A stretch of DNA of 64,000 bases from SAR92 clade bacterium H921 (GTDB lineage: Bacteria; Pseudomonadota; Gammaproteobacteria; Pseudomonadales; Porticoccaceae), in the NCBI GenBank assembly GCA_025153755.1, contig JAOALD010000001.1, forward strand, positions 372,001 through 436,000, given 5' to 3'. Both the position numbers and the translations under genes were made by a program. The stretch's first letter is position 1; the number at the start of each line of letters is the position of its first letter. Shown here piece after piece: positions 1-64,000 of the stretch. The notes beneath the pieces were generated by a model. That model worked only from the letters and a program-made list of their open reading frames with translations. It did not search any database and was not told the origin of the DNA.

Positions 1-2
1 CA

Positions 3-644
3 GAGAATACCCGCGAAGCGATTTTTGACGCCCTAGCCCGTCGCGAAACCTACGCCACATCGGGCCCGCGCATGGCGGTGCGCGTCTATGCAGGCTGGGG
101 CATTGATGATGCCATTATGCAAGACCGCAACCCGTTTCAATCGTTAATCGCCAACGCGGTGCCCATGGGCAGTGTTCTGCGCGTGCCGGCAAGCCCTGAT
201 GCGGTAAAGCAAAGCTCTCCTGGCTTTATGGTCTGGGCGACCCGCGATCCAATGGATGCCCCATTGCAGCGAGTGCAAATGATCAAGGGCTGGATCGACG
301 CTGAGGGTCAAACTCAGGAAAAGGTTGTCGATATTGCCTGTGCGGATGACTTGGCCGTTGATTCGGCAACCGGGCGCTGTCCCGATAATGGCGCAACCGT
401 TGATCTTGCTAGCTGCAATTTCAGTCCCGGTTCCGGCGCCAATGAGCTGAAAACCCTGTGGCATGACCCTGACTATGATGCGGAGCTAAGTGCCTTTTAT
501 TATGCCCGCGTTTTAATGAACCCGACTTGTCGATGGTCTAGCTATGATGCTATCCGCCTTGGCCGGGAGCCGGACCCTCGAGTACCTGCAACAATCCGCG
601 AGCGGGCATGGACCAGCCCTATCTGGCTTGATCCCGAAGGCTGA
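3..644 (+). CDS. DUF3604 family protein, C-terminal part (5' end outside the window)
   Basis: The reading frame is already open at the left edge, so the gene starts upstream of the window; an internal ATG at 72 is not the start. The residues before it (ENTREAIFDALARRETYATS) match the same stretch of the full-length neighbour at 834-2876, so this is a tandem paralogue. Shared C-terminal features are GWI/GWL after MIKG, the cysteine-containing CPDNGA segment, ELKTLW, FYYARVL and a final AWTSPIW. DUF3604 proteins have a PHP-like metal-dependent hydrolase fold; their substrates are not established. Only the C-terminal third is visible, so metal ligands cannot be checked here. The two copies are clearly diverged, so the duplication is not recent. 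Confidence 0.85.
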   Translation, partial: ENTREAIFDALARRETYATSGPRMAVRVYAGWGIDDAIMQDRNPFQSLIANAVPMGSVLRVPASPDAVKQSSPGFMVWATRDPMDAPLQRVQMIKGWIDAEGQTQEKVVDIACADDLAVDSATGRCPDNGATVDLASCNFSPGSGANELKTLWHDPDYDAELSAFYYARVLMNPTCRWSSYDAIRLGREPDPRVPATIRERAWTSPIWLDPEG

Positions 645-669
645 TAGGACTAACGAATTGATAATGAGC

Positions 670-687
670 TGTCCGATTATGATTCTC
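670..687 (+). promoter_or_regulatory. 18-base motif, copy 1 (candidate AraC-type operator)
   Basis: TGTCCGATTATGATTCTC lies 147 bases upstream of the DUF3604 gene at 834. It differs by one base from the motif at 13226-13243, in the promoter region of the AraC-type regulator, and a third looser copy is at 11678-11695. All three lie between genes, not within them. Binding by the regulator encoded at 12201-13193 is inference. Confidence 0.45.
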
Positions 688-833
688 AAATATGGGCAGG
701 TAACGGCATACTAATTACATCAAAGAACTAGCAGTGTCAGTATTCGCATGAGTGCTGACGCTGACAACTAAGAGTTTTTTTGCCACTACGGTTGCTAATA
801 GCCAAAACTATTTAATAAAAAGAGATAAAACCT

Positions 834-2876
834 ATGATCTTTCGTACCGTACTGATTGCCTTCTGCCTAATGATCGTCGCCTGCTCGGGGGACCAAGCAC
901 AGGAAGATAAGCGGGCACAGGCTCAAGCATACTATCGAACGACCAATACGGTTATTCCTGGGAGTGATGAAATTATAAGGTTTCCAGCATTGCTCGCCCC
1001 CGATCCTAGTCGCCCCAAGCCCAACCTCGATCGTAAGGCCTATTTTGGCGACCTACATGTGCATACAACGCTCTCCTTTGACGCTTCTGCTTTTGGGACA
1101 ACCGCATCACCTGCCGATGCCTATAGGTACGCGCGGGGTGAAGCGATCAGGCACCCTAGTGGCTTTGACGTAAAGCTGGCACAGCCTTTGGATTTTTACG
1201 CGGTTACCGATCATGGGATATTTTTGGGTCTAATCAATGACGCTGAAGACACCAGTACAGCCTTCTCCCAATACGAACTGGCCAAGGAATATCACAATAT
1301 TAACGAGTCGGTCGATGGTGGCCTTTTGGATTTGGCCAAACGCAGTGCGGTGTTTGGCAACTTTATTAGCGACGTGGTGGCTGGTCTTCTCGACGGCACT
1401 ATCGATAACAGCGTCGTCAACAAAATCAGTACATCCGCTTGGTCAAAAACGGTTGAAGCGGCCGACGAGGCTTATGTGCCCGGCACATTCACCACCTTTG
1501 CGGGGTATGAGTTCACCTCATCCACTGCGGAGCGAGAAGCGCTGCATCGCAACGTGATTTTTCGTGGTACCGAACGCTTACCGGCACTGCCCTTCACACG
1601 CTTCAATAGTCTTAACCCCGAAGGCCTGTGGGACTGGATGGACAAGCTGCGTGATCAGGAGATAGAAAGCCTAGCAATACCGCACAATAGCAATGGCTCC
1701 AATGGGGCGATGTTTATGTTCACCGATTGGGAGGGTAAAGCTATTGATCAGGAATACGCTGATCAACGGCTGCGCAATGAACCGCTTGTGGAAATCACTC
1801 AGGTCAAAGGCACGTCAGACACCCACCCCTTGCTGTCAAAAAACGATGAGTGGGCTAACTTTGAAATATTTCCCCTGCGCACCTCTACTAAATTACTCAG
1901 TGACCCGCCGGGTAGCTATGTCAGAAATGCTTGGCAGCGGGGGTTATCTATGGAAGATCGCGGTGCCGGAAATCCCTATAAATTTGGCGTGATTGGTGCC
2001 AGTGATACCCATACAGGCGCAGCCTCACTGGAGGAAGATAATTATTTTGGCAAGATTGGTTCCTTTGACAGCACTGCTGAAAAACGTGGCTCTGTGCCAG
2101 CAAGCTTTCTCTATGGCACATTAGTTAAATTGGCTGCACCGGACATGGTCCAAGAGATAGACGATAAGGTCTACCTTGATTTTTCAGGCTACCATTACTG
2201 GGGTGCGTCTGGTATTGCTGGGGTCTGGGCCGAAGAAAATACTCGTGAAGCGATTTACGACGCACTGCGTCGCAAGGAAACCTTTGCCACCAGCGGCACA
2301 AGAATCAAAGTGCGCTTTTTTGCCAGTTACGATCTTGCTGCCGCAGACTTAACCAGCCCTGACCTGATAAAAAATGCCTACCGCAGTGGTGTCACTATGG
2401 GCGATACCTTGCAAGCTAGTAATGATCGCCAACCCCAGTTTTTGACTTGGGCCGTCGCCGATCCAAACACCGCAAAATTACAGCGCATACAAATTATTAA
2501 AGGCTGGCTTGAAAACGGCGAGCATCGGGAGCAGGTTTACGACGTCGCCTGCGCCGATGGCTTGAGCGTGGACCCACAGACTCATCGCTGCCCGGACAAT
2601 GGTGCACAGGTCAACTTGGCTGACTGCTCAAGAACAGCCAATATTGGCTCAGGGGAGCTTAAAACACTGTGGCAAGACCCTAACTTTATCCCGGGCCAAG
2701 ATGCATTTTACTATGTCCGCGTCCTCGAAAATCCGGTCTGCCGCTGGTCCACTTGGGATGCTATCCGCGCGGGTAAAACACCGCGCTCAGATCTGCCTGC
2801 CACCATTCAAGAGCGCGCATGGTCCTCACCAATTTGGTATAGCGCGACGACTCAACAAAACAACTTTGTGAATTAA
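834..2876 (+). CDS. DUF3604 family lipoprotein (PHP-like hydrolase fold)
   Basis: A 680-residue protein starting with a lipoprotein signal; the lipobox ends in IVAC near residue 17, so an outer-membrane or periplasmic anchored location is likely. PHP-like metal-site motifs are visible: GDLHVHTTLS near residue 75, YAVTDHG near 125, IPHNSN near 285 and GASDTHTG near 390. These are the hallmarks of DUF3604, a family common in marine proteobacteria whose substrate is unknown. It follows a paralogue by 189 bases and precedes the flavin monooxygenase gene by only 7 bases, so it probably heads or belongs to the operon running to about 8.9 kb. A purine-rich AAGAGATAAA precedes the ATG. Function beyond metal-dependent hydrolase is not supportable from sequence. 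Confidence 0.85.
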   Translation: MIFRTVLIAFCLMIVACSGDQAQEDKRAQAQAYYRTTNTVIPGSDEIIRFPALLAPDPSRPKPNLDRKAYFGDLHVHTTLSFDASAFGTTASPADAYRYARGEAIRHPSGFDVKLAQPLDFYAVTDHGIFLGLINDAEDTSTAFSQYELAKEYHNINESVDGGLLDLAKRSAVFGNFISDVVAGLLDGTIDNSVVNKISTSAWSKTVEAADEAYVPGTFTTFAGYEFTSSTAEREALHRNVIFRGTERLPALPFTRFNSLNPEGLWDWMDKLRDQEIESLAIPHNSNGSNGAMFMFTDWEGKAIDQEYADQRLRNEPLVEITQVKGTSDTHPLLSKNDEWANFEIFPLRTSTKLLSDPPGSYVRNAWQRGLSMEDRGAGNPYKFGVIGASDTHTGAASLEEDNYFGKIGSFDSTAEKRGSVPASFLYGTLVKLAAPDMVQEIDDKVYLDFSGYHYWGASGIAGVWAEENTREAIYDALRRKETFATSGTRIKVRFFASYDLAAADLTSPDLIKNAYRSGVTMGDTLQASNDRQPQFLTWAVADPNTAKLQRIQIIKGWLENGEHREQVYDVACADGLSVDPQTHRCPDNGAQVNLADCSRTANIGSGELKTLWQDPNFIPGQDAFYYVRVLENPVCRWSTWDAIRAGKTPRSDLPATIQERAWSSPIWYSATTQQNNFVN

Positions 2877-2883
2877 TAAATCT

Positions 2884-4338
2884 ATGACAAACCACAGTGA
2901 ATCGATAGACGTTTTAATTATTGGTGCCGGTCTGTCGGGCATCGGCGGTGCCTGCCACTTGCGCCGCAACTCCCCTGACCGCAGCTTTATGATTCTCGAA
3001 TCTCGCGAAGCAAGCGGCGGCACCTGGGATTTATTTCGCTACCCCGGCATTCGCTCCGACAGTGACATGTACACATTCGGCTATGGCTTCAAACTCTGGA
3101 GTGACAAATCCTCCATCGCAGACGGTCATAAGATCCTCAGCTATATTCGCGAGGCAGCAGCTGAATACGACGTGGAACAGCATATCCGTTACCAGCATAA
3201 AGTGGTGTCTGCCAGCTGGTCATCGACGCAGAGTCGTTGGTTGGTGACCGCTGAACGAGGTCACACTGGCGAGCGGGTAACCATTAGCTGCAAGTTTATT
3301 TTTAGTTGCAGTGGTTATTACGATTACGAACAGGGTTATACCCCGGAGTTTGCCGGCATAGACAACTTTAAGGGCCAGGTTATTCACGCCCAACACTGGC
3401 CCGAGCAACTGGATTATCAGGGCAAGCACGTTGTAGTTATTGGCAGTGGCGCTACCGCCGTTACCCTGGTTCCCGCTATGTCCCAAGACACCGCCAGTCT
3501 GGTGATGTTGCAGCGCACACCGACCTATATTGCCAGCGTACCTAAAGAGCAGCCCCTTGCCGAGACTCTTCGCAAGTGGTTGCCGGACAGCTGGGTTTTC
3601 CGTTTGATCCGCTGGAAACAGGTGCTGTTTCAGCTTTATCTCTACCAGTTGTCCCGTCGCAATCCACAGCGGCTGCGTAAATATCTGCTTGGTCTAGTCC
3701 GTAAAGAGATGGGGCCAGATTATGATGTCGATACCCACTTTACCCCAGACTATAACCCCTGGGATCAGCGCCTGTGCGGTGTACCTGATGGCGATCTGTT
3801 TGCCGCTATTCGCGAGAACCGTGCCGAGGTGGTAACCGACCATATTGACCAATTCAATAAAGAGGGTATCTACCTCAAATCAGGAAAACAGCTCGATGCC
3901 GACATTGTGGTGCTGGCGACGGGCCTGAACTTAAAGTTTGCCGGCGGTGTCGAGTATAGCGTCGATGGTAAGGTTCTCGATTTTGCCGAGCATTTTATCT
4001 TCAGAGGAATGATGTTTTCTGGATTACCCAATATGGCGTTCACAGTTGGCTACACTAATTCTTCCTGGACTCTCAAAGCTGATCTGACGAGTCAATATGT
4101 GTCGCGACTGCTTAATAAAATGGCACGCCATGGCTATACAACGGTGACGCCGCGTTTGACAGGCGAAGTTGAGGAAATGCCACTGCTGGATTTTGACGCA
4201 GGCTATGTGTTGCGTTCCCGAGAGAGCTTTCCCAAGCAGGGTAATCGGTTGCCATGGAAAAACTATCAGAATTACATTCGAGACTTTATCGGCTTGCGTC
4301 TTGGTCGCCAAAATGATGACGAATTGGAGTTTCGCTGA
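2884..4338 (+). CDS. Flavin-containing monooxygenase, Baeyer-Villiger type
   Basis: A 484-residue cytoplasmic oxidoreductase. An N-terminal FAD-binding Rossmann motif (GAGLSGIGG, residues 14-22), the Baeyer-Villiger fingerprint FKGQVIHAQHWP (about 161-172, fitting FxGxxxHxxxW[P/D]) and a second nucleotide-binding motif (GSGATA, about 187) for NADPH are all present. Such enzymes insert an oxygen atom next to a ketone carbonyl, giving an ester or lactone. The next gene is an alpha/beta hydrolase, which fits ester or lactone opening, and an SDR follows, which could make or remove the ketone. The length is slightly short of the 500-550 residues usual for characterised enzymes, with no obvious missing motif. 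The substrate is unknown. Confidence 0.85.
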   Translation: MTNHSESIDVLIIGAGLSGIGGACHLRRNSPDRSFMILESREASGGTWDLFRYPGIRSDSDMYTFGYGFKLWSDKSSIADGHKILSYIREAAAEYDVEQHIRYQHKVVSASWSSTQSRWLVTAERGHTGERVTISCKFIFSCSGYYDYEQGYTPEFAGIDNFKGQVIHAQHWPEQLDYQGKHVVVIGSGATAVTLVPAMSQDTASLVMLQRTPTYIASVPKEQPLAETLRKWLPDSWVFRLIRWKQVLFQLYLYQLSRRNPQRLRKYLLGLVRKEMGPDYDVDTHFTPDYNPWDQRLCGVPDGDLFAAIRENRAEVVTDHIDQFNKEGIYLKSGKQLDADIVVLATGLNLKFAGGVEYSVDGKVLDFAEHFIFRGMMFSGLPNMAFTVGYTNSSWTLKADLTSQYVSRLLNKMARHGYTTVTPRLTGEVEEMPLLDFDAGYVLRSRESFPKQGNRLPWKNYQNYIRDFIGLRLGRQNDDELEFR

Positions 4339-4399
4339 TGCCGTGCGCCACCGGTAAAAAAGCACAGACGTATAAAATTTCATTATTGAAATATTAATT

Positions 4400-5377
4400 A
4401 TGCTGACCTTGTTTTTGACTCTACTATTTTTTTTGTTGGCTCTTCACGCCTACCGTGAATATTGGCGTCTGCGCACTTTACCGCAGATGTATCACGGCGA
4501 ATTTTCCGGCGAACTGATGAAAGTGGGCAGCACCTATATAGCTCGACGGCCAGCAATCAATGGTTGCTCCCGTTCAATTATTGGCTTCCCCGGTTTTCTC
4601 GAGGATATGCGTTATTTTCAGGATCTTTACAAAGACGATGATGCTGAACTGATTCTGGTTAACAACGCCAATTATCACTGTCCGTTTTTAAAACCGGGAG
4701 TTACTAGTGATGTTAGTAGGCTGGAATGGCCAAAAAATCCCTACTTAACCGGGACTATCGAGCACGATGGTTTTTACCTGAGACTGGTGCTTGAGCGACT
4801 GGTCACTGGCCGTGAAGTTCGTTTACATGGTCATTCTCGCGGCGGGGCCGTGGTGTTAGAAACGGGTCGTCAGAACCCTGCGGTGACCTTGTCAAAGGAG
4901 CGTCGAGTAAGCGCTATTCTGGAGGCCCCGGTGCTGCCGCAGGCGCGCTTATTCGGCAAGAGTTCCGAGCCGCTGACGCATCGTATCCTGTGTTATTTTA
5001 TGCCGATCTTCTTTGGGCGCAGGCGCAATATCAGTACCGAGCGGTTACTCACACTGTCTCTGATGCGCCCCACCAATGCGCTAAAAGCCGAACTCTTGAG
5101 ATCCATCTTTAGTACCACGCGAAGCTATGCCACCTGTGTCATCAATACACAATCCATTGTTGCCTGGCAGAGGAATATGGGGTTAGAGGTCTATGACAAT
5201 TTTCCTTTACTAACCGTCATTGTTGGAGAGCAGGATACGACTTTGGACAACCACAGTATGCTGGCAAGTGCAGAGCAGGGACAGGCACGAAACAGTGGCC
5301 TGAGAATTATCAAGACTGAGCATACCAATCACTTTATTAGCCTCGAGCAGCCGGAGATGATCCGAGCTATTGACTGA
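4400..5377 (+). CDS. Alpha/beta hydrolase with N-terminal hydrophobic anchor
   Basis: A 325-residue protein. The first 20 residues are strongly hydrophobic (leucine/phenylalanine run), suggesting a membrane anchor. The nucleophile elbow GHSRGG (about residues 143-148) fits GxSxG. Near the C-terminus, EHTNHF could hold the catalytic histidine, and GEQDTT the acid, as in typical alpha/beta hydrolases. It sits 61 bases after the Baeyer-Villiger-type monooxygenase, so hydrolysis of that enzyme's ester or lactone product is a reasonable inference. No strong ribosome-binding site is visible before the ATG. The exact substrate and whether it is an esterase, lactonase or lipase cannot be told. Confidence 0.7.
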   Translation: MLTLFLTLLFFLLALHAYREYWRLRTLPQMYHGEFSGELMKVGSTYIARRPAINGCSRSIIGFPGFLEDMRYFQDLYKDDDAELILVNNANYHCPFLKPGVTSDVSRLEWPKNPYLTGTIEHDGFYLRLVLERLVTGREVRLHGHSRGGAVVLETGRQNPAVTLSKERRVSAILEAPVLPQARLFGKSSEPLTHRILCYFMPIFFGRRRNISTERLLTLSLMRPTNALKAELLRSIFSTTRSYATCVINTQSIVAWQRNMGLEVYDNFPLLTVIVGEQDTTLDNHSMLASAEQGQARNSGLRIIKTEHTNHFISLEQPEMIRAID

Positions 5378-5557
5378 TGGGATTAAGCTCAGTGTGCTAG
5401 CTGTGATCCTGGCGACGGCAAAAAATAGCGGTCGAAAAGTTAACAATAGTGATCGACATTCGGCCGAAAATGCTTCCATCCAGTTTTTCGCGATTACTAT
5501 AATCGGTTAGCTTAAAAATGTATCTCTATTGAATCGCGACTAATAAAAGGTCTGTAT

Positions 5558-6355
5558 ATGAAGCGTATTCTTATTACCGGTGCTGCCAGTGGTTTGGGTC
5601 TGGCCATGGCGAAAAAATACGCCAGTGAGGGTTGGGCTGTCTGTGTTGCCGACATTCAAGATGAAGAAGGCCGCAATATTGCCTCCCAGCTAAAGGAGCA
5701 ACATAACAGCGATTGTTTTTTTCAGCATCTAGACATTACAAATGAAGATCAATGGCAGCAACTGGTTAATATCATTTCTAAACGCTGGCTGGGGCTGGAT
5801 GCCTTAATTAACAATGCAGGTGTGGCATCCGGCGGGGCAATCGATAGTTTGCCAGTAAAGGATTTTCAGTGGACAGTTGATATTAATTTAATGGGTGCTG
5901 TTAAAGGCTGTCATTTCTGTGTGCCGCTATTGAAAAAAAGCAAAGGTATGCTAATCAATGTGGCCTCTATGGCAGGCTTAGTAAATATGAGAAGGATGTC
6001 AGCATACAGCGCATCTAAAGCAGGAATAGTGGCGTTGTCAGAGTCGTTGTTAAGTGAATTAGCGCCTTTTGGCGTAACAGTATCTGTTGTATGCCCCGCA
6101 TCTTTTCCTAGTAATCTCTTGAGTACCATCCGCAGTAGTAGTGCTGATGGCGTCAAAGTGGCTGGCAAGCTTATGGCCAGATCACCTGTAAGCGCTGATG
6201 ATATTGCGACCAGAGTTTATAACGATTCAAGGAAAGGCAGGCACATTATTATTCCACATTTCCGCGAAGTAATTTTGTGGAAGCTTAAGCGCTACCTTCC
6301 AGGAATTTATTATATTTTTATGAAAAAACTGGTGCATAAAATTATTAGCCGTTAA
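5558..6355 (+). CDS. Short-chain dehydrogenase/reductase (SDR)
   Basis: A 265-residue classical SDR. It has the cofactor motif TGAASGLG (residues 7-14), NNAG at about 88-91, and the catalytic YSASK with Tyr150 and Lys154. D34 in the ADIQD segment suggests preference for NAD over NADP. It is separated from the upstream hydrolase by 180 bases and from the MFS gene downstream by 33, so it may start its own transcript with the carrier. In context it probably interconverts an alcohol and a ketone that the monooxygenase uses; that is inference. The C-terminal end is basic and aromatic, unusual for a soluble SDR, and might associate with membrane. Confidence 0.8.
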   Translation: MKRILITGAASGLGLAMAKKYASEGWAVCVADIQDEEGRNIASQLKEQHNSDCFFQHLDITNEDQWQQLVNIISKRWLGLDALINNAGVASGGAIDSLPVKDFQWTVDINLMGAVKGCHFCVPLLKKSKGMLINVASMAGLVNMRRMSAYSASKAGIVALSESLLSELAPFGVTVSVVCPASFPSNLLSTIRSSSADGVKVAGKLMARSPVSADDIATRVYNDSRKGRHIIIPHFREVILWKLKRYLPGIYYIFMKKLVHKIISR

Positions 6356-6388
6356 CCGCCCAATCTCATATCTACAGTAGGAACAACC

Positions 6389-7666
6389 ATGAATAATCAG
6401 ATAGGCAGTCAACCGCTGGCGGGGCACCGCACCACTCTCACATTATTATTACTGGTCTACACTCTGTCGATCAGCGATCGGATGATCCTATCGATTCTAT
6501 TTCCGGATATAAAAGCAGAGTTTGGTTTAAGTGATACCCAGCTGGGATTGTTAGGGGGTATTTCATTCGCTCTATTTTACGCCACCGTAGGCCTTCCTAT
6601 TGCACGCCTAGCGGATCAATACAGCCGCAAGCGCATCATTATTATCAGCCTTGTTATCTTCTCTTTGATGACCGCCTTCAGCGGCCTCGCCGCCGGCTTT
6701 ATCAGTCTTCTACTGCTTCGAATCTGTGTCGGAATCGGTGAGGCAGGCGTGAACCCGGCCAGCCAGTCTATCGTTGCTGATTACTTCCCGCCAAAGCGTC
6801 GGGGATTTGCTATGGCCACGTTAATGCTGGGCGGCAGTTTTGGCATGATGCTAGGTTTTGTTGGTGGGGGTTTTATTGCCGAAGCCTACGGCTGGCGCAT
6901 CGCTCTAGTATCCATAGGTCTTCCCGGTCTTTTATTGGCCGCGGTTATGGCTAGATTACTAAAAGAGCCTGGCAGAGGGACCTTTGAGGCCGAGACGCCT
7001 CCACCTCCACCGCCTATACTAACCACTGTGGCGGCTATGTGGGGCAATCCCGCTATGCGACACCTGGTCGCGGGGGCGACAATAGCGGCAATGATGTCTT
7101 ACGGTATCACTCAGTGGTTACCGACCTTTTTCATGCGAACTCATGATCTCAGTCAGTCTGAGACCGGGATGATGATGGCCGGTGTATTCGGCATACTCGG
7201 GGCGGTTGGTGCTCTAGTCGCCGGCAAGTGGTTCGATCGCCTTTCCTTGCGTGGGTTCCAGTACGGCCTGTGGATGCTGACCATAGTTCCGTTCATCTCT
7301 ATGCCGCTGTTTATGTTGGGCCTTTTGGCTGACAACCTGACCATCGCTATGCTGTTCTTTATTATTCCAGCCTTTGCGGCTAATTATTTTATGGGCCCAA
7401 TCTTAGCGATGGTGCAAACACTTTCACCAGTAAACATGCGCGCTGTTTCCTCTGCTATCCAGATGCTGTGTATCAACCTTGTTGGTCTGGGCCTGGGCCC
7501 ATTGCTGGTCGGAATGCTCAGTGATCTGCTGAGCCCCCGATATGGTGATGATGCTCTAGGGGTCGCGCTGGCCTACTTCACAGTTTTGGGCTTCTGGGGT
7601 GCCCTGCATTGCTGGCTTTGTGGCCGAGCCATAGCGAAACAGCAAGCACAGCAGCAAGCTAAATAA
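6389..7666 (+). CDS. MFS transporter
   Basis: A 425-residue protein with about twelve hydrophobic segments in two halves, typical of the major facilitator superfamily. The loop after helix 2 carries the MFS signature-like GLPIARLADQYSRKR (about residues 68-83), and the start of helix 4 region carries RICVGIGEAGVNPAS. A proline-rich linker (ETPPPPPPI, about 201-209) separates the halves. The family resembles proteobacterial carriers near aromatic or organic-acid catabolic genes. It lies 14 bases before the GST-like gene and after the SDR, so it is probably the import or export step of this degradative operon. The substrate is unknown. Confidence 0.8.
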   Translation: MNNQIGSQPLAGHRTTLTLLLLVYTLSISDRMILSILFPDIKAEFGLSDTQLGLLGGISFALFYATVGLPIARLADQYSRKRIIIISLVIFSLMTAFSGLAAGFISLLLLRICVGIGEAGVNPASQSIVADYFPPKRRGFAMATLMLGGSFGMMLGFVGGGFIAEAYGWRIALVSIGLPGLLLAAVMARLLKEPGRGTFEAETPPPPPPILTTVAAMWGNPAMRHLVAGATIAAMMSYGITQWLPTFFMRTHDLSQSETGMMMAGVFGILGAVGALVAGKWFDRLSLRGFQYGLWMLTIVPFISMPLFMLGLLADNLTIAMLFFIIPAFAANYFMGPILAMVQTLSPVNMRAVSSAIQMLCINLVGLGLGPLLVGMLSDLLSPRYGDDALGVALAYFTVLGFWGALHCWLCGRAIAKQQAQQQAK

Positions 7667-7680
7667 GCGAGGAGAAGCCA

Positions 7681-8721
7681 ATGGCATATCGCGAACCGAT
7701 TCAGTTAGTCGGTGGAACGGGATCACCCTACACGCAAAAAATGGTGGCATTGATGCGTTATCGTCGGCTGCCCTATGTGGTGAACTGGGGCATACCAGCA
7801 AAGGTTTGTGATGAGAGGGGCGTGGAGAAACCCAAACCTATTTTCGAGCCGACCTTTTTTTTCGATGAGGACGAAAGCGCCAAGGCGGTTTGTGACTCTA
7901 CCCCAATTATCCGCCGTCTAGAAAATAGCTATAACGGTCGCTCGGTATTGCCTACTGACCCAGCATTGGCGTTTATCGACTACCTGATCGAAGACTTTGC
8001 CGACGAGTGGTGTACTAAATACATGTTCCATTATCGCTGGCATCAAGCGGTAGATGCGGACAATGCCGCCACCCTATTGCCACTGAGTATGAACCCTAGT
8101 ATGCCAAAGGAGAGCCATACAGAATTTAAGCACTGGGTTATGGGTCGTCAGGTCAGCCGCCTTTATGTGGTGGGTTCCAATGAGGCTACGGCAGAGGTAA
8201 TCGACGCGAGCTATCGGCGTTTTCTTACAGCCATGGAAAGCCACTTAGCGAATCAGAAATTTATGCTGGGAAATCGCCCCGCAGCGGGTGACTTCGGCCT
8301 TTACGGCCAGTTGAGTCAGTTGGTCGGGTTTGATCCCACGCCCAGGGCGATTGCCCATGAAGTTTCTCCCCGCACAGTTGCCTGGGTGAATCTTATGTGT
8401 GACCAGAGTGGGCTTGAACCCACAGCGCAAGATTGGCTTAGTCTAGCGCAGCAGCCTGAGAGTTTGCGCAGCCTAATGAAAGAGATCGGTCGTATGTATG
8501 CTCCCGCGCAACTGGCCAACGCCCGTGCCGTTCGGATCGGCGACAAGACCTGGACTGCTGAGATAGATGGCGTAATCTGGACTCAGCAGACCTTCCCTTA
8601 CCAGGCCAAATGTATGCGTTGGACCAATGAGCGCTATCGGACTCTCAGTGATGTAGACCAAGCTAACGTTGACACCCTGCTTAAGGGTACGGGTGTTGAG
8701 GCCATGCTGTCGTCAGACTAA
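7681..8721 (+). CDS. Glutathione S-transferase-like protein
   Basis: A 346-residue protein with an N-terminal thioredoxin-like GST domain: the segment GGTGSPYTQKMVALMRYRR has the SPYxxK arrangement of bacterial GSTs, and a C-terminal helical domain follows (AGDFGLYGQL near residue 200). It is longer than usual GSTs (about 200-240 residues); the extra 80-100 C-terminal residues have no recognised domain. GAGGAG eight bases before the ATG is a good ribosome-binding site. It is placed directly after the MFS carrier and just before a second, broken GST gene, so glutathione chemistry was probably part of this pathway. Catalytic activity is inferred, not visible. Confidence 0.75.
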   Translation: MAYREPIQLVGGTGSPYTQKMVALMRYRRLPYVVNWGIPAKVCDERGVEKPKPIFEPTFFFDEDESAKAVCDSTPIIRRLENSYNGRSVLPTDPALAFIDYLIEDFADEWCTKYMFHYRWHQAVDADNAATLLPLSMNPSMPKESHTEFKHWVMGRQVSRLYVVGSNEATAEVIDASYRRFLTAMESHLANQKFMLGNRPAAGDFGLYGQLSQLVGFDPTPRAIAHEVSPRTVAWVNLMCDQSGLEPTAQDWLSLAQQPESLRSLMKEIGRMYAPAQLANARAVRIGDKTWTAEIDGVIWTQQTFPYQAKCMRWTNERYRTLSDVDQANVDTLLKGTGVEAMLSSD

Positions 8722-8764
8722 GCCGCCACAACAATATTCAAATAATATAGGGATAAGGAAAAAG

Positions 8765-8905
8765 ATGATGCAAAATAAAATCGAACTCTTTGGCTGGAGG
8801 GTTTCACCATACACGGAGAAGATCGAAGTTTATCTTAAACATAAAGGCCTTATTTTCCATATGAACCATTTGGAGCGGCAACCTCAACACTTGTGGCTGG
8901 ATTAA
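8765..8905 (+). pseudogene. Truncated second GST gene (N-terminal fragment)
   Basis: A 46-residue frame begins with IELFGWRVSPYTEKIEVYLK, the first strand and helix of a GST domain, and then ends at a stop after HLWLD. GSTs need about 200 residues, so this is a fragment. A ribosome-binding site (GGGATAAGGA) is intact before the ATG. Its 3' end overlaps by 56 bases the convergent lipoprotein gene at 8850-9662. The arrangement suggests that the rest of the gene was replaced when that convergent segment was joined here. Confidence 0.6.
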
Positions 8906-9662
8906 CATCGCCACGAGGATCCATCAGTAGTCCACTTTTGATATTTACGCGCAGCGCAGTTTCCTCTGTGTCGAGATAGAGATACTCGTAGTTATCACCG
9001 CCTATATCGCCAACACCAATAGGTTGTATGGTAGACCCATTTTCGGTTTCAAAAGAATATCCCAGGCGATGGTTTTCGGCGCTAACACCCTCCATTGGTG
9101 TTACACCGCCGTTCCATATGGCAACAATAACTTGTTTGGTCTCTGGTGGAACATCATCGTCTGGTATATCTTCGGGGCTAACCGCATAGGCTAGCACCAG
9201 TGAAGGTCCGTCGTTCAGCGGCGTCACGTCCACTGACAGACCCTGAGCATTATCTCCTCCAGCAAGAATCAATTGGCCGGTCACCTTTACTTTTACCGGA
9301 GGATCATCGGGCTCATTGCCAAACTCACCAATAAGCAAAACACTATGTCGCTTACTTGTCTCGTCGGCTGGGCGAGTGGTGACCCGTAAAGGGTGTACCC
9401 GTTTTCCTGAGCGACTGATCACAGTAAACATCTCAGGCTCAAGGGAATCGGGATCAGCCACTCGTTTCGAGAACGTTACTGGCATCCCGTCGGCGCCCTT
9501 ATATCTCAACGCCTGTATAGCATTATCTAACCCAAAGAACGCACTGGCCATTCGTGCGGGTTGATCGTCGAGGTCAGTTCTTGGCGGAGTAGGGCCAGGT
9601 GAACAACCCGCTATTGTCAGTGCGATAAAACCGACAAAACCGTAGCATTTCACTCTTTTCAT
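8850..9662 (-). CDS. Hypothetical lipoprotein
   Basis: A 270-residue protein I do not recognise. It has a short basic start, a hydrophobic segment and a lipobox ending in IAGC near residue 20, followed by a proline- and aspartate-rich linker. The mature part is acidic and probably beta-rich; it contains no cysteine pair or known catalytic motif I can name. The residues AFFGLDNAIQ and the repeated valine/threonine strands suggest a cell-surface or periplasmic beta domain. It lies 33 bases downstream of the acyl-CoA ligase on the same strand and could share its transcript. It is convergent with, and overlaps, a GST gene fragment. Confidence 0.6.
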   Translation of the reverse strand: MKRVKCYGFVGFIALTIAGCSPGPTPPRTDLDDQPARMASAFFGLDNAIQALRYKGADGMPVTFSKRVADPDSLEPEMFTVISRSGKRVHPLRVTTRPADETSKRHSVLLIGEFGNEPDDPPVKVKVTGQLILAGGDNAQGLSVDVTPLNDGPSLVLAYAVSPEDIPDDDVPPETKQVIVAIWNGGVTPMEGVSAENHRLGYSFETENGSTIQPIGVGDIGGDNYEYLYLDTEETALRVNIKSGLLMDPRGDVNPATSVEVAAPNGSYGK

Positions 9663-9695
9663 GTTATTTCCCCTGGGATAATTTCACACATTAGC

Positions 9696-11336
9696 CTAGC
9701 GCAATTCGCGCCGTAAAATTTTACCCACATTGGATTTAGGTAACTCATCGCGAAACTCGATGTGTTTGGGAACCTTGTAAGCCGTTAGATCTTGGCGGCA
9801 AAATTCTCTCAGTGCAGTGGCCGTTAAACCGCTATTTCTGACTACTACAAAGGCTTTTATCGCTTCGCCTGAGTGATCGTCAACAACGCCTATGACAGCG
9901 CATTCAAGCACATCGGGATGACTGTATAAGACGTTCTCAATTTCATTGGGATACACATTGAAACCGGACACCAGAATCATGTCTTTGATGCGATCTACTA
10001 TTTTATAGAAGCCGTTATCAAGTTTTACGGCGACGTCGCCCGTTTTGAAAAATCCTTCAGGGTCTATAGCCTCCTCAGTGGCCTCTGGGCGTTTCCAGTA
10101 ACCCATCATGACATTGGGTCCGCGCACCCAGAGTTCACCCTCGTTGCCATCTGCCACCATCTTGCCGGAGCTGTCCATTAACTTTATTTCCTGAAACCCC
10201 ATTGCTTGACCAACACTGCCGATTCGGCGAGATGACGGCACATTGAGACTGAGGTTGGCCGTGGTTTCAGAAAGGCCATAGCCCTCAATGAGTTTGGAAT
10301 CCGTTCGACGTTCCCACTCTCGGGCGACATCGGGCACCAGTGCGGCGCCGCCAGCAATAGTCCACTTAAGATTTGACCAGTCCACGTCATCAAATTTTTG
10401 GTTTGCCATCAGACCCACCAGCATGGTGTTAACAGCGGCAAATTCAGTGAAGGGAACCGATCTCATGACATCGAGTAGGCCATAGAGATCTCGCGGGTTG
10501 GGAATTAATACTGAGCGGCCGCCAGACGCGAAGTTTCCACAAAGGTACAGGGTAAATCCGAAGATATGATAGATCGGCAGTGGTGCTATCAGCAGGCGGG
10601 TTTCACTTTCGCCCTGAGCTTCTGCAAGGTGATTGCGACCCTGGGCTATGGCCGAAATAATATTGCCATGGCTAAGCATTGCGCCCCTGGCAACGCCCGT
10701 TGTACCGCCAGTGTATTGAAGTATGGCCAAATCATTTACTGTGGGCCGAGCCCCCGATAAACCCGAGCCTGAGCCCTTGCCTTGACCGAGAGAAATCGCT
10801 GCTGGTAGGGTAAGCAATACCACCGATTGATCCAGATTATGTGTAGGACCGGGTTGTGGCTCCATCATGTCGAGCGCATTGGTGGTGATTACCAGCTTGA
10901 TATCAGTATCAGGAATAATCTGTTCCGCCGCTGCGACAAAATCACTGAGCATTACTACTGCCTTGGCTCCGCTATCTTGAAATTGGTGTCGCAATTCCCT
11001 TTCTGTATAAAGCGGGTTGGTATTCACCAACACCAAACCAGCACGAAGAATACCCCAGGCCGCTACCGGGTACTGAATTAGGTTGGGCAGTTGAATGGCT
11101 ACCCGATCACCATGTTGTAAACCTGCATCGCCGCGCAGAAAGGCCGCGAACTTCCCCGACATCTCATCTATTTGCCGAAAACTGATGTCTTGTCCCAAGC
11201 AACTAAAGGCTATTTTTTCGGCAAATTCAGAGCAGGCCCGTTCAAACAGATCCAGCACTGATGTGTAATGTTCGCTGTTGATGGCGTCAACTTGCTTGCG
11301 AGAAAAATCAAAACGGGAGTCGGTGGTAAAATTCAT
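9696..11336 (-). CDS. Long-chain-fatty-acid-CoA ligase-type AMP-forming enzyme
   Basis: A 546-residue adenylate-forming enzyme of the FadD-like group. It shows the P-loop-like motif YTGGTTGVARGAMLSHGN (about residues 210-227), the adenine-binding GYGLSET (about 350), TGDVA (about 435) and the hinge/fatty-acid ligase stretch DRIKDMILVSGFNVYPNEIE. The C-terminal catalytic lysine lies in PKSNVGKILRREL. It makes acyl-CoA from a carboxylic acid, ATP and CoA. In this neighbourhood it would activate the acid released by the monooxygenase-hydrolase route. It is transcribed away from a 429-base intergenic region that holds copy 3 of the island motif. Confidence 0.85.
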   Translation of the reverse strand: MNFTTDSRFDFSRKQVDAINSEHYTSVLDLFERACSEFAEKIAFSCLGQDISFRQIDEMSGKFAAFLRGDAGLQHGDRVAIQLPNLIQYPVAAWGILRAGLVLVNTNPLYTERELRHQFQDSGAKAVVMLSDFVAAAEQIIPDTDIKLVITTNALDMMEPQPGPTHNLDQSVVLLTLPAAISLGQGKGSGSGLSGARPTVNDLAILQYTGGTTGVARGAMLSHGNIISAIAQGRNHLAEAQGESETRLLIAPLPIYHIFGFTLYLCGNFASGGRSVLIPNPRDLYGLLDVMRSVPFTEFAAVNTMLVGLMANQKFDDVDWSNLKWTIAGGAALVPDVAREWERRTDSKLIEGYGLSETTANLSLNVPSSRRIGSVGQAMGFQEIKLMDSSGKMVADGNEGELWVRGPNVMMGYWKRPEATEEAIDPEGFFKTGDVAVKLDNGFYKIVDRIKDMILVSGFNVYPNEIENVLYSHPDVLECAVIGVVDDHSGEAIKAFVVVRNSGLTATALREFCRQDLTAYKVPKHIEFRDELPKSNVGKILRRELR

Positions 11337-11562
11337 ATTTTAAAGCTCGTTAAGTTTAGCTGATTGAAGAAATTTCTATAAAATCTCAGTGGCTGATCTA
11401 ATTTGCTAAGAGCAGGCACAAGCAGAAAAGGTCACTCTGGGGCTGAGCCTGGTTTTCATAGTGACCTAAGCATCATTGTTGGGTAACTCCTTGGAAACAG
11501 TCGTCGCTTCAAGATGCTTTACCATACTTTAAGATACTTCAAGGCATAACATTTTGGGGAAT

Positions 11563-11679
11563 CATTTTCAGCCTTCTCACCGTTTTGGGCCGGACACAAA
11601 AAGCCTGCTATATCAAAATAGGTTAGGGTTTATAAAAGGGCTGATGACGACTGCGGCTTGCATAGAAGGCTGAAAAATG
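11563..11679. repeat. Distant inverted repeat in the 429-base intergenic region
   Basis: CATTTTCAGCCTTCT (11563-11577) is matched by its near-perfect reverse complement AGAAGGCTGAAAAATG (11664-11679), one base longer, 86 bases apart. A smaller pair, GGTCACT/AGTGACC, lies at 11430-11436 and 11460-11466. The region 11337-11765 separates the ligase gene from the small membrane-protein gene and otherwise holds only copy 3 of the 18-base motif next to the right arm. The repeat may be a regulatory loop or the trace of a lost small element; no gene is seen inside it. Confidence 0.4.
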
Positions 11680-11695
11680 ACCGAATATGATTACA
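11678..11695 (+). promoter_or_regulatory. 18-base motif, copy 3 (looser)
   Basis: TGACCGAATATGATTACA matches the motif at 13226 at 14 of 18 positions, with an unbroken core CCGAATATGATT. It lies in the divergent region between the acyl-CoA ligase and the DUF1145-like gene, the expected place for a regulator site. Confidence 0.35.
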
Positions 11696-11765
11696 GTATT
11701 TTCTTCTAATCTTGCTGTTGATTTGAACTTAGAAATTCTTATCGGCGGCGCAGCAAGTCGGGTAC

Positions 11766-12071
11766 GTGAAAAACGCAGTAATATTATTGTCTGGAGTATT
11801 TAAGTTGAAGTTAAGTCAGCGCTTAATGATTGGTAAGGCCACTGTATCTATTGTTTGGCTGCTAATTGTGGCTTCAGTCATAGAGCCATCCCAAGTGCCA
11901 TTTCCTTATGTGTTTCAAGGGGTCGGTGTCTTTCTAGTGGTTTCTCATATTATTGAAATTATCGTATTTAAACAAAGAATGCGCGGGCCAAGAGATTATC
12001 TGTTAACCATGTTGTTTGGCTCGCTACAGCTAAGGATGATTAGGGCTTCAGTATCGAACTCCACTGGCTAA
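11766..12071 (+). CDS. Small membrane protein, DUF1145-like
   Basis: A 101-residue frame with two hydrophobic segments (about residues 26-39 and 48-66) separated by IEPSQVPFP, then FKQRMRG and a soluble tail. This layout, with a proline-bearing turn and HIIEI in the second helix, resembles the DUF1145 family, whose function is unknown. The GTG at 11766 is the longest start; an ATG at 11826 would still keep both helices and may be the true start. No good ribosome-binding site decides it. It stands alone between the ligase and the AraC regulator. Confidence 0.45.
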   Translation: MKNAVILLSGVFKLKLSQRLMIGKATVSIVWLLIVASVIEPSQVPFPYVFQGVGVFLVVSHIIEIIVFKQRMRGPRDYLLTMLFGSLQLRMIRASVSNSTG

Positions 12072-12200
12072 TCTATAGTGTTTTTGTGTGCAGCAGACTT
12101 GTTGGATGTCGTATCAACATCTCAGATCGGTTTAAGCATTGGTAGTTAAAGCGTCCAATGAAACTGGCTTCGACAAGCGTCACGCTTTTACTTGATTTGC

Positions 12201-13193
12201 CTATTGTTGGCGATACTTACTCGGTGTCATGCCATTCCAGCGTACAAATGCTCGGCGGAAGTTTACGGTTTCAGAGTAGCTGAGTAAGTGCGCTATGTCG
12301 GCAACGGTTAAATTAGTTTTGGTTAAATACTCTGTAGCCAGTAAGTCTCTAACCTCATCGAACAGGACCCTAAAGCTGACCGATTCAGTATTCAACTTGC
12401 GTCTGAGGGTGCGTTCACTCATGTTCAAGTGCTCTGCAATCTTAGAAATATCAAGAAAGTCACCGGCGGACTGGAGCAGTAAGCGTCTTACCTCGGTTGT
12501 TACCTTCTCGCCAGTAGTGAGGCTGCGTAACATTCCCTCACACTGCTGATGAAAAACCACATGATCCGATACATTGGCCGTTTTAACCGGAGTATCGAGA
12601 ATATGTTCAGGTAGAAATAATTGATTACGTTCCGCACCAAAGACTACTTTTGTATCAAAGAATGACTGATAGTTAGCAGTATCAGTGGGCTCGGGATATA
12701 TAAATTGCAGCTCTGCGCCTTCTAATCGGCTGCGATAAAGGGAGCTTCCAATAGTGCTTAGCTGCGAGAAAGAAAGTTCCGCGATAAGCCTCTGTTGCGC
12801 CAGGGTTCCTTGGGTCAGGTTATGCCATAACAATAGCCCGCCATTATAATTCTCTGATTCCCAATGTGGTTTAAAAAATACTTTGCCATAGCGCAACAAG
12901 AGATCAATGGACTCTCTCAAATTCGCACAGCTCATTAAGGCAAAACCAAAAGTACTATAGCTGGCAATACCAACCTGTTGACCCAGGCGGAGCCCCAGAT
13001 AGGGATCATTGGTAAGTTCAGCTGCGGTAGATAATAAAAAAACGGCCTCAATTCCTGAAAATATTCTGTTATCAGAAGTTGGCATGCCATTAATACGGGA
13101 CTGGTTAATTAGCTGCTCTGGAGTAATGCCCGCCTTACCTAGTAGGGATAATAGCTGCGTAAAAACATCACGTTGAAGTTTACTTTCATTCAT
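12201..13193 (-). CDS. AraC-family transcriptional regulator
   Basis: A 330-residue protein. The N-terminal 200 residues fit the arabinose-binding-like domain seen in OruR/ArgR-type regulators (for example the segment LGLRLGQQVGIASYSTFGFA). The C-terminal part holds the double helix-turn-helix: MSERTLRRKLNTE and the second helix pair VADIAHLLSYSETVNFRRAF, ending WNGMTPSKYRQQ, the classic AraC tail. It is cytoplasmic and binds DNA. It is divergent from the PQQ-like gene at 13332, and a motif copy sits 33 bases upstream of its own start. A role as regulator of the degradative genes of island A is inferred from that shared motif. Confidence 0.85.
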   Translation of the reverse strand: MNESKLQRDVFTQLLSLLGKAGITPEQLINQSRINGMPTSDNRIFSGIEAVFLLSTAAELTNDPYLGLRLGQQVGIASYSTFGFALMSCANLRESIDLLLRYGKVFFKPHWESENYNGGLLLWHNLTQGTLAQQRLIAELSFSQLSTIGSSLYRSRLEGAELQFIYPEPTDTANYQSFFDTKVVFGAERNQLFLPEHILDTPVKTANVSDHVVFHQQCEGMLRSLTTGEKVTTEVRRLLLQSAGDFLDISKIAEHLNMSERTLRRKLNTESVSFRVLFDEVRDLLATEYLTKTNLTVADIAHLLSYSETVNFRRAFVRWNGMTPSKYRQQ

Positions 13194-13225
13194 TTTTTAC
13201 TCGCATGATATAACTATTAAACGCA

Positions 13226-13243
13226 TGTCCGAATATGATTCTC
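13226..13243 (+). promoter_or_regulatory. 18-base motif, copy 2 (candidate AraC-type operator)
   Basis: TGTCCGAATATGATTCTC is in the divergent promoter region between the AraC regulator and the beta-propeller gene, 17 of 18 identical to the copy at 670. The position would allow autoregulation plus control of the gene at 13332. Confidence 0.45.
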
Positions 13244-13331
13244 TTTCGTGTGGCGCTAGTACTATACTCGAACTCAGTAGAATGTTGAAAGCATCATTTA
13301 TCCAAATGTCAGCATAACGCTGTGTAAAGTA

Positions 13332-15305
13332 GTGAACATGAAAAGAGACGCTTTGAAAATGAATAGTCGGAAAATAATTAGTCTGTTACTGATCGTAATT
13401 GCTGGGGTTGTTTTATTTAAAACATTGGGCGATGACGAGCGTCTCCACAATCCTAAGGTTTTTGGCCCACCCGAAAAAACTCAATGGAAGCCTGTCGGGC
13501 CCCGTGTAGCGGGACAGCATAGCTACGATATTATTCCCGAGCCTGATACCTTTAGCGCCATACATGCTAATGGAGCTAATTCGGATGCTGTCTGGGGTGT
13601 TGCCGCGCCAATGTTTGAATTAGATTGGGTGGTAGAGCCTGGGTACTTTGTCGGTAATGGTCCGCTATTTGATAACGAAGGAAATCTTTACTTTAGCCCG
13701 CAGTTCTACCATGGTGAGCGCGTGGTGCTGGTGTCACTCGATGGCAAAACCGGTGAGCGACGCTGGACGATACCCGCTGACAGCGATATACAGAAAAGCA
13801 GCGCCGCCTTCATCTTGAATGACCCGGAAAACCCTGGGTCGCAAATTATTTATATCATTGGCTATAACCGCCTTATGGCTCTGCGGCCGGACGGTTCAAT
13901 GATCTGGAGTAAAGATACAGGTCTCAGTATTCCCGTTTCGGAACTGAGCAATAAAGCAAAGGGCAAATTTCATAGTTTCAATTATCACCCAGCGACAGAC
14001 TCGCTAGTCTCCGTAACCAAAGCCGGGGCGCTGTTTGCATACAGCCGTAAGAGCGGAGAACTGATAGCCCCTATCGGGCAAATACCCGGCGCGCCTGCGA
14101 TCAGTGGAAACGGCACCAATATTCCCGATTTTGTGCTTAATAAGGTAGATCCCTTGATGGACGAAGCCTTTGGTAAAACTGATGAAGGCTTGAGTTTGTT
14201 CTCATCCGCCGTGAATTATATCTACGGCGGCGGCGGTATTGTGACTAACTTTTTCAGTATCGACCCAGACAGTAGCCGTATTTATATGGCGGCTACTGCC
14301 CCAGATACGGAAGATGGTACAGAAGACGGTAGGTCTGAACTCGGCGCAATTTATGCCCTGGGCCTGATCGATGACGGCAAGGGCCGTTTCGAATTCCAAG
14401 TATTAAACCGCAAGACCTTTCAGGGCGGCACCGGCTCAACGCCGGCGTTAAGTGCAGACGGTCAGCGGCTGTATGTGTCGGATAACGAAGGTCATGTTAT
14501 TGCGTTGGACAGTGAGTTAGCTGAAGTATGGCGCGTGGATGTGGGCGAGCCACTGGTGGCTTCTATCACCGTGGCAGCGGATAACAATGAGCTTTACGTC
14601 GTCACTGCAAGCGACGTAATTCAGTTGATCGACAACGGCGACCAGGGGAGTAGAGCCTGGACTGCTGAGCTTACGGGCTTTGATGGTTACGCGAATGTCG
14701 ATGTGCAATCTAACGGCTTGACCGCAACGGCAACCGCCAACGGTGTCGTTATTATGATCGGTGGTGGCAAAAAATTGCTCGGCAAGACCCTTATGCTACA
14801 TGTGGGTATGGGGCTGCTAGACCGAGAGACAGGGAAGCTGCGCTACTTTACCGAAGGACGTGAAGACTCACTGGCAATGAGCGTTGTTGCTGCGGATGGC
14901 AGTATCTATGTTGCCCACTCGCCCTTACGACGCGCCGTGGGTAAAGCTATTTATCCCGAATTAACGCCGCATGTGACCGGTGGTATTGCGCGCTTTAAAC
15001 CGATTCGCTTGGATCTGCTGGCCCGCGATGCTATATGCGCCGCCGAGGCCCGCGCCGTCAATGCCAGCACCCTTAATCAGGTAACCGAACAGGCAGCTAT
15101 TACCACTGATATCAGACAGATCAAGGTGTTGCTTAAACAAGCTGACGGCGCCATGATCAAGGCGCTCAGCGATGGCGATTTGACCGCTGAGGATGCCAGC
15201 ATGGTAGGCAATCTGCTGAAACAAAGTAGCAGTTATTTGACGCCGCTTGGCTTAACAGAATCGGTTGGTCATCTAGCTAAGGCTTGTACGGTTTTCGACC
15301 TGTAG
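13332..15305 (+). CDS. PQQ-like beta-propeller protein with N-terminal membrane anchor
   Basis: A 657-residue protein. A hydrophobic segment at about residues 14-30 (ISLLLIVIAGVVLF) is a signal anchor or uncleaved signal. The body has repeated blades with the pattern of PQQ-like/WD-type propellers, such as VVLVSLDGKTGERRWTIPAD, LMALRPDGSMIWS and HVIALDSELAEVWRVD. No cytochrome motif CxxCH is present, so it is not a quinohaemoprotein. Start choices are GTG 13332, ATG 13338 and ATG 13359; all keep the anchor. Its last 90 residues are helical and predicted outside the propeller. Related genes occur near alcohol/steroid-type catabolic clusters, but the role is not established. Confidence 0.7.
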   Translation: MNMKRDALKMNSRKIISLLLIVIAGVVLFKTLGDDERLHNPKVFGPPEKTQWKPVGPRVAGQHSYDIIPEPDTFSAIHANGANSDAVWGVAAPMFELDWVVEPGYFVGNGPLFDNEGNLYFSPQFYHGERVVLVSLDGKTGERRWTIPADSDIQKSSAAFILNDPENPGSQIIYIIGYNRLMALRPDGSMIWSKDTGLSIPVSELSNKAKGKFHSFNYHPATDSLVSVTKAGALFAYSRKSGELIAPIGQIPGAPAISGNGTNIPDFVLNKVDPLMDEAFGKTDEGLSLFSSAVNYIYGGGGIVTNFFSIDPDSSRIYMAATAPDTEDGTEDGRSELGAIYALGLIDDGKGRFEFQVLNRKTFQGGTGSTPALSADGQRLYVSDNEGHVIALDSELAEVWRVDVGEPLVASITVAADNNELYVVTASDVIQLIDNGDQGSRAWTAELTGFDGYANVDVQSNGLTATATANGVVIMIGGGKKLLGKTLMLHVGMGLLDRETGKLRYFTEGREDSLAMSVVAADGSIYVAHSPLRRAVGKAIYPELTPHVTGGIARFKPIRLDLLARDAICAAEARAVNASTLNQVTEQAAITTDIRQIKVLLKQADGAMIKALSDGDLTAEDASMVGNLLKQSSSYLTPLGLTESVGHLAKACTVFDL

Positions 15306-15367
15306 GTAGTGATATCTTTATTGAGAGTCAACTGAAAGAAAAAATAGGTCATCGCTCGAATTATTAA

Positions 15368-15464
15368 TGTAACAAAGGATGTAACAAAACCGGAATTTTA
15401 AACGAATTAAACCTATATTAATCAATAGGTTATCGTGTAGGTGCAATTCCCGCCGCCTCCACCA
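15368..15464 (+). other. Attachment-site repeat 1 (ssrA 3'-end type), right end of island A
   Basis: The core TTCCCGCCGCCTCCACCA (15447-15464) is the 3' end of a tmRNA gene: the last part of the T arm, the acceptor strand and CCA. TAATCAAT (15419-15426) lies exactly 20 bases before it, inside an inverted repeat AACCTAT/ATAGGTT (15410-15416, 15425-15431). Further upstream TGTAACAAA occurs twice, 12 bases apart (15368 and 15380). The same layout recurs at 47.9 kb and partly at 28.9 kb. No tmRNA body precedes it. I infer an island-end attachment site, with the paired repeats as possible recombinase arm sites. Confidence 0.7.
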
Positions 15465-15511
15465 AACAAGTGATTTAAGAGACACTTCGCAAAACTAAGT
15501 ATCTAGTAAAT

Positions 15512-15547
15512 ACCCATACAGGCCAGTATATCTGGTCATGTATGGGT
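15512..15547. repeat. Long stem-loop just right of attachment repeat 1
   Basis: ACCCATACA (15512-15520) pairs with TGTATGGGT (15539-15547), and inside it GGCCAG pairs with CTGGTC (one G-T pair, one bulged base), with loop TATAT. It lies 48 bases after the attachment core and could be a terminator without a clear T-run, or part of the island end. Confidence 0.45.
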
Positions 15548-16252
15548 CATTTAGGTTTTGTAAGAATATTACCCGATGGCATATCATCAATGCTTATCTT
15601 TTACGGTATTAAAAATTTTTACTGCTCATTAGGGGATTTGGTACTCATCAAATGTGAATGATTAATAATTTTTGGAAGACATAGATTACATGAGGGATTT
15701 GATCTCACGATTATGGAAAAACTTGGAGCCAATGATAATCTATTTTTACTACAGAGTTGGAGATATAAACTTCAAAAATTAGTTGGATAGGTGCGCGATA
15801 TTTATAGACATTAGATGGAAAAATCATGTTCATTTTTATTGGAGCTTTTGGTGTAACTGTTTGGAGAGTAAAATCTCACATATAGGAAGCGTAGCTACTC
15901 CATAAAAAAAGCTTCTGCATAAAAGGTTTTGCATAACTTAGAGGCGAGCTAGTAAGATCTAATATTCAACACAATCACTTAGAAAAGCTTGTAAAAACTT
16001 GTGTGTACCGAATTGGTTACTATTAGAAATTAAATAATATAGTAATTCATGCAGAAATTAATGAAATAATCGAACGTATATACCTCGTTTTAGAGTGTCT
16101 TATCCTCATTATTATTTCGGTTTTTATTGTAGTCGCCCGAAGGCTGATTTTTGGATTAAATAGTCACGTTCAACGTGAATTCTGGAAAATGTTTTTTAAA
16201 TTCAGTGGCGAAATTATCAGCTACGCTAGTATGAAGCCCCCCATTGGTTATG
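15548..16252. other. AT-rich non-coding stretch at the left end of island B
   Basis: No frame of useful length, and no RNA gene, is recognised in these 705 bases. The sequence is strongly AT-rich with short scattered frames such as one near 15712. It may hold decayed island-end DNA (for example a lost integrase), but nothing could be matched. Confidence 0.4.
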
Positions 16253-17020
16253 CTAAATTATTCCCCCATCTACTACGAATGTTTGGCCTGTCACTAGACG
16301 GCTCTCGTCTGAGCAAAGCCATAGAGCCAGTTTGGCAACATCTTGAGGCTCCAATAGTTTTTTTAGGCATTGTTTGGCTAAGTACTCGTCTATTTTTTCA
16401 GGAAACCTTTCGGCTTTCAGTTTCTGTCTTTCAGTTAGAATCCAGCCAGGAGATATTGAGTTTACTCTTATGTTGCTTATTCCTAGTTCTCTAGCAAGCG
16501 ATTTGGTTAACCCTTCTATTGCGGACTTGAGCGTGAGGTATGCGCTGACATCTGTAACTCCTAAACGCCAAGCAATGGAACCCATATTTATAATAACGCC
16601 GCTTTTTTTTTGAACCATCGATTTAGACACATGCTGTGCTATAAAGTACTGATGCCTCAAATTAACATTTACGCTTGAATCCCAGTATTCGGGAGTTACT
16701 TCATGAAATTTGTGTGTTTCATCGTGGCCGGCATTATTTATTAGAATATCAAAAGGCCTCATCTTCTTTTCGAGTGAAATAATTTTTTCTTTAGTTCCAA
16801 CAATATCGCAAACATCAACTATTCCATATATGGGTTTCTTTAGTCCACTATCTTCGATATCGCCACTAACTAACTCTGCTGCATGTTCGTTAATATCTAA
16901 AAATGCGACATTAGCCTTTTGCTCGCAAAGCATTCTTACTATCGCTGCACCGATACCAGCAGCTCCGCCGGTAACAAGTACATTTTTACCCATCAACGAA
17001 TCGTATTTACATGCCATCAT
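16253..17020 (-). CDS. NAD-dependent aldose 1-dehydrogenase-like SDR
   Basis: A 255-residue SDR: cofactor motif TGGAAGIG (17-24), LDIN after strand 2 suggesting NAD, NNAG at 95-98, catalytic Ser148, Tyr161 and Lys165. The stretch HDETHKFHEVTPEYWDSSVN and then NLRH is the pattern I know from xylose/arabinose/galactose 1-dehydrogenases of the Caulobacter XylB type, which oxidise an aldose to its lactone. It lies 21 bases downstream of the IclR-lactonase fusion gene on the same strand, so both are likely cotranscribed: dehydrogenase then lactonase is the expected metabolic order. Sugar specificity is inferred from the DgoK/DgoA genes nearby (galactose-type). Confidence 0.75.
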   Translation of the reverse strand: MMACKYDSLMGKNVLVTGGAAGIGAAIVRMLCEQKANVAFLDINEHAAELVSGDIEDSGLKKPIYGIVDVCDIVGTKEKIISLEKKMRPFDILINNAGHDETHKFHEVTPEYWDSSVNVNLRHQYFIAQHVSKSMVQKKSGVIINMGSIAWRLGVTDVSAYLTLKSAIEGLTKSLARELGISNIRVNSISPGWILTERQKLKAERFPEKIDEYLAKQCLKKLLEPQDVAKLALWLCSDESRLVTGQTFVVDGGII

Positions 17021-17041
17021 CTAGCCTCACTTAATTCCACG

Positions 17042-18775
17042 TTATCCGCCGAACGAATTGCTTTCTACTCCTTTAATATCAACATCAATGGCAAATAAGC
17101 TTCCCGAAAAAGGTGCTTGCGCTAAAGCCTCAGCGGACAAGCGAATTCGGGCAGATGTTATATACAGAGTTTTCATGTCTGTGCCTCCGAACGTGCAGCT
17201 AGTTGGCCGCGGGACTGGCAAGTTTATCACTCTTGTGATGACGCCATTTTTGTCATATCTTATGACTTTCCAGCCATCCCAGATAGCTACCCAAAGGCCG
17301 CCTTCTTCGTCAATCGCAAGTCCGTCAGGTGTGCCATCGTCAGAATCAAACTTAATGAAGACAATTTTGTTTGATACTGTGCCATTTTCAAGATCGTAGT
17401 CCATGGCATAAATGACCCTCTCACCAGAGTCTGCCAAGTACATCTTGGTATATTCCTTATTCCATCCAATACCATTTGCAATATGAAGGCCATCTAGGAT
17501 TCGACTAACATTATGATTTTCATCAAGTCTGAATAGTGCTCCTTTTTTAGGGAGTGCATCAATAGATAGTGTGCCGGCCCAAAAACGACCCCTAGCGTCG
17601 CATTTACCATCATTAAAGCGACAGCCGTCAATATTTTTAACAGAAGCTAAAGGTGTGATCACCCCAGTTGCTATATCTATACGCCGAAATCCATTTTGGG
17701 TTGCGGCGATATTTCCACCGGACTTTCGGGGAACTGTAACACCCACTATCTCTGATAGCATAGTTTTCCGGTCGACTTTTGTTGCAATATCGAATTTATG
17801 CACGGACGGCTCCAGAATATCGACCCACTCGATAGTTCCGTCTTCTGAGTTCCAGTGAGGACTCTCACCCAAGAATGCTTTCTCAGGTAGAACACAAGTC
17901 ACTCCTTCTGTTACGTCGACAGATGGTCGTATGATTTTTGTAATAGACATATAGTTTTCGCCGATATTTCCTGAGGTTCTTCTAGCGGACTCGATGACTT
18001 CTCTGCCAAAGTTGTGTAAAACATCTACTGGCAATCTGTGCGTACTGGCAATAATGCTTATTGCACCGAGAGGTTTTCCATTTGAATCAATTATGGGGGC
18101 TGCTACGGAGCTAACACCCTCAAAGTCTTCTTCTTCTGAAATAGCATATCCACGAGCCTTTACTAGGTTAAGCTGACTTTTTAATTCAGAAATACTATTT
18201 ATTGTATTTCGGGTCAGTGATTCTAAGTTATCATCACCTATGAGCTTATTAAGTTCCATCTGATCGAGGTGGGCCAATATCACTTTTCCTGCTGCACTGC
18301 CATGTAATGATAGACCCCTGCCGATGCTGAGATTAATTTGAATAACGTCATCAATTTTTTTTTCCCCAATGATTAGTGGTTTTACTCCATCGAAAGCCAC
18401 CAGTTGGGCGGTTTCATTACTAATGGAGACTAGACGCGCTAGCTCTGGATCGGCACTTCCTCTGAGATCAAACCGATTCCAAACTTTGTGAGCCATCTCA
18501 AATAATTTTGACCCAAGATGATAGGAGTTGTTGCTCTCATCAATCCTTACCAGTTGAAACTCTGTGAGTGCCTGTAAGATCCTATGCAAGGTTCCCTTAG
18601 GGAGCGCAGAAATCTTTTGTAGCTCAACGAAGCTATAAGGTTTTTCAGAGTCTGAGATTATTTGTAGTACTGACAAGCTCTTCCAGACCGACTGAGCTCC
18701 AGCAACAGGCTCTGAAGGTCGATTAGTTTTTGTGTCACTTAACACTTTTGCCCATGATTCTCGTTCAGACTTCAT
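17042..18775 (-). CDS. IclR-type regulator fused to SMP-30/gluconolactonase domain
   Basis: A 577-residue two-part protein in one frame. Residues about 25-90 are an IclR winged helix (ALPKGTLHRILQALTEFQLV), and about 95-270 the IclR effector domain (GRGLSLHGSAAGKVILAHL, EEEDFEGVSSVAAPI). From about 283 a complete SMP-30/gluconolactonase propeller follows with metal-ligand motifs: LGESPHW (Glu), RFNDGKCDARGRFWAGT (Asn), ANGIGW (Asn) and GTPDGLAID (Asp). The natural reading is a regulator that also carries, or senses through, a sugar lactonase. It is cytoplasmic, with no signal. It is divergent from the enolase-superfamily gene and probably regulates island B. The two halves are usually separate genes in this kind of cluster. 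Confidence 0.85.
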   Translation of the reverse strand: MKSERESWAKVLSDTKTNRPSEPVAGAQSVWKSLSVLQIISDSEKPYSFVELQKISALPKGTLHRILQALTEFQLVRIDESNNSYHLGSKLFEMAHKVWNRFDLRGSADPELARLVSISNETAQLVAFDGVKPLIIGEKKIDDVIQINLSIGRGLSLHGSAAGKVILAHLDQMELNKLIGDDNLESLTRNTINSISELKSQLNLVKARGYAISEEEDFEGVSSVAAPIIDSNGKPLGAISIIASTHRLPVDVLHNFGREVIESARRTSGNIGENYMSITKIIRPSVDVTEGVTCVLPEKAFLGESPHWNSEDGTIEWVDILEPSVHKFDIATKVDRKTMLSEIVGVTVPRKSGGNIAATQNGFRRIDIATGVITPLASVKNIDGCRFNDGKCDARGRFWAGTLSIDALPKKGALFRLDENHNVSRILDGLHIANGIGWNKEYTKMYLADSGERVIYAMDYDLENGTVSNKIVFIKFDSDDGTPDGLAIDEEGGLWVAIWDGWKVIRYDKNGVITRVINLPVPRPTSCTFGGTDMKTLYITSARIRLSAEALAQAPFSGSLFAIDVDIKGVESNSFGG

Positions 18776-18935
18776 TTATTCCCCGCTTGATGCATTTAAA
18801 GTGGACTCTATTATCTCTTATTTTTGGTTGCGAAGAAATTTATGTCTTCCTGGGAGCATTATTTCATATTATTCTTTATATTGGAACAGGAGTCTATATA
18901 ATGGACATTTTTTAAACTAATGAATTGGAGATGTT
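18776..18935 (+). promoter_or_regulatory. Divergent promoter region with IclR-type half site
   Basis: This gap separates the IclR-lactonase gene from the enolase-superfamily gene. TATTGGAACAG at 18879-18889 resembles the left arm of the palindrome at 20130-20148 (TATGGAACAG) but its right arm is weak. GGAG at 18927-18930 sets the GTG start at 18936. Confidence 0.35.
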
Positions 18936-20087
18936 GTGGAAATCAAATCGGTACAGCGTTGGCTTGTTAGGGTTCCGTTTAAGGAGGATATTTTTTGGGC
19001 GTCGGGTCGTCGAATCGGACCAACTCGCTTATTGGTGAGGATTGAAACCGATGCCGGAATAGTTGGTTGGGGAGAGACTATTTGTTTGATTGATGCGGTT
19101 TGGTCTGTTTTTGATCAGGTCGTAAAACCAATTGCGATAGGGTATCAAGTTTCAGATGTTGAAAAGTTTACCAAGCATATTCTGGGAGCCGGATATTATC
19201 ATCACAAAAGAGCGGCCGTAATGGCTTCAGCGGCAATGGAGATGGCTATGTGGGATGCCTATGGGAAGATGTTGTGCCAGCCCTTGCATCGTCTATGGGG
19301 CGGCTCATGGAGAGATAGCGTGCGCTGTTCAGCGTACCTTTTTACGTCTGACCCAGTATCTGTTTCGGAAAAAGCTAAGTATTTTTTGGATTTGGGTTAC
19401 ACCTCCTTCAAAGCAAAAATAGGGTTTGATTACCAAACAGACATTAAAGTCACGGAATCTGTGAGAACTGCGGTGGATGATTGTGAGCTTAGGGTCGATG
19501 TGAATGGAGCTTGGACGCCAGGAACGGCAAAGAGGTTATTAAATAGACTTAGGGACTACGATCTTTCTTATGTCGAGCAGCCTTTGCAGATGGATGATTT
19601 GCTCGGGCATGTCGAGCTAAAGCAATCACAGCCAGTGCCTATAGCATTAGATGAGAGTGCGTATACGTTAGAGGATGTCGGCAATATAGTTCGTATGGGT
19701 GCGGCAGATGTATTGCTTCTTGATCCGCATGAGGCAGGTGGCTGTTGGCAGGTCATAAAGTCTGGGGCTATAGCTGAAGCCGCGGGAATACCCTTGTCTT
19801 TACATAGTGGGGGTGAATTGGGATTCTCTCAGGCGGCGTATTTGCACTTAGCTGCATCGATATCGAATATGACGATTTCTATTGATACTGAGCGCGATTA
19901 TTTGGGTGCAGATGTTGTCTTGAATTCACCGCAAATTGTGGATGGTGCTTATCAAGTACCTGTTGAGCCTGGTTTGGGAGTGGAGCCTGATATGGACAAA
20001 ATTGAGCTTTATTCAGTCGACTCTATAGAGGGCGCGTATTTGGATAATCATCGCCCGGGATGGTTTCCAGTTAAGCCAGAGTTCTAG
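18936..20087 (+). CDS. Enolase-superfamily (mandelate racemase/MLE type) sugar acid dehydratase or cycloisomerase
   Basis: A 383-residue cytoplasmic enzyme. Active-site elements of the superfamily are in place: KAK with Lys159 and Lys161, metal ligands Asp188 (in RVDVNGAW), Glu214 (YVEQPL) and Asp239 (in LDES), and His290 in SLHSGG. In this gene set it should convert a sugar acid to a 2-keto-3-deoxy sugar acid, for example galactonate to 2-keto-3-deoxygalactonate; an anhydro-sugar acid cycloisomerase is an alternative because the KxK site is of the MLE kind, unlike classical DgoD. The start is GTG with GGAG six bases before. It probably begins the transport/catabolic transcript of island B. 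Confidence 0.7.
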   Translation: MEIKSVQRWLVRVPFKEDIFWASGRRIGPTRLLVRIETDAGIVGWGETICLIDAVWSVFDQVVKPIAIGYQVSDVEKFTKHILGAGYYHHKRAAVMASAAMEMAMWDAYGKMLCQPLHRLWGGSWRDSVRCSAYLFTSDPVSVSEKAKYFLDLGYTSFKAKIGFDYQTDIKVTESVRTAVDDCELRVDVNGAWTPGTAKRLLNRLRDYDLSYVEQPLQMDDLLGHVELKQSQPVPIALDESAYTLEDVGNIVRMGAADVLLLDPHEAGGCWQVIKSGAIAEAAGIPLSLHSGGELGFSQAAYLHLAASISNMTISIDTERDYLGADVVLNSPQIVDGAYQVPVEPGLGVEPDMDKIELYSVDSIEGAYLDNHRPGWFPVKPEF

Positions 20088-20129
20088 TCTGTTGTCTGCC
20101 CGATAACCCAAAAGTTTAAATCTCCATAA

Positions 20130-20148
20130 TATGGAACAGTGTTTTATA
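20130..20148. promoter_or_regulatory. KdgR-like palindrome upstream of the TonB receptor
   Basis: TATGGAACAGTGTTTTATA is a 19-base imperfect palindrome around a central G, with arms TATGGAACA and TGTTTTATA matching at 7 of 9. It resembles the KdgR operator form with AAACA-TGTTT arms known from enterobacterial IclR-family KdgR. It lies 118 bases before the TonB receptor ATG. Binding by the IclR-lactonase fusion protein is inferred. Confidence 0.5.
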
Positions 20149-20265
20149 TGTTGATTTAATAGGAATGTTCTGTTAATTTACCATCCCTTTCGCCAAGGTT
20201 TACCGAAAAATCGGTTAGAAAAATTAATTAATAAAGAGGCATTGCCTCCAAGACGAGGAGAAGTT

Positions 20266-22953
20266 ATGAAAAAATATAATGGGGTGAAAAAATCAGTCGC
20301 GATAGCTGTTGCTGTGAGTTGCAGCGCTGGTATCTCTGCGCAAGACACCGATGGTGGTTATGAGTTGGAAGAGGTAGTGGTGACTGGTGTTCGAGCAAGC
20401 TTGCGCGGAGGTATTGATGCTAAGCGCGGTGCTGATAATTTCGTAGATGTCATTAAAGCTGAGGATATTGGTGAACTTCCCGATGCTAACTTGGCGGAGT
20501 CTCTCCAGCGAATTACTGGTGTCCAGATTGTCCGAGATGTGGCGGCTTCGAGGGAAGGCTTGTCAGGTCAGACCGTCAATATCCGCGGCCTATCATCGTT
20601 AGCGACTATTAATGGACGCACTATGTTGGCAGGATCTTTATCTCGTGATTTCGATTTTCGGACACTCGCGTCCGAAGGGTTTGGTGAACTGGTAATATCC
20701 AAATCACCAGCGGCTAACCAAATTGAAGGTGGCTTGGGTGGTACGATAGAGTTAAAAACCAGAAATCCAAATGAATTTGAAGAGCGTCAACTCTCTTTTA
20801 CCGCAAATGCGATCACGTTGGATTACGCTGGTACGACAAATCCTAATTATTCTGGGTTTTACGCCGATAGTTTTGCCGACGGTAGGCTAGGTGTTCTTGT
20901 GTCAGGCTCGTATGAAGAGTTGGATACTCGCACCGATGCGTATACCGCCCGAGGCGGGTGGATTGTTTCTAATGGGTTTACAGAATCTGGATTTGATTTT
21001 GATGAAAATGGTACACAGGATTTAATTCTCCCTTCAGATATTCGTTATTGGTATCAAGAAGATCAGCGTGTTAGGACTGGCCTAGATACCTCAGTTGTGT
21101 TCGCAGCTGCCGAATCCTTAGATATCACCTTCAACGCAAACTATTCGAAATTAGAGCGTGATTTTTTTAATGGTGTGAATAGGGCAGCGGGATTTGGTGC
21201 TACTAATGCGGTAGCGGATTCACTATCAATTGATGATAGTGGTAATTTGCAAGCCGGAACATTTAATGATGCTCTATTACAGTCTGACGGCAGGCTGGAA
21301 ATTGATAACGTAAAAGCAGTTAACTATGGTGTTAATTTTGATTGGGAGCTTGGTGATTGGGGTGTGAACTTTGATATTGGCCGCTCAGAAGGCCAGAATG
21401 AGGGTCGTCAACTTATTAGTCGATATCGTTTAATCGAATCACCGACCATCACCTATAACTACAATAACTCAACCATTCCAAGCGTAATTGTGAATGACGG
21501 TTCTACTGATCTGGACGATCGCTCTTTATACAGAGCAGATTTATATTTTAACAACCCGGATGTTGGTGAGAATGACGAGACTATGTTGCGCTTAGATATC
21601 GAGCGAACATTTTCAGACGGCGTTATTACCAAAGTGACTGGAGGTATTCGTAGCACAGATACACAGTACAGTTCGTCCTCATTTAGACAGGTTGGATTTG
21701 TTGATGTAGCTGGTAACCCAGTTTCGACAGACCAGGCCACTGGTGAATATATTCCGGCGGACACATCGAAGCTAGATCCTATTCTTCAAGGCTTTCCTGT
21801 GGATGACTTCTTTGCGGGCCAGAGTGGTGATTTTCAACGTTCTTGGGTATACACATCCTACCCTGATGCAGGTTTGGGTGACGGCGGGGTGTATGCTGAT
21901 ATCTATGGGTTAACCGCGAAAGGTGTAACTGAAGTTTTGGGTAATCGAACAGATATTAATGAAGACACATTTGCCGCTTATTTTATGGCTGACTATGAGT
22001 TCGATTTGGGTGGCGTGCCGGTTAATGGTAATTTTGGCATCCGATATGTTGGAACCGATGTTTCTTCCCTTGGCCTTCAAACTCAGCAGGATGGCAGCCA
22101 GGATCTTGCTGTGAGTGAACATGACTACGACGATATCTTGCCAAGTCTTTCAGTTGTTGCCAGTCTTTCTGATAACTTGCTTTTCCGAGCGGCATTTGCA
22201 GAAGTTATGAAGCGACCCAACATTGGCTCACTGCGTGCTAGCCTAAGTGTGGATCTATCAGACCTTGCGGGTTCAGCTGGAAACGTTGAATTGGATCCGT
22301 ATAGAGCTAAGCAGGTCGATATGGGTCTAGAATGGTATTTCGCAAATGAAGGTTTGTTATCTGCCACCGTATTCTATAAGGATGTCGAAAACTTTCTCTC
22401 CGTGGAGACTGAAACTAACGTCAATTTAGGTTTAGTCGGTTATGACGGAGGCACGTTGTTTACGGTTAAACGCCCTGTTAATGCAGGAACGGCTGAGATT
22501 AAAGGTTTTGAGGTTAGTTATCAGCAGGCTTTTGATTTTCTGCCAGAGCCATTCAATAATCTAGGGGCCATTGCAAACTATACGTATGCGGATGCTGATA
22601 CTAGCTCTGGTGAAACATTCCCAGAGCTATCAGAGCAAGTGTACAACTTGATAGCGTTCTATGATAACGGTAGGTTTGATGCTCGTTTTGCGTATAACTG
22701 GCGGTCTGAGTACGCGTTCGGCGGTGACGGGTCGAATGGTTTGCAGTTTCTTGGAATTTCGGAAAAAGTTGAAGACGGTGGTCAGTTAGACTTTTCGACT
22801 AGCTACGGTTTAACCGACAACTTTGATGTCATGTTCGAAGTACTCAACATAACTGAAGAAGACTTTAGTCGAGTTGTGGGTAACAGTTCTAGGTTGCGAG
22901 AATACCGAACTGGTGAGAGGCGCTTTTCTTTAGGTATCCGAGCCACGTTTTAG
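20266..22953 (+). CDS. TonB-dependent receptor (sugar uptake)
   Basis: An outer-membrane receptor of about 895 residues. The ATG at 20266 is preferred over the upstream TTG because GAGGAG precedes it and a signal peptide (KKSVAIAVAVSCSAGISAQ) follows. Just after it comes ELEEVVVTGVRASL, the TonB-box/plug start typical of marine carbohydrate receptors, then the plug with DANLAESLQRITGVQI. The remaining 700 residues are beta-barrel strands, ending RRFSLGIRATF with a C-terminal Phe for barrel assembly. It would import oligosaccharides released by the glycoside hydrolase at 24957, into the periplasm. The gene is preceded by the KdgR-like palindrome and followed by a 12-pair stem-loop. Confidence 0.9.
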   Translation: MKKYNGVKKSVAIAVAVSCSAGISAQDTDGGYELEEVVVTGVRASLRGGIDAKRGADNFVDVIKAEDIGELPDANLAESLQRITGVQIVRDVAASREGLSGQTVNIRGLSSLATINGRTMLAGSLSRDFDFRTLASEGFGELVISKSPAANQIEGGLGGTIELKTRNPNEFEERQLSFTANAITLDYAGTTNPNYSGFYADSFADGRLGVLVSGSYEELDTRTDAYTARGGWIVSNGFTESGFDFDENGTQDLILPSDIRYWYQEDQRVRTGLDTSVVFAAAESLDITFNANYSKLERDFFNGVNRAAGFGATNAVADSLSIDDSGNLQAGTFNDALLQSDGRLEIDNVKAVNYGVNFDWELGDWGVNFDIGRSEGQNEGRQLISRYRLIESPTITYNYNNSTIPSVIVNDGSTDLDDRSLYRADLYFNNPDVGENDETMLRLDIERTFSDGVITKVTGGIRSTDTQYSSSSFRQVGFVDVAGNPVSTDQATGEYIPADTSKLDPILQGFPVDDFFAGQSGDFQRSWVYTSYPDAGLGDGGVYADIYGLTAKGVTEVLGNRTDINEDTFAAYFMADYEFDLGGVPVNGNFGIRYVGTDVSSLGLQTQQDGSQDLAVSEHDYDDILPSLSVVASLSDNLLFRAAFAEVMKRPNIGSLRASLSVDLSDLAGSAGNVELDPYRAKQVDMGLEWYFANEGLLSATVFYKDVENFLSVETETNVNLGLVGYDGGTLFTVKRPVNAGTAEIKGFEVSYQQAFDFLPEPFNNLGAIANYTYADADTSSGETFPELSEQVYNLIAFYDNGRFDARFAYNWRSEYAFGGDGSNGLQFLGISEKVEDGGQLDFSTSYGLTDNFDVMFEVLNITEEDFSRVVGNSSRLREYRTGERRFSLGIRATF

Positions 22954-22963
22954 AGTAAGGTAC

Positions 22964-22996
22964 GAATATCGCCCCGTAATAACTGGGGCGATATTC
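22964..22996. terminator. Perfect 12-pair stem-loop after the TonB receptor gene
   Basis: GAATATCGCCCC (22964-22975) pairs perfectly with GGGGCGATATTC (22985-22996), loop of nine bases, starting 11 bases after the receptor stop. There is no T-run, so it may cap or partly terminate the receptor message rather than end transcription fully. Confidence 0.55.
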
Positions 22997-23127
22997 ACAA
23001 CCAGTAATATAAGTGCTTTAAAGTGCAAATATATTTCAAATATAACTCACGATCCGCCAAAATATCTAATGGTGTAAATTCGTAACAATATCGTGGCTGT
23101 CTGCTACATTCGATCAATAGGATAATA

Positions 23128-24843
23128 ATGAGTATTCCCGATATAGTAGTGTTTTTTATCTATCTGGCTGGAACCGTAGTAGTTGCATTAGCGTTCATGA
23201 AGCGTAACAAGGATATGCATCAAATGTTTGGTGCGGGGGGCCAAGTGCCATGGTGGGTATCAGGGCTTAGCGCCTTTATGACGCTTTTTTCAGCGGGATC
23301 TTTTGTCGTATGGGGAGGTCTGGCCTACAGTCAAGGATTGGTAGCGGTAACTGTTCTTATGGCCATCGGTGTTTCTGGTTTAATTGTTGGGCCGTGTATA
23401 GCGCCGCGTTGGAAATGTTTGGGAATAGGTACGCCTGCCGATTTTGTCTATGAACGTTTTGGTGGTGTTGTTAAAACATACATAACATGGGCACTTATAA
23501 CTGTGCGAATAATCAGCTCGGCGGTCGCACTTTATGCGCTTGCGGCGATACTCGATCCGCTACTTTTTCCAGGTCATGGGCCATCGTTTACACGCAGTGC
23601 CATGCTGATTTCGATTATGGGTGGGGTTGTTGTTGCCTACACGATGATAGGTGGCCTCTGGGCTGTATTAATGACGGATGTCTTGCAGTTTATTATTTTA
23701 ACGATCGCCGTATTCTTCATTGTGGTGGTTGCCGTTACTAAATTTGGGAATCTTTCGTCCTTAACTGAAGCAGTGCCAGCAACATTCTTCGAGCCGATAA
23801 GCGCTGATTTTACTGGGGTAGTATTAGTTGGCTGGGTGCTTACGCACGTTTTTGTTTTAGGTTCAGACTGGGCTTTTGTGCAACGACACATTGCAGTTCC
23901 AACAAAGCAGGATGCGAAGAAGTCTATGATATTGCTTTCGTGTCTCTATTTTGTCAGCCCGATAATTTGGCTTGCCCCAGCCATGTTCTACCGACTGATC
24001 GATGCTAACGCGAATCCTGAGCAAGCATATATATTGATTAGTGCCGCACTGTTGCCTGTTGGAATGTTGGGTTTGATGGCCGCCGCAATGTTTTCCGCTA
24101 CGGCCAGTATGATTAGTTCACAAATTAATGTATTTGCCGGCACTCTCACAAATGCATTTTTCCCGACGACAGGTAAGAATAATAAACTGCAGTTGTGGGC
24201 TGGAAAAATCATGACCGTTTCAATTGGCTTCATCATAATTCTTTTGGCCATCATAGTACCCTTTTTGGGCGGGGCGGAATCAGTGGTGTTTGCGCTGATG
24301 AGTTTACTGATTAGCCCAATATTTGCACCGGTACTTTGGGGGCTATTCAGTCGCCGAATAGGTGCTAGCGCAATTTGGATCACATCTATAATCGCAGGCT
24401 TTGCCGGGGCGGCTATTAAATTTGGTGATAGCTTTATTGTATTTGTTTTTAATGAAACATTGGCTATGAATATTCTGTCTTGGATCGATCTGAATCCCCG
24501 CTTATCAGAAATGCTTGCCGGTGTGGTCACTCCGTTAGTAATTCTTTCGTGTATAGAAATTTATAAAAAAATGACTAAGCGAGAAAACGATAAAGCCGTC
24601 AGTTGGTTCGATTCTCGACCATCTAATGCTGAAGTAGGAGAAAGGGTCGTTGCCGATAATGTTGGGCCAACCATCATTGTGATCTGTGGTTTGGTCGTGT
24701 GTGCTCTGATTTCTTTTGCGCTTATAACTGTAAACCTGGACAACCCAACTGGATTGATTTATTGCGGCTTCATCCTCATGTTCATCGCGGCCTTGCTTTA
24801 CGTTCGAATTCTTAAAGGAAGAGAATTACAAAAATCAGGCTAA
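23128..24843 (+). CDS. Sodium:solute symporter family transporter
   Basis: A 571-residue inner-membrane protein with about thirteen to fourteen hydrophobic helices. The early segments SGLSAFMTLFSAGSFVVWGG and the later LGSDWAFVQRHIAVP fit the SSS family (sugar, acid or proline symporters). It would use the sodium gradient to take in the sugar or sugar acid from the periplasm, fitting a marine host. It follows the TonB receptor by 174 bases and precedes the glycoside hydrolase by 113. Close relatives of this arrangement carry galactose- or uronate-type substrates, but the substrate here is not visible from sequence. Confidence 0.85.
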   Translation: MSIPDIVVFFIYLAGTVVVALAFMKRNKDMHQMFGAGGQVPWWVSGLSAFMTLFSAGSFVVWGGLAYSQGLVAVTVLMAIGVSGLIVGPCIAPRWKCLGIGTPADFVYERFGGVVKTYITWALITVRIISSAVALYALAAILDPLLFPGHGPSFTRSAMLISIMGGVVVAYTMIGGLWAVLMTDVLQFIILTIAVFFIVVVAVTKFGNLSSLTEAVPATFFEPISADFTGVVLVGWVLTHVFVLGSDWAFVQRHIAVPTKQDAKKSMILLSCLYFVSPIIWLAPAMFYRLIDANANPEQAYILISAALLPVGMLGLMAAAMFSATASMISSQINVFAGTLTNAFFPTTGKNNKLQLWAGKIMTVSIGFIIILLAIIVPFLGGAESVVFALMSLLISPIFAPVLWGLFSRRIGASAIWITSIIAGFAGAAIKFGDSFIVFVFNETLAMNILSWIDLNPRLSEMLAGVVTPLVILSCIEIYKKMTKRENDKAVSWFDSRPSNAEVGERVVADNVGPTIIVICGLVVCALISFALITVNLDNPTGLIYCGFILMFIAALLYVRILKGRELQKSG

Positions 24844-24956
24844 GCACTTAGTCATACGCAGTAAATATGTTGCTAGTCGGATTTTTATCTCAGTATCTGG
24901 TTAGCTGATTCTCAAACCTACTCTGATATCTGATCTACAACGAGGTACGAAAGATT

Positions 24957-26876
24957 ATGAATAAAGTATTTTCTAATTCGATTATTTTCTCTTTAGCGTT
25001 TTTGAGCTTAGCTGGGTGTTTGGGCAATAATCATACTCATATACTATCTCCTAAAGAAAAAAAGCAAACAGTGTTAGGCATAGGCGTAGAAATTCAAAGC
25101 GACTCCATAGGCTCGGGTAATACAAGCTTACCTGAGGAGTTTATTGGGGTGCCCCACGACCTAACTAATGAAGAGCGAAATCGATTTGGAAAAGACATGC
25201 TTGCTGGGTTTCGTTATATCCGTTTGGCTGGTGGGCTCTATTGGCGCGGTTTAGATGAAGACAGAAAGACTCTGCAGCCGAGGTGGCCCGGACAGTTAGA
25301 GGAAATAAAAACGCTAATGAATTTGGCCGGTATTGAAGGAGTGTCATTTGAGTATTGGTCGCCGCCGCCGTATTGGAAGGCTAGTGGGAAGTACGTCGCC
25401 GACTATGAGGAGAGTCCGCTAAATACCTTACGCCCTTTTGGCCCTGATTTTGAAAATGATCCAGTTTACAAAGGCGACCGTGAGGCATTTTTTGAAGACT
25501 TTGCAGATGCAATTGTAAGCGATATAAAAACGCTTGCGGATGCAGGTATTAGAACATCGATGTTTGGTCTTCAAAATGAACCTGACGCAGCCCCAACTGG
25601 GTACTCTTCCAATATGTACTTTTCATCCGAAGATTACTTAGAGGCATTTTTGCCTGTCGCTTCACGTATTCGAGCTTATGATCCTACAATTATGATTCAT
25701 GCAGATGGGGCGCATAGTAAGCCACACCTAGAGCGCATCAAGCCCGGTATGTCAGATCCTAGAATAGTGGATCTTATTGATCTTTATGCGGTTCATACGA
25801 TCGGTTGGGACTCTTCAACCGTTAAAGACGTGCACAAATATGTTCGTGGAGAGTTCCCGCTAAAGCCTTGGATGCAAAACGAGTATGAATATCTCACAGG
25901 AGGGGCTACCCCAGAGCGATCGCTGAATACAGTACAACATATTATGAATTCGTTTCAAATTGGAGAAAATCCGAGCTGGTTTTGGTTGCACGCGTTGAAG
26001 CCAGCAGGAAATGCTGAAGCAAGTGGCTATGCGTTGGGTTTTTGGAATTCGATGATTGCACCTAATGACAATCTTCTAGTCGCAAAGCGCAGCCGTTGGC
26101 GTGATGGTCCAGAGTTTATTTCATTACCGGCAGTATTTGACAATATGGAGTTCATTTATCCTCGTCGTGGAGCGGTTACCATTCCTGGTATTGGCTACGA
26201 CTTTTATGTCGATCAACCTTCGCGCCTGTATTTGTTAGTAGACGATACTGGTAGCATAGTGCCGCAAGGGTGGAATGAAACCGATATGAGTGTTACGTGG
26301 GAAGGTGGGAGAGATAAGGTATTCATTAAAGACGTGAGGCCAGGTAATGTTCAAATTCCCCCGCATGATGGAGAGTTATCAGGCGGTTTTGGTGCGCCGC
26401 ATGCCGTATTTGCGCAAGCCTTGAACCAATATCCGTTGGAAGTGAGTATAGGGGTTAATAAACCCATCTATGTAGAATCTCAGCAAAAGCAAATATCCAG
26501 ATTAACTGAAAATTTGAAGCCGGGCCATTGGACTTATAACCCGCTGAATTGGAATTCGGTAGGCAGCTTTGTGAAGCGGATGCCATGGGACAGTATTGTG
26601 TTAGGGGTTACCGAGCGTGCTAATGACGAGGATGCTCGACTATTGGCATTTGAAAGACCTAATGGGAAGAGAACATTGGTGCTTTCTAATAGGCATGCTG
26701 GGGCAAGGCAATTCAATATTAAGACCAATATCGACGGAGCAGTTTGGCGGGGCTATCGTTATACGCCTTATGACGGTGGAGAGGGAACACTAGGTGTCGA
26801 CGTTGGTGAAATTAGTGGTGGCACACTAATGGTAACCCTTCCGTCGTTAAGCTGGGAATTCTGGGAAGAGCAATGA
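24957..26876 (+). CDS. Secreted lipoprotein glycoside hydrolase, clan GH-A (GH30-like)
   Basis: A 639-residue protein with a lipoprotein signal; the lipobox LAGC is near residue 20. A TIM-barrel domain of retaining clan A follows: GLQNEP places the acid/base Glu208, and WMQNEYEY places a nucleophile candidate Glu309, a spacing usual for this clan. A C-terminal beta-sandwich (about residues 400-639) is also typical of GH30. Family assignment is by pattern only. The surrounding galactonate-type genes suggest a galactose-containing polysaccharide such as a galactan, but that is inference. It is anchored at the cell surface or periplasm and would feed the TonB receptor. Confidence 0.65.
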   Translation: MNKVFSNSIIFSLAFLSLAGCLGNNHTHILSPKEKKQTVLGIGVEIQSDSIGSGNTSLPEEFIGVPHDLTNEERNRFGKDMLAGFRYIRLAGGLYWRGLDEDRKTLQPRWPGQLEEIKTLMNLAGIEGVSFEYWSPPPYWKASGKYVADYEESPLNTLRPFGPDFENDPVYKGDREAFFEDFADAIVSDIKTLADAGIRTSMFGLQNEPDAAPTGYSSNMYFSSEDYLEAFLPVASRIRAYDPTIMIHADGAHSKPHLERIKPGMSDPRIVDLIDLYAVHTIGWDSSTVKDVHKYVRGEFPLKPWMQNEYEYLTGGATPERSLNTVQHIMNSFQIGENPSWFWLHALKPAGNAEASGYALGFWNSMIAPNDNLLVAKRSRWRDGPEFISLPAVFDNMEFIYPRRGAVTIPGIGYDFYVDQPSRLYLLVDDTGSIVPQGWNETDMSVTWEGGRDKVFIKDVRPGNVQIPPHDGELSGGFGAPHAVFAQALNQYPLEVSIGVNKPIYVESQQKQISRLTENLKPGHWTYNPLNWNSVGSFVKRMPWDSIVLGVTERANDEDARLLAFERPNGKRTLVLSNRHAGARQFNIKTNIDGAVWRGYRYTPYDGGEGTLGVDVGEISGGTLMVTLPSLSWEFWEEQ

Positions 26877-27025
26877 TGGCTGAGAGCTTAAAGTTAGGAT
26901 ATTCCAGCTATCAAAGCGGATAGAAAAATAAGCTAACTTAAAAATCTTTGAGCGGATCATGAGATCTGACAAGAGTTAGGCAACTCTGGTCAGCCAGAAT
27001 TTGCATGATTGAATTTTTTTGATGG

Positions 27026-27967
27026 ATGGCAATTGAAATGCAAGAGCGACTATGTATCGGCAAATTTGTGGTTGTTGATTGGGGCACCAGTCAAATGCGT
27101 TTGTACCTCTGTGAGAATAAGGTATGTGGGACTGGTATTTCAAAACCAATTATTCTCGAACGAGGCGATGGCTCGGGCATCGCAAATGTGTCAGATGCCG
27201 AGCACGCTTTTTTCTCTTCAGCGCCAGCATGGTTGACTCCTGAGCTGCCTATTTTTATGTCGGGAATGGTTGGCTCAAATATTGGGTGGTTGTCTACACC
27301 TTATATGAGCTGCCCTCTCCCAATCTCAGATATTTTATTAGGAAGAACGTGTTTTAATTCTAGAAATCATACTTTATCAATCCAGCACGGACTGTCGTGT
27401 AAGAACGCTTTACAAATGCCTGACTTCATGAGAGGGGAAGAGCTTCAAATTTTGGGTTGGTATAATTCTAACCCCGAACAACATAGTAAAGGGCGCCATC
27501 TTCTTTGCTTGCCAGGCACTCACTCAAAGTGGGTTTATGTAGAAGATGGAATCATACTTAGCTTTACTACCGGACTGTCTGGAGAGCTATTCGATATACT
27601 CTCAACTCATAGTGTTTTAACAGGGCAGTCTTCGATTTCGGACGACTATGAGGAGTTTGAGCGTGGGTTGAATATGATTGAACGTATTGGTGGCTCTAGC
27701 TTCATACATTTGCTTTTCTCTACTCGCTCTCTGCAATTGGCGGGGGAGCTTGAGCAAAATTATTCGGCATCATACTTATCGGGTTTACTGATTGGAGCAG
27801 ATATTTTAGCTGGAATTCATGGAAATGATTTTGTATCTAATGTTGTAACGGTACATGTAGTGGCGAACGACAAGCTTTCTAATTGGTACGCACATGGGCT
27901 TGAATATGTCGGTTGTTCAGCTGTAAAAATGTCTGCGGAAGATGCATGCGTTCTCGCATATGTCTGA
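27026..27967 (+). CDS. dgoK: 2-dehydro-3-deoxygalactonokinase
   Basis: A 313-residue cytoplasmic sugar kinase. The N-terminal phosphate motif VVVDWGTSQMRLYL (residues 15-28) is characteristic of DgoK, followed by the FMSGMVGSNIGW and LPGTHSKWV segments conserved in the family and FTTGLSGELFDIL. It phosphorylates 2-keto-3-deoxygalactonate with ATP, giving the substrate of the aldolase encoded 45 bases downstream. The ATG at 27026 is the start giving this domain intact; an internal ATG four codons later is possible. The neighbouring aldolase supports the call strongly. Confidence 0.85.
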   Translation: MAIEMQERLCIGKFVVVDWGTSQMRLYLCENKVCGTGISKPIILERGDGSGIANVSDAEHAFFSSAPAWLTPELPIFMSGMVGSNIGWLSTPYMSCPLPISDILLGRTCFNSRNHTLSIQHGLSCKNALQMPDFMRGEELQILGWYNSNPEQHSKGRHLLCLPGTHSKWVYVEDGIILSFTTGLSGELFDILSTHSVLTGQSSISDDYEEFERGLNMIERIGGSSFIHLLFSTRSLQLAGELEQNYSASYLSGLLIGADILAGIHGNDFVSNVVTVHVVANDKLSNWYAHGLEYVGCSAVKMSAEDACVLAYV

Positions 27968-28012
27968 TTTAGGTGCGTGATTATAATTTCATTTTAACTG
28001 GGGTAGAGAATA

Positions 28013-28642
28013 ATGGGTAAATTAGAGACGGCATTTTCGAATATGCCAATTATTTGTGTGTTGAGGGGTATTCAGCCAAAAGAGGTGTTGGATATAGCGG
28101 CCGTTTTGCTATCGCACGGGTTTAATATAATGGAGGTGCCACTAAACTCTCCTAAGCCATTTGAAAGTATTGGGTTACTGGTAAAAGAATTTGGTTCGGA
28201 TGCTGTTATTGGCGCCGGAACAGTATTGGATACAGTTTCTGTTGATCGTTTAGCCGACGTCGGAGGAGAAATTATGGTTTCACCGAACACAGATGACTGC
28301 GTCATAAAACGTTCAATCGACAGAGAGATCATCCCAATACCGGGGTTCGCAACTGCTACTGAAGCCTTTAAAGCGATAAATGCCGGTGCGTCATATTTAA
28401 AATTATTCCCAGCCAATGTGTATGGCTGTGAACATTTGCTTTCTCTCAAGGCGATCCTTCCTAGTCAAGTTAAGTTGGTTGCAACGGGAGGGTTGAGCAA
28501 AGTAAATATACTTGAGTGGTTTGAAGTTGGTGTAGATGGGGTCGGACTTGGCTCAAACTTGTATTCTACAGGTGATAGACCTGAAGATGTTTCTAAAAAG
28601 GCTAAGATGATAACTGATACTATTAAGAATAGATTGCATTAA
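28013..28642 (+). CDS. dgoA: 2-dehydro-3-deoxy-6-phosphogalactonate aldolase
   Basis: A 209-residue class I aldolase of the KDPG/KDPGal family. The catalytic Glu41 (in NIMEVPLNSP), Arg18 in LRGI and the Schiff-base Lys130 (YLKLFPA) are all present; EVPLNSP rather than EITLRTP is the DgoA-type form. It splits 2-keto-3-deoxy-6-phosphogalactonate to pyruvate and glyceraldehyde 3-phosphate, ending the sugar acid route of island B. It is the last gene of the island; attachment repeat 2 starts about 240 bases downstream, and the gap 28643-28883 holds nothing I recognise. Confidence 0.9.
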   Translation: MGKLETAFSNMPIICVLRGIQPKEVLDIAAVLLSHGFNIMEVPLNSPKPFESIGLLVKEFGSDAVIGAGTVLDTVSVDRLADVGGEIMVSPNTDDCVIKRSIDREIIPIPGFATATEAFKAINAGASYLKLFPANVYGCEHLLSLKAILPSQVKLVATGGLSKVNILEWFEVGVDGVGLGSNLYSTGDRPEDVSKKAKMITDTIKNRLH

Positions 28643-28883
28643 ATAACAGCCATCGTCACTACATAATTGTTTTATCGCCCAGACTCAAATGCCCTCCCCA
28701 ATGATTTTAAGAAATATAAAAACTAAATGATATTACCGGCCATTAATCAAAAGAGTATGGAAAATTTATCACCCTTGATTGGTGGTACATCTGTAACGAT
28801 TGTCAATTAAAGCTTGTACTTTTGCTGAGCTTATCTTGTTAGGTGACTTCATTTCGCACATGTATTACATTCAAGAAGGCTAA

Positions 28884-28968
28884 AGTAACACAGTGGGATT
28901 ATTGATATACATATACCAATACTAATCAATTGCTTACAGTCTAAGTTCAATTCCCGCCGCCTCCACCA
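28884..28968 (+). other. Attachment-site repeat 2 (ssrA 3'-end type), between islands B and C
   Basis: The 18-base core lies at 28951-28968, preceded by AGTTCAA, so the tmRNA-like T arm is longer here than in the other copies. TAATCAAT (28923-28930) is exactly 20 bases before the core. AGTAACACA at 28884 sits at the same offset (67 bases) as the second TGTAACAAA of repeat 1 and matches it at seven of nine bases. The palindrome around TAATCAAT is degraded. Directly after the core comes a complete terminator hairpin. Confidence 0.7.
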
Positions 28969-28974
28969 ATAACA

Positions 28975-29002
28975 AAACCTCAACCCGCAAGGGTTGAGGT
29001 TT
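28975..29002 (+). terminator. tmRNA-type intrinsic terminator after attachment repeat 2
   Basis: AAACCTCAACCC pairs perfectly with GGGTTGAGGTTT around a GCAA tetraloop, with a run of T from 29000. The position, six bases after CCA, is that of an ssrA terminator carried along with the 3' end. Confidence 0.8.
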
Positions 29003-29005
29003 TTA

Positions 29006-29095
29006 TTAGCTGGACGACCTACTGAAGATATTAATGAAGCGTTTGCAGACATAATTGCAGGTAAACGTCTGAGAACACTACTGAGCTTCGATTAG
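29006..29095 (+). pseudogene. C-terminal relic of a zinc-type alcohol dehydrogenase
   Basis: A 29-codon frame ending at 29095 reads PTEDINEAFADIIAGKRLRT and then LLSF plus Asp and stop. This is the usual C-terminus of zinc-dependent alcohol dehydrogenases (DINEAF, then a glycine-lysine turn and a final hydrophobic strand). Nothing upstream continues the gene; the frame begins inside the terminator next to the attachment core. It looks like the end of a gene cut when the island junction formed. The identification rests on a short stretch. Confidence 0.45.
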
Positions 29096-29135
29096 CTAAA
29101 AGAAAAGATAGGGCTTCTCTGTTAAGAAGTCATCT

Positions 29136-30779
29136 TCAGTCACTAGCGTTTATAGAAACGCGGATCACGGGGCTCTCTGCCCATCCATACCGAACCGACT
29201 TAGCCTCCAAAATCGTATTTTTGGGTAGTGACAGAGGCTTGCTGTAGAGGTTCCAGGCGCCACCATTGACGCTGTATCCAACTGAATCATGCACTGCCGA
29301 CGGCACTAGGCTCGCCGTTCCCCGTTTATTAATTAAGATCTGAGGTGTTTCAGTGACTGGCTGCTCTCCATTGGGCCAAAAATTCTTGGCCATCTCTAAT
29401 TCATCAGTCTTGCTAAAGTCTCCAATCACGCCCCGCCAGTCTAATAATGCTGTCCTCATTCGTGCCAGAGTAGCGACCTGTTCGGCAGAATCGGCTAGGT
29501 TATTAATTTCATGGGGGTCGGAGTCTATATCGTAAAGCTCTTCTGCTGGGCGTGACTCGAACCAAAAGCGTTGTGCTGCATTTAGCTTGTCTGCAGCGAA
29601 CTGTTGCCAGAGGGTTTGCATAGTGGCCAATTGATCGCGATAAGTAATATGCTGGGCGCCAGGCACACCAGGGAGCAGGTTGTTAATGTATTTAAACTGG
29701 CCATCGCGTACCGCGCGCTCGCGAAAGTTAAAGCCGTCGAGACGGTCTTTGGCGGCATAGATATAGTCTCTTTTGGAACTGGCACCGGGCACTAGCTGAG
29801 GACTGCCATGCATGTAGCTTGGCACCGGGATCCCCGCTAGGGTCAAAACACTTGGTCCTATATCGACAAAACTGACCAGCTTTTTATCGATACTGCCGGG
29901 ATTCACGCCGGCAGGCTTAAGGCTTTTAGGCCAGTGCACAATTAACGGCACCTTGATACCACTGTCATAAATTTCACGTTTGGCTCGGGGCAGACCATCG
30001 CCATGGTCGGTAGTCCAGATAACAATCGTATTGTCGGCCAAGCCGTCTTCCTCAAGCTGGCGGAGCAATTTGCCAACCATCTGATCCATGGTAAAAATAT
30101 TGTTGTAGTGCTGCGCAATATCAGCACGGATAGCCGCATGGTCGGGGTAGTAGGGGGGTAGCAGAACCTGATCGGGATTGACTACCTGGGATCGAGTTCC
30201 TGTGGCATTGTTGGTCGCCACCGTATCCGGGAATAATTGCCCCTCATGGCTTTGTTTAAGGGTTATAAAACCATAAAACGGCTGACCCTCTGCACGACCC
30301 TGCCAGGTAGGCTGTCGACCCTCATAGTCCCAAATGCTAAAAGGTCCTGAACCGGCAGATGCATTACTGAACTGATAGTCGAGCTTGGAACTTGTGAAGG
30401 TGTAATAGCCCTGGCGTCGCAACAGTTCTGGATAGGCTTTGATATGTGCTGGCGGCACTGACCTATAGGGAGACTCCTTAAATGAGCGAGTGCGCATATG
30501 CTGTGCGCCCACTGACATCTGGTGAACCGCGAGAATATGTGCCGCTCGACTCGGTGCGCAGACGCCAGCAGTGGTAAAAGTATTGGGATAGCGAATACTG
30601 GTGCTGGCGAGACGATCGAGATTGGGTGTGACGGCGACATCATCGCCAAATGCACCTACTCTAGCGCTCATATCCTCGGCCATAATCAATAGAATATTCG
30701 GTCGCTGCTGTGCAAGTACATTGGTAGTTAGTGGCACAAGCGCTAGGCAAAGAATCGCCATAGTTAATCTAATACGCAT
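29136..30779 (-). CDS. Secreted sulfatase (heparan N-sulfatase-like, S1)
   Basis: A 547-residue protein with a Sec signal peptide cleaved near residue 23 (VLAQ). The sulfatase signature CAPSR gives the formylglycine site Cys74. Metal ligands are suggested by AEDMSAR near residue 34 and TTDHGDG in the middle. The stretch after the signature, HQMSVGAQHMRT, is typical of the heparan-N-sulfatase-like S1 branch. It would remove sulfate esters or sulfamates in the periplasm after maturation by the formylglycine-generating enzyme at 43843. It is transcribed away from the rest of island C, next to the histidine kinase on the same strand, 76 bases apart. Confidence 0.85.
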   Translation of the reverse strand: MRIRLTMAILCLALVPLTTNVLAQQRPNILLIMAEDMSARVGAFGDDVAVTPNLDRLASTSIRYPNTFTTAGVCAPSRAAHILAVHQMSVGAQHMRTRSFKESPYRSVPPAHIKAYPELLRRQGYYTFTSSKLDYQFSNASAGSGPFSIWDYEGRQPTWQGRAEGQPFYGFITLKQSHEGQLFPDTVATNNATGTRSQVVNPDQVLLPPYYPDHAAIRADIAQHYNNIFTMDQMVGKLLRQLEEDGLADNTIVIWTTDHGDGLPRAKREIYDSGIKVPLIVHWPKSLKPAGVNPGSIDKKLVSFVDIGPSVLTLAGIPVPSYMHGSPQLVPGASSKRDYIYAAKDRLDGFNFRERAVRDGQFKYINNLLPGVPGAQHITYRDQLATMQTLWQQFAADKLNAAQRFWFESRPAEELYDIDSDPHEINNLADSAEQVATLARMRTALLDWRGVIGDFSKTDELEMAKNFWPNGEQPVTETPQILINKRGTASLVPSAVHDSVGYSVNGGAWNLYSKPLSLPKNTILEAKSVRYGWAESPVIRVSINASD

Positions 30780-30855
30780 CTAGAGATCCCTTGGTGAATG
30801 ATGTGTTTCCCCTTTAAATGGTCCCGCGCGCAAAAGATTGTTACTTCGCACTAAT

Positions 30856-32616
30856 TTAGTGCCTGGAGTCGATGTCTGATTTTTGATAGGGAATTTGGAG
30901 CCTTAAAACCACTCCAGATTTTTTGCCATTGGCGACGCTGATTTCTCCATTGAAACTCATGGCTCTCTCGCGCATACCCTGAAAACCGAATGAGTCTTCT
31001 TTATTGTCCCAGCCAGACTGGAGACCAACGCCGTCGTCAATAATCTCTATTTTAAGCAGACCATTGTCACTGCTGAGCTTGATTTGAACCGTCTTGGCCT
31101 TGGCGTGTTTGGCGATATTGGTCAGTGACTCTTGAACGATCCGAAACACAGCTATAGCAATGGTGGGTGAGATCGTATCGGGAGGCTGAGCACCGCGAAC
31201 AATACACAGAGTTTGATGGTGTATTTCAAATTCATGGGCCAGCCACTCTATGGCTGCAGCCAGTCCCAGATCTTCTAAAACACTGGGCCGCAGGTCTGAC
31301 ATGATAGACCTAGAGGTACTTGACGCCTGTAGCAGCAAGGCTTTAATTTCATCAAATTGACTGTTTAGCTCAGCGCTTTTGGTTTGCGAGCTTTGGGTTA
31401 CAGAGCCTTGGGTTACAGAGCTTTGTATTAAAGAGCTTTGGGTTGCAAAGCTGCTTACCTCCGGCTGACTAAAGTTTTTTAAGGTTGTGCTTTTCAGTCG
31501 CCTCACAGCCATGGTCAGAGAAATCAGAGTATGCCCGAGCTCATCATGGATCTCACGGGCTAACTTGGCCTTTTCCTCCTCTCGCACCTGATCCATATGG
31601 CGTGCGAGGCTACGTAAGTTTTTGCTTGATAATTCAAGCTCTTGGGTTCTGTAGGCGACCCTCTCCTGAAGAATTTTGTTCCACCGCAGAATAGTCAGAA
31701 ATACCGATAGGACAAGTAGTAGGGCAGCACCGGCCCAAAGTCCTATTCGTTTTAGGTCGAGTTTCCGAGTTACCTCAATATTGACCCACTTATCGAAAAT
31801 TAGCTGTCTTTCCCGCTTGCTTAGACCTGAGATGACTTTTTGGAAAATCGGGATAAAGGGCCTGAGGTCCTCGGTTACCGCAAATGCAATATCAAAGGTA
31901 TAAGGGGTGTTAGACACGGTTTTTAAAGGCGGGAGCCCCAGTTTACGTGTGTAGTATTCAACGGAAAAAACATTGTGAATAAATATGTCGGCATTGCCAG
32001 CGAGTACTGCCTCAATACCCTGTGCGGGCGTATCCACATAGCTAACCGCAATCTGCGGATAAAATTGAGAAAGTATTTGCTCTGCTTTCGAAGGCTTTTC
32101 AATGACTACGCGCTCATCCCGAATCGACTCAATGCCAACGATTAGCGCAGAATCCTGTCGCCCAAAGAGGGCGATGGGCATTTCGATAACCGATTCACTG
32201 TAGCTTAGTTTTCCTCGTGGCGGGGGCAGATAGCTGGCTAGGTCTACCCGGTTTTCTCTAATATTCTTTGACAGCGTGGTTAGGTCGGAGAAAAAGGATG
32301 GCTCAAAGCTAATATCCAACTGTTCGCTAATAATGGCGATATAGTCTGAAGTCAATCCGCGGTACTGGCCATTATCATCTACATATTCGAAGGGCATTTG
32401 GTTGCTGATAATACCGTGCCTGATTGTTCGGTGTTTGCGCAGCCAGTTACGCTCTGCCTCGGTGAGTGATGATTGTAGTGCCAGCTTGTCGGCATTGGCA
32501 GGTTGCTCTACCTGAGTTTCTGCGCTGGCCACAGAGGCAGTAACCAAGAGGGCAAGGCAGGTAGTTAGGCATGCGAAGATAAGGTGGAGCGGTGCCGACA
32601 TTTGGGACTCATTCAT
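30856..32616 (-). CDS. Sensor histidine kinase with periplasmic solute-binding (SBP_bac_3) domain
   Basis: A 586-residue inner-membrane sensor. Signal/first hydrophobic segment at about 10-30; an SBP_bac_3-type domain at about 60-282 (RTIRHGIISNQMPFEYVDDN, then FAVTED); a transmembrane helix at 293-311; HisKA_3 with phospho-acceptor His357 in EIHDELGHTL; and an HATPase domain (IVQESLTNIAKHA, DDGVGL, GFQGMRERA). It belongs to the NarX/UhpB-type kinases and pairs with the divergent NarL-type regulator at 32889. An odd feature is a stretch of five imperfect pentapeptides (391-415), between the two helices of the dimerisation domain, encoded by a 15-base tandem repeat. Confidence 0.88.
   Translation of the reverse strand: MNESQMSAPLHLIFACLTTCLALLVTASVASAETQVEQPANADKLALQSSLTEAERNWLRKHRTIRHGIISNQMPFEYVDDNGQYRGLTSDYIAIISEQLDISFEPSFFSDLTTLSKNIRENRVDLASYLPPPRGKLSYSESVIEMPIALFGRQDSALIVGIESIRDERVVIEKPSKAEQILSQFYPQIAVSYVDTPAQGIEAVLAGNADIFIHNVFSVEYYTRKLGLPPLKTVSNTPYTFDIAFAVTEDLRPFIPIFQKVISGLSKRERQLIFDKWVNIEVTRKLDLKRIGLWAGAALLLVLSVFLTILRWNKILQERVAYRTQELELSSKNLRSLARHMDQVREEEKAKLAREIHDELGHTLISLTMAVRRLKSTTLKNFSQPEVSSFATQSSLIQSSVTQGSVTQSSQTKSAELNSQFDEIKALLLQASSTSRSIMSDLRPSVLEDLGLAAAIEWLAHEFEIHHQTLCIVRGAQPPDTISPTIAIAVFRIVQESLTNIAKHAKAKTVQIKLSSDNGLLKIEIIDDGVGLQSGWDNKEDSFGFQGMRERAMSFNGEISVANGKKSGVVLRLQIPYQKSDIDSRH
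31373..31447. repeat. 15-base tandem repeat inside the histidine kinase gene (five units)
   Basis: Five imperfect 15-base units follow each other at 31373, 31388, 31403, 31418 and 31433; the clearest is GAGCTTTGGGTTACA. The period is a multiple of three, so the frame is kept, giving the pentapeptide pattern TQSSx in residues 391-415 of the kinase. Slippage could change the number of units without breaking the protein. Confidence 0.85.
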
Positions 32617-32632
32617 TTTATGGATTGATTTA

Positions 32633-32658
32633 ATGGATTTCTCTTATGGATTTCTCTT
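32633..32658. repeat. 13-base direct repeat upstream of the histidine kinase
   Basis: ATGGATTTCTCTT occurs twice without gap (32633-32645, 32646-32658), flanked by degraded copies (TATGGATTGA before and ATAGATTGA after). It lies just upstream of the kinase start (32616, minus strand) in the 272-base divergent region, and may be a binding site or simple slippage. Confidence 0.6.
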
Positions 32659-32888
32659 ATAGATTGATATTCATTATTGAACTTATATCTCAAGCCTAAA
32701 ATCCAAGCTTATATTTCGAACTGATAAACTCAACTAAAAAAATAAAAAGTTAATTGAGTACTCTTAAAAAGCATAGCCAGATTTTTAATAAAATTTTCTA
32801 TTTGTAACTAATTCTGGTTCCTGATTCGGCAAGTATCTGTTACTTTGCTGGAAAATAAAATGTTTAATGACCTTTCCTAGGATAAATA

Positions 32889-33533
32889 ATGTCATCCATT
32901 CTTCTTGTTGACGATCATGCTGTAGTTAGAAATGGGTTAAAACAGATGCTCATTGAACATCTTGGTTCGGTGGTCTTGGGTGAGGCCAATGACGCCATCG
33001 AGGCTATGCAGCAGGTTCGAAAGCAAGACTGGGGTCTGGTAGTACTGGATATCCGTCTGCCTGGCCGCAGTGGTGTCGATGTTCTAAAACAAATTAAGTC
33101 AGAAAAGCCCCATCTGCCGGTGCTGATTCTGAGCAGTTACCCTGAGTCCCAATACGCTGTTAGGTTGATTCAGGCTGGCGCAGCAGGCTATATCTCGAAA
33201 GATTCTGAAGAGACAGAGATTATAAAGGCGGTGAAAACTGCTGCTGCAGGTGGGCGCTATATCAATGAAATTGTGGGCGGACTTTTGGCTAATACTATGA
33301 GTCGTAGCTTTTCTAATGCAGATGACTTGTCTCTATATGAGTCTCTTTCAGACCGGGAGTATCAAATATTTCTTGAACTGGCTTCAGGTAAAAGAGCAAA
33401 AGATATTGCTGAAAAATTGCAGGTGAGTGCTAAAACTGTCGCCACTCATAGGTCAAGGCTAATGCAAAAAATGGGGTTTTCAACCAATGCAGAGCTAATT
33501 CTCTACGCCAATAAATCAGGTTTACTTTTATAA
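32889..33533 (+). CDS. Response regulator, NarL/FixJ family
   Basis: A 214-residue cytoplasmic regulator. The receiver domain has the acidic pair DDH (8-10), phospho-acceptor Asp54 in VVLDIRLPG, the conserved Ser/Thr region (LILSSYPE) and Lys in ISKDSEE. The C-terminal LuxR-type helix-turn-helix is LSDREYQIFLELASGKRAKD followed by TVATHRSRLMQKMG. It is divergent from its probable partner kinase and is followed by the TonB receptor gene; a TGTAGG/CCTACA palindrome lies between them. It probably switches on the sulfated-glycan genes of island C. Confidence 0.88.
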   Translation: MSSILLVDDHAVVRNGLKQMLIEHLGSVVLGEANDAIEAMQQVRKQDWGLVVLDIRLPGRSGVDVLKQIKSEKPHLPVLILSSYPESQYAVRLIQAGAAGYISKDSEETEIIKAVKTAAAGGRYINEIVGGLLANTMSRSFSNADDLSLYESLSDREYQIFLELASGKRAKDIAEKLQVSAKTVATHRSRLMQKMGFSTNAELILYANKSGLLL

Positions 33534-33557
33534 GAGTTTCGATTTATTTATCGGTTT

Positions 33558-33575
33558 TGTAGGACAAACCCTACA
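33558..33575. promoter_or_regulatory. Palindrome upstream of the TonB receptor (candidate response-regulator site)
   Basis: TGTAGG and CCTACA form a perfect inverted repeat with a six-base spacer (ACAAAC), 25 bases after the response regulator stop and 135 bases before the receptor start. Position and symmetry suit a dimeric NarL-type regulator; binding is inferred. Confidence 0.45.
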
Positions 33576-33709
33576 GTAAAAAATTCCATTACCTGACTCT
33601 ACATTTCAGCAATTCCTGATTATTCTAGATAACTCAAAGAGCCATTATAGTTAGCGAAATAGTAGCAATTTTAAAAATATAAATTTTAGTAATTATCGGG
33701 GATTTTGCA

Positions 33710-36463
33710 ATGTCGAATTTAGCCAATGGCTCATTTAAATTAAGGCTGCTATGTGTAGTAATAGCGGCGTCTGGATTTTCTCATCAGACCATCGCTCAGG
33801 ACACTGGCATAGAAGAGGTCGTAGTGACCGGTGTCCGCGCCAGTCTTGAAAAATCAATTGACCGCAAACGTAACTCAGATGAGTTTGTTGAGGTCGTAAC
33901 ATCAGAGGATCTGGGCAAGTTCCCCGATCACAATGTCGCCGAGTCACTACAGCGTGTTACCGGTGTGCAAATTAGTCGCGGTACAAACGTCAGTGCAGGC
34001 GACAACGACGGTGTAGGCGAGGGCAGTGAAGTCAGTGTTCGCGGCACGCCACCGGCATTGAACCGAGCCACAGTAAATGGCCAAACCATTTCTACCACTT
34101 CTGTATCCGGTGGTTCACGAAGCTTTAACTACAACACTATCTCGCCAGAGCTAGTTGAGAGCCTCGAGGTATTTAAGACTCCGTCGGCCAGTCAGGATGA
34201 AGGCTCTCTGGGCGGAGCGGTTAACCTCAAAACTCGCTCTCCACTGGACTTTAAAAACCGCACTGCGGTAGTCAATATCAAGCAGTCATTTAACAATCTG
34301 CGCGATGACGAGGGTGAAAACTATTCATTACTCTATACCGATTCTAGCACTGACTCTCAGGGTCGCGAATTAGGTGTCTTGGTCAGTTACAATAATTCCG
34401 AGGAACCTTTTCGTCGCGACAGTGTTGAATCTTTTGGCTATCGCTATGTGGGTTTTAACGCCGCTACAGGTACGATAAGCGATGCCGGTTCTCCCGCGCA
34501 GTTGACGGCACCAGTCGATGGTATTGCCTACGGTTATATGCCCAAGGACATACGTCAAAATATTCGCCTTGAAGAGCGTGAGCGCTCGGGCCTTAACGTT
34601 GTCTTTCAGTATAGACCCACGGACAACCTCGACATTAAGTTGGATTATTTGACGACTGACTTAACCCGTTTTGAGCATGCCAGCAACAGTGCCTATAGAT
34701 TTACTGACGCCCCAGGTGGTGTTGGCAATACCTTGATTGAGAGTGCCGTTCTCGACGGCGATAATTTTGTCGCGGTGACCAACAGTACGAGTAACAAATC
34801 CTTTCATCAGCGCTATTTTGTCGCTGCCTTTGATCGTGAATATAACTACACCACCGATGCGGTTAATCTCTCTGTAGATTGGACGTCTGAAGATTGGTTG
34901 GTCTCGGCACGAGTGGGCGCTTCCGAGGGTGAGGGCAAACAGGACCCAGCTCTATTTGCCACTTTTGGGCCAAAGGGGAGCAGTGTCTCCTATGATACTC
35001 GCGGTGTTGAATTTTCCACTTTGGCTGCTACCTTGGCTGGTGGAGAGGCGGTATCTGGCCCCTCCGATCTGGTCTGGCAGAATCTGTCTCGCGCAGTGCT
35101 ACAAAATACTGACGAAGAAGAGTACGCCCAGCTGGATTTCGAGCGCACGATTAATGATAGCTGGATCACCAGCGTAAAGTTCGGTGCTAAATACCGCGAT
35201 CGTACTAAGCGTCAGTACAAGGCTGTGGATTCCGTTAACAATAGAGGATCCAATACCTGTGGCGATGATGCTCACAGCTGTACTCTGGCGGATTATATTG
35301 GCGACAGTACATTCCCAGTAGACGACTTTTCTGTTACGGGCGGCATGCCTTCATCGTGGTTCCTACCCTCTGCAAGCATGATTCTGGAAGATTATTCCTA
35401 TGATGCCGACGGTGAGCTGGGTACCCCAGTGATTCGAGCCAAGCAGGACGGTATTAGCAACTGGGATGTTAGCGAAGAAATCACTGCAGCCTATGCTATG
35501 GCAACCTTCGAGACTGAAAAACTGCGCGGTAATTTTGGTCTGCGCTATGTCAGCACCGATCAGGACGGTAACAGTAATACCTACGATGGTGCTGCCTTGG
35601 TTCCACTGAATGACAAGCGCAGCTATTCTGAAGTCTTGCCGAGTCTGAATGCTGTCTATGTACTTCAGGATGATCTCTTGCTGCGTGGTGGTTACGCCAA
35701 AGTAATGTCTCGTCCTAGCTTTCAGCAATTGACCTTAGGCTACAACGTCAATCAGGGCGCACAGACAGCTACTCGTGGTAATCCCGATCTTGATCCGTTC
35801 CTTGCAGATCAGTTCGATCTGTCTCTGGAATGGTACTTTAACAAAGGTGGGCTGCTCTCGACCGCTGCGTTTTATAAAGACGTTAGCTCTTATGTTTCAT
35901 CAACTCAGTTCAGCGAAGTTGTTCCTGGCTTTGAGACCGACGATAACGGTGATGCGGTAGAGTACTTGGTCACGGCACCCTCGAACGGTGAAGGCGCGAC
36001 TATTCGGGGTCTTGAGTTCTCTTATCAGCAGAATTTCACTGAGCTGCCGGCTCCCTTTAATGGTTTAGGCACAATTTTCAACTACACCATGATTGATAGC
36101 TCTACCGGTAGAGATGATCCATTTGGCAACGAACTACCATTGGAAGGACTCTCGGAATCAAGCATGAACCTAGTGCTGTTCTATGAGAAAGAAGACTTTT
36201 CAGGTCGTATCTCCTACACCGAGCGAGATGACTTCTTACTCTTCACCTCAAGCCTGGGTAATCTGCCGATCTATCACAAAACCTACTCTCAGGTTGATGC
36301 CAGCATGAGTTATCAGGTGGGTGATACAGGCCTTACGTTGACCGCAGAGGCGATTAACCTGACCAATGAAAAGCCAGTTACTTTTGCTGGAGACGAATCA
36401 CGGATTATTTCCTATCGTGAATTTGGTCGTCGCTATGCGTTAGGTCTGCGTTACAAGTTCTAA
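33710..36463 (+). CDS. TonB-dependent receptor (sulfated glycan uptake)
   Basis: A 917-residue outer-membrane receptor. Signal peptide of about 29 residues ending TIAQ, then GIEEVVVTGVRASLEKSID, the start shared with the other receptors here. The plug follows (HNVAESLQRVTGVQISRG) and a large beta-barrel ending FGRRYALGLRYKF with a terminal Phe. It sits between the two-component system and the GH10 gene, so it should import xylo-oligosaccharides or their sulfated forms. Internal cysteines (about 520 and 528, in SNTCGDDAHSC) could make a disulfide in an outer loop. A strong stem-loop 14 bases after the stop separates it from the hydrolase genes. Confidence 0.9.
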   Translation: MSNLANGSFKLRLLCVVIAASGFSHQTIAQDTGIEEVVVTGVRASLEKSIDRKRNSDEFVEVVTSEDLGKFPDHNVAESLQRVTGVQISRGTNVSAGDNDGVGEGSEVSVRGTPPALNRATVNGQTISTTSVSGGSRSFNYNTISPELVESLEVFKTPSASQDEGSLGGAVNLKTRSPLDFKNRTAVVNIKQSFNNLRDDEGENYSLLYTDSSTDSQGRELGVLVSYNNSEEPFRRDSVESFGYRYVGFNAATGTISDAGSPAQLTAPVDGIAYGYMPKDIRQNIRLEERERSGLNVVFQYRPTDNLDIKLDYLTTDLTRFEHASNSAYRFTDAPGGVGNTLIESAVLDGDNFVAVTNSTSNKSFHQRYFVAAFDREYNYTTDAVNLSVDWTSEDWLVSARVGASEGEGKQDPALFATFGPKGSSVSYDTRGVEFSTLAATLAGGEAVSGPSDLVWQNLSRAVLQNTDEEEYAQLDFERTINDSWITSVKFGAKYRDRTKRQYKAVDSVNNRGSNTCGDDAHSCTLADYIGDSTFPVDDFSVTGGMPSSWFLPSASMILEDYSYDADGELGTPVIRAKQDGISNWDVSEEITAAYAMATFETEKLRGNFGLRYVSTDQDGNSNTYDGAALVPLNDKRSYSEVLPSLNAVYVLQDDLLLRGGYAKVMSRPSFQQLTLGYNVNQGAQTATRGNPDLDPFLADQFDLSLEWYFNKGGLLSTAAFYKDVSSYVSSTQFSEVVPGFETDDNGDAVEYLVTAPSNGEGATIRGLEFSYQQNFTELPAPFNGLGTIFNYTMIDSSTGRDDPFGNELPLEGLSESSMNLVLFYEKEDFSGRISYTERDDFLLFTSSLGNLPIYHKTYSQVDASMSYQVGDTGLTLTAEAINLTNEKPVTFAGDESRIISYREFGRRYALGLRYKF

Positions 36464-36477
36464 AGCTCCGACTATAG

Positions 36478-36504
36478 CCCTTCTAGCGGTCCTCGCTGGG
36501 AGGG
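36478..36504 (+). terminator. 11-pair stem-loop after the TonB receptor gene
   Basis: CCCTTCTAGCG pairs with CGCTGGGAGGG throughout its length in RNA (two G-U pairs), loop GTCCT. No T-run follows, so partial termination or message capping before the GH10 gene is more likely than full stop. Confidence 0.5.
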
Positions 36505-36581
36505 TAATAGTTTTCAAACATGCAACTATGGTCAGTTTATAACTGCTTTTACTTTAACTGAATACGGGTGGTCATTGGATT

Positions 36582-37883
36582 GTGAACAGGCGACGTTTTA
36601 TATCAGCTTTGGCAGCTGTAGCTCCGTCTTTCGGGTTCGCCAAGCAGGCTAAAGATCACTCTACTGCAGCCACGGCTTACGCGGGTATGGAAGACAGTGC
36701 CAGCTGGCGAAAAGAGGCTAAGCAGCGCATCGAAGTGCTTCGCAAAGGCCGCTTCAATGTCAAGGTAACAGACGCCGCAGGTATGCCTTTAACTAACCTG
36801 CCGGTTACAGCAAAACTCTATCGCCATGATTTTGGTTTCGGTGCTGCACCGCGCTTAAGGCGCCTTTATGGCAGCCCCTATCCCCAGGAAATAAGGCAGC
36901 GTCATTTAGAATACTGCGATTTACTGTTCCACAAACTGACACCAGAGAATGCTTTCAAGTGGAAGCATCATAAGAACAATAGTCAATACATCGAACCTTT
37001 TATGGAATGGTGTGCCGAGCGCAGCATTCCCGTTCGTGGCCACTGCTTAATCTGGCCCGGTTTCAGGCGAGCTGCTGTAGAACATGCCAGATACTCTGGC
37101 AATAAAGTGCAGTTACGCAAGGTACTCAATGACCATATCCACAAAATGGTCAGCCAATATGGCGATCCGCTGACTGAATGGGATGTGCTCAACGAGCCTT
37201 TTAGCAGTCACGAGTTTATGGATATTCTCGGCCCCGAGGTCGCGGTTGATTGGTTCCAGCAGGTGCAGCAGATTCGGCCCGAGGTGAAACGCTACATCAA
37301 CGATTATGGAGTACTGACCAAAAATTCAGTGCGCCACAGAACGTTTTATTTTAATTATATAAAGGGCCTTTTAAAGCAGGGTGCGGCTATTCAAGGTATT
37401 GGATTCCAGGCGCATATTCCCAAGGGGTTTGCGCCTACACCGCCGCAAGAATTGCTCTCTATTATGAATGATTTTGCTGCGCTAAATACCGAGTTGCAGG
37501 TTACCGAGTTCGATTTTGAAACGCCAGATTTAGAGTTTCAGGCACGTTACACCGAAGACTTTATGACGGCTGTCTTCAGTCATCCGCAGATGACCGGACT
37601 GCTTACTTGGACGCCATTTGAATATGCTAAAAACAGCGTGCCAAAGCCCGATGCGGCACTGGTTGATCGCAACCTGCGATTAAAACCCAATGGCCAGGTA
37701 TGGCATGACCTAGTCAACCGACACTGGTCAACCGACGTTGAGCTGCTCACGGACAGTCGAGGAGAGATTAATTTTACCGGCTATAAGGGTCTCTACCATT
37801 TGAAAGTGAGCGCAGGCAACGGCGGTGTTTTTGCAGTGCCATTGAAATCAGACACCGTGAATGCGCAGATTAATCTGGCATGA
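36582..37883 (+). CDS. GH10 endo-beta-1,4-xylanase-like enzyme with Tat-type signal
   Basis: A 433-residue hydrolase starting at a GTG. The N-terminus RRRFISALAAVAPSFGFA looks like a twin-arginine signal. About 55-90 is a small beta domain (NVKVTDAAGMPLTNLPVTAK). The GH10 barrel has acid/base Glu205 in WDVLNEP and nucleophile Glu309 in VTEFDF, the right order and spacing. It would cut the xylan main chain. Export by Tat means the enzyme folds in the cytoplasm first, unlike its Sec-exported neighbours. It overlaps the GH3 start by four bases (ATGA), suggesting coupled translation. Confidence 0.88.
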   Translation: MNRRRFISALAAVAPSFGFAKQAKDHSTAATAYAGMEDSASWRKEAKQRIEVLRKGRFNVKVTDAAGMPLTNLPVTAKLYRHDFGFGAAPRLRRLYGSPYPQEIRQRHLEYCDLLFHKLTPENAFKWKHHKNNSQYIEPFMEWCAERSIPVRGHCLIWPGFRRAAVEHARYSGNKVQLRKVLNDHIHKMVSQYGDPLTEWDVLNEPFSSHEFMDILGPEVAVDWFQQVQQIRPEVKRYINDYGVLTKNSVRHRTFYFNYIKGLLKQGAAIQGIGFQAHIPKGFAPTPPQELLSIMNDFAALNTELQVTEFDFETPDLEFQARYTEDFMTAVFSHPQMTGLLTWTPFEYAKNSVPKPDAALVDRNLRLKPNGQVWHDLVNRHWSTDVELLTDSRGEINFTGYKGLYHLKVSAGNGGVFAVPLKSDTVNAQINLA

Positions 37884-40264
37884 AAATATACTCGAACAAG
37901 AAACGATCCAATAACAACCATCAAACAATAAGGCCTTTTACACCGATCATGAAAAAAATATTCCTTAGCTTAACCGGTTTTCTGCTTTCTACTGCGTCCT
38001 TAAGCTCGATCAGCAGTGAGCTCTTGCCCGCCTACCTAGACGCCAGTTTAACCCCTGAGCAGCGGGTCGCCGATCTATTGCCGCGGATGACCCTGGAGGA
38101 GAAGGTAGGGCAGATGTGTCAGTACGTAGGCATTGATCACACCGCTGAATCAGAGCAGCACATGTCCATCGATGACCTTGCCAAGAGTGACGCTCACGGT
38201 TTCTATCCCGATCTTCACTCATCACAGATTCCAGCCTTTATCGAGACCGGCAAAGTTGGTTCATTTCTTCATGTATTGACCGCCTCTGAAGCCAACTTAT
38301 TACAGCGCCACGCTGCACAGAGCCGTTTGGGTATCCCTTTGCTAATCGGCATAGATGCGATACACGGCAACGCTATGGTCAGTGGTTCCACGGTTTATCC
38401 TGCCCCCCTAAGTATGGCTAGTTCGTGGAACCTTGGCCTGGTTAAACAGGCAAGTATTGAAACCGCTCGCGAAATGCGTGCCACCGGCTCCCACTGGAGC
38501 TTTACACCGAATGTGGATATAGCCCGTGATCCCCGTTGGGGGCGAGTGGGTGAAACCTTTGGAGAAGACCCGTTCCTTGTGGCTGAAATGGGTGTGGCGA
38601 CGATTGAGGGCCTGCAGCAGAGAGACTTTTATGGGCCACAGAAAGTGATTGCTAACGCCAAGCACTGGGTTGCCGGCGGTGATCCGATCAACGGTATTAA
38701 CCTATCGCCCATGGATGTCTCTGAACGCAGTCTGCGCCAGGATTTCTTCCCGCCCTTCAAGCGAGCTGTCGACGCCGGTGTATTTACCTTTATGGCCGCC
38801 CACAATGAGATCAATGGCGAACCCGCCCACGGCAGTCGTTACCTACTTAATGATGTGTTACGCGAAGAGTGGGGCTTTAAAGGCTTTGTGGTAAGTGATT
38901 GGATGGACATTGAACGCTTGCATACCTTTCATCGAGTTGCCAACAGCCAAAAAGAGGCGGTCTACCAAACCGTGCATGCGGGAATGGATATGCATATGCA
39001 CGGGCCAGATTTTCTTGAGCCGCTGGTGGAGCTGGTCAATGAAGGCCGACTCTCCGAGGCGCGCATAGATGAATCAGTAGGCCCAATGCTACTGGCCAAA
39101 TTCCGTCTCGGATTATTTGAAAATCCCTATGTCGATGAGAGCCAGATTGAACAGTCGGTGTTTACTGCAGCCCATCAACAAACTGCATTGGAAATGGCGC
39201 GGCAGGCGATCGTGCTGTTAACCAATAACGATAATATTTTACCCTTGCAAAAAAATAGCAGAGTCTTTGTGACTGGGCCCAATGCTGACAACCATACGAT
39301 ACTTGGGGACTGGGTGCTGGAACAGCCGGAGAACAATGTCACAACGGTACTCGAAGGTCTTAGAGCGGTTGCTGCCAGTCCTAAAAATATTGATTTTTAC
39401 GATGTCGGCAAACAGGTTAAAAACCTCTCTACAGAGGATATTCTCGCCGCAGCCAAACGCGCCAGTCAGTCTCAGGTAGCGGTTGTGGTGGTGGGTGAAA
39501 ATCCCCTGCGCTACGACAAAAAAGGCAAGACGTCTGGCGAAAATGTTGCTCGATCGTCGATCAATCTTATCGGCAGACAGCTTGAGTTGGTGCAGGCTAT
39601 TCATGCAACTGGAACGCCGGTGATTGTGGTCTTGGTTAATGGCCGGCCGATCGCTGAACCCTGGGTCGTGGATAACAGTGCTGCTGTTATTGAAGCCTGG
39701 GAACCCGGCGCAATGGGCGGGCAGGCGCTGGCAGAAATTATCTATGGCGTGACTAACCCCAGCGGTAAATTACCCATCACTGTGCCCTATAGCATCGGTC
39801 ACACTCAGGCGATTTATAACCACAAGCCATCGGCTTACAAGCACAAATATGCTGATGCGCCGACCCGCAATCTGTTTGAGTTTGGTTATGGGCTCAGCTA
39901 TACCGAGTTTGCTTTCTCTCCGCCAGTTTTGGATAAGAAAAGCATTCAAAAAACCGAGAACACCAATCTCTCTGTGACAGTGACCAATAGCGGCGATCGC
40001 GCTGGTTATGAAACGGTGCAGCTCTATGTGCGTGACAATTACAGTGAAATAACCCGCCCGGTTAAAGAGCTAAAGGGGTTTGAAAAGATCTATCTGCAAG
40101 CCGGCGAATCAAAGCGCGTTAGTTTTACCCTGGAGCCTGAGATGTTGGCCTACTACAACCGTGCTATGGAGTGGGTAGTCGAGCCCGGAGCCTTCACCTT
40201 GATGGTAGGTTCTTCTTCTCGTGGAGCGGATCTAAAAAGCATTCAGCTGCGCGTTAAAGACTAA
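37880..40264 (+). CDS. GH3 beta-glycosidase (xylosidase or glucosidase)
   Basis: A 794-residue periplasmic enzyme. GH3 motifs in order: LTLEEKVGQM-like start (MTLEEKVGQMCQY), NVDIARDPRWGRVGETFGED, KHWVAGG, and the nucleophile Asp340 (counted from 37880) in VVSDWMD; a C-terminal fibronectin-III-like domain follows (AGYETVQLYVRD). It trims oligosaccharides made by the GH10 enzyme. The ATG at 37880 overlaps the GH10 stop; the ATG at 37949 begins a clean Sec signal (MKKIFLSLTGFLLSTASLSS) and may be the true start. Xylosidase rather than glucosidase activity is inferred from the locus. Confidence 0.9.
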   Translation: MKIYSNKKRSNNNHQTIRPFTPIMKKIFLSLTGFLLSTASLSSISSELLPAYLDASLTPEQRVADLLPRMTLEEKVGQMCQYVGIDHTAESEQHMSIDDLAKSDAHGFYPDLHSSQIPAFIETGKVGSFLHVLTASEANLLQRHAAQSRLGIPLLIGIDAIHGNAMVSGSTVYPAPLSMASSWNLGLVKQASIETAREMRATGSHWSFTPNVDIARDPRWGRVGETFGEDPFLVAEMGVATIEGLQQRDFYGPQKVIANAKHWVAGGDPINGINLSPMDVSERSLRQDFFPPFKRAVDAGVFTFMAAHNEINGEPAHGSRYLLNDVLREEWGFKGFVVSDWMDIERLHTFHRVANSQKEAVYQTVHAGMDMHMHGPDFLEPLVELVNEGRLSEARIDESVGPMLLAKFRLGLFENPYVDESQIEQSVFTAAHQQTALEMARQAIVLLTNNDNILPLQKNSRVFVTGPNADNHTILGDWVLEQPENNVTTVLEGLRAVAASPKNIDFYDVGKQVKNLSTEDILAAAKRASQSQVAVVVVGENPLRYDKKGKTSGENVARSSINLIGRQLELVQAIHATGTPVIVVLVNGRPIAEPWVVDNSAAVIEAWEPGAMGGQALAEIIYGVTNPSGKLPITVPYSIGHTQAIYNHKPSAYKHKYADAPTRNLFEFGYGLSYTEFAFSPPVLDKKSIQKTENTNLSVTVTNSGDRAGYETVQLYVRDNYSEITRPVKELKGFEKIYLQAGESKRVSFTLEPEMLAYYNRAMEWVVEPGAFTLMVGSSSRGADLKSIQLRVKD

Positions 40265-40312
40265 TGCTAAAAACAAAAACAGAATTGAATACGAGTCATT
40301 AAGGATTTATAC

Positions 40313-41977
40313 ATGAATGGTTTTAAACGCAATTGGGCAAATACACTCTTAGGTAAAGCGACTGCAGTCATATTGATTTCGGCATTGGTTGCTTGTAACG
40401 ATACGCAGGTGGGCGGTGACAGCGCAGGCCAAAAAAGTGCTCAACCAGTCAGCAAACCAAAGAACGTGATCTATGTTCTCACCGATGATCAGCGCTACGA
40501 TGAACTGGGTTTTATGAACCCGGTTATAGATACGCCGAACATGGATCGTATGGCCGCCGAAGGTGTCCACTTTGAGAATGCCTTTGTCACCACGGCACTC
40601 TGCTCCCCGAGTCGCGCTTCGATCCTCACCGGCCAATATATGCACAACCACGGCGTGGTCGACAATAATAAGCCACCTCGCGAGGGCACGATTTTCTTTC
40701 CTGAGTACTTGCAAAAGGCCGGCTACAACACCGCCTTTGTCGGTAAGTGGCACATGGGTGAATTGGCGCCAGCCGGACGCAGGCTCGATGATCCACAGCC
40801 AGGCTTTGATCACTGGGTGAGCTTTGCCGGTCAGGGTCATTACTATCCAATCAAACCCAATGGTGAGCAGAGCATGCTCAATATCAATGGCGATGTTGTT
40901 AAACAAAAAGGTTATATCACTGATGAGTTAACCGATTACGCAGTGGATTGGCTGGACAGTCGCGACAGCGAAAAACCGTTCTTTATGTACCTTTCGCACA
41001 AGGCGGTACACGCAAATTTTGCACCAGCGCAACGTCACAAAGAGCAGTATGCCGACAGAACCATCCCGGTACCTGATAGTCAAGCTGATACCCCTGAAAA
41101 TTACGAGGGTAAGCCCATGTGGGTTAAGAATCAGCGTAATAGCTGGCACGGCGTTGATTTTCCTTATCACAGCTCACTGGATGTTCAGGCTTACAAAATG
41201 CGCTACCATCGAGCGCTCTCTGCTGTGGACGAAAGTCTCGGTCGCCTGTTTCAGTGGCTCGAAGACAATGGCCATGCCGACGACACTATCGTTATGCTGA
41301 TGGGTGACAATGGTTTTATGTTTGGTGAGCACGGTCTGATTGATAAGCGTAATGCGTATGAGGAGTCCATGCGGGTGCCACTTTTAGCCTGGGGTAATGG
41401 CTTAAAGAGCAATCATGTGGTCAAAGAGATAGCCGCCAATATTGATATTGCGCCGACCATACTAGATATTGCTGGAGTTGAATCTCCCGAGCAATTTGAA
41501 GGAGAGAGTCTCTATTCTCTGGCGCAGGGTGACTCAGCTAGCCAATGGCGCGATGATCTGCTCTATGAATACTACTGGGAATTTAATTATCCGAGCACGC
41601 CAACGACCTTTGCACTGCGCACAGATGACTATAAATTTATTACCTATCACGGCCTTTGGGATACCGAAGAGCTCTATGATATGCGCACAGATCCTAAAGA
41701 GATGCACAATCTGATTCACGATCCAGACTCCTTGGCTGTGGTCGCCGATCTGCGCAGCAAGTTATTTGCTCGCCTAGGGGATTCTCGCGATGGCTTGAGT
41801 GTTCCCTACACTGAGAAATTTAGTCATGGTGCAGTGTTTCGTGAAGGTGAGCGATCAAAAGCGGCTGAGTTCCCAGAGCAATGGTTACGGGATGGCAGTG
41901 AACAAGACCTACGTAACTTTATGACGCCGGATAAGGTTAGGGCAGGGCTATCTAAGGGCAAACCTGCAGCACACTAA
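40313..41977 (+). CDS. Lipoprotein sulfatase (S1 family)
   Basis: A 554-residue sulfatase. The signal ends in a lipobox (LVAC, Cys28), so it is anchored in the outer or inner membrane facing the periplasm. The signature CSPSRASILTG gives the formylglycine site Cys97; metal-site segments TDDQR (58-62) and GDNGFMFGEHG follow, with GKWHMG between. The C-terminal part (DTEELYDMRTDPKEMHNL) is the usual S1 end. It is 48 bases after the GH3 gene and 34 before the next sulfatase, so one operon is likely. The sulfated sugar it acts on is not determined by these motifs. Confidence 0.9.
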   Translation: MNGFKRNWANTLLGKATAVILISALVACNDTQVGGDSAGQKSAQPVSKPKNVIYVLTDDQRYDELGFMNPVIDTPNMDRMAAEGVHFENAFVTTALCSPSRASILTGQYMHNHGVVDNNKPPREGTIFFPEYLQKAGYNTAFVGKWHMGELAPAGRRLDDPQPGFDHWVSFAGQGHYYPIKPNGEQSMLNINGDVVKQKGYITDELTDYAVDWLDSRDSEKPFFMYLSHKAVHANFAPAQRHKEQYADRTIPVPDSQADTPENYEGKPMWVKNQRNSWHGVDFPYHSSLDVQAYKMRYHRALSAVDESLGRLFQWLEDNGHADDTIVMLMGDNGFMFGEHGLIDKRNAYEESMRVPLLAWGNGLKSNHVVKEIAANIDIAPTILDIAGVESPEQFEGESLYSLAQGDSASQWRDDLLYEYYWEFNYPSTPTTFALRTDDYKFITYHGLWDTEELYDMRTDPKEMHNLIHDPDSLAVVADLRSKLFARLGDSRDGLSVPYTEKFSHGAVFREGERSKAAEFPEQWLRDGSEQDLRNFMTPDKVRAGLSKGKPAAH

Positions 41978-42011
41978 CTAACCGTTAAAATAGAAAGGAA
42001 AAGGCCGCTCT

Positions 42012-43493
42012 ATGAAAAATATTTTGCCAATCCTTATGTGCGGTATGTCACTGGCATTTAATGCTGTTGCCAGTGACGTCAAGCCGGCCAATGTGCTGTT
42101 TATTATGATTGATGATCTGCGCCCAGAACTGGGCGCTTACGGCAGCACGGCGGTTAAATCGCCTAATATAGATAGCCTGGCCAGTGAGGCGGTGGTGTTT
42201 GCCAATGCCTATGTCAATGTGCCGGTCTGCGGTGCGTCTAGAGCCAGCATGATGTCGGGTATCAGACCGACGGAAAAACGCTTTGTCGGTTATCAAGCAC
42301 GTATTGATGAGGATGCCAAAGGGGCTGAAACGCTATTTGGTTATCTCAAAAAACAGGGCTACTACAGCGAAAGCATCGGTAAGATATTGCACTTTTCTGA
42401 GGATTCTAAAGCAGGTTGGAGTACGCCACCCTGGAATCCGAAGCCCAAGATTAAGCGGATAGGACACCGTAATTATCAGCGCGCGGAAAACATTGCCAGC
42501 TTTTTGAAGGATCGGGTGGGTCCCGCCTATGAAGCCGCGGATGTGCCGGATAATCATTATTTTGATGGCATGATTGCTGATCAGGCTATGGCATCTCTTG
42601 AATCCGTCAGCCAGCGCGATCAGCCTTTCTTTATGGCGGTGGGTTTTTTAAAGCCTCACCTGCCGTTTAACGCACCTTTACGCTACTGGGATCTCTATCG
42701 GGAAGACGATATCGATCTTGCGAGTAATCCACTTATGCCTGTAGCGGCACCTCGCGAGGCGATGCACAGTTGGGGGGAGCTACGCAAATTTGAAGGTATC
42801 CCCAAAGCACCGCACCCGGTTCCCGACGCTATGGCAAAGAAACTGGTTCATGGATATCTTGCCAGCGTCAGTTACTCGGATGCTCAGGTGGGGAAATTAG
42901 TGACCAAATTAAAACAGCTTAACCTCGACGATAACACCATTGTTATCGTCGCTGGAGACCATGGCTTTAGCCTCGGCGAACATGGTTTATGGGTTAAACA
43001 CTCGCCCTTTGATGTTGCGACGAGAACACCGCTAATCGTTAAGTTGCCGACAACACTGACTGAGACATCTACTATGGGGCTTCTGGGAAGTACTCTATCC
43101 ACACGCAGTGAACCGACCCCAAACTTGAAACCGGGAGTCGGTATTGCCGAGGGTTTAGTCGAGTTTGTCGATATATTTCCCACCGTACTCGAGTTATTGG
43201 GTAAGCCCAAACTTGCGCAGTTGCAGGGCGATAGCTTCGTAAGCCAGCTGATAGATGTCAGTGCACCGGGCAAAGTAGCAGTGTTTCCGCGCTGGCATGC
43301 AGCAGACGTGATTAAGACCGATCGCTATGCCATGACAGAGTGGTTTGATCAACAGGGACAAGTAACAGCGCGGATGCTCTTTGATCACTTAAATGATCCT
43401 AAAGAGACGATTAATCTGGCTGAACATAAAGACTATAAATCGCTTGTTGCCGATCTTCATGAGCAACTGATTTCTTTGAGAGAAAATCGATAG
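42012..43493 (+). CDS. Secreted sulfatase (iduronate-2-sulfatase-like, S1)
   Basis: A 493-residue sulfatase with a Sec signal peptide (about 20 residues). The signature is CGASRASMMSG with formylglycine site Cys73, the CxAxR variant; the metal-site motif MIDDLRPELGAYG and the KHSPFDVATRTPL segment resemble iduronate-2-sulfatase-like S1 proteins. It continues the operon after the lipoprotein sulfatase (34-base gap). Two different sulfatase branches side by side suggest removal of sulfate from different positions of the same glycan; that is inference. Confidence 0.88.
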   Translation: MKNILPILMCGMSLAFNAVASDVKPANVLFIMIDDLRPELGAYGSTAVKSPNIDSLASEAVVFANAYVNVPVCGASRASMMSGIRPTEKRFVGYQARIDEDAKGAETLFGYLKKQGYYSESIGKILHFSEDSKAGWSTPPWNPKPKIKRIGHRNYQRAENIASFLKDRVGPAYEAADVPDNHYFDGMIADQAMASLESVSQRDQPFFMAVGFLKPHLPFNAPLRYWDLYREDDIDLASNPLMPVAAPREAMHSWGELRKFEGIPKAPHPVPDAMAKKLVHGYLASVSYSDAQVGKLVTKLKQLNLDDNTIVIVAGDHGFSLGEHGLWVKHSPFDVATRTPLIVKLPTTLTETSTMGLLGSTLSTRSEPTPNLKPGVGIAEGLVEFVDIFPTVLELLGKPKLAQLQGDSFVSQLIDVSAPGKVAVFPRWHAADVIKTDRYAMTEWFDQQGQVTARMLFDHLNDPKETINLAEHKDYKSLVADLHEQLISLRENR

Positions 43494-43507
43494 TCTCTTT
43501 CTGAATC

Positions 43508-43709
43508 AGCTTGCTCCGTACTGCGAGTAATCTTGGTGGATACCGGACGTTAAAGTTGACAAAGAATAGCGTAGATGCAACCGAAGCTTTAGATATTGGT
43601 CAATAGAAAAGTTCTTCAGTGGATGGTGATGCCCCAGTCAATCGTGCAGTAGACGGATGGAATCTGATGGTTAAGAATATAGATATTAATGAGCCGGAAT
43701 GGAATTAGT
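43508..43709 (+). pseudogene. Possible relic of a secreted carbohydrate-binding domain
   Basis: The 349-base gap 43494-43842 holds a frame that reads coherently across one stop: NLGGYRTLKLTKNSVDATEA, LDIGQ, a stop at about 43604, then SSSVDGDAPVNRAVDG and WNLMVKNIDINEPEWN to a stop at 43709. GDAP-NRAVDG resembles the start of F5/8 type C (discoidin-like) domains. The match is short and the frame broken, so this is a weak call; otherwise the gap holds nothing recognised before the ribosome-binding site of the next gene. Confidence 0.25.
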
Positions 43710-43842
43710 TTGATTTTCTCCAAACAACAGCGGAGCCGAGTTCTAAATATTCAATAAAAATAGTCAACACTTATCGATGCTGGCTTTAGGGCAATCTGTG
43801 ATACCTTGACTGACTTGCCGATACCTAAAAAAGGGGGGGTTG

Positions 43843-44808
43843 ATGCCTTCATTTAATAATATTTCTCTGGTCCTGTTGCTTACAGTGTCTCTGGTTGCTT
43901 GTGGCGAAAGGAGTGGCCCTCTGTTCTGTTTAACTGAAGCCGATATGGGCGCTACCAAGGACATTATAGGCGGACAATTTATGTTGGGTGATAATCGCTT
44001 TTATGTCGAAGAAGGTCCCGCTGGAATCGCATCTGTCGGAGACTTTAATATTGATCGTACTGAAGTGACTAACTGGCAATTTAGGGCTTTTATAGAGGCC
44101 ACGGGATATGTTACTGCCGCAGAGCTTGGGCTGTCTCAAAAGGACTTCCCTAATGTGCCGCCAGAGCTCCGGGTTCCCGGGTCCATGGTCTTTGTCTCTC
44201 CAGATCCAGATAATGTGAGTGTCCCTGCCAGCTGGTGGCAGTTTGTGCCCGGTGCCAACTGGCAGCATCCTTTAGGGCCCGAGAGCTCTATTGAAGGAAA
44301 AGATGCTTTCCCTGTAGTGCATATTATACATGCGGATGCCAAGGCCTATGCTGAATGGATGGGTCGGCGCCTACCCACAGAAGCGGAGTGGGAATATGCA
44401 TCCAGGGGAGGTTTAGATGGCGCCACCTACTCCTGGGGTCAGGAGTCTCCTCACCAAGGTGAGTCCAAGGCAAACACTTGGCAGGGACATTTCCCTTACA
44501 CCAATTTTAAGGATGATGGCTTTGTAGGTAGCTCGCCAGTTGGATGTTTCCCTAAAAATGGCTATGGGCTGTACGATATGACCGGCAATGTATGGGAATG
44601 GACTGACACAGCATACGGCCCAGATCATAAGAGAAATTACGGGGATGGGGGGTATGACCCCCAGCAGCCTGGCATTAAGGTTAAAACTCTTAAAGGAGGT
44701 TCATTTTTGTGTTCAGATAACTACTGTCAACGCTTTCGTCCTGCCGCTCGACAGGCTCAAGATGTTACGCTCGGCTCGTCTCATATTGGTTTTCGAACGG
44801 CTAAGTGA
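43843..44808 (+). CDS. Formylglycine-generating enzyme (SUMF1 type) with lipoprotein signal
   Basis: A 321-residue enzyme; ATG 43843 is chosen because AAGGGGGGG precedes it. The domain spans about 40-320: DRTEVTNWQFRAFIEATGY, the RRLPTEAEWEYASRGG signature, LYDMTGNVWEWT and GGSFLCSDNYCQRFRPAAR. Cys290 and Cys295 reproduce the C-x4-C copper/substrate pair of true aerobic formylglycine-generating enzymes, so this is not just a SUMF1-fold relative. It converts the sulfatase signature Cys to formylglycine. Unusually, it begins with a lipoprotein signal (lipobox LVAC, Cys20), placing it outside the cytoplasm, where it would act on the exported sulfatases of this locus. Confidence 0.88.
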   Translation: MPSFNNISLVLLLTVSLVACGERSGPLFCLTEADMGATKDIIGGQFMLGDNRFYVEEGPAGIASVGDFNIDRTEVTNWQFRAFIEATGYVTAAELGLSQKDFPNVPPELRVPGSMVFVSPDPDNVSVPASWWQFVPGANWQHPLGPESSIEGKDAFPVVHIIHADAKAYAEWMGRRLPTEAEWEYASRGGLDGATYSWGQESPHQGESKANTWQGHFPYTNFKDDGFVGSSPVGCFPKNGYGLYDMTGNVWEWTDTAYGPDHKRNYGDGGYDPQQPGIKVKTLKGGSFLCSDNYCQRFRPAARQAQDVTLGSSHIGFRTAK

Positions 44809-44955
44809 CAGGCAAGTACCAGTTATTTAACAGTCAAGCAGCAGCCAAGTAATAGCAAGCAGTGGATTGACCAATAATAACAATCGCCACAACAATTAGT
44901 AGTGTAAGAAATTCAAAAAAAGAGAACGTAATAATAAAAAAACTTAGGAGGAATA

Positions 44956-46389
44956 ATGACTATCGGCGCAAGCTTCAGCACTAATAAACTCAGTATTTTC
45001 CAAATCACCATTGTCGCTGCATTAGGTGGTTTATTGTTCGGATATGACACCGGTGTGATAGCGGGTAGTCAGCTTTATTTCACCAAATATTTTAATCTTT
45101 CAGCTGCCGAGCAGGGTTGGGCAGTCAGCAGTGCGCTGTACGGTTGTCTAGTGGGTGCGTTGGCGGGTGGTTATCTCACTAAGCGTATCAGCAGAAAGTA
45201 TACGCTGGTCCTCGCGGCCGCTCTATTTGCTATCTCGGCCTGGGGTTCTGGTCTCGCAGCAACCCTCAATGAGCTGGCGATCTACCGTATTATTGGCGGT
45301 CTTGCCGTGGGCATGGCCTCATTGGCGGCGCCTATGTATATTGCTGAAATGGCGCCACCGAAATACCGTGGTCGCATGGTTTCTTACTATCAGTTGGCCG
45401 TGGTTATTGGTTTCTTTGTGGTATTTTTAGCGACCTATTTTATTGGCGGTGGCGACACGGAGAATATGACCCCAGAAGCGCTTGCGCAGCTTCATGAGCA
45501 CAATGTTAATCGGGGCTGGCGCATTATGCTCTGGTCTGAGCTATTGCCGGCACTGGCTTTCTTGGCGCTGCTTTTTACTGTGCCTCACAGCCCCCGTTGG
45601 TTGATCTTACAGGGCCGCACTGAAGAGGCTAAAACGGTGCTGGCTCAGATAACCTCGAGCGAGCAGGAGGCGGCCTCTGAGTTTGCTGATATAGAGACAT
45701 CACTGACCAATAGCCCAGCCCCCAATCTGGCTATGCTGTTTGGCAAAGGTATTGGCTTTGCTCTATTTCTTGGCGTTATGTTGTCGATATTCCAGCAGGT
45801 CACCGGCATTAACGCGATTCTTTATTACGGGGCAGAAATTTTTAGTAATGCTCTGGGCTATGGCCCAGAAGATGCCCTTAAGCAGCAGCTCTGGCTGGGT
45901 GCGGTCAACCTTATCTTTACCTTTGTCGCTATTTACAAAGTCGATAGCTGGGGCCGCAAACCGCTGTTTATTGGCGGTAGTATAGGTATGTGTGCCGGTT
46001 TAACGGTGCTGGGTCTGACTATTTATACCCAGCAGATGGGGGTTGTTTCCCTGATCGCTGTGTTGGTCTTTATCGCCTCATTCGCCATGTCCATGGGTCC
46101 CGTGGTGTGGGTGATATTGTCGGAGATGTTCCCAAATAATGTGCGCAGTGTCGCTATGTCGATCGCCGTTGCGGCACAGTGGCTATTTAATGCCTTGGTT
46201 GCCAATAGCTTCCCTCTAGTAAACCAAAGTACCTTTAATCAGGAGGGTTTTAACGGTGCGCTGCCATACTTTATCTTTGCCTCTTTCTGTGTGGTCGCGA
46301 TGATTTTTGTCTGGAAGCTCGTCCCTGAGACCAAGGGTAAGACACTCGAAGAGATGGAAGCGCTCTGGGCGGCGAAGGATCAGGGCTAA
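44956..46389 (+). CDS. MFS sugar transporter (XylE-type sugar porter)
   Basis: A 477-residue inner-membrane carrier with about twelve helices and the sugar-porter signatures: GYDTGVIAGSQLY at helix 1, GGLAVGMASLAAPMYIAEMAP, PHSPRWLILQGR before the central loop, QQVTGINAILYYGAEIF at helix 7 and PETKGKTLEEME at the C-terminus. These are shared by XylE and related proton/sugar symporters. It would import the xylose or other monosaccharide released in the periplasm. TTAGGAGGAATA directly before ATG is a near-ideal ribosome-binding site, so strong translation is expected. Confidence 0.9.
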   Translation: MTIGASFSTNKLSIFQITIVAALGGLLFGYDTGVIAGSQLYFTKYFNLSAAEQGWAVSSALYGCLVGALAGGYLTKRISRKYTLVLAAALFAISAWGSGLAATLNELAIYRIIGGLAVGMASLAAPMYIAEMAPPKYRGRMVSYYQLAVVIGFFVVFLATYFIGGGDTENMTPEALAQLHEHNVNRGWRIMLWSELLPALAFLALLFTVPHSPRWLILQGRTEEAKTVLAQITSSEQEAASEFADIETSLTNSPAPNLAMLFGKGIGFALFLGVMLSIFQQVTGINAILYYGAEIFSNALGYGPEDALKQQLWLGAVNLIFTFVAIYKVDSWGRKPLFIGGSIGMCAGLTVLGLTIYTQQMGVVSLIAVLVFIASFAMSMGPVVWVILSEMFPNNVRSVAMSIAVAAQWLFNALVANSFPLVNQSTFNQEGFNGALPYFIFASFCVVAMIFVWKLVPETKGKTLEEMEALWAAKDQG

Positions 46390-46579
46390 AAAGACCTAGT
46401 AGCCTTGCCCTGGTAAAACATGTCATTAATATAAGTCGTTGATGAGAGTTGTGATGGAAGCTGGGGTGGGAATCGCGGACGGTGCAGGAAAGTTCCACTA
46501 CTGATTTTACGGCAGTTAATTTCAGGGGATGAGGCTTAAGCTTATCTTGTGGTGAGTTTGAAGTGGGACAGTACTTCGA

Positions 46580-46672
46580 GTGGCGAGACAACGCGGGAGC
46601 GCAGCGACGGTGGCCCCGAAGGGGGAGGGTGAGGCCCGAATAATTCCCGCGTCCACCACCACTTAAGAATTA
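46580..46672 (+). ncRNA. Structured GC-rich intergenic element (possible small RNA)
   Basis: The 378-base gap after the carrier gene holds a GC-rich block unlike its surroundings. CGCGGGA (about 46593-46599) is complementary to TCCCGCG (about 46645-46651), enclosing a CCCC-GAA-GGGG hairpin, and GTGG before pairs with CCAC after. It is followed at once by a terminator hairpin. Its 3' part, ATTCCCGCGTCCACCACCA, looks like a degraded version of the attachment core. It could be a small RNA, an intergenic repeat, or a relic of a tmRNA/tRNA 3' end. No promoter is obvious. Confidence 0.3.
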
Positions 46673-46673
46673 C

Positions 46674-46690
46674 CCCCTGTTTTTCAGGGG
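46674..46690 (+). terminator. Hairpin terminator candidate
   Basis: CCCCTG pairs with CAGGGG around a five-T loop, followed by TGTTTCTTCATTT. It may end the transporter transcript or the structured element before it. Confidence 0.55.
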
Positions 46691-46767
46691 TGTTTCTTCA
46701 TTTAGCTTTTAGTATATCTGCTCCAAACGATTTAATATGAGATCTACCCAACAGAGCATCGAGTCAC

Positions 46768-47892
46768 ATGTCATCCAAAATCCTCTGGTTAAAAATAATT
46801 ATCGGGATTGCACTTGCAGTAGTACTGATAATGGCGAGTCCATTTAAAACAGCAATTCTAGGCAGTGCTTCACTCGAGGCTAACGCTCATCTGAATAACT
46901 TAATAACATCATCTGACTCATTTCTATTATCTGCGCCTGTGGCGATTGCAGGACGGACGTCCGAAGAGAACGGAGAAGATATATTTAGAAAAACCTCCGT
47001 CGTCAATGAGTCATTAGATGCATGGTTCGACCGCAGTCAAACTCAGGCACTAATTGTTCAAAAAAAAGGTCGCATTATTTATCAGCGTTATAGTCCAGAT
47101 GCTGACGATGGTCGCCGTGTAAATGCTATGTCTATGACCAAAGCCATTGTTGCAATACTTATTGGTATCGCCATTGATGAGGGCCTCATTAATTCCGAGA
47201 CAGACTCTATTTCTCAGTATCTCCCTCAAATAACACAACCGTCTGAGAATCCGGTTACTCTTCGAGATTTGCTGAGACATACCTCGGGTATAGAATCAGC
47301 ATCAAAGGACATTACAGCGACCTTGAAGGGTAATTCATTAATAACACCCTTATCTGAAATCTCGTTTAATGATGAGCGCTTATTCCGCTATGACAATATT
47401 AATTACCATCTGCTGAGTCTTGTACTGACGAATATCTATAAACAGCCCCTTAACCAATTAATCGAGAATAAGCTCTGGCAGCCGCTAACACTTGAGGAAG
47501 CCTCTGTTATCAATACGGCTGGTTATTGCTGTATGTTTGCCACGGCAAGATCATGGCTCGAAATAGGCGACTTATTTCTCGATCCAAAAAATGACGTAGT
47601 CTCTTCACTCTGGCTAGAAAAAATGGTTAAAGACTCAGTTATTCCAGAGTGGTTTTTCGTTCAGGCAACTGGCAAATCAGCAGGCAATAGTTATGGCTAT
47701 CACATTTACCGTGGGTTACCCAACACACCTGAAGTGTTCTGGATTGAAGGGATGGGCCTGCAGCTGATTATAGTTAATCCCCAGACCGAAACAGTGATCG
47801 TCAGGCTTGGCGGCATTCCCTCTATACTTAATGTTTTCTCAAACCGGCACGAAAAGTCAATCATAGCGCCATTACTCAATGTTTTAATGTAA
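46768..47892 (+). CDS. Serine beta-lactamase-like hydrolase (class C / esterase type)
   Basis: A 374-residue protein with an N-terminal hydrophobic segment (about residues 8-23) acting as signal anchor. The active-site motif SMTK gives Ser122 and Lys125, and RYDNINYH carries the YxN motif; this is the fold of class C beta-lactamases, DD-peptidases and related esterases. Most family members outside resistance settings are esterases or peptidases, so a deacetylating or side-chain esterase role in glycan breakdown is possible but not shown. It is the last gene before attachment repeat 3 and carries AT-richer sequence than the transporter upstream. Confidence 0.75.
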   Translation: MSSKILWLKIIIGIALAVVLIMASPFKTAILGSASLEANAHLNNLITSSDSFLLSAPVAIAGRTSEENGEDIFRKTSVVNESLDAWFDRSQTQALIVQKKGRIIYQRYSPDADDGRRVNAMSMTKAIVAILIGIAIDEGLINSETDSISQYLPQITQPSENPVTLRDLLRHTSGIESASKDITATLKGNSLITPLSEISFNDERLFRYDNINYHLLSLVLTNIYKQPLNQLIENKLWQPLTLEEASVINTAGYCCMFATARSWLEIGDLFLDPKNDVVSSLWLEKMVKDSVIPEWFFVQATGKSAGNSYGYHIYRGLPNTPEVFWIEGMGLQLIIVNPQTETVIVRLGGIPSILNVFSNRHEKSIIAPLLNVLM

Positions 47893-47919
47893 GCTAGTAT
47901 CGCTCGGTGCTTCTTTCTT

Positions 47920-48015
47920 TGTAACATAGGATGTAACAAAGCAGATTTTGAAGCCCATTAAACCTATATTAATCAATAGGTTAGCATTTATGCACAGTTC
48001 CCGCCGCCTCCACCA
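47920..48015 (+). other. Attachment-site repeat 3 (ssrA 3'-end type), right end of island C
   Basis: The core (47998-48015) is identical to the other two. TAATCAAT (47970-47977) lies exactly 20 bases before it within the same inverted repeat as repeat 1 (AACCTAT/ATAGGTT). TGTAACATA and TGTAACAAA at 47920 and 47932 are again 12 bases apart. Apart from the 20 bases between TAATCAAT and the core, much of the 95 bases matches repeat 1. After CCA comes ATAACAAAACCT as at repeat 2, but the terminator is broken: AAAACCTA at 48021 and TAGGTTTT at 48060 are parted by an extra 17 bases. Confidence 0.7.
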
Positions 48016-48066
48016 ATAACAAAACCTAAACCCGACAGGGTTGGGTCGTCGCTGCCAGCTAGGTTT

Positions 48067-48813
48067 TTATTGATAACTGGCCCTGAACTCCGATGGACGT
48101 AGCGAAAATGCCCGGTAAAACTTGCGGCTGAAATAACTGGCGTCAGGAAATCCACATTGATCGGCAATCAGGGCGACGGGTAAAGTCGTTTCCACCAGAA
48201 ACCGCCTCGCATTTTCGAGGCGCACGTCGCAGATATACTGTTTGGGTGTTTTATTCAGAAACTTCTTAAACCGCCGTTCCAGGGCGCTGATCGACAAACA
48301 GGAGACCTCGGCCAGATCCGATAGGCTGATTTTGTTCATGTAATTATCGCGGACATAGGCCACAGGAACTTTCAGTGCCTCCATGGCGTTAAGGGCTACG
48401 GAGGATTTTTCCAGATGGCGCGATGTGCCGTATGAGCCCACAATCGCGCCGCCGCTGTTTACCAGGGGCCGCTTTGAGGTGATAAACCAACTGATTTCCC
48501 CTGACCCAGATACGTTCATTTCCAATCGATTGGTGACCAGTTCACCCTGAATCACGCGTTGGTCATCAGCGATAAACTGCATGGCGATTTGCCTGGGGGC
48601 AAAATCAGAGTCGGTCAGGCCAATGGCCTGATCCAGCGAGTCCACTCTAATATGATCGAGAAAGCTCTTATTTGCATGGACTACCCTGCCAGCGGTGTCT
48701 TTTACCCAGAACAGGATATCCGGCAATAAATCATACATTTGCAGGGCTCCTGTAATAGACAGTTCATCAATAACGAGCCTTACATTATCGCGTTGTGATT
48801 TATCTATCGACAT
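48067..48813 (-). CDS. PAS domain-AraC family transcriptional regulator
   Basis: A 248-residue regulator. The ATG at 48813 is chosen over one at 48858 because GGGAGGG lies just before it. An N-terminal PAS-like domain (LPDILFWVKDTAGRVVHANK, residues about 28-130) is followed by an AraC double helix-turn-helix: ISLSDLAEVSCLSISALERR then ALIADQCGFPDASYFSRKFY. The PAS domain may sense a small molecule or redox state. It is divergent from the Gfo/Idh/MocA gene by 218 bases and most likely controls that operon; a direct repeat in the gap fits an AraC-type operator. Confidence 0.85.
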   Translation of the reverse strand: MSIDKSQRDNVRLVIDELSITGALQMYDLLPDILFWVKDTAGRVVHANKSFLDHIRVDSLDQAIGLTDSDFAPRQIAMQFIADDQRVIQGELVTNRLEMNVSGSGEISWFITSKRPLVNSGGAIVGSYGTSRHLEKSSVALNAMEALKVPVAYVRDNYMNKISLSDLAEVSCLSISALERRFKKFLNKTPKQYICDVRLENARRFLVETTLPVALIADQCGFPDASYFSRKFYRAFSLRPSEFRASYQ

Positions 48814-48909
48814 CTTGGCACCCTCCCTCTTGGCCTCGCCGCCAGCTTGAAAATACACATTTCATTTTCGACAAGGTCGTGACTAAGCCCAAAGAATAGC
48901 AAAGTAACG

Positions 48910-48938
48910 CCGATTTTGTCGCATTGGAAACCGATTTT
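48910..48938. promoter_or_regulatory. CCGATTTT direct repeat, 21 bases apart (candidate AraC operator)
   Basis: CCGATTTT occurs at 48910-48917 and 48931-48938, two helical turns apart on the same face, in the divergent region between the PAS-AraC regulator and the oxidoreductase operon. Such spacing is usual for AraC-family half sites. Binding is inferred. Confidence 0.4.
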
Positions 48939-49031
48939 TCCATAGCTGTTTATCGCCCCCTTGGATTACCATAATTTGACAATAATAAAAACAAGACCGC
49001 TGATCTCTCCGGCTAGTCTTGAGGGCAGATT

Positions 49032-50225
49032 ATGATGAAGAAAGTGCGGATGGGAATGGTCGGCGGTGGCGCAGGCGCATTTATCGGTGCTATCCACCGC
49101 ACAGCAGCTGCTATGGATGGACAGATTGAGCTTGTTTGCGGAGCGCTTAGCAGCGACCCGGAGCGGGCACGTTACAGCGGGCTGGAGCTGGGAATTGACC
49201 CAAAGCGCTGCTATACCTCCTATGAAGAAATGTTTGCCACCGAAGCTGCACTGCCCGCAGAGCAGAGAATGCAGTTTGTTTCTATTGTTACGCCAAACCA
49301 TATGCATTTCCCCGTTGCCAAACAGGCTCTGGAAGCTGGATTCCATGTATTGAGTGATAAACCGGCTACTCTGGACCTGGGTGAAGCACTGGAACTAAAA
49401 ACAGTGGTTGAGAGCAGCAACTGTCTCTACGGGCTAACTCATACCTACACGGGCTATCCATTGATCAAGGAAGCTCGACACCTGATTGGCAGTGGCCAAC
49501 TGGGAACCCTGACAAAAGTTATTGTCGAGTATTCCCAGGGTTGGCTGGCCAGTAAATCCGACGAAGATAGCAAGCAGGCGCAATGGCGCCTAGACCCGAA
49601 GCGTGCAGGCATCAGTTGCTGTATGGGCGACATAGGTGTCCATGCAGCGAACCTCGCAGAATACACCTGTGATGATGAAATCAGCGATATTTGCGCCGAC
49701 CTTATCGCAACGGTACCGGGGCGAAAACTGGATGACGACGGCACAGTGCTGCTGCGCTTTAAATCCGGTGCACGGGGCGTATTGATGGCCAGCCAGGTGT
49801 CTGTGGGCGAAGAAAATCGGCTGGTACTTCGAGTCTATGGTGAGAAAGCCAGCCTTGAATGGTCACAACTGGAACCCAACACCCTGTGGCTTAAATTCCC
49901 TGACAAACCCACGCAAATGATTCGCGCAGGTGTGGGCAATCTCGCGTCGGAAACACTGGCCAATATGCGCACGCCTGCGGGACACCCAGAGGGTTATCTG
50001 GAAGCCTTTGCCAATATATACCGCAGTTTTGCCGAGGAAGTCCGTGCAAAGCAGGGCAGTGCAACGTTCGAATCTTCAGGGGACATACCCGGTATCCACC
50101 AGGCAATCCGTGGTATGGCATTTATTGAAAACGTGGTGGCAGCAAGTCGGTCCAATCAGAAATGGCATGCTTTTTCCCTGCAACCACAGCCATTACAACC
50201 GCAATCATCGACAGAGAATCAATAG
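49032..50225 (+). CDS. Gfo/Idh/MocA family oxidoreductase
   Basis: A 397-residue NAD(P)-dependent sugar oxidoreductase. The N-terminal Rossmann fold has MVGGGAGAFIGAIHR (about 9-23); VTPNHMHFPVAKQALEAGFH and then LSDKPATLDL mark the family, with Lys of DKP as catalytic lysine candidate. The C-terminal domain carries CCMGDIGVHAANL with the His expected in the active site. It starts the operon running to about 55.0 kb and is 12 bases before a TIM-barrel isomerase gene. Enzymes of this family near GMC/subunit 3 genes handle 3-keto or inositol-like sugars; the precise reaction is not visible. Confidence 0.88.
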   Translation: MMKKVRMGMVGGGAGAFIGAIHRTAAAMDGQIELVCGALSSDPERARYSGLELGIDPKRCYTSYEEMFATEAALPAEQRMQFVSIVTPNHMHFPVAKQALEAGFHVLSDKPATLDLGEALELKTVVESSNCLYGLTHTYTGYPLIKEARHLIGSGQLGTLTKVIVEYSQGWLASKSDEDSKQAQWRLDPKRAGISCCMGDIGVHAANLAEYTCDDEISDICADLIATVPGRKLDDDGTVLLRFKSGARGVLMASQVSVGEENRLVLRVYGEKASLEWSQLEPNTLWLKFPDKPTQMIRAGVGNLASETLANMRTPAGHPEGYLEAFANIYRSFAEEVRAKQGSATFESSGDIPGIHQAIRGMAFIENVVAASRSNQKWHAFSLQPQPLQPQSSTENQ

Positions 50226-50237
50226 GCAGATATCCAT

Positions 50238-51302
50238 ATGCAATCTATAAAAGGTCCGGGAATATTTTTAGCCCAGTTTCTTGATGATGTCGCTCCCTTT
50301 GACAACTTGCCAAACATCTGCAACTGGGTGGCTGGTCTGGGTTACAAGGCCATCCAAATTCCCACCTGGGACAACCGAGTATTCGATCTTGAGCTCGCCG
50401 CTTCGAGCCAAGACTACTGCGATGAAATAAAAGGCATAGCCGCAGAAGCTGGCCTAGAGATCAGCGAGCTGTCGACTCATCTTCAGGGGCAATTAGTAGC
50501 AGTGCACCCGGCTTACAGTGGCATGTTAGATAGCTTTGCACCGGAATCGGTGCGCAATAACCCGGCGGGACGGACCGAGTGGGCCAAGCAGCAGCTCAAG
50601 CAAGCAGCCAAAGCTAGCCAGCGCTTGGGTTTAACCGCCCACGCCACATTTTCCGGGGCGCTATTGTGGCAGACCATTTATCCCTGGCCACAGCGGCCTG
50701 CTGGGTTGGTGGAGGCGGGGTTCCGCGAGCTTGCCGGGCGCTGGCTGCCGATCCTTAACGCTTTTGATGAAGCCGGTGTGGATGTCTGTTACGAATTGCA
50801 CCCCGGTGAAGACTTGCACGATGGTGTGACCTTCGAGCGTTTCCTCGAGGCCACCGGTAATCACTGTCGCGCCAATATTCTTTACGATCCCAGCCACTTT
50901 GTTCTGCAACATCTCGACTATCTGGCGTTTATCGATATTTATCACGAGCGCATCCGGGCATTTCATGTGAAAGATGCAGAGCTTAATCTTTCTGGCCGAT
51001 CTGGTGTTTACGGCGGTTACCAGGACTGGATAGATCGCCCGGGACGCTTTAGGTCGCTGGGAGACGGGCAGATTGATTTTAAAGGCATCTTCAGCAAACT
51101 CACCCAATACGGTTACACCGGTTGGGCGGTGTTGGAGTGGGAATGCTGCCTAAAACACCCTGAGGATGGTGCCAGGGAGGGGGCGGAATTTATTCGTAAC
51201 CACCTGATCAGGACCACCGATAAGGCGTTCGACGATTTCGCTGCAACCACCCAAGATGAGCAACTCAATCGCCAGATTCTTGGCTTGAACCAGGAGAACT
51301 AA
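50238..51302 (+). CDS. Sugar phosphate isomerase/epimerase-like TIM-barrel protein
   Basis: A 354-residue cytoplasmic protein of the AP endonuclease 2/xylose isomerase-like TIM barrel family. Metal-binding segments are visible: ELSTHLQGQLVAVHP, CYELHPGEDLHDG (Glu), LYDPSHFVLQ (Asp/His), FHVKDAEL and VLEWECC (Glu). It probably isomerises, epimerises or lyses a keto sugar made by its neighbours. It is tightly placed between the Gfo/Idh/MocA gene (12 bases) and the MFS gene (4 bases), so one operon is likely. A second TIM-barrel relative, exported, is at the end of the operon. Confidence 0.85.
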   Translation: MQSIKGPGIFLAQFLDDVAPFDNLPNICNWVAGLGYKAIQIPTWDNRVFDLELAASSQDYCDEIKGIAAEAGLEISELSTHLQGQLVAVHPAYSGMLDSFAPESVRNNPAGRTEWAKQQLKQAAKASQRLGLTAHATFSGALLWQTIYPWPQRPAGLVEAGFRELAGRWLPILNAFDEAGVDVCYELHPGEDLHDGVTFERFLEATGNHCRANILYDPSHFVLQHLDYLAFIDIYHERIRAFHVKDAELNLSGRSGVYGGYQDWIDRPGRFRSLGDGQIDFKGIFSKLTQYGYTGWAVLEWECCLKHPEDGAREGAEFIRNHLIRTTDKAFDDFAATTQDEQLNRQILGLNQEN

Positions 51303-51306
51303 AATA

Positions 51307-52593
51307 ATGAATCAAGCAGAAAATCACAGCACCCGACTGTTTGTCGCCTGCTGTATCGCGCTGACTGTCACCGCCATGACCTTCGCTATTCGGGCCGGCA
51401 TCCTCGGTCAACTGGGGGTAGACTTCGGTTTATCGGACACCGAGTTGGGCTGGGTCAATGCCATGGCATTTCTGGGCTTTCCTGTTGCTACTATGGCAGG
51501 GGGACTCCTGTTTAACCTGTTGGGAGCAAAGCGGCTGCTGGCCATCGCATTTGCGGGGCATATCCTGGGGTTGATCCTCACTATTTATGCCGTCGGGTTC
51601 TGGACTCTGCTGTTATCGAGCTTTTGTATCGGGTTCGCAAACGGTGCTGTGGAAGCGGGCTGCAATCCCCTAGTAGCTGATATTTATCACAAAAATAAAA
51701 CCACCATGCTCAACAAATTTCACGTCTGGTTCCCTGGCGGGATCGTGATCGGCGCACTGACCTCAAAGTTTATGACCGATATGGGAATGGGCTGGCAGCC
51801 GCAAATCGCCATCATGCTTATCCCCACGTTGATATATGGCGCGATGATGTTTACCCAAAAATTCCCGCCCACAGAAAACACGGAAACCTCAACCGCCAAC
51901 AATATTCGCGGACTCTTCTCGCCACTGTTTCTGTTCATGGCTTTCTGTATGACGCTGACCGCCACCACTGAACTGGGCACACAGCAGTGGATTGAGCGCA
52001 TCCTCGGCGCTTCAGGAGCTTCGCCAATGCTGATAATGGCTATGATAACCGGGCTGATGGCAGTGGGCCGATACTTCGCAGGCCCGCTAGTGCGGGGGTT
52101 ACATCCAGCAGGCATCTTACTGGCCTCCGCAGTCATCTCCACTATCGGCATTTACGCCATGAGTATTGCAACGGGCGGCATGGTCTACTTCGCCGCCATA
52201 CTGTTCGCTATTGGTGTGACCTATTTCTGGCCCACTATGCTCGGCTATGTCGCTGAGTACATTCCTCAAACAGGTGCACTGGGCATGGGAATGATGGGCG
52301 GCGCCGGCATGTTTGCCGTGAGCATGTGGAATCCTGTAATTGGCAGCTGGATCGACTCGGCACGCCTGGCTGCGCAACAGCAGAATTTATCTGAAACTGC
52401 CGCAGAACTGGCCGCAGGACAAGCCACGCTGGCCAACCTAAGCCTGTTTCCACTGACTCTGATCGTCGCATTTAGCCTGCTGTTTTTCTTTACACGCAAA
52501 GTAAATTCAGTAACAGCCAGCTCAACAAAAGTCAGCTCAACAAAAGCCAGCTCAAGTGAAGCCGAAATGGCCCGATTGCAGGGAGAAAATTGA
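51307..52593 (+). CDS. MFS transporter
   Basis: A 428-residue inner-membrane carrier with about twelve helices. It starts after AGGAGAACTAAAATA and shows the MFS layout, with a conserved acidic/aromatic helix 1-2 region (GVDFGLSDTELGWVNAMAFL) and PGGIVIGALTSKF in helix 5. It resembles the FucP/NanT-like sugar carriers next to keto-sugar genes. A Ser/Thr-rich tail (VTASSTKVSSTKASSSEAE) contains a short repeated stretch. Its stop overlaps the next gene's ATG by one base, indicating coupled translation. It would import the sugar that the oxidoreductases in the operon act on. Confidence 0.82.
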   Translation: MNQAENHSTRLFVACCIALTVTAMTFAIRAGILGQLGVDFGLSDTELGWVNAMAFLGFPVATMAGGLLFNLLGAKRLLAIAFAGHILGLILTIYAVGFWTLLLSSFCIGFANGAVEAGCNPLVADIYHKNKTTMLNKFHVWFPGGIVIGALTSKFMTDMGMGWQPQIAIMLIPTLIYGAMMFTQKFPPTENTETSTANNIRGLFSPLFLFMAFCMTLTATTELGTQQWIERILGASGASPMLIMAMITGLMAVGRYFAGPLVRGLHPAGILLASAVISTIGIYAMSIATGGMVYFAAILFAIGVTYFWPTMLGYVAEYIPQTGALGMGMMGGAGMFAVSMWNPVIGSWIDSARLAAQQQNLSETAAELAAGQATLANLSLFPLTLIVAFSLLFFFTRKVNSVTASSTKVSSTKASSSEAEMARLQGEN

Positions 52594-53228
52594 TGAATGA
52601 TCAACATGATAAAAACAATCTCGAGCTGGATAATCGGAGCCGGCGCCGTTTCTTTGGCCGCTTGAGCGCAGTAGTCGGCAGTGTCGCAGCCGCGCAGTTA
52701 CTCGGTGGCAACGCTATCTCCAATGCCCTTGCCTACACGCCTCGGCCAGATAGCGCCAATAGCGACGGCAAATTGTTCCGGCAACAAGAGATGCAAATAT
52801 TGCGAGACATCTGTGCCCAGGTTATTCCGCAAACGGCTACCCCTGGTGCCGCCGAGGTGGATACTCATGGATTTATCGACAACCAGCTATTTCACTGTTA
52901 TGGCGCCACTGAACAGCAACAGGTCAAATCGATTCTTTCCAAGATTGAGCGCATTTCTCGCCAGCGATATGGACAGGCATTTAACGATGCTGATCAGGCC
53001 CAGCAATTGACATTGCTTGAGGAGCTGGAAAAACCGGCTGGCGGATTTAGTCAGCAGGACCGGGCAAATTTTAAAGTATTAAAAGGCCAGATTGTGTTTG
53101 GGTACTACACGTCTGAAGTGGGGGCCAGCGAGGAGCTGGCGTATTTGGCCATACCCGGTGACTTTAAAGGATCTATACCCTACAAGTCCGTCGGTAAGGC
53201 CTGGGGATCAATGCGCAGCTATTACTAA
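52593..53228 (+). CDS. Gluconate 2-dehydrogenase subunit 3-like protein (Tat-exported)
   Basis: A 211-residue small subunit. The N-terminus has a twin-arginine signal (NRSRRRFFGRLSAVVGSVAA). The mature part (EMQILRDICAQVIPQTATPG, then AAEVDTHGFIDNQL) is the family pattern of subunit 3 of membrane-type gluconate and glucoside 3-dehydrogenases, which escorts the GMC subunit by hitch-hiking export. The GMC gene follows after 31 bases and has no signal of its own, as expected. ATG 52593 overlaps the preceding stop by one base; an upstream TTG is less likely. Confidence 0.85.
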   Translation: MNDQHDKNNLELDNRSRRRFFGRLSAVVGSVAAAQLLGGNAISNALAYTPRPDSANSDGKLFRQQEMQILRDICAQVIPQTATPGAAEVDTHGFIDNQLFHCYGATEQQQVKSILSKIERISRQRYGQAFNDADQAQQLTLLEELEKPAGGFSQQDRANFKVLKGQIVFGYYTSEVGASEELAYLAIPGDFKGSIPYKSVGKAWGSMRSYY

Positions 53229-53259
53229 AACTAAATACTCGAACACAGGGTAAGACGTT

Positions 53260-54987
53260 ATGAATGACGAACTGTATATTAAAGAATCCAGTGAAATATT
53301 TGACGCCATAGTCGTTGGATCCGGGGTTTCAGGCGGCTGGGCGGCCAAGGAATTTTGTGAGAAAGGGTTTAAAACCCTAATGATTGAACGCGGCCGGGTG
53401 GTTGAGCACAGGAAAGACTACACCTCAGAAGGCGTGCCGCCCTGGCACCAGACCTATCGCAGCAGAGTGGAGAATTTGCTACTGCAGCGGGATTACAATA
53501 TCCAGCAGCAGTGTTATGCCTTCAGTGATGCCACCAAACACTTTTTCGCCAATGATAGAGAAATGCCCTATAGCACCGCCGAGGGCACCGAATTCAGTTG
53601 GATTCGTGCCAACCAACTGGGCGGCAAATCACTGCTCTGGCACAGGCAATCCTATCGCCTAAGCGAGCACGATTTTCGCGCCAATGGCCTTGACGGACAC
53701 GGCACCGACTGGCCTATTGGCTACAGCGACCTGGCACCTTGGTACAGCCATGTGGAAAAACACGCTGGAATATGCGGGACTCCAGAAAATCTCCCCCAGT
53801 TACCAGACAGCGAGTTCCTGCCTCCTTTCGAGATGAGCGCCCCTGAGAAAGCGATAAAGGCAGCGATTGAAAATCACTACTCCGATAAGCAACTCATTAT
53901 GGGGCGTATGGCCCATCTGACTCAGCCCACCGAGTTACACCTTTCCCAGGGGCGGGTTAAGTGCCAGGCCAGGAACGAGTGTCAAAAAGGCTGTTCTTTC
54001 GGTGCCTATTTCTCTACGCAGAGCTCCACTCTGCCCTCTGCTGCAAAAACCGGCAATCTGCATATTGCCCCCAACAGTGTGGTGCACAGTCTTATTTATG
54101 ATGAGAAAACCGGTCGCGTTAAAGGTGTTCGAGTCATCGACAATGATGATCTGAGCGAGCGTGAATACTACGGCAAAGTCGTTTTTCTATGCGCCTCCAC
54201 CCTCGGCAGCACACAGATAATGCTCAATTCGACATCAAAGGCGTTTCCCCAAGGAATTGCCAACAGCTCAGGTGTTCTAGGTCATTACCTAATGGACCAC
54301 AATTACAACGCCAAGGTGAAAGGAGACATAACCGGCTTTGAGGATGAATATTATCGAGGTCGTAGGCCAGGTGGTCTGTTGATACCCAACTTCAGGTATA
54401 AACCGAGCCGTTACAGCGACAAATACCAGCGGGGATTCTCGTTCTCCTGCGGTGCTTATCGGGAGACATGGAAGGACCAGAAGGAAGGTGACGGTTTCGG
54501 AAGCAAATTCAAGGAAACCCTTAGCCAGGCTGGGCAGTGGAAATTCAATATGGATGCTCAGGGAGAAATGCTCCCTCGCTTTGAAAATCATATGGCTTTA
54601 CATCCCACACTCAAGGATAAGTGGGGTATTCCCCAAGTGGAATTCAATGTGCGCTGGTCGGACAATGAAAAATTGATGATGGAGGATGCTGTCGAAATCG
54701 GCAAAGAGATACTGATCAATGCCGGTCTTGAAAATGTCACCGGCGAGGCCACAGAACGACCACCTGGTATTGCTATCCACGAAGTCGGCACCGCACGGAT
54801 GGGACGGGACCCAAAGGACTCAATTCTGAATGGTTTCAATCAGTGTCATGATGTTGCCAATCTGTTTGTTACCGACGGCTCCTGCTTTTCCTCATCGGCA
54901 ACACAAAACCCGTCACTGACCTTTATGGCGCTGACCGCAAGGGCTGTGGATTATGCCGCGAAGGAAATCAAGAATGGCAGGATATGA
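53260..54987 (+). CDS. GMC-family FAD oxidoreductase (glucoside 3-dehydrogenase/gluconate 2-dehydrogenase type)
   Basis: A 575-residue flavoprotein. The FAD-binding motif is VVGSGVSGGWAAKE (about 17-30), GERG-like contacts follow (MIERGRVVEHR), and the C-terminal motif SSATQNPSLTFMALTARA closes the FAD domain. The catalytic region contains IHEVGTARMG with the active His and a second conserved Asn in TQNPS. A cysteine cluster CQARNECQKGCSFGAY may hold an iron-sulfur site, as reported for this enzyme type. Export is likely as a complex with the Tat-bearing subunit 3 just upstream. No cytochrome c subunit gene is next to it, so its electron acceptor is unclear. Confidence 0.85.
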   Translation: MNDELYIKESSEIFDAIVVGSGVSGGWAAKEFCEKGFKTLMIERGRVVEHRKDYTSEGVPPWHQTYRSRVENLLLQRDYNIQQQCYAFSDATKHFFANDREMPYSTAEGTEFSWIRANQLGGKSLLWHRQSYRLSEHDFRANGLDGHGTDWPIGYSDLAPWYSHVEKHAGICGTPENLPQLPDSEFLPPFEMSAPEKAIKAAIENHYSDKQLIMGRMAHLTQPTELHLSQGRVKCQARNECQKGCSFGAYFSTQSSTLPSAAKTGNLHIAPNSVVHSLIYDEKTGRVKGVRVIDNDDLSEREYYGKVVFLCASTLGSTQIMLNSTSKAFPQGIANSSGVLGHYLMDHNYNAKVKGDITGFEDEYYRGRRPGGLLIPNFRYKPSRYSDKYQRGFSFSCGAYRETWKDQKEGDGFGSKFKETLSQAGQWKFNMDAQGEMLPRFENHMALHPTLKDKWGIPQVEFNVRWSDNEKLMMEDAVEIGKEILINAGLENVTGEATERPPGIAIHEVGTARMGRDPKDSILNGFNQCHDVANLFVTDGSCFSSSATQNPSLTFMALTARAVDYAAKEIKNGRI

Positions 54988-55059
54988 TCATTTTCGGCCA
55001 ATGCAGAAATTAACCACATACAACGGCTGCTACCGGTGACCCAGTCAAGGAAATTACAA

Positions 55060-55989
55060 ATGAAAAAAATTGCATCACTAAGACTCACAATTCTGCTGGG
55101 GCTGATGTTTTTAATGTCCGCCTGTTATGGGTCAGAAAAATCCCTAGAAACCTCTGACCAAGACGCGCAGCAAATTCAATCAAGAGTTCAGCAAACATTG
55201 CCGCAGATTGGTGTTCAATTATGGTCGGTCAAGGACGAACTGAGAAAAGACTTTAAAGGTACCCTGGAGGCGGTCGCCGCAATGGGATTTGAAGGCGTCG
55301 AGTTTTTTGGTCACGAGTTTGGGGAATTCGCCAACAACCCTACCGGGCTGAAAGAATTTTTGGGAAAAAATAACCTCAAAGCCGAAAGTGCGCATGTGCA
55401 ATTCAAGCACCTGGTCCCGGAAGTCTTTGACGCTAACGTGGCTTTTTATCAAGCCATAGGCTGTGACATGCTGATCATCGCCATTGATGAAAGAGCCTGG
55501 GATCCCGAGGGCGTGCATGAAGTGGTGAAAGAGCTCAATCTAATGGCGGAAAAACTCGCCCCTTACGGAATAGCCATTGGCTATCATAACCACGCTATGG
55601 AATTTGACGATTTCCAGAGCGCCACTTACTGGGACTTTATCGCTGAGTCCACCGCGGATAATGTCATTCTGCAATTGGATGTGGGTTGGACCAACTATGC
55701 TGGGAAGAACCCCGTCGAATATGTTCGACGTTACCCCGGGCGCACGTTGGTCACCCATTACAAAATACGCACCCAGGAAGATAAGCAAAATATAACCCCA
55801 ATTATTGGCCAGGACGGATACGATTGGGGGGCTTTGCTGTCAGCCAATATTGAATTTGGCGGTACCCTCTGGGTAATGGTTGAGCAGGAAGAGTATCCCA
55901 ACGGACTCACATCGCTGGAGGCTGTGGCGGCATCCAAGAAAGGCTTGGACAGTTACCTGACAAAATACACCGTGGCGCAGCCGCTCTAA
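55060..55989 (+). CDS. Exported TIM-barrel sugar isomerase/epimerase-like lipoprotein
   Basis: A 309-residue protein. ATG 55060 (AAGGAAATTAC before it) is preferred over a GTG at 55036 because a lipoprotein signal starts there; the lipobox is MSAC. The body is an AP endonuclease 2-like TIM barrel: GVQLWSVKDELRKDF, FEGVEFFGHEF, GYHNHAMEF (His/Glu), LQLDVGWTNYAG (Asp) and MVEQEEYPNG (Glu). Being periplasmic, it should act on a keto sugar before import, unlike its cytoplasmic relative at 50238; in related clusters such exported proteins hydrolyse or lyse 3-keto-glycosides. It is 72 bases after the GMC gene and ends the operon. Confidence 0.82.
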   Translation: MKKIASLRLTILLGLMFLMSACYGSEKSLETSDQDAQQIQSRVQQTLPQIGVQLWSVKDELRKDFKGTLEAVAAMGFEGVEFFGHEFGEFANNPTGLKEFLGKNNLKAESAHVQFKHLVPEVFDANVAFYQAIGCDMLIIAIDERAWDPEGVHEVVKELNLMAEKLAPYGIAIGYHNHAMEFDDFQSATYWDFIAESTADNVILQLDVGWTNYAGKNPVEYVRRYPGRTLVTHYKIRTQEDKQNITPIIGQDGYDWGALLSANIEFGGTLWVMVEQEEYPNGLTSLEAVAASKKGLDSYLTKYTVAQPL

Positions 55990-56014
55990 ACCAGTCATCT
56001 TGAATAATAAAACC

Positions 56015-56185
56015 TCAACCCGACAGGGCGACTAGCCGAACCGTCAACGGAAGCTGTCTCAGTGCTGATGTGATGCAGAGAATCATTAAGCGATTTTGGT
56101 TGCCTAGCTGCTTGAGTAAGCCTGCGGCTTCGGCGCTGTGTTTTTGTAGCTCCTGCAGATCTGCCTGCTGAATAGGTTTAGTCAT
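56015..56185 (-). pseudogene. Truncated ArsR-family regulator (N-terminal fragment)
   Basis: A 56-codon frame on the minus strand begins MTKPIQQADLQELQKHSAEA and continues AGLLKQLGNQNRLMILC, the start of an ArsR-type winged helix (LLKxLGNxxRLxIL). It then leaves the family pattern and stops within sequence resembling the left half of the tmRNA-type terminator (AAACCTCAACCC at 56010-56021). ArsR proteins need about 90-110 residues, so the gene is cut. An intact palindromic operator lies 51 bases before its start. The rest of 55990-56405 holds nothing else recognised. Confidence 0.55.
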
Positions 56186-56236
56186 TCTATTTGCGCTCGG
56201 TGATATTAATATTAGATTGCCCTGAATTAGAAAAGT

Positions 56237-56260
56237 GTATATTAGAAGTGTCTAATATAC
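56237..56260. promoter_or_regulatory. Perfect palindrome, ArsR/BigR-like operator
   Basis: GTATATTAGA and TCTAATATAC are perfect inverted repeats around a four-base spacer AGTG. This is the usual ArsR-family operator shape and lies just upstream of the truncated ArsR gene; it faces the small membrane-protein gene at 56406 on the other side. Confidence 0.6.
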
Positions 56261-56405
56261 AATGTTGATAACGTCTTTTCCTAGGGCTGTAATCTTCAAG
56301 ATACTGAGGGAGGGCACGATCAAGCTGTCGGTTTATTTAGACCTTGTAAAGGCCAGGCAAAATCGAGATGATCGCCACTGACTTTACCTTTAATGGCAGA
56401 ACAAG

Positions 56406-56867
56406 ATGATTAAACAGATACAGGCGTTTTTGATTTCCTTGATAATAGCCACCTTTTTAGTGGTAACCCAGACCACCGCAAGCAATCTAATCTGGCTGCA
56501 AAGCATCAATATGCCAGTGGATTTGCAGCTTGTTATATCGACCATGGCTGCAGACTTGGTGGATATGAACTCCAGAGGTGCCTTTCCCACCATTGCTTTG
56601 ATCTTCGTCGGTCTATTAATAGCCTTTATCACGGCGCGAATTATTGCCATCTGGACTAGGCTCAAAAAATCCTATCTCTATGCTCTGGCTGGGGGTGCAG
56701 CCCTGTTTGCCATTGTCGCCTTAATGCCGTTGGCGTTTTACAACTTAGATCTAATTGCTGGTGCTCGCACACTGGCTGGCAAGGCTTATCTTGTCTTCGC
56801 CGGCGTGATTGCTGGATATTATTTTGGTAGCCATACACAACAAGGAGATTCCAATGAAGATCATTAA
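56406..56867 (+). CDS. Small membrane protein of unknown function
   Basis: A 153-residue protein with four hydrophobic segments (about residues 7-24, 60-80, 90-110 and 125-142). I do not recognise the family. A charged tail (HTQQGDSNEDH) is predicted on the cytoplasmic side. Its 3' end overlaps the start of the PQQ-type sugar dehydrogenase by 14 bases, so the two are translated together and may work together, for instance as membrane partner or quinone contact; that is inference. The ArsR-type palindrome lies about 145 bases upstream. Confidence 0.65.
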   Translation: MIKQIQAFLISLIIATFLVVTQTTASNLIWLQSINMPVDLQLVISTMAADLVDMNSRGAFPTIALIFVGLLIAFITARIIAIWTRLKKSYLYALAGGAALFAIVALMPLAFYNLDLIAGARTLAGKAYLVFAGVIAGYYFGSHTQQGDSNEDH

Positions 56868-57975
56868 GCTGCCAATACTTTGTGTGGGTTTGCTGCTTTG
56901 TAGCGGCTCGGCCTTTAGTGTTGACGAGAGCGTTAAAATCGAACCCAAAACTGAAATCCTTGCTCAGGGCTTAGACCATCCCTGGAGTGTTACCTTTATT
57001 GCCGACAATGAAATGCTGGTCACTGAACTGTCGGGAAAGTTGCGGCGGGTTTCCGACGGTCTATTAAATCCCGCGCCTATTGATGGCGTACCGGAGGTTT
57101 TATTTGCCGGCCAGGGGGGATTATCTGAAGTGCTGGCAGATCCAAACTTTGCCGACAATGGACTGATTTATCTCTCATTTTCTGCCCCCGATACTGACCA
57201 GCCAAAACTTAATCGTCTCAATGTGATTCAAGCGCGCCTTAAAGGCAATGTGCTGGTGGACCACAAAACGATTTTTCAGTCCGACCCGCCGCGCAGAACG
57301 GCAGCCCACTACGGTGCTCGCTTAGCTTTTTTAGCCGATGGAACTCTGCTGATTACCTCCGGAGACGGGTTTAACTATCGTGAGCAGGCCCAGGCTCTGG
57401 ATAACCATTTCGGCAAGATATTGCGTATTAACACTGACGGCAGTATTCCTCAGGACAACCCTTTCACCACAACGCCAAATGCTCTGCCAGATATATGGTC
57501 TTACGGGCACAGAAACCTTCAGGGCCTAGTGGTTGCCGACGATGGCACTGTCTATGAGCACGAGCATGGTCCTCAGGGCGGAGATGAGCTCAATCTGGTA
57601 TTGCCGGGTAAAAACTATGGCTGGCCAGCGATTACCTATGGTGTCGATTACAGTGGCGCGATGATTTCCCCCTTTACCGAGCATCCCGGTATGGAGCAAC
57701 CTTTAAAGTACTGGGATCCCTCCATGGCCCCCTCCGGTATGACGCTTTATCGGGGGGAAATGTTTCCCCATTGGCAGGGCGACCTGTTTATCTCAGCGCT
57801 GGTTCCAGGGGATGTTAGGCGTCTTGCAATGGAGGATAATCAGGTGGTTGAGGAGGAAATTCTGTTTACTGAATTCGGCAGAATACGGAATATTGCCTCT
57901 GCTCCAAATGGCAGTTTGATACTGCTTACTGATGGTAAAGACGGCAAGTTGATAAGAGTGAGCGCGAAAAACTAG
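56854..57975 (+). CDS. PQQ-dependent sugar dehydrogenase-like protein (soluble GDH type)
   Basis: A 373-residue periplasmic protein. ATG 56854 is chosen: AAGGAGATTCC precedes it and a Sec signal (IIKLPILCVGLLLCSGSAF) follows. The six-bladed propeller family of soluble glucose/aldose dehydrogenases is shown by LDHPWSVTFIADNEMLVTEL, GQGGLSEVLADPNF, HFGKILRI, SYGHRNLQGLVV and the PQQ/calcium-site stretch EHGPQGGDELNLVLPGKNYG. It should oxidise an aldose to its lactone with PQQ as cofactor. It overlaps the upstream membrane-protein gene. No PQQ biosynthesis genes are in the window. Confidence 0.88.
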   Translation: MKIIKLPILCVGLLLCSGSAFSVDESVKIEPKTEILAQGLDHPWSVTFIADNEMLVTELSGKLRRVSDGLLNPAPIDGVPEVLFAGQGGLSEVLADPNFADNGLIYLSFSAPDTDQPKLNRLNVIQARLKGNVLVDHKTIFQSDPPRRTAAHYGARLAFLADGTLLITSGDGFNYREQAQALDNHFGKILRINTDGSIPQDNPFTTTPNALPDIWSYGHRNLQGLVVADDGTVYEHEHGPQGGDELNLVLPGKNYGWPAITYGVDYSGAMISPFTEHPGMEQPLKYWDPSMAPSGMTLYRGEMFPHWQGDLFISALVPGDVRRLAMEDNQVVEEEILFTEFGRIRNIASAPNGSLILLTDGKDGKLIRVSAKN

Positions 57976-58320
57976 CTCTCAGAGCCACTTACTCCTTACC
58001 CCTTGCGAGTATTGTCCGCAATCAGGGAACGTTCAATTAAACGTCATATTGTCATAGATAATGGGGGCTGTGGCCGCGGCAGCCTCTTCTGATTGCAACT
58101 CAGCAGCGTTGGCCAAAAGAAAAAACCATGCATAAGTGAACTATTTAACAAAAGCCGCCGTAACGAACCTTAGAGAGCCGGAAAGTCAGTATCTGTCTCC
58201 AAGGGGTAATTCTCAAAAATAATAATTTGTTTGATTTTAGTTTTAGATATGTCTACCTGCTTGAAAGTGGGAGGCAAAAACTGAAAAGACAGTACAGACA
58301 ATGACAAGAGGAATAATAAT
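57976..58320. other. Intergenic region with weak hairpin
   Basis: This 345-base gap follows the sugar dehydrogenase gene. GGCTG (58066-58070) and CAGCC (58080-58084) form a short GC-rich hairpin with loop TGGCCGCGG followed by TCTTCT; it may be a weak terminator. A reverse-strand frame here was rejected. Promoter elements for the next gene are not obvious. Confidence 0.35.
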
Positions 58321-58704
58321 ATGAACAAGCCAAACTTATTTAGAAGATCCGCGATGTTTATGGTGTACGTCTGGAGACGAATCATGGATGTTAAAGTCAA
58401 TCCATTGAAGTACATACCAGACGCCAGGCTCCAGGCCTACTTTATGCTCGTGTTGTTTACTATTTGGAGTGTGTCTTTCGGATTTATCGCTTCTTATCAT
58501 CTCGGCTGGTTAGGCTACAGCACTGTCACCAGTCTGGTTGTGCATCTATCTGTGCTGATTCCGATGATGGTAACCAATGCTGTTTTTGTCGATGCAGAAC
58601 GCACCGGAGCGCAGTGGTTGGAAGAGTGGAAAGCAGAGCAGAGTCGCTACGGACTGTTTATGAACAGGATGAAAGCGCAGAATTTGACTCGCTGGAATAT
58701 CTAG
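58321..58704 (+). CDS. Hypothetical protein with two membrane helices (2TM)
   Basis: A 127-residue protein with a basic start, a first hydrophobic segment at about 42-62 (AYFMLVLFTIWSVSFGFIAS) and a second at about 70-92 (STVTSLVVHLSVLIPMMVTN), then a charged tail with WLEEWKAEQSRYGLFMNRMK. I recognise no family. The gene ends 21 bases before a strong intrinsic terminator, so it is probably a separately transcribed real gene. AGAGGAATAATA before the ATG is an acceptable ribosome-binding site. Confidence 0.6.
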   Translation: MNKPNLFRRSAMFMVYVWRRIMDVKVNPLKYIPDARLQAYFMLVLFTIWSVSFGFIASYHLGWLGYSTVTSLVVHLSVLIPMMVTNAVFVDAERTGAQWLEEWKAEQSRYGLFMNRMKAQNLTRWNI

Positions 58705-58725
58705 AGCAAGGCGAGATAGCCTGAG

Positions 58726-58751
58726 AGGCCACCCTGAGGGGTGGCCTTTTT
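58726..58751 (+). terminator. Intrinsic terminator
   Basis: AGGCCACCC pairs perfectly with GGGTGGCCT around a TGAG loop and is followed by TTTTT. It ends the transcript of the gene at 58321. Confidence 0.85.
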
Positions 58752-59182
58752 GGGTTTAAGTCTGCACATAAAACAATCAGCTGATAGTTTGCTCTACACC
58801 ACCTCACGGACATTGCATCGCCGTCAGTAACAATATTAGGTCGTGAAAATTAAATAACACGGTGTCGAGTCTTAACCCTTCCATTTGCGGTCTTCTATCT
58901 GTAGCCGCTGCAGAATTCCCCCTTGATTTAGTGTTCGCCGATCTTCAAAGTGCCCTTAGATAGCAGTATATTCGTAGTCCTAGTGCTGTTTTCTTCGCCG
59001 TTCAAGTACCTCCCATATCAGATTAACGCCCCCTTTTCGGGCTGCCTCAAAGCCACCTAAATAATTTCAAAATTATTTCCTCAGAGGGGGGCGGATGCGC
59101 ACTATTGCCCCGTCTTATAACAGCGCCTTAAAACCGCGTCTAATAAAAACTTTAAAATTATTCTTAATAATGGGGAACAAAT
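58752..59182. other. Leader region of the TonB receptor gene
   Basis: No gene is seen in these 431 bases. GGGGAA lies just before the receptor ATG at 59183. The stretch 59050-59170 is AT-rich with several A/T tracts, and probably contains the promoter, but no clear -10/-35 pair can be picked. Long leader length suggests post-transcriptional control. Confidence 0.35.
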
Positions 59183-62100
59183 ATGTTTAGAAAGTCAAAA
59201 CTTTCTGTAGCCATCCTCGCTGCCGCTGGAACACTGGCAGCTGGACAGGTTATAGCTGATGGGAGCTCAATCGACGAGGTTGTTGTTACCGGTATTCGCG
59301 GTAGCCTTGAAAGAGCAATGGACACCAAGCGCGATGCTTCTGGTGTTGTTGATGCAATTTCTGCAGAAGATATGGGTAAATTCCCAGATACTAACCTGGC
59401 AGAGTCGCTGCAGCGCATCTCAGGTGTATCTATCAACCGTGTAAACGGTGAAGGTTCTGAAGTAACCGTCCGTGGTTTTGGTGGCGGCTTCAACCTGGTA
59501 ACACTCAATGGTCGTCAAATGCCCTCAGCGAATGTTGGCACTATTACCGGTAACCCGTTGGATCAGGGTGCTTCCGGAAGCAGCCGTTCTTTTGACTTCT
59601 CTAACCTAGCCTCAGAAGGCGTTCGTGGTCTTCAGGTGTATAAAACTGGCCGTGCATCTGTTGCAACAGGTGGTGTAGGCGCAACTATTAATGTTGAAAC
59701 TATCAGGCCTTTAGAGTCTGGTGGAACTCAAGCCAGTGTTGGTGTTAAGGCAGTTAAAGACACTAGCGGCGACGACGTGACTCCAGAAGTTAGCGGCTTG
59801 TACAGCTGGGCTAACGATGACTCTACCTTTGGTGTTTCTGTATTCGGTAGCTTCCAAGAGCGCGACTCTGGTAGCCGCCACGCAAGTGTCGAAGAATTTG
59901 GCCTGCGTACTTGGGATAGCACTGATCCATCTAACCTGTCGAATTTAGGTATTGTTGAAGGCGCTACTATCATCAACACACCTAACGATGGTCAGCTGGT
60001 TTATCGTCCTACTAACCTTGGTTTAGGTTTCAACGAAGACAACCGTGAGCGTACTAACGGTTTGTTAACTGTTCAGTTTGCTCCTAATGATTCAATGACG
60101 TTTACAGCTGATGCTGCCTATGCCGAAAATGTTCAGGACTCCACTTCCCTGATCGACGGTGTATGGTTCAACGGTACTGTTGACTATGTTGAGTACGACG
60201 GCGATCCAGTTGTTGCTGCTCCGGTAATCTTTGCCGAAGATGTAGACGGTGGTAAGGATTTCTTCTTCCAGAATCTCGCTATGGGCACTAAGGACACTTT
60301 AGAGTCATTGGGCTTAAACCTGGATTGGAATGTAAGCGACAAGCTTAACTTACGCTTTGACGCTGCTTCGTCAGAAGCTAAGAGTGGCGGCAATGGTCCT
60401 CAGGGCAACAACGTACTGCGTATGAACGTTGCAGGCGGTAATGCCGGTTGGCAGGCTGTTGATTTCGGCCAAGAAATTCCACAGGGTATCGTTTCTGTTG
60501 ATGATTCTGTCAAGGGCAACGACAACGGCATCTTCGATCTGGCCGACGTTGGCTCTCAGGTGACTCAGTTTGCAAGTTCTGATCAAGTGGCTGAGCTCGA
60601 GCAGTTCAACTTTGACGGTAGTTTTGCCGCTTCTGATAGCATCGAAGTTGATTTTGGTATGGGCTACATGAGTTCAGAGATGCGTCAAACTCGTCAATCT
60701 GGCTCTAATGCGCTGGGTGGTTGGGGTGTTGATGCTCCTGGTGATATCCCAGAAGGCCTAATCGAGCAGGTTAGCTCTCTTGGTGAGTTCGACTATCAGG
60801 GTTCTGGCGTTGCTGGTGTTTCTCAGCCTGCTGGCGAGACCGCACCAATTGCTCTGGGCTCAGTTTCATGGACAGGTGATCCACTGACGTTGCTCAACGC
60901 GATGGCACCTATCTACGGTCTTGATCCCAACAACATGCCTATCAACAGCACTGCTGATAACCGTGTTTCAGAAGACACTCTCTCTTTCTACGGTCAGATT
61001 AAAATGGATGGCGAAGTTGGCGGAATGCCAATTAACGTAGTCTCAGGTCTGCGCTGGGAAGAAACCGATGTAACTTCTACCTCACAGCAGGCAGTTCCTA
61101 GTGCCTTTGTCTGGGAGTCCAATAACGACTTCTCATTCACTCTGGGCGATTCTGTTGACAGCCTAAGCGAAGACTACACCTACAGCGTGTTGTTGCCGAG
61201 CTTAGACATCTCTGTCGATGTTACCGACAACTTGAAGGCTCGTGCGTCGTTTAGCAAGACACTTGCTCGTCCTGGATACAGTGACATGTACACTGCTACC
61301 TCGGTAGAAGCACCTAGCCGTATCACTCACTTGGGTGATCAGCCTTCAGCTAGTCAGGGTAATGCTCGTCTGGATCCACTGGAGTCAAACAACTTCGATT
61401 TCTCTGTTGAATACTACTACGGCGAAGCGAACTACTTCTCTGTTGGCTTCTTCCAGAAGAACGTATCCAACTTCGTTGGTGTTCAGCAGGCTGATGAGTC
61501 TCTGTTCGGTTTGAGAGATGCTACTGCTTCTAACAGCACCTTCTTGGCTCAAGCGATCAGCGAGTTGTCTTCTATTGGTGTTGCAGAGAGCGAAGATGCA
61601 CTGTTCTCCATGACTGCCATTCTGCAAAACATGTCTGACTTCACCGAAACATCAGGTGCAGCAGCATACCAGGCAGCTGAGGGCGCAGCGTCTTCTACTC
61701 AGGCGTTCCACGAAGCGATCTTTAGTGAATACGACGTAACTCCTGTTGGCACAGACCCACTGATAGCATTTGCTGTTAAGAGTCCAACCAACTCAAAGAC
61801 TGCTGAAATCTATGGTTTCGAACTTGCTTCTCAGCACTTCTTTGGTGAGACAGGCTTCGGTTACCAGTTTAACTACACCACTGTAGAGGGCGATATTGGT
61901 TATGAGAATGGATCTGATCCAAGCGAAGACCAGTTTGCACTTCCCGGCTTGAGTGACACATTGAACCTTGTGGGTATTTACGAGAAAGACGGTCTGTCTG
62001 CTCGTTTGGCTTACAACTGGCGCGATAGCTTCCTGAGCCAGGTTAACCGTTCAGTAGGTAGTACTCGTAATCCTGAGTACACTGACTCTGTTGAGCAGTT

Positions 62101-62266
62101 GGATCTGAATGTAAGCTATGAGCTCGACTCAGGTGTTACGTTGTCTCTCGATGCGATCAACTTAACTGGCGAAGGCCAGCGTAAGTACGGTCGTAACGAC
62201 AACGCTACGTTCTTTGTACAAGAGCTGGATCCACGCTACGTATTCTCTGCAAGATACACGTTCTAA
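59183..62266 (+). CDS. TonB-dependent receptor
   Basis: A 1027-residue outer-membrane receptor, the longest here. Signal peptide of about 25 residues (SKLSVAILAAAGTLAAGQVI), then SIDEVVVTGIRGSLERAMD at the start of the plug and DTNLAESLQRISGVSINR. The barrel ends LDPRYVFSARYTF with C-terminal Phe. The codon choice is more uniform and the sequence cleaner than in the island receptors, which suggests a well-expressed core gene. It is followed by two terminator-type hairpins, then SapC and the cupin gene; this order is common for carbohydrate receptors of the group. The substrate is not evident. Confidence 0.9.
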   Translation: MFRKSKLSVAILAAAGTLAAGQVIADGSSIDEVVVTGIRGSLERAMDTKRDASGVVDAISAEDMGKFPDTNLAESLQRISGVSINRVNGEGSEVTVRGFGGGFNLVTLNGRQMPSANVGTITGNPLDQGASGSSRSFDFSNLASEGVRGLQVYKTGRASVATGGVGATINVETIRPLESGGTQASVGVKAVKDTSGDDVTPEVSGLYSWANDDSTFGVSVFGSFQERDSGSRHASVEEFGLRTWDSTDPSNLSNLGIVEGATIINTPNDGQLVYRPTNLGLGFNEDNRERTNGLLTVQFAPNDSMTFTADAAYAENVQDSTSLIDGVWFNGTVDYVEYDGDPVVAAPVIFAEDVDGGKDFFFQNLAMGTKDTLESLGLNLDWNVSDKLNLRFDAASSEAKSGGNGPQGNNVLRMNVAGGNAGWQAVDFGQEIPQGIVSVDDSVKGNDNGIFDLADVGSQVTQFASSDQVAELEQFNFDGSFAASDSIEVDFGMGYMSSEMRQTRQSGSNALGGWGVDAPGDIPEGLIEQVSSLGEFDYQGSGVAGVSQPAGETAPIALGSVSWTGDPLTLLNAMAPIYGLDPNNMPINSTADNRVSEDTLSFYGQIKMDGEVGGMPINVVSGLRWEETDVTSTSQQAVPSAFVWESNNDFSFTLGDSVDSLSEDYTYSVLLPSLDISVDVTDNLKARASFSKTLARPGYSDMYTATSVEAPSRITHLGDQPSASQGNARLDPLESNNFDFSVEYYYGEANYFSVGFFQKNVSNFVGVQQADESLFGLRDATASNSTFLAQAISELSSIGVAESEDALFSMTAILQNMSDFTETSGAAAYQAAEGAASSTQAFHEAIFSEYDVTPVGTDPLIAFAVKSPTNSKTAEIYGFELASQHFFGETGFGYQFNYTTVEGDIGYENGSDPSEDQFALPGLSDTLNLVGIYEKDGLSARLAYNWRDSFLSQVNRSVGSTRNPEYTDSVEQLDLNVSYELDSGVTLSLDAINLTGEGQRKYGRNDNATFFVQELDPRYVFSARYTF

Positions 62267-62279
62267 GATAGCGAAACGT

Positions 62280-62311
62280 TTCTCCCTGGCAGCTGTTGTT
62301 GCCAGGGAGAA
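62280..62311. terminator. Perfect 12-pair stem-loop after the TonB receptor
   Basis: TTCTCCCTGGCA pairs with TGCCAGGGAGAA around an eight-base loop, 14 bases after the stop codon. No T-run follows; it may stabilise the receptor message. Confidence 0.65.
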
Positions 62312-62388
62312 CAATATTCGCTTGAGGAATACTGCACAGAATAGTGCTGCACAGAGTAGTATCGAAAAGAAGTTTATATAGTAGTTCT

Positions 62389-62426
62389 AATAAGGCCTCC
62401 ACCCAGTGACTAGCGGAGGCCTTATT
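62389..62426 (+). terminator. Intrinsic terminator
   Basis: AATAAGGCCTCC pairs perfectly with GGAGGCCTTATT (14-base loop) and is followed by TTATTATTA. It probably ends the receptor transcript, so SapC has its own promoter or depends on read-through. Confidence 0.8.
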
Positions 62427-62502
62427 TTATTATTACACTGGCAGGGAAAGTTTAAATACCCATAACACTCAATGCCACAGCGACAAATGACTGGATGATT
62501 AG

Positions 62503-63234
62503 ATGAGCAAAACTGTACTCTTAAATAACGTCGAACATAAAGATTTGAAAGTTGACTCCAGCCACAGAGCTGAATATGGCGACAGCATAAATCGCGTGTT
62601 AGCCTTTTCTACAGAATTTGGTGATATTCAAAAAGAATATCCAATACTATTTTATAAAGATCCAAAGACGGAGAGCTTTCAAGCTCACGCCATTTTGGGT
62701 CTCGCTAAGGACGAAAACCTGTTTTTAGCTGATGATGGGTGGCAGGGTAATTATGTACCTGCAGTATTGGCTCGCGGGCCATTTCTTATCGGCTTCCAAG
62801 AGCGTGAAGTGGACGGCAAAGCGGTTAAAGAGCCAGTCATTCATATTGATATGGACAGCCCAAGAGTTGGCGCTAAAAGCGGACAACCTTTGTTTCTTGC
62901 CTATGGGGGAGATACTCCTTACCTAGAAAAAATCATGCAAACCCTTCAGATAATTCATCAGGGCGCCGACCTCGATAAGAGATTCTTTTCAACACTCGAT
63001 GCCATGGAATTGTTTGAACCGGTCAATATTGAAATCTCCCTGAGCAGCATCGCCAATGTTAACTTGCCTGATTACTACACTATCAACAAAGACAAGTTAG
63101 CCCAGTTGGACGGTGAAAGCTTGGAAAAACTCAGCCGCATGGGCCTATTGAGTCTTGCCTATTTCGCCCTAGTATCCCTGGGTAACTTTAATAAACTGAT
63201 AGAGTTGAAAAACAAGAGCACGGCAATTGTTTAG
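62503..63234 (+). CDS. SapC family protein
   Basis: A 243-residue cytoplasmic protein. The pattern VLLNNVEHKDLKV, AEYGDSINRVLAFSTEFGDI, YPILFYKDP, and FLIGFQEREVDGK marks the SapC family, originally named after the Campylobacter S-layer gene. In marine and plant-associated proteobacteria it is regularly found between a TonB receptor and a cupin-like/tryptophan halogenase-like gene, as here, but its biochemical role is unknown. It has no signal peptide. The cupin-like gene starts 27 bases downstream, so the two form a unit. Confidence 0.85.
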   Translation: MSKTVLLNNVEHKDLKVDSSHRAEYGDSINRVLAFSTEFGDIQKEYPILFYKDPKTESFQAHAILGLAKDENLFLADDGWQGNYVPAVLARGPFLIGFQEREVDGKAVKEPVIHIDMDSPRVGAKSGQPLFLAYGGDTPYLEKIMQTLQIIHQGADLDKRFFSTLDAMELFEPVNIEISLSSIANVNLPDYYTINKDKLAQLDGESLEKLSRMGLLSLAYFALVSLGNFNKLIELKNKSTAIV

Positions 63235-63261
63235 CAACCCTAAAGAAAAACTATTTTGACT

Positions 63262-64000
63262 ATGAGTTGCTTAGACAAAAAGGCTCGGGTAATTGAGGGC
63301 GTTCGGCCCGACCAGATTCCTTTTGATGAGCTTTTTAACGCGAACCAGCCGGTTATATTGCGCGGCTTGGTTTCCGACTGGGGACTGGTTAAAGCAGGTA
63401 AAGTGTCGCCAGACAATGCGATGGATGTTTTGCAGAATCACTCTAGCGGCAAGCCAGTAGGAGTTTATGTTGCACCGCCGGAGAGCAATGCGCGGTTTTT
63501 TTATAACGACGATTGCAGTGGCTTTAACTACGCCAGCCAGCACCGTGAATTGAGTGATATATTTGCTCAAATTCGCGACAACAAGAACAGCCCCAGCGCC
63601 GAACAGTCTTATCTGTATATGAATTCACTCACCCTGGACAACTGCTTTCCCGGATTGCGCGAGCAAAATACCCTCGCCTTTGAACATCCGCTGTTTACTG
63701 ATAACAAGCCCCTTTCCAAAGTTTGGGTAGGCACCCAGTCTATTGCTGCTGCCCACTATGATGTGCCGAGCAATTTAGCCTGCTGTGTATTGGGTAAGCG
63801 TCGCTTTACGCTATTTCCCCCTGAGCAGATTCACAATTTATACCCTGGTCCCCTAGAGCCGACTCCCGGCGGACAGGTTATCACCATGGTGGATCTGAAA
63901 AATCCTGACTTCGAGCGCTTTCCGCGAGTCCGTCAGGCCTTAGATGCCGCAGTGGTGGTGGACTTAGAGCCTGGGGATGCGGTCTATTACCCGAGCATGT
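63262..64000 (+). CDS. Cupin-like (JmjC-type) domain protein, 3' end outside the window
   Basis: An open frame from ATG 63262 to the window edge, at least 246 residues. It carries QPVILRGLVSDWGLV, then WVGTQSIAAAHYDVPSNLAC with the His/Asp iron-ligand pair HYD, GKRRFTLFPPEQIHNLYPGP and LEPGDAVYYPSM at the edge, the second-His region probably lying just ahead or in the missing part. This is the cupin_8/JmjC family of Fe(II)/2-oxoglutarate oxygenases. In this group it accompanies SapC and often a tryptophan halogenase-like gene, which would be expected just beyond the edge. The substrate is unknown. Confidence 0.85.
   Translation, partial: MSCLDKKARVIEGVRPDQIPFDELFNANQPVILRGLVSDWGLVKAGKVSPDNAMDVLQNHSSGKPVGVYVAPPESNARFFYNDDCSGFNYASQHRELSDIFAQIRDNKNSPSAEQSYLYMNSLTLDNCFPGLREQNTLAFEHPLFTDNKPLSKVWVGTQSIAAAHYDVPSNLACCVLGKRRFTLFPPEQIHNLYPGPLEPTPGGQVITMVDLKNPDFERFPRVRQALDAAVVVDLEPGDAVYYPSM

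Follow-up and report, generated by a model that had tools for sequence, protein, structure and literature searches.

Several catabolic loci stand in a row on one contig of SAR92 clade bacterium H921, separated by identical short repeats, which raises the question of what these repeats are and how the DNA between them came to be lined up. The window that we analyzed is a stretch of 64 kb (C1:372,001-436,000; C1 numbers are contig positions, and all others are positions in the window), and the genome from which it comes is referred to here as G000. In a preliminary description, the repeats had been taken for tmRNA gene 3' ends that mark successive insertions behind a single ssrA gene. From the DNA sequence, we put the probability at about 0.86 that integrative islands have accumulated one behind another at the ssrA 3' end, forming an accretion array.

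Core repeats and the ssrA gene

The 18-base core occurs exactly at positions 15447, 28951, and 47998, each time on the + strand, as originally described. Allowing up to three mismatches adds a fourth match at 46644 (3 mismatches), giving four matches in the window versus 0.03 expected by chance. The description of the DNA ahead of the cores was also confirmed: TAATCAAT lies exactly 20 bases ahead of all three exact cores, and the AACCTAT/ATAGGTT palindrome together with two TGTAACA repeats 12 bases apart is present at the first and third copies and degraded at the second. A gene search found no tRNA or tmRNA gene in the 64-kb window, consistent with the reported lack of a tmRNA body before these cores, and no Rfam family reached its gathering score there. 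The full ssrA gene, expected upstream in the same genome, is located 16.8 kb left of the window (C1:354818-355209), is intact, and ends exactly with the first core copy. The whole 2.57-Mb genome contains exactly seven exact cores, in a single orientation and within 108 kb; the six besides the ssrA-end copy are all downstream of ssrA and on the same strand as that copy, while a reversed control pattern of the core had 0 exact copies in the genome. Three degenerate boundaries (window position 46644; C1:453842, with 1 mismatch; and about C1:467480) bring the array to about ten boundaries and about nine units over 112 kb, so that the three boundaries claimed at first are real but are only part of the series. 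The notion that the cores are a chance or dispersed repeat with no relation to ssrA found no support and is practically untenable, being refuted by the low chance expectation, the confinement of the genomic copies to the ssrA 3' end and six equally oriented sites downstream, and the intact ssrA itself.

Units, attachment arms, and integrases

Unit boundaries were placed from the cores and cargo was assigned with Pfam; the boundary features given below are all on the + strand. The window begins inside unit 2, the integrase-2 island (C1:358997-387446), whose right part (1-15446) carries DUF3604 proteins, a monooxygenase, a hydrolase, SDR, MFS, and GST-like proteins, an acyl-CoA ligase, an AraC regulator, and a PQQ-repeat protein. 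It ends in a right attachment arm (R-arm, 15352-15446), which together with the core scores 104.5 bits against a profile built from junctions that include this arm itself, and which holds a paired arm-type repeat, GTAAC-N7-GTAAC (15369-15385). Core copy 3 of the genome (15447-15464) forms the boundary with unit 3 (15465-28950), a 13.5-kb unit without an integrase, whose cargo comprises an IclR-SMP30 lactonase, an SDR, an enolase-superfamily dehydratase-like protein, a TonB receptor, a sodium symporter, a 2-keto-3-deoxygalactonokinase, and a KDPG-type aldolase. Its R-arm (28880-28950; 74.1 bits together with the core) is degraded, lacks the exact paired repeat, and is followed by core copy 4 (28951-28968). 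Unit 4a (28969-46643; 17.7 kb) starts with a terminator-like left end, a hairpin plus T run (28969-29018; 69.6 bits with the Lterm profile, core included; positive by the terminator rule), that resembles the sequence right of ssrA in the relative G025. It encodes three sulfatases, a sulfatase-modifying factor, a sensor kinase with an SBP_bac_3 domain, a LuxR-type response regulator, a TonB receptor, GH10 and GH3 proteins, and a sugar transporter.

The segment from 28951 to 47998 had been regarded as one island. Its two outer cores stand, but the match at 46644-46661 is preceded by the right half of an ∼175-bp mini-unit (46578-46643; 89% identical to the mini-unit query; 50.5 bits with the Rmini profile, degenerate core included) and therefore reads as a degenerate boundary that splits the segment into units 4a and 4b. 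Unit 4b (46662-47997; 1.3 kb) contains one PF00144 (beta-lactamase-fold) protein and ends in an R-arm (47906-47997; 92.8 bits together with the core) with a paired repeat at 47921-47937; a gene related to it (83.5% DNA identity) adjoins a degenerate core in G001. Beyond core copy 5 (47998-48015) lies the start of unit 5 (48016-64000; whole unit, C1:420016-453666, 33.7 kb), with an AraC/PAS regulator, a Gfo/Idh oxidoreductase, sugar isomerase-like TIM barrels, an MFS protein, a GMC oxidoreductase, a glucose/sorbosone dehydrogenase, a TonB receptor, and SapC.

The 200-kb stretch C1:330001-530000 contains five GTAAC pairs, all at attachment sites: one lies next to integrase 2, one closes unit 2 on the right, and three do the same for integrase-less units. 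The integrase-2 unit has pairs at both ends, the right-hand one 77 to 78 bp before the core, and another type of repeat pair is confined to the flanks of unit 1. Of the six integrase-less cargo units, five (units 3, 4b, 5, 6, and 7) have an R-arm profile match at their right end, degraded in two cases, and three (4b, 5, and 6) keep the exact pair; unit 4a ends in half a mini-unit. R-arm matches of at least 50 bits were found in 23 of 48 genus genomes. An age gradient, with cores and arms decaying with distance from ssrA, was considered and rejected: from left to right the R-arm scores in G000 are 104.5, 74.1, 92.8, 101.8, 100.8, and 36.0 bits, without a steady fall, and only the last boundary is strongly degraded. 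Terminator-like hairpins at most 75 nucleotides right of the core accompany 31 of 56 exact and 5 of 18 degenerate cores, compared with 0 of 54 left sides of exact cores and 21 of 2,000 random stretches, the latter not matched for intergenic position. Left ends tend to carry a terminator without always doing so, and just 3 of the 10 boundaries in G000 pass the terminator rule. The AATCA-spacer-core pattern is more widespread: 29 stretches that have it come from Vibrio, Legionella, Haliea, Microbulbifer, and further taxa, with Porticoccaceae among them, and another 28 come from IMG/VR. None of these 28 viral stretches has a GTAAC pair upstream of it; beyond SAR92-like records, the pair was seen only in an Acidobacteria metagenome-assembled genome. 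Since it is found across other taxa, mostly without the pair, the AATCA-spacer-core pattern itself is general to ssrA integrases.

No integrase gene had been noticed in the window, because its edge cuts off the ssrA end of the array, and an enzyme supplied from elsewhere had been proposed. Supply by a neighbor is compatible with our data, but the candidates reside in the same array: two tyrosine integrases, both matching PF00589, lie 11.6 to 16.7 kb left of the window. Int1 (435 amino acids) starts 86 bp right of ssrA, in a 3.8-kb unit (unit 1) that in G000 separates ssrA from the left end of the Int2 unit. Int2 (416 amino acids) is P4-type, with Arm-DNA-bind_3, Phage_int_M, and Phage_integrase domains, and starts 181 bp after the first base of core 2. 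Relatives of Int2 with at least 44% identity are present in 7 of 48 genus genomes (own genome included), each starting 180 to 194 bp past the first base of an exact core, and in 11 of 48 at an E value of ≤1e-30; in relatives Int2 adjoins the ssrA 3' end, as in G043, G001, and G026, where ssrA is joined directly to the left end of its unit. The stretch C1:361-467 kb has no PF00589 match, and units in it keep attachment sites without an integrase of their own, as cis-mobilisable islands do. That Int2 moves these units is suggested by one observation, the shared arm repeats. In G048 (one contig, 98% complete) and G014, cores and R-arms are present without any PF00589 match at an E value of ≤0.001, and some arrays thus look stranded. 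Among the 70 of 80 array open reading frames (at least 80 amino acids) scanned with Pfam, no serine recombinase, relaxase, conjugation, or mobilisation family was detected. Neither a phage nor a plasmid origin of the integrase was retained, its matches all having <60% identity and coming from both phage and plasmid records.

Related genomes and the growth of the array

Congeners are members of the SAR92 clade, Porticoccaceae, assigned by record names. In the six genomes with ssrA and the common right flank on one contig, the distance between the two is 2.1 kb (G025), 27 kb (G001), 29 kb (G047), 39 kb (G014), 55 kb (G048), and 115 kb (G000). The expectation of a relative with an empty site is borne out in that G025 is nearly empty (2.1 kb versus 115 kb), but its 2.1 kb holds other genes, so the site is not strictly empty.

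Units 4 to 7 were compared with fetched stretches of relatives, and the search for unit 3 covered 112 family genomes. Between G007 and G029, a 14.5-kb unit with different neighbors in each is 97.8% identical core to core, compared with 76% for a conserved gene; the G029 assembly is a draft (82% complete, 4% contamination), and its contig may be mis-binned, though the differing junctions would remain. Likewise, a unit shared by G016 and G020 is 99.15% identical, compared with 85% for the flanking DNA, and these two contrasts indicate that exchange was recent. Another pair, G006/G045, reaches 99.4% over 11.8 kb, with no backbone identity for comparison. Sharing is bounded by the core: the R-arm of unit 2 matches contig C7 of G006 at 97.8% over 315 bp including the core, with homology stopping at the last core base, and in G000/G006, G000/G043, G001/G022, and G021/G026 homology extends across the arm and breaks off no more than about ten bases from the core. 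Junctions are reshuffled as well, the end of unit 6 being joined to unit 7 in G000 and to a unit-3-like start in G043. The first 81 to 99 bp of unit 3 are also present on the right side of cores in G013, G043, and G005, and its cargo was not found in the 111 other family genomes, with two candidates scored per genome. Unit 4a (C1:401126-418411) is found on contig C33 of G003 at 82 to 87% DNA identity, with an exact core and R-arm ∼3.5 kb past the end of the match; ssrA of G003 is not on that stretch. As a partial test of whether the segments sit at unlinked, core-less sites in relatives, these two comparisons brought up no such case.

The near-empty site, the core-to-core shared unit, and the reshuffled junctions between species support successive insertions behind one ssrA. 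Given these observations, together with the intact ssrA, cores, arms, and integrases, an integrase would recombine a circular element, through its 18-bp core, with either the ssrA-end core or another core of the array, which would restore the tmRNA 3' end and leave one further core on the far side. Repeated insertion could then yield about nine units over 112 kb, the integrase-less ones being most plausibly cis-mobilisable islands whose own integrase was lost or never present. The circular form of the element and the route of the DNA between cells are parts of this model that we infer.

Homologous recombination after DNA uptake, acting on the repeated cores, arms, and mini-units, might instead be the main process by which the array grows and is shuffled, with integrases serving only for the first insertions. 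Seven pairs share left cargo, and in four of them (G007/G029, G016/G020, G006/G045, and G001/G022) the 80 bp leading up to the core have clearly diverged further than the cargo (arm identity, 71.6 to 86.4%), which simple whole-unit insertion does not predict; the arm of G000/G043 is lower by a short gap, and two pairs are at 95 to 96%. In G007/G029, divergence is raised over the first ∼250 bp as well (48 of 250 columns). Recombination of this kind would further fit G029:14620 and G000:463164, which share the arm (92.5%) and the right neighbor (100% over the first 60 bp, then 95.0%) but not the left cargo. However, G000/G006, G000/G043, G001/G022, and G021/G026 keep homology through the arm and lose it within about ten bases of the core, and the presence of paired arm repeats at either end of the Int2 unit fits an integrase architecture. 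An 18-bp core and ∼100-bp arms are also short for homologous recombination, and we consider it unlikely as the main process.

It is rather doubtful that the integrase-less units are now dead and fixed after a mobile past, with repeats that mark past events only, since the near-identity of units in G007/G029 and G016/G020 relative to other DNA of these genomes speaks for recent exchange. In keeping with fixation, Int2 relatives occur in far fewer of the 48 genomes (7, or 11 by E value) than R-arms (23), and only half of the integrase-less cargo units of G000 retain the exact repeat pair. Part of unit 5 may indeed be old, because it matches G048 at 71 to 82%, similar to the flanking DNA.

Known systems and significance

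P4-type ssrA islands such as CP4-57 of E. coli have in common with Int2 the domains and the seat beside the ssrA 3' end but are usually pictured as single islands. Tycheposons of Prochlorococcus, marine integrative elements with a tyrosine recombinase and metabolic cargo at tRNA-type sites, are likened to the SAR92 array by description only. The mini-units resemble the tyrT/rtT repeats of E. coli, 178-bp tandem repeats that each carry a tRNA-type 3' tail behind an RNA gene, in size and layout only; they differ in being located behind ssrA and between islands, gave no rtT match at an E value of ≤0.1 (three loci), and had no Rfam match at gathering score (3 loci scanned).

The array combines a repeat of the ssrA 3' end, successive direct repeats, a relative lacking the islands, and an integrase at the ssrA-proximal edge, as tandem ssrA islands do. 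In Dehalococcoides, the 100 kb behind ssrA hold multiple tandem islands with catabolic cargo, delimited by a 20-bp direct repeat of the gene's 3' end; of 31 islands, 15 have no integration module and were suggested to be cis-mobilisable, and the integrase is a CcrB-like serine recombinase (PMC3146451). The SAR92 array is a tyrosine-recombinase counterpart, without the DsiB/DsiA serine recombinase module, with sulfatases, glycoside hydrolases, sugar-acid pathways, and oxygenases as cargo, and with interspersed mini-units. It also differs from CIME accretion in the ICESt1 family of Streptococcus thermophilus (Pavlovic 2004, as cited in PMC3146451), as described there, in having ssrA as its site and no conjugation or mobilisation family among the scanned reading frames. 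Literature on SAR92 islands, integrases, polysaccharide utilization, and tandem ssrA islands, in a search whose coverage excluded most subscription papers, yielded no report of the array.

A more far-reaching possibility, which we offer tentatively, is a genus-wide pool of multigene catabolic cassettes with standard ends, in which the Int2 helper island would insert, excise, and reshuffle integrase-less cassettes at ssrA in trans. Such a system would be integron-like, with cassettes of 1 to 34 kb, and the mini-units might be spare landing sites.

One contig, C30 of G008, ends on the last base of a core; because contigs can break at repeats, ssrA islands may be undercounted in draft genomes. 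Core plus arm provides a rule for finding cassettes in any assembly, and the accretion model can be tested directly by comparing related species, whose arrays differ. In this coastal bacterioplankton group, the array would be one genomic address at which whole catabolic loci are gained and lost, a series of exchangeable DNA blocks for the use of sugars and other food molecules; relatives carry some of these blocks beside different neighbors.

Tandem units behind ssrA

Pattern search and inspection of the window recovered the three exact 18-base cores of the preliminary description (window 15447, 28951 and 47998) with their flanking motifs, as well as a fourth copy with three mismatches at 46644, against 0.03 matches expected by chance. 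No tRNA or tmRNA gene was detected anywhere in the window, in agreement with the reported lack of a tmRNA body near the cores, and no Rfam family reached its gathering score there. Across the genome (2.57 Mb, 13 contigs), in which the window occupies C1:372001-436000, a pattern search found seven exact cores, all on the plus strand of contig C1 (355192, 358979, 387447, 400951, 419998, 453667 and 463164), showing that the core is not a dispersed repeat. An intact tmRNA gene upstream (ssrA, C1:354818-355209, 214 bits), encoding the tag ANDDNYALAA, has the first of these cores as its 3' end. The copy of the ssrA end at core 2 spans about 47 bp; at later cores it is limited to the core.

Profiles built from the exact junctions revealed degenerate boundaries at C1:418644 (window 46644), at C1:453842 (one mismatch, part of a mini-unit) and at C1 ~467480, taken as the right end of the array. 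The array comprises nine units (1, 2, 3, 4a, 4b, 5, mini-unit, 6 and 7) over C1 355.2-467.5 kb. The cores do bound units, as proposed, but the segment 28951-47998 is split by the boundary at 46644 into 4a and 4b. Likewise, the window lacks an integrase, but two tyrosine integrases belong to the same array farther left, namely, Int1 (435 amino acids, PF00589 and DUF6538) in the 3.8-kb unit 1 and Int2 (416 amino acids, Arm-DNA-bind_3, Phage_int_M and Phage_integrase) in the 28.5-kb unit 2. Beyond these, a Pfam search gave no PF00589 match in the array. An XerC/XerD pair was not obvious in this genome by PF00589 search, possibly a limit of the initial search.

According to Pfam, unit 3 encodes a lactonase, a dehydratase-like protein, a 2-keto-3-deoxygalactonokinase, an aldolase, a TonB receptor and a symporter, which looks like a sugar-acid pathway. 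Unit 4a carries sulfatases with a modifying factor, GH10, GH3, a TonB receptor and regulators; unit 4b, a single PF00144 protein; unit 5, sugar oxidoreductases, TonB receptors, tryptophan-halogenase-family proteins, GH3 and a sigma/FecR pair; unit 6, a sigma factor, a TonB receptor, an anion symporter and malic enzyme; and unit 7, a P450 and a Rieske oxygenase. Relaxase, conjugation and phage structural families had no match among the 70 of 80 array open reading frames (at least 80 amino acids) put to Pfam.

Arms and terminators

The pair GTAAC-N7-GTAAC occurs five times in C1:330001-530000, once beside int2 (C1:359112) and otherwise 77-78 bp before cores 387447, 419998, 453667 and 463164. The pair before core 387447 belongs to the Int2 unit, at its right end, and the other three close the integrase-less units 4b, 5 and 6; three of the six integrase-less cargo units therefore have the intact Int2 arm type. 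The arms closing units 3 and 7 are degraded, unit 4a finishes in half a mini-unit, and a distinct GATACA-type pair flanks unit 1 only. Int2 may act on other units, which may form circles and pass from cell to cell.

Of 56 exact cores examined, 31 have a terminator-like hairpin after them, against 0 of 54 with one before them (control, 21 of 2,000 random stretches), and 3 of the 10 boundaries in this genome pass. This fits, but does not prove, the notion that many units once adjoined ssrA.

Occupancy and exchange among relatives

An exact core is present in 33 of 50 genomes of the genus (SAR92 clade, Porticoccaceae), 19 of which have two or more, and the right attachment arm matches at 50 bits or above in 23 of 48. 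Int2 relatives (E ≤ 1e-30) occur in 11 of 48; in seven of these genomes the relative reaches an identity of 44% or above and begins 180-194 bp past the first position of an exact core, and the remaining four (31-38%) have no listed core adjoining. Absences are weak evidence, since many genomes are drafts. PF00589 at E ≤ 0.001 had no match in G048 (a single contig) or G014, possibly again a limit of the search.

The gene flanking the array on the right was found in 21 genomes, six of which, H921 included, have it on one contig with ssrA. From ssrA to this DNA (from C1:469919), the distance is 27 kb in G001, 29 in G047, 39 in G014, 55 in G048 and 2.1 in G025, whose site is near-empty rather than empty, as those 2.1 kb hold other genes. 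In H921, tandem repeats (88-93% identity) lie right of the array at C1:483161-484887. In G043, G001 and G026, ssrA directly joins the Int2 left end, so the site is also seen without unit 1. A single mini-unit in G002 separates ssrA from DNA lying 36.6 kb away in G026 (flanks 91-95% identical), with a 4.7-kb piece placed in different order.

Units are also shared across species. G007 and G029 have a 14.5-kb unit in common from core to core at 97.8% identity, whereas identity is 76% for a conserved gene that G007 has upstream of ssrA, and the unit's neighbors are unlike on both sides. G016 and G020 have 16.4 kb in common at 99.15%, against 85% for flanking DNA; G006 and G045 share 11.8 kb at 99.4%, and unit 4a DNA (C1:401126-418411) is present in G003 at 82-87%. 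At window core 15447, our genome and G006 match through the last core base and diverge beyond; the unit 6 end adjoins unit 7 here and a unit-3-like start in G043. Counting against a simple picture, divergence in four of seven pairs with common left cargo is clearly higher in the arm beside the core than in the cargo, as if some breakpoints fell at arm repeats. At the G007/G029, G016/G020, G006/G045 and G001/G022 junctions, divergence over the final 60-80 bp ahead of the core exceeds that of the cargo.

Mini-units and relation to known islands

Mini-units (~175 bp) consist of a core, a terminator, GC-rich hairpins and a core, and often occur as tandem copies, following ssrA or lying between islands (G007:C2:421870-422237; G026:C1:426325-426888; H921 C1:453667-453859; also G002, G040 and G047). 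None of three loci examined yielded an Rfam name. Related tandem repeats of 171-174 bp lie behind tRNA-Arg (tcg; G007, locus L079) and tRNA-Ala (ggc; L078, L080) genes, and full repeats at tRNA-Arg terminate in ~19 bp copied from the 3' tail of the tRNA. In size and layout, such tRNA-tail repeats resemble the E. coli tyrT repeats. A second set of right arms and degenerate cores was seen at G001:C5:795507-803034, some 370 kb away from ssrA; its two loci (L081, L082) yielded no tRNA gene.

The ssrA islands of Dehalococcoides stand in tandem, are bounded by an ssrA repeat and carry catabolic cargo, and about half of them lack an integration module (PMC3146451). The SAR92 layout matches these islands, although the recombinase is a serine enzyme there and a tyrosine enzyme here, and the array therefore belongs to an already known class. 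The sequences themselves show ssrA, the cores, arms and integrases, the near-empty site and the exchange. What is less usual here is the core-to-core sharing across species together with the ~175-bp mini-units.
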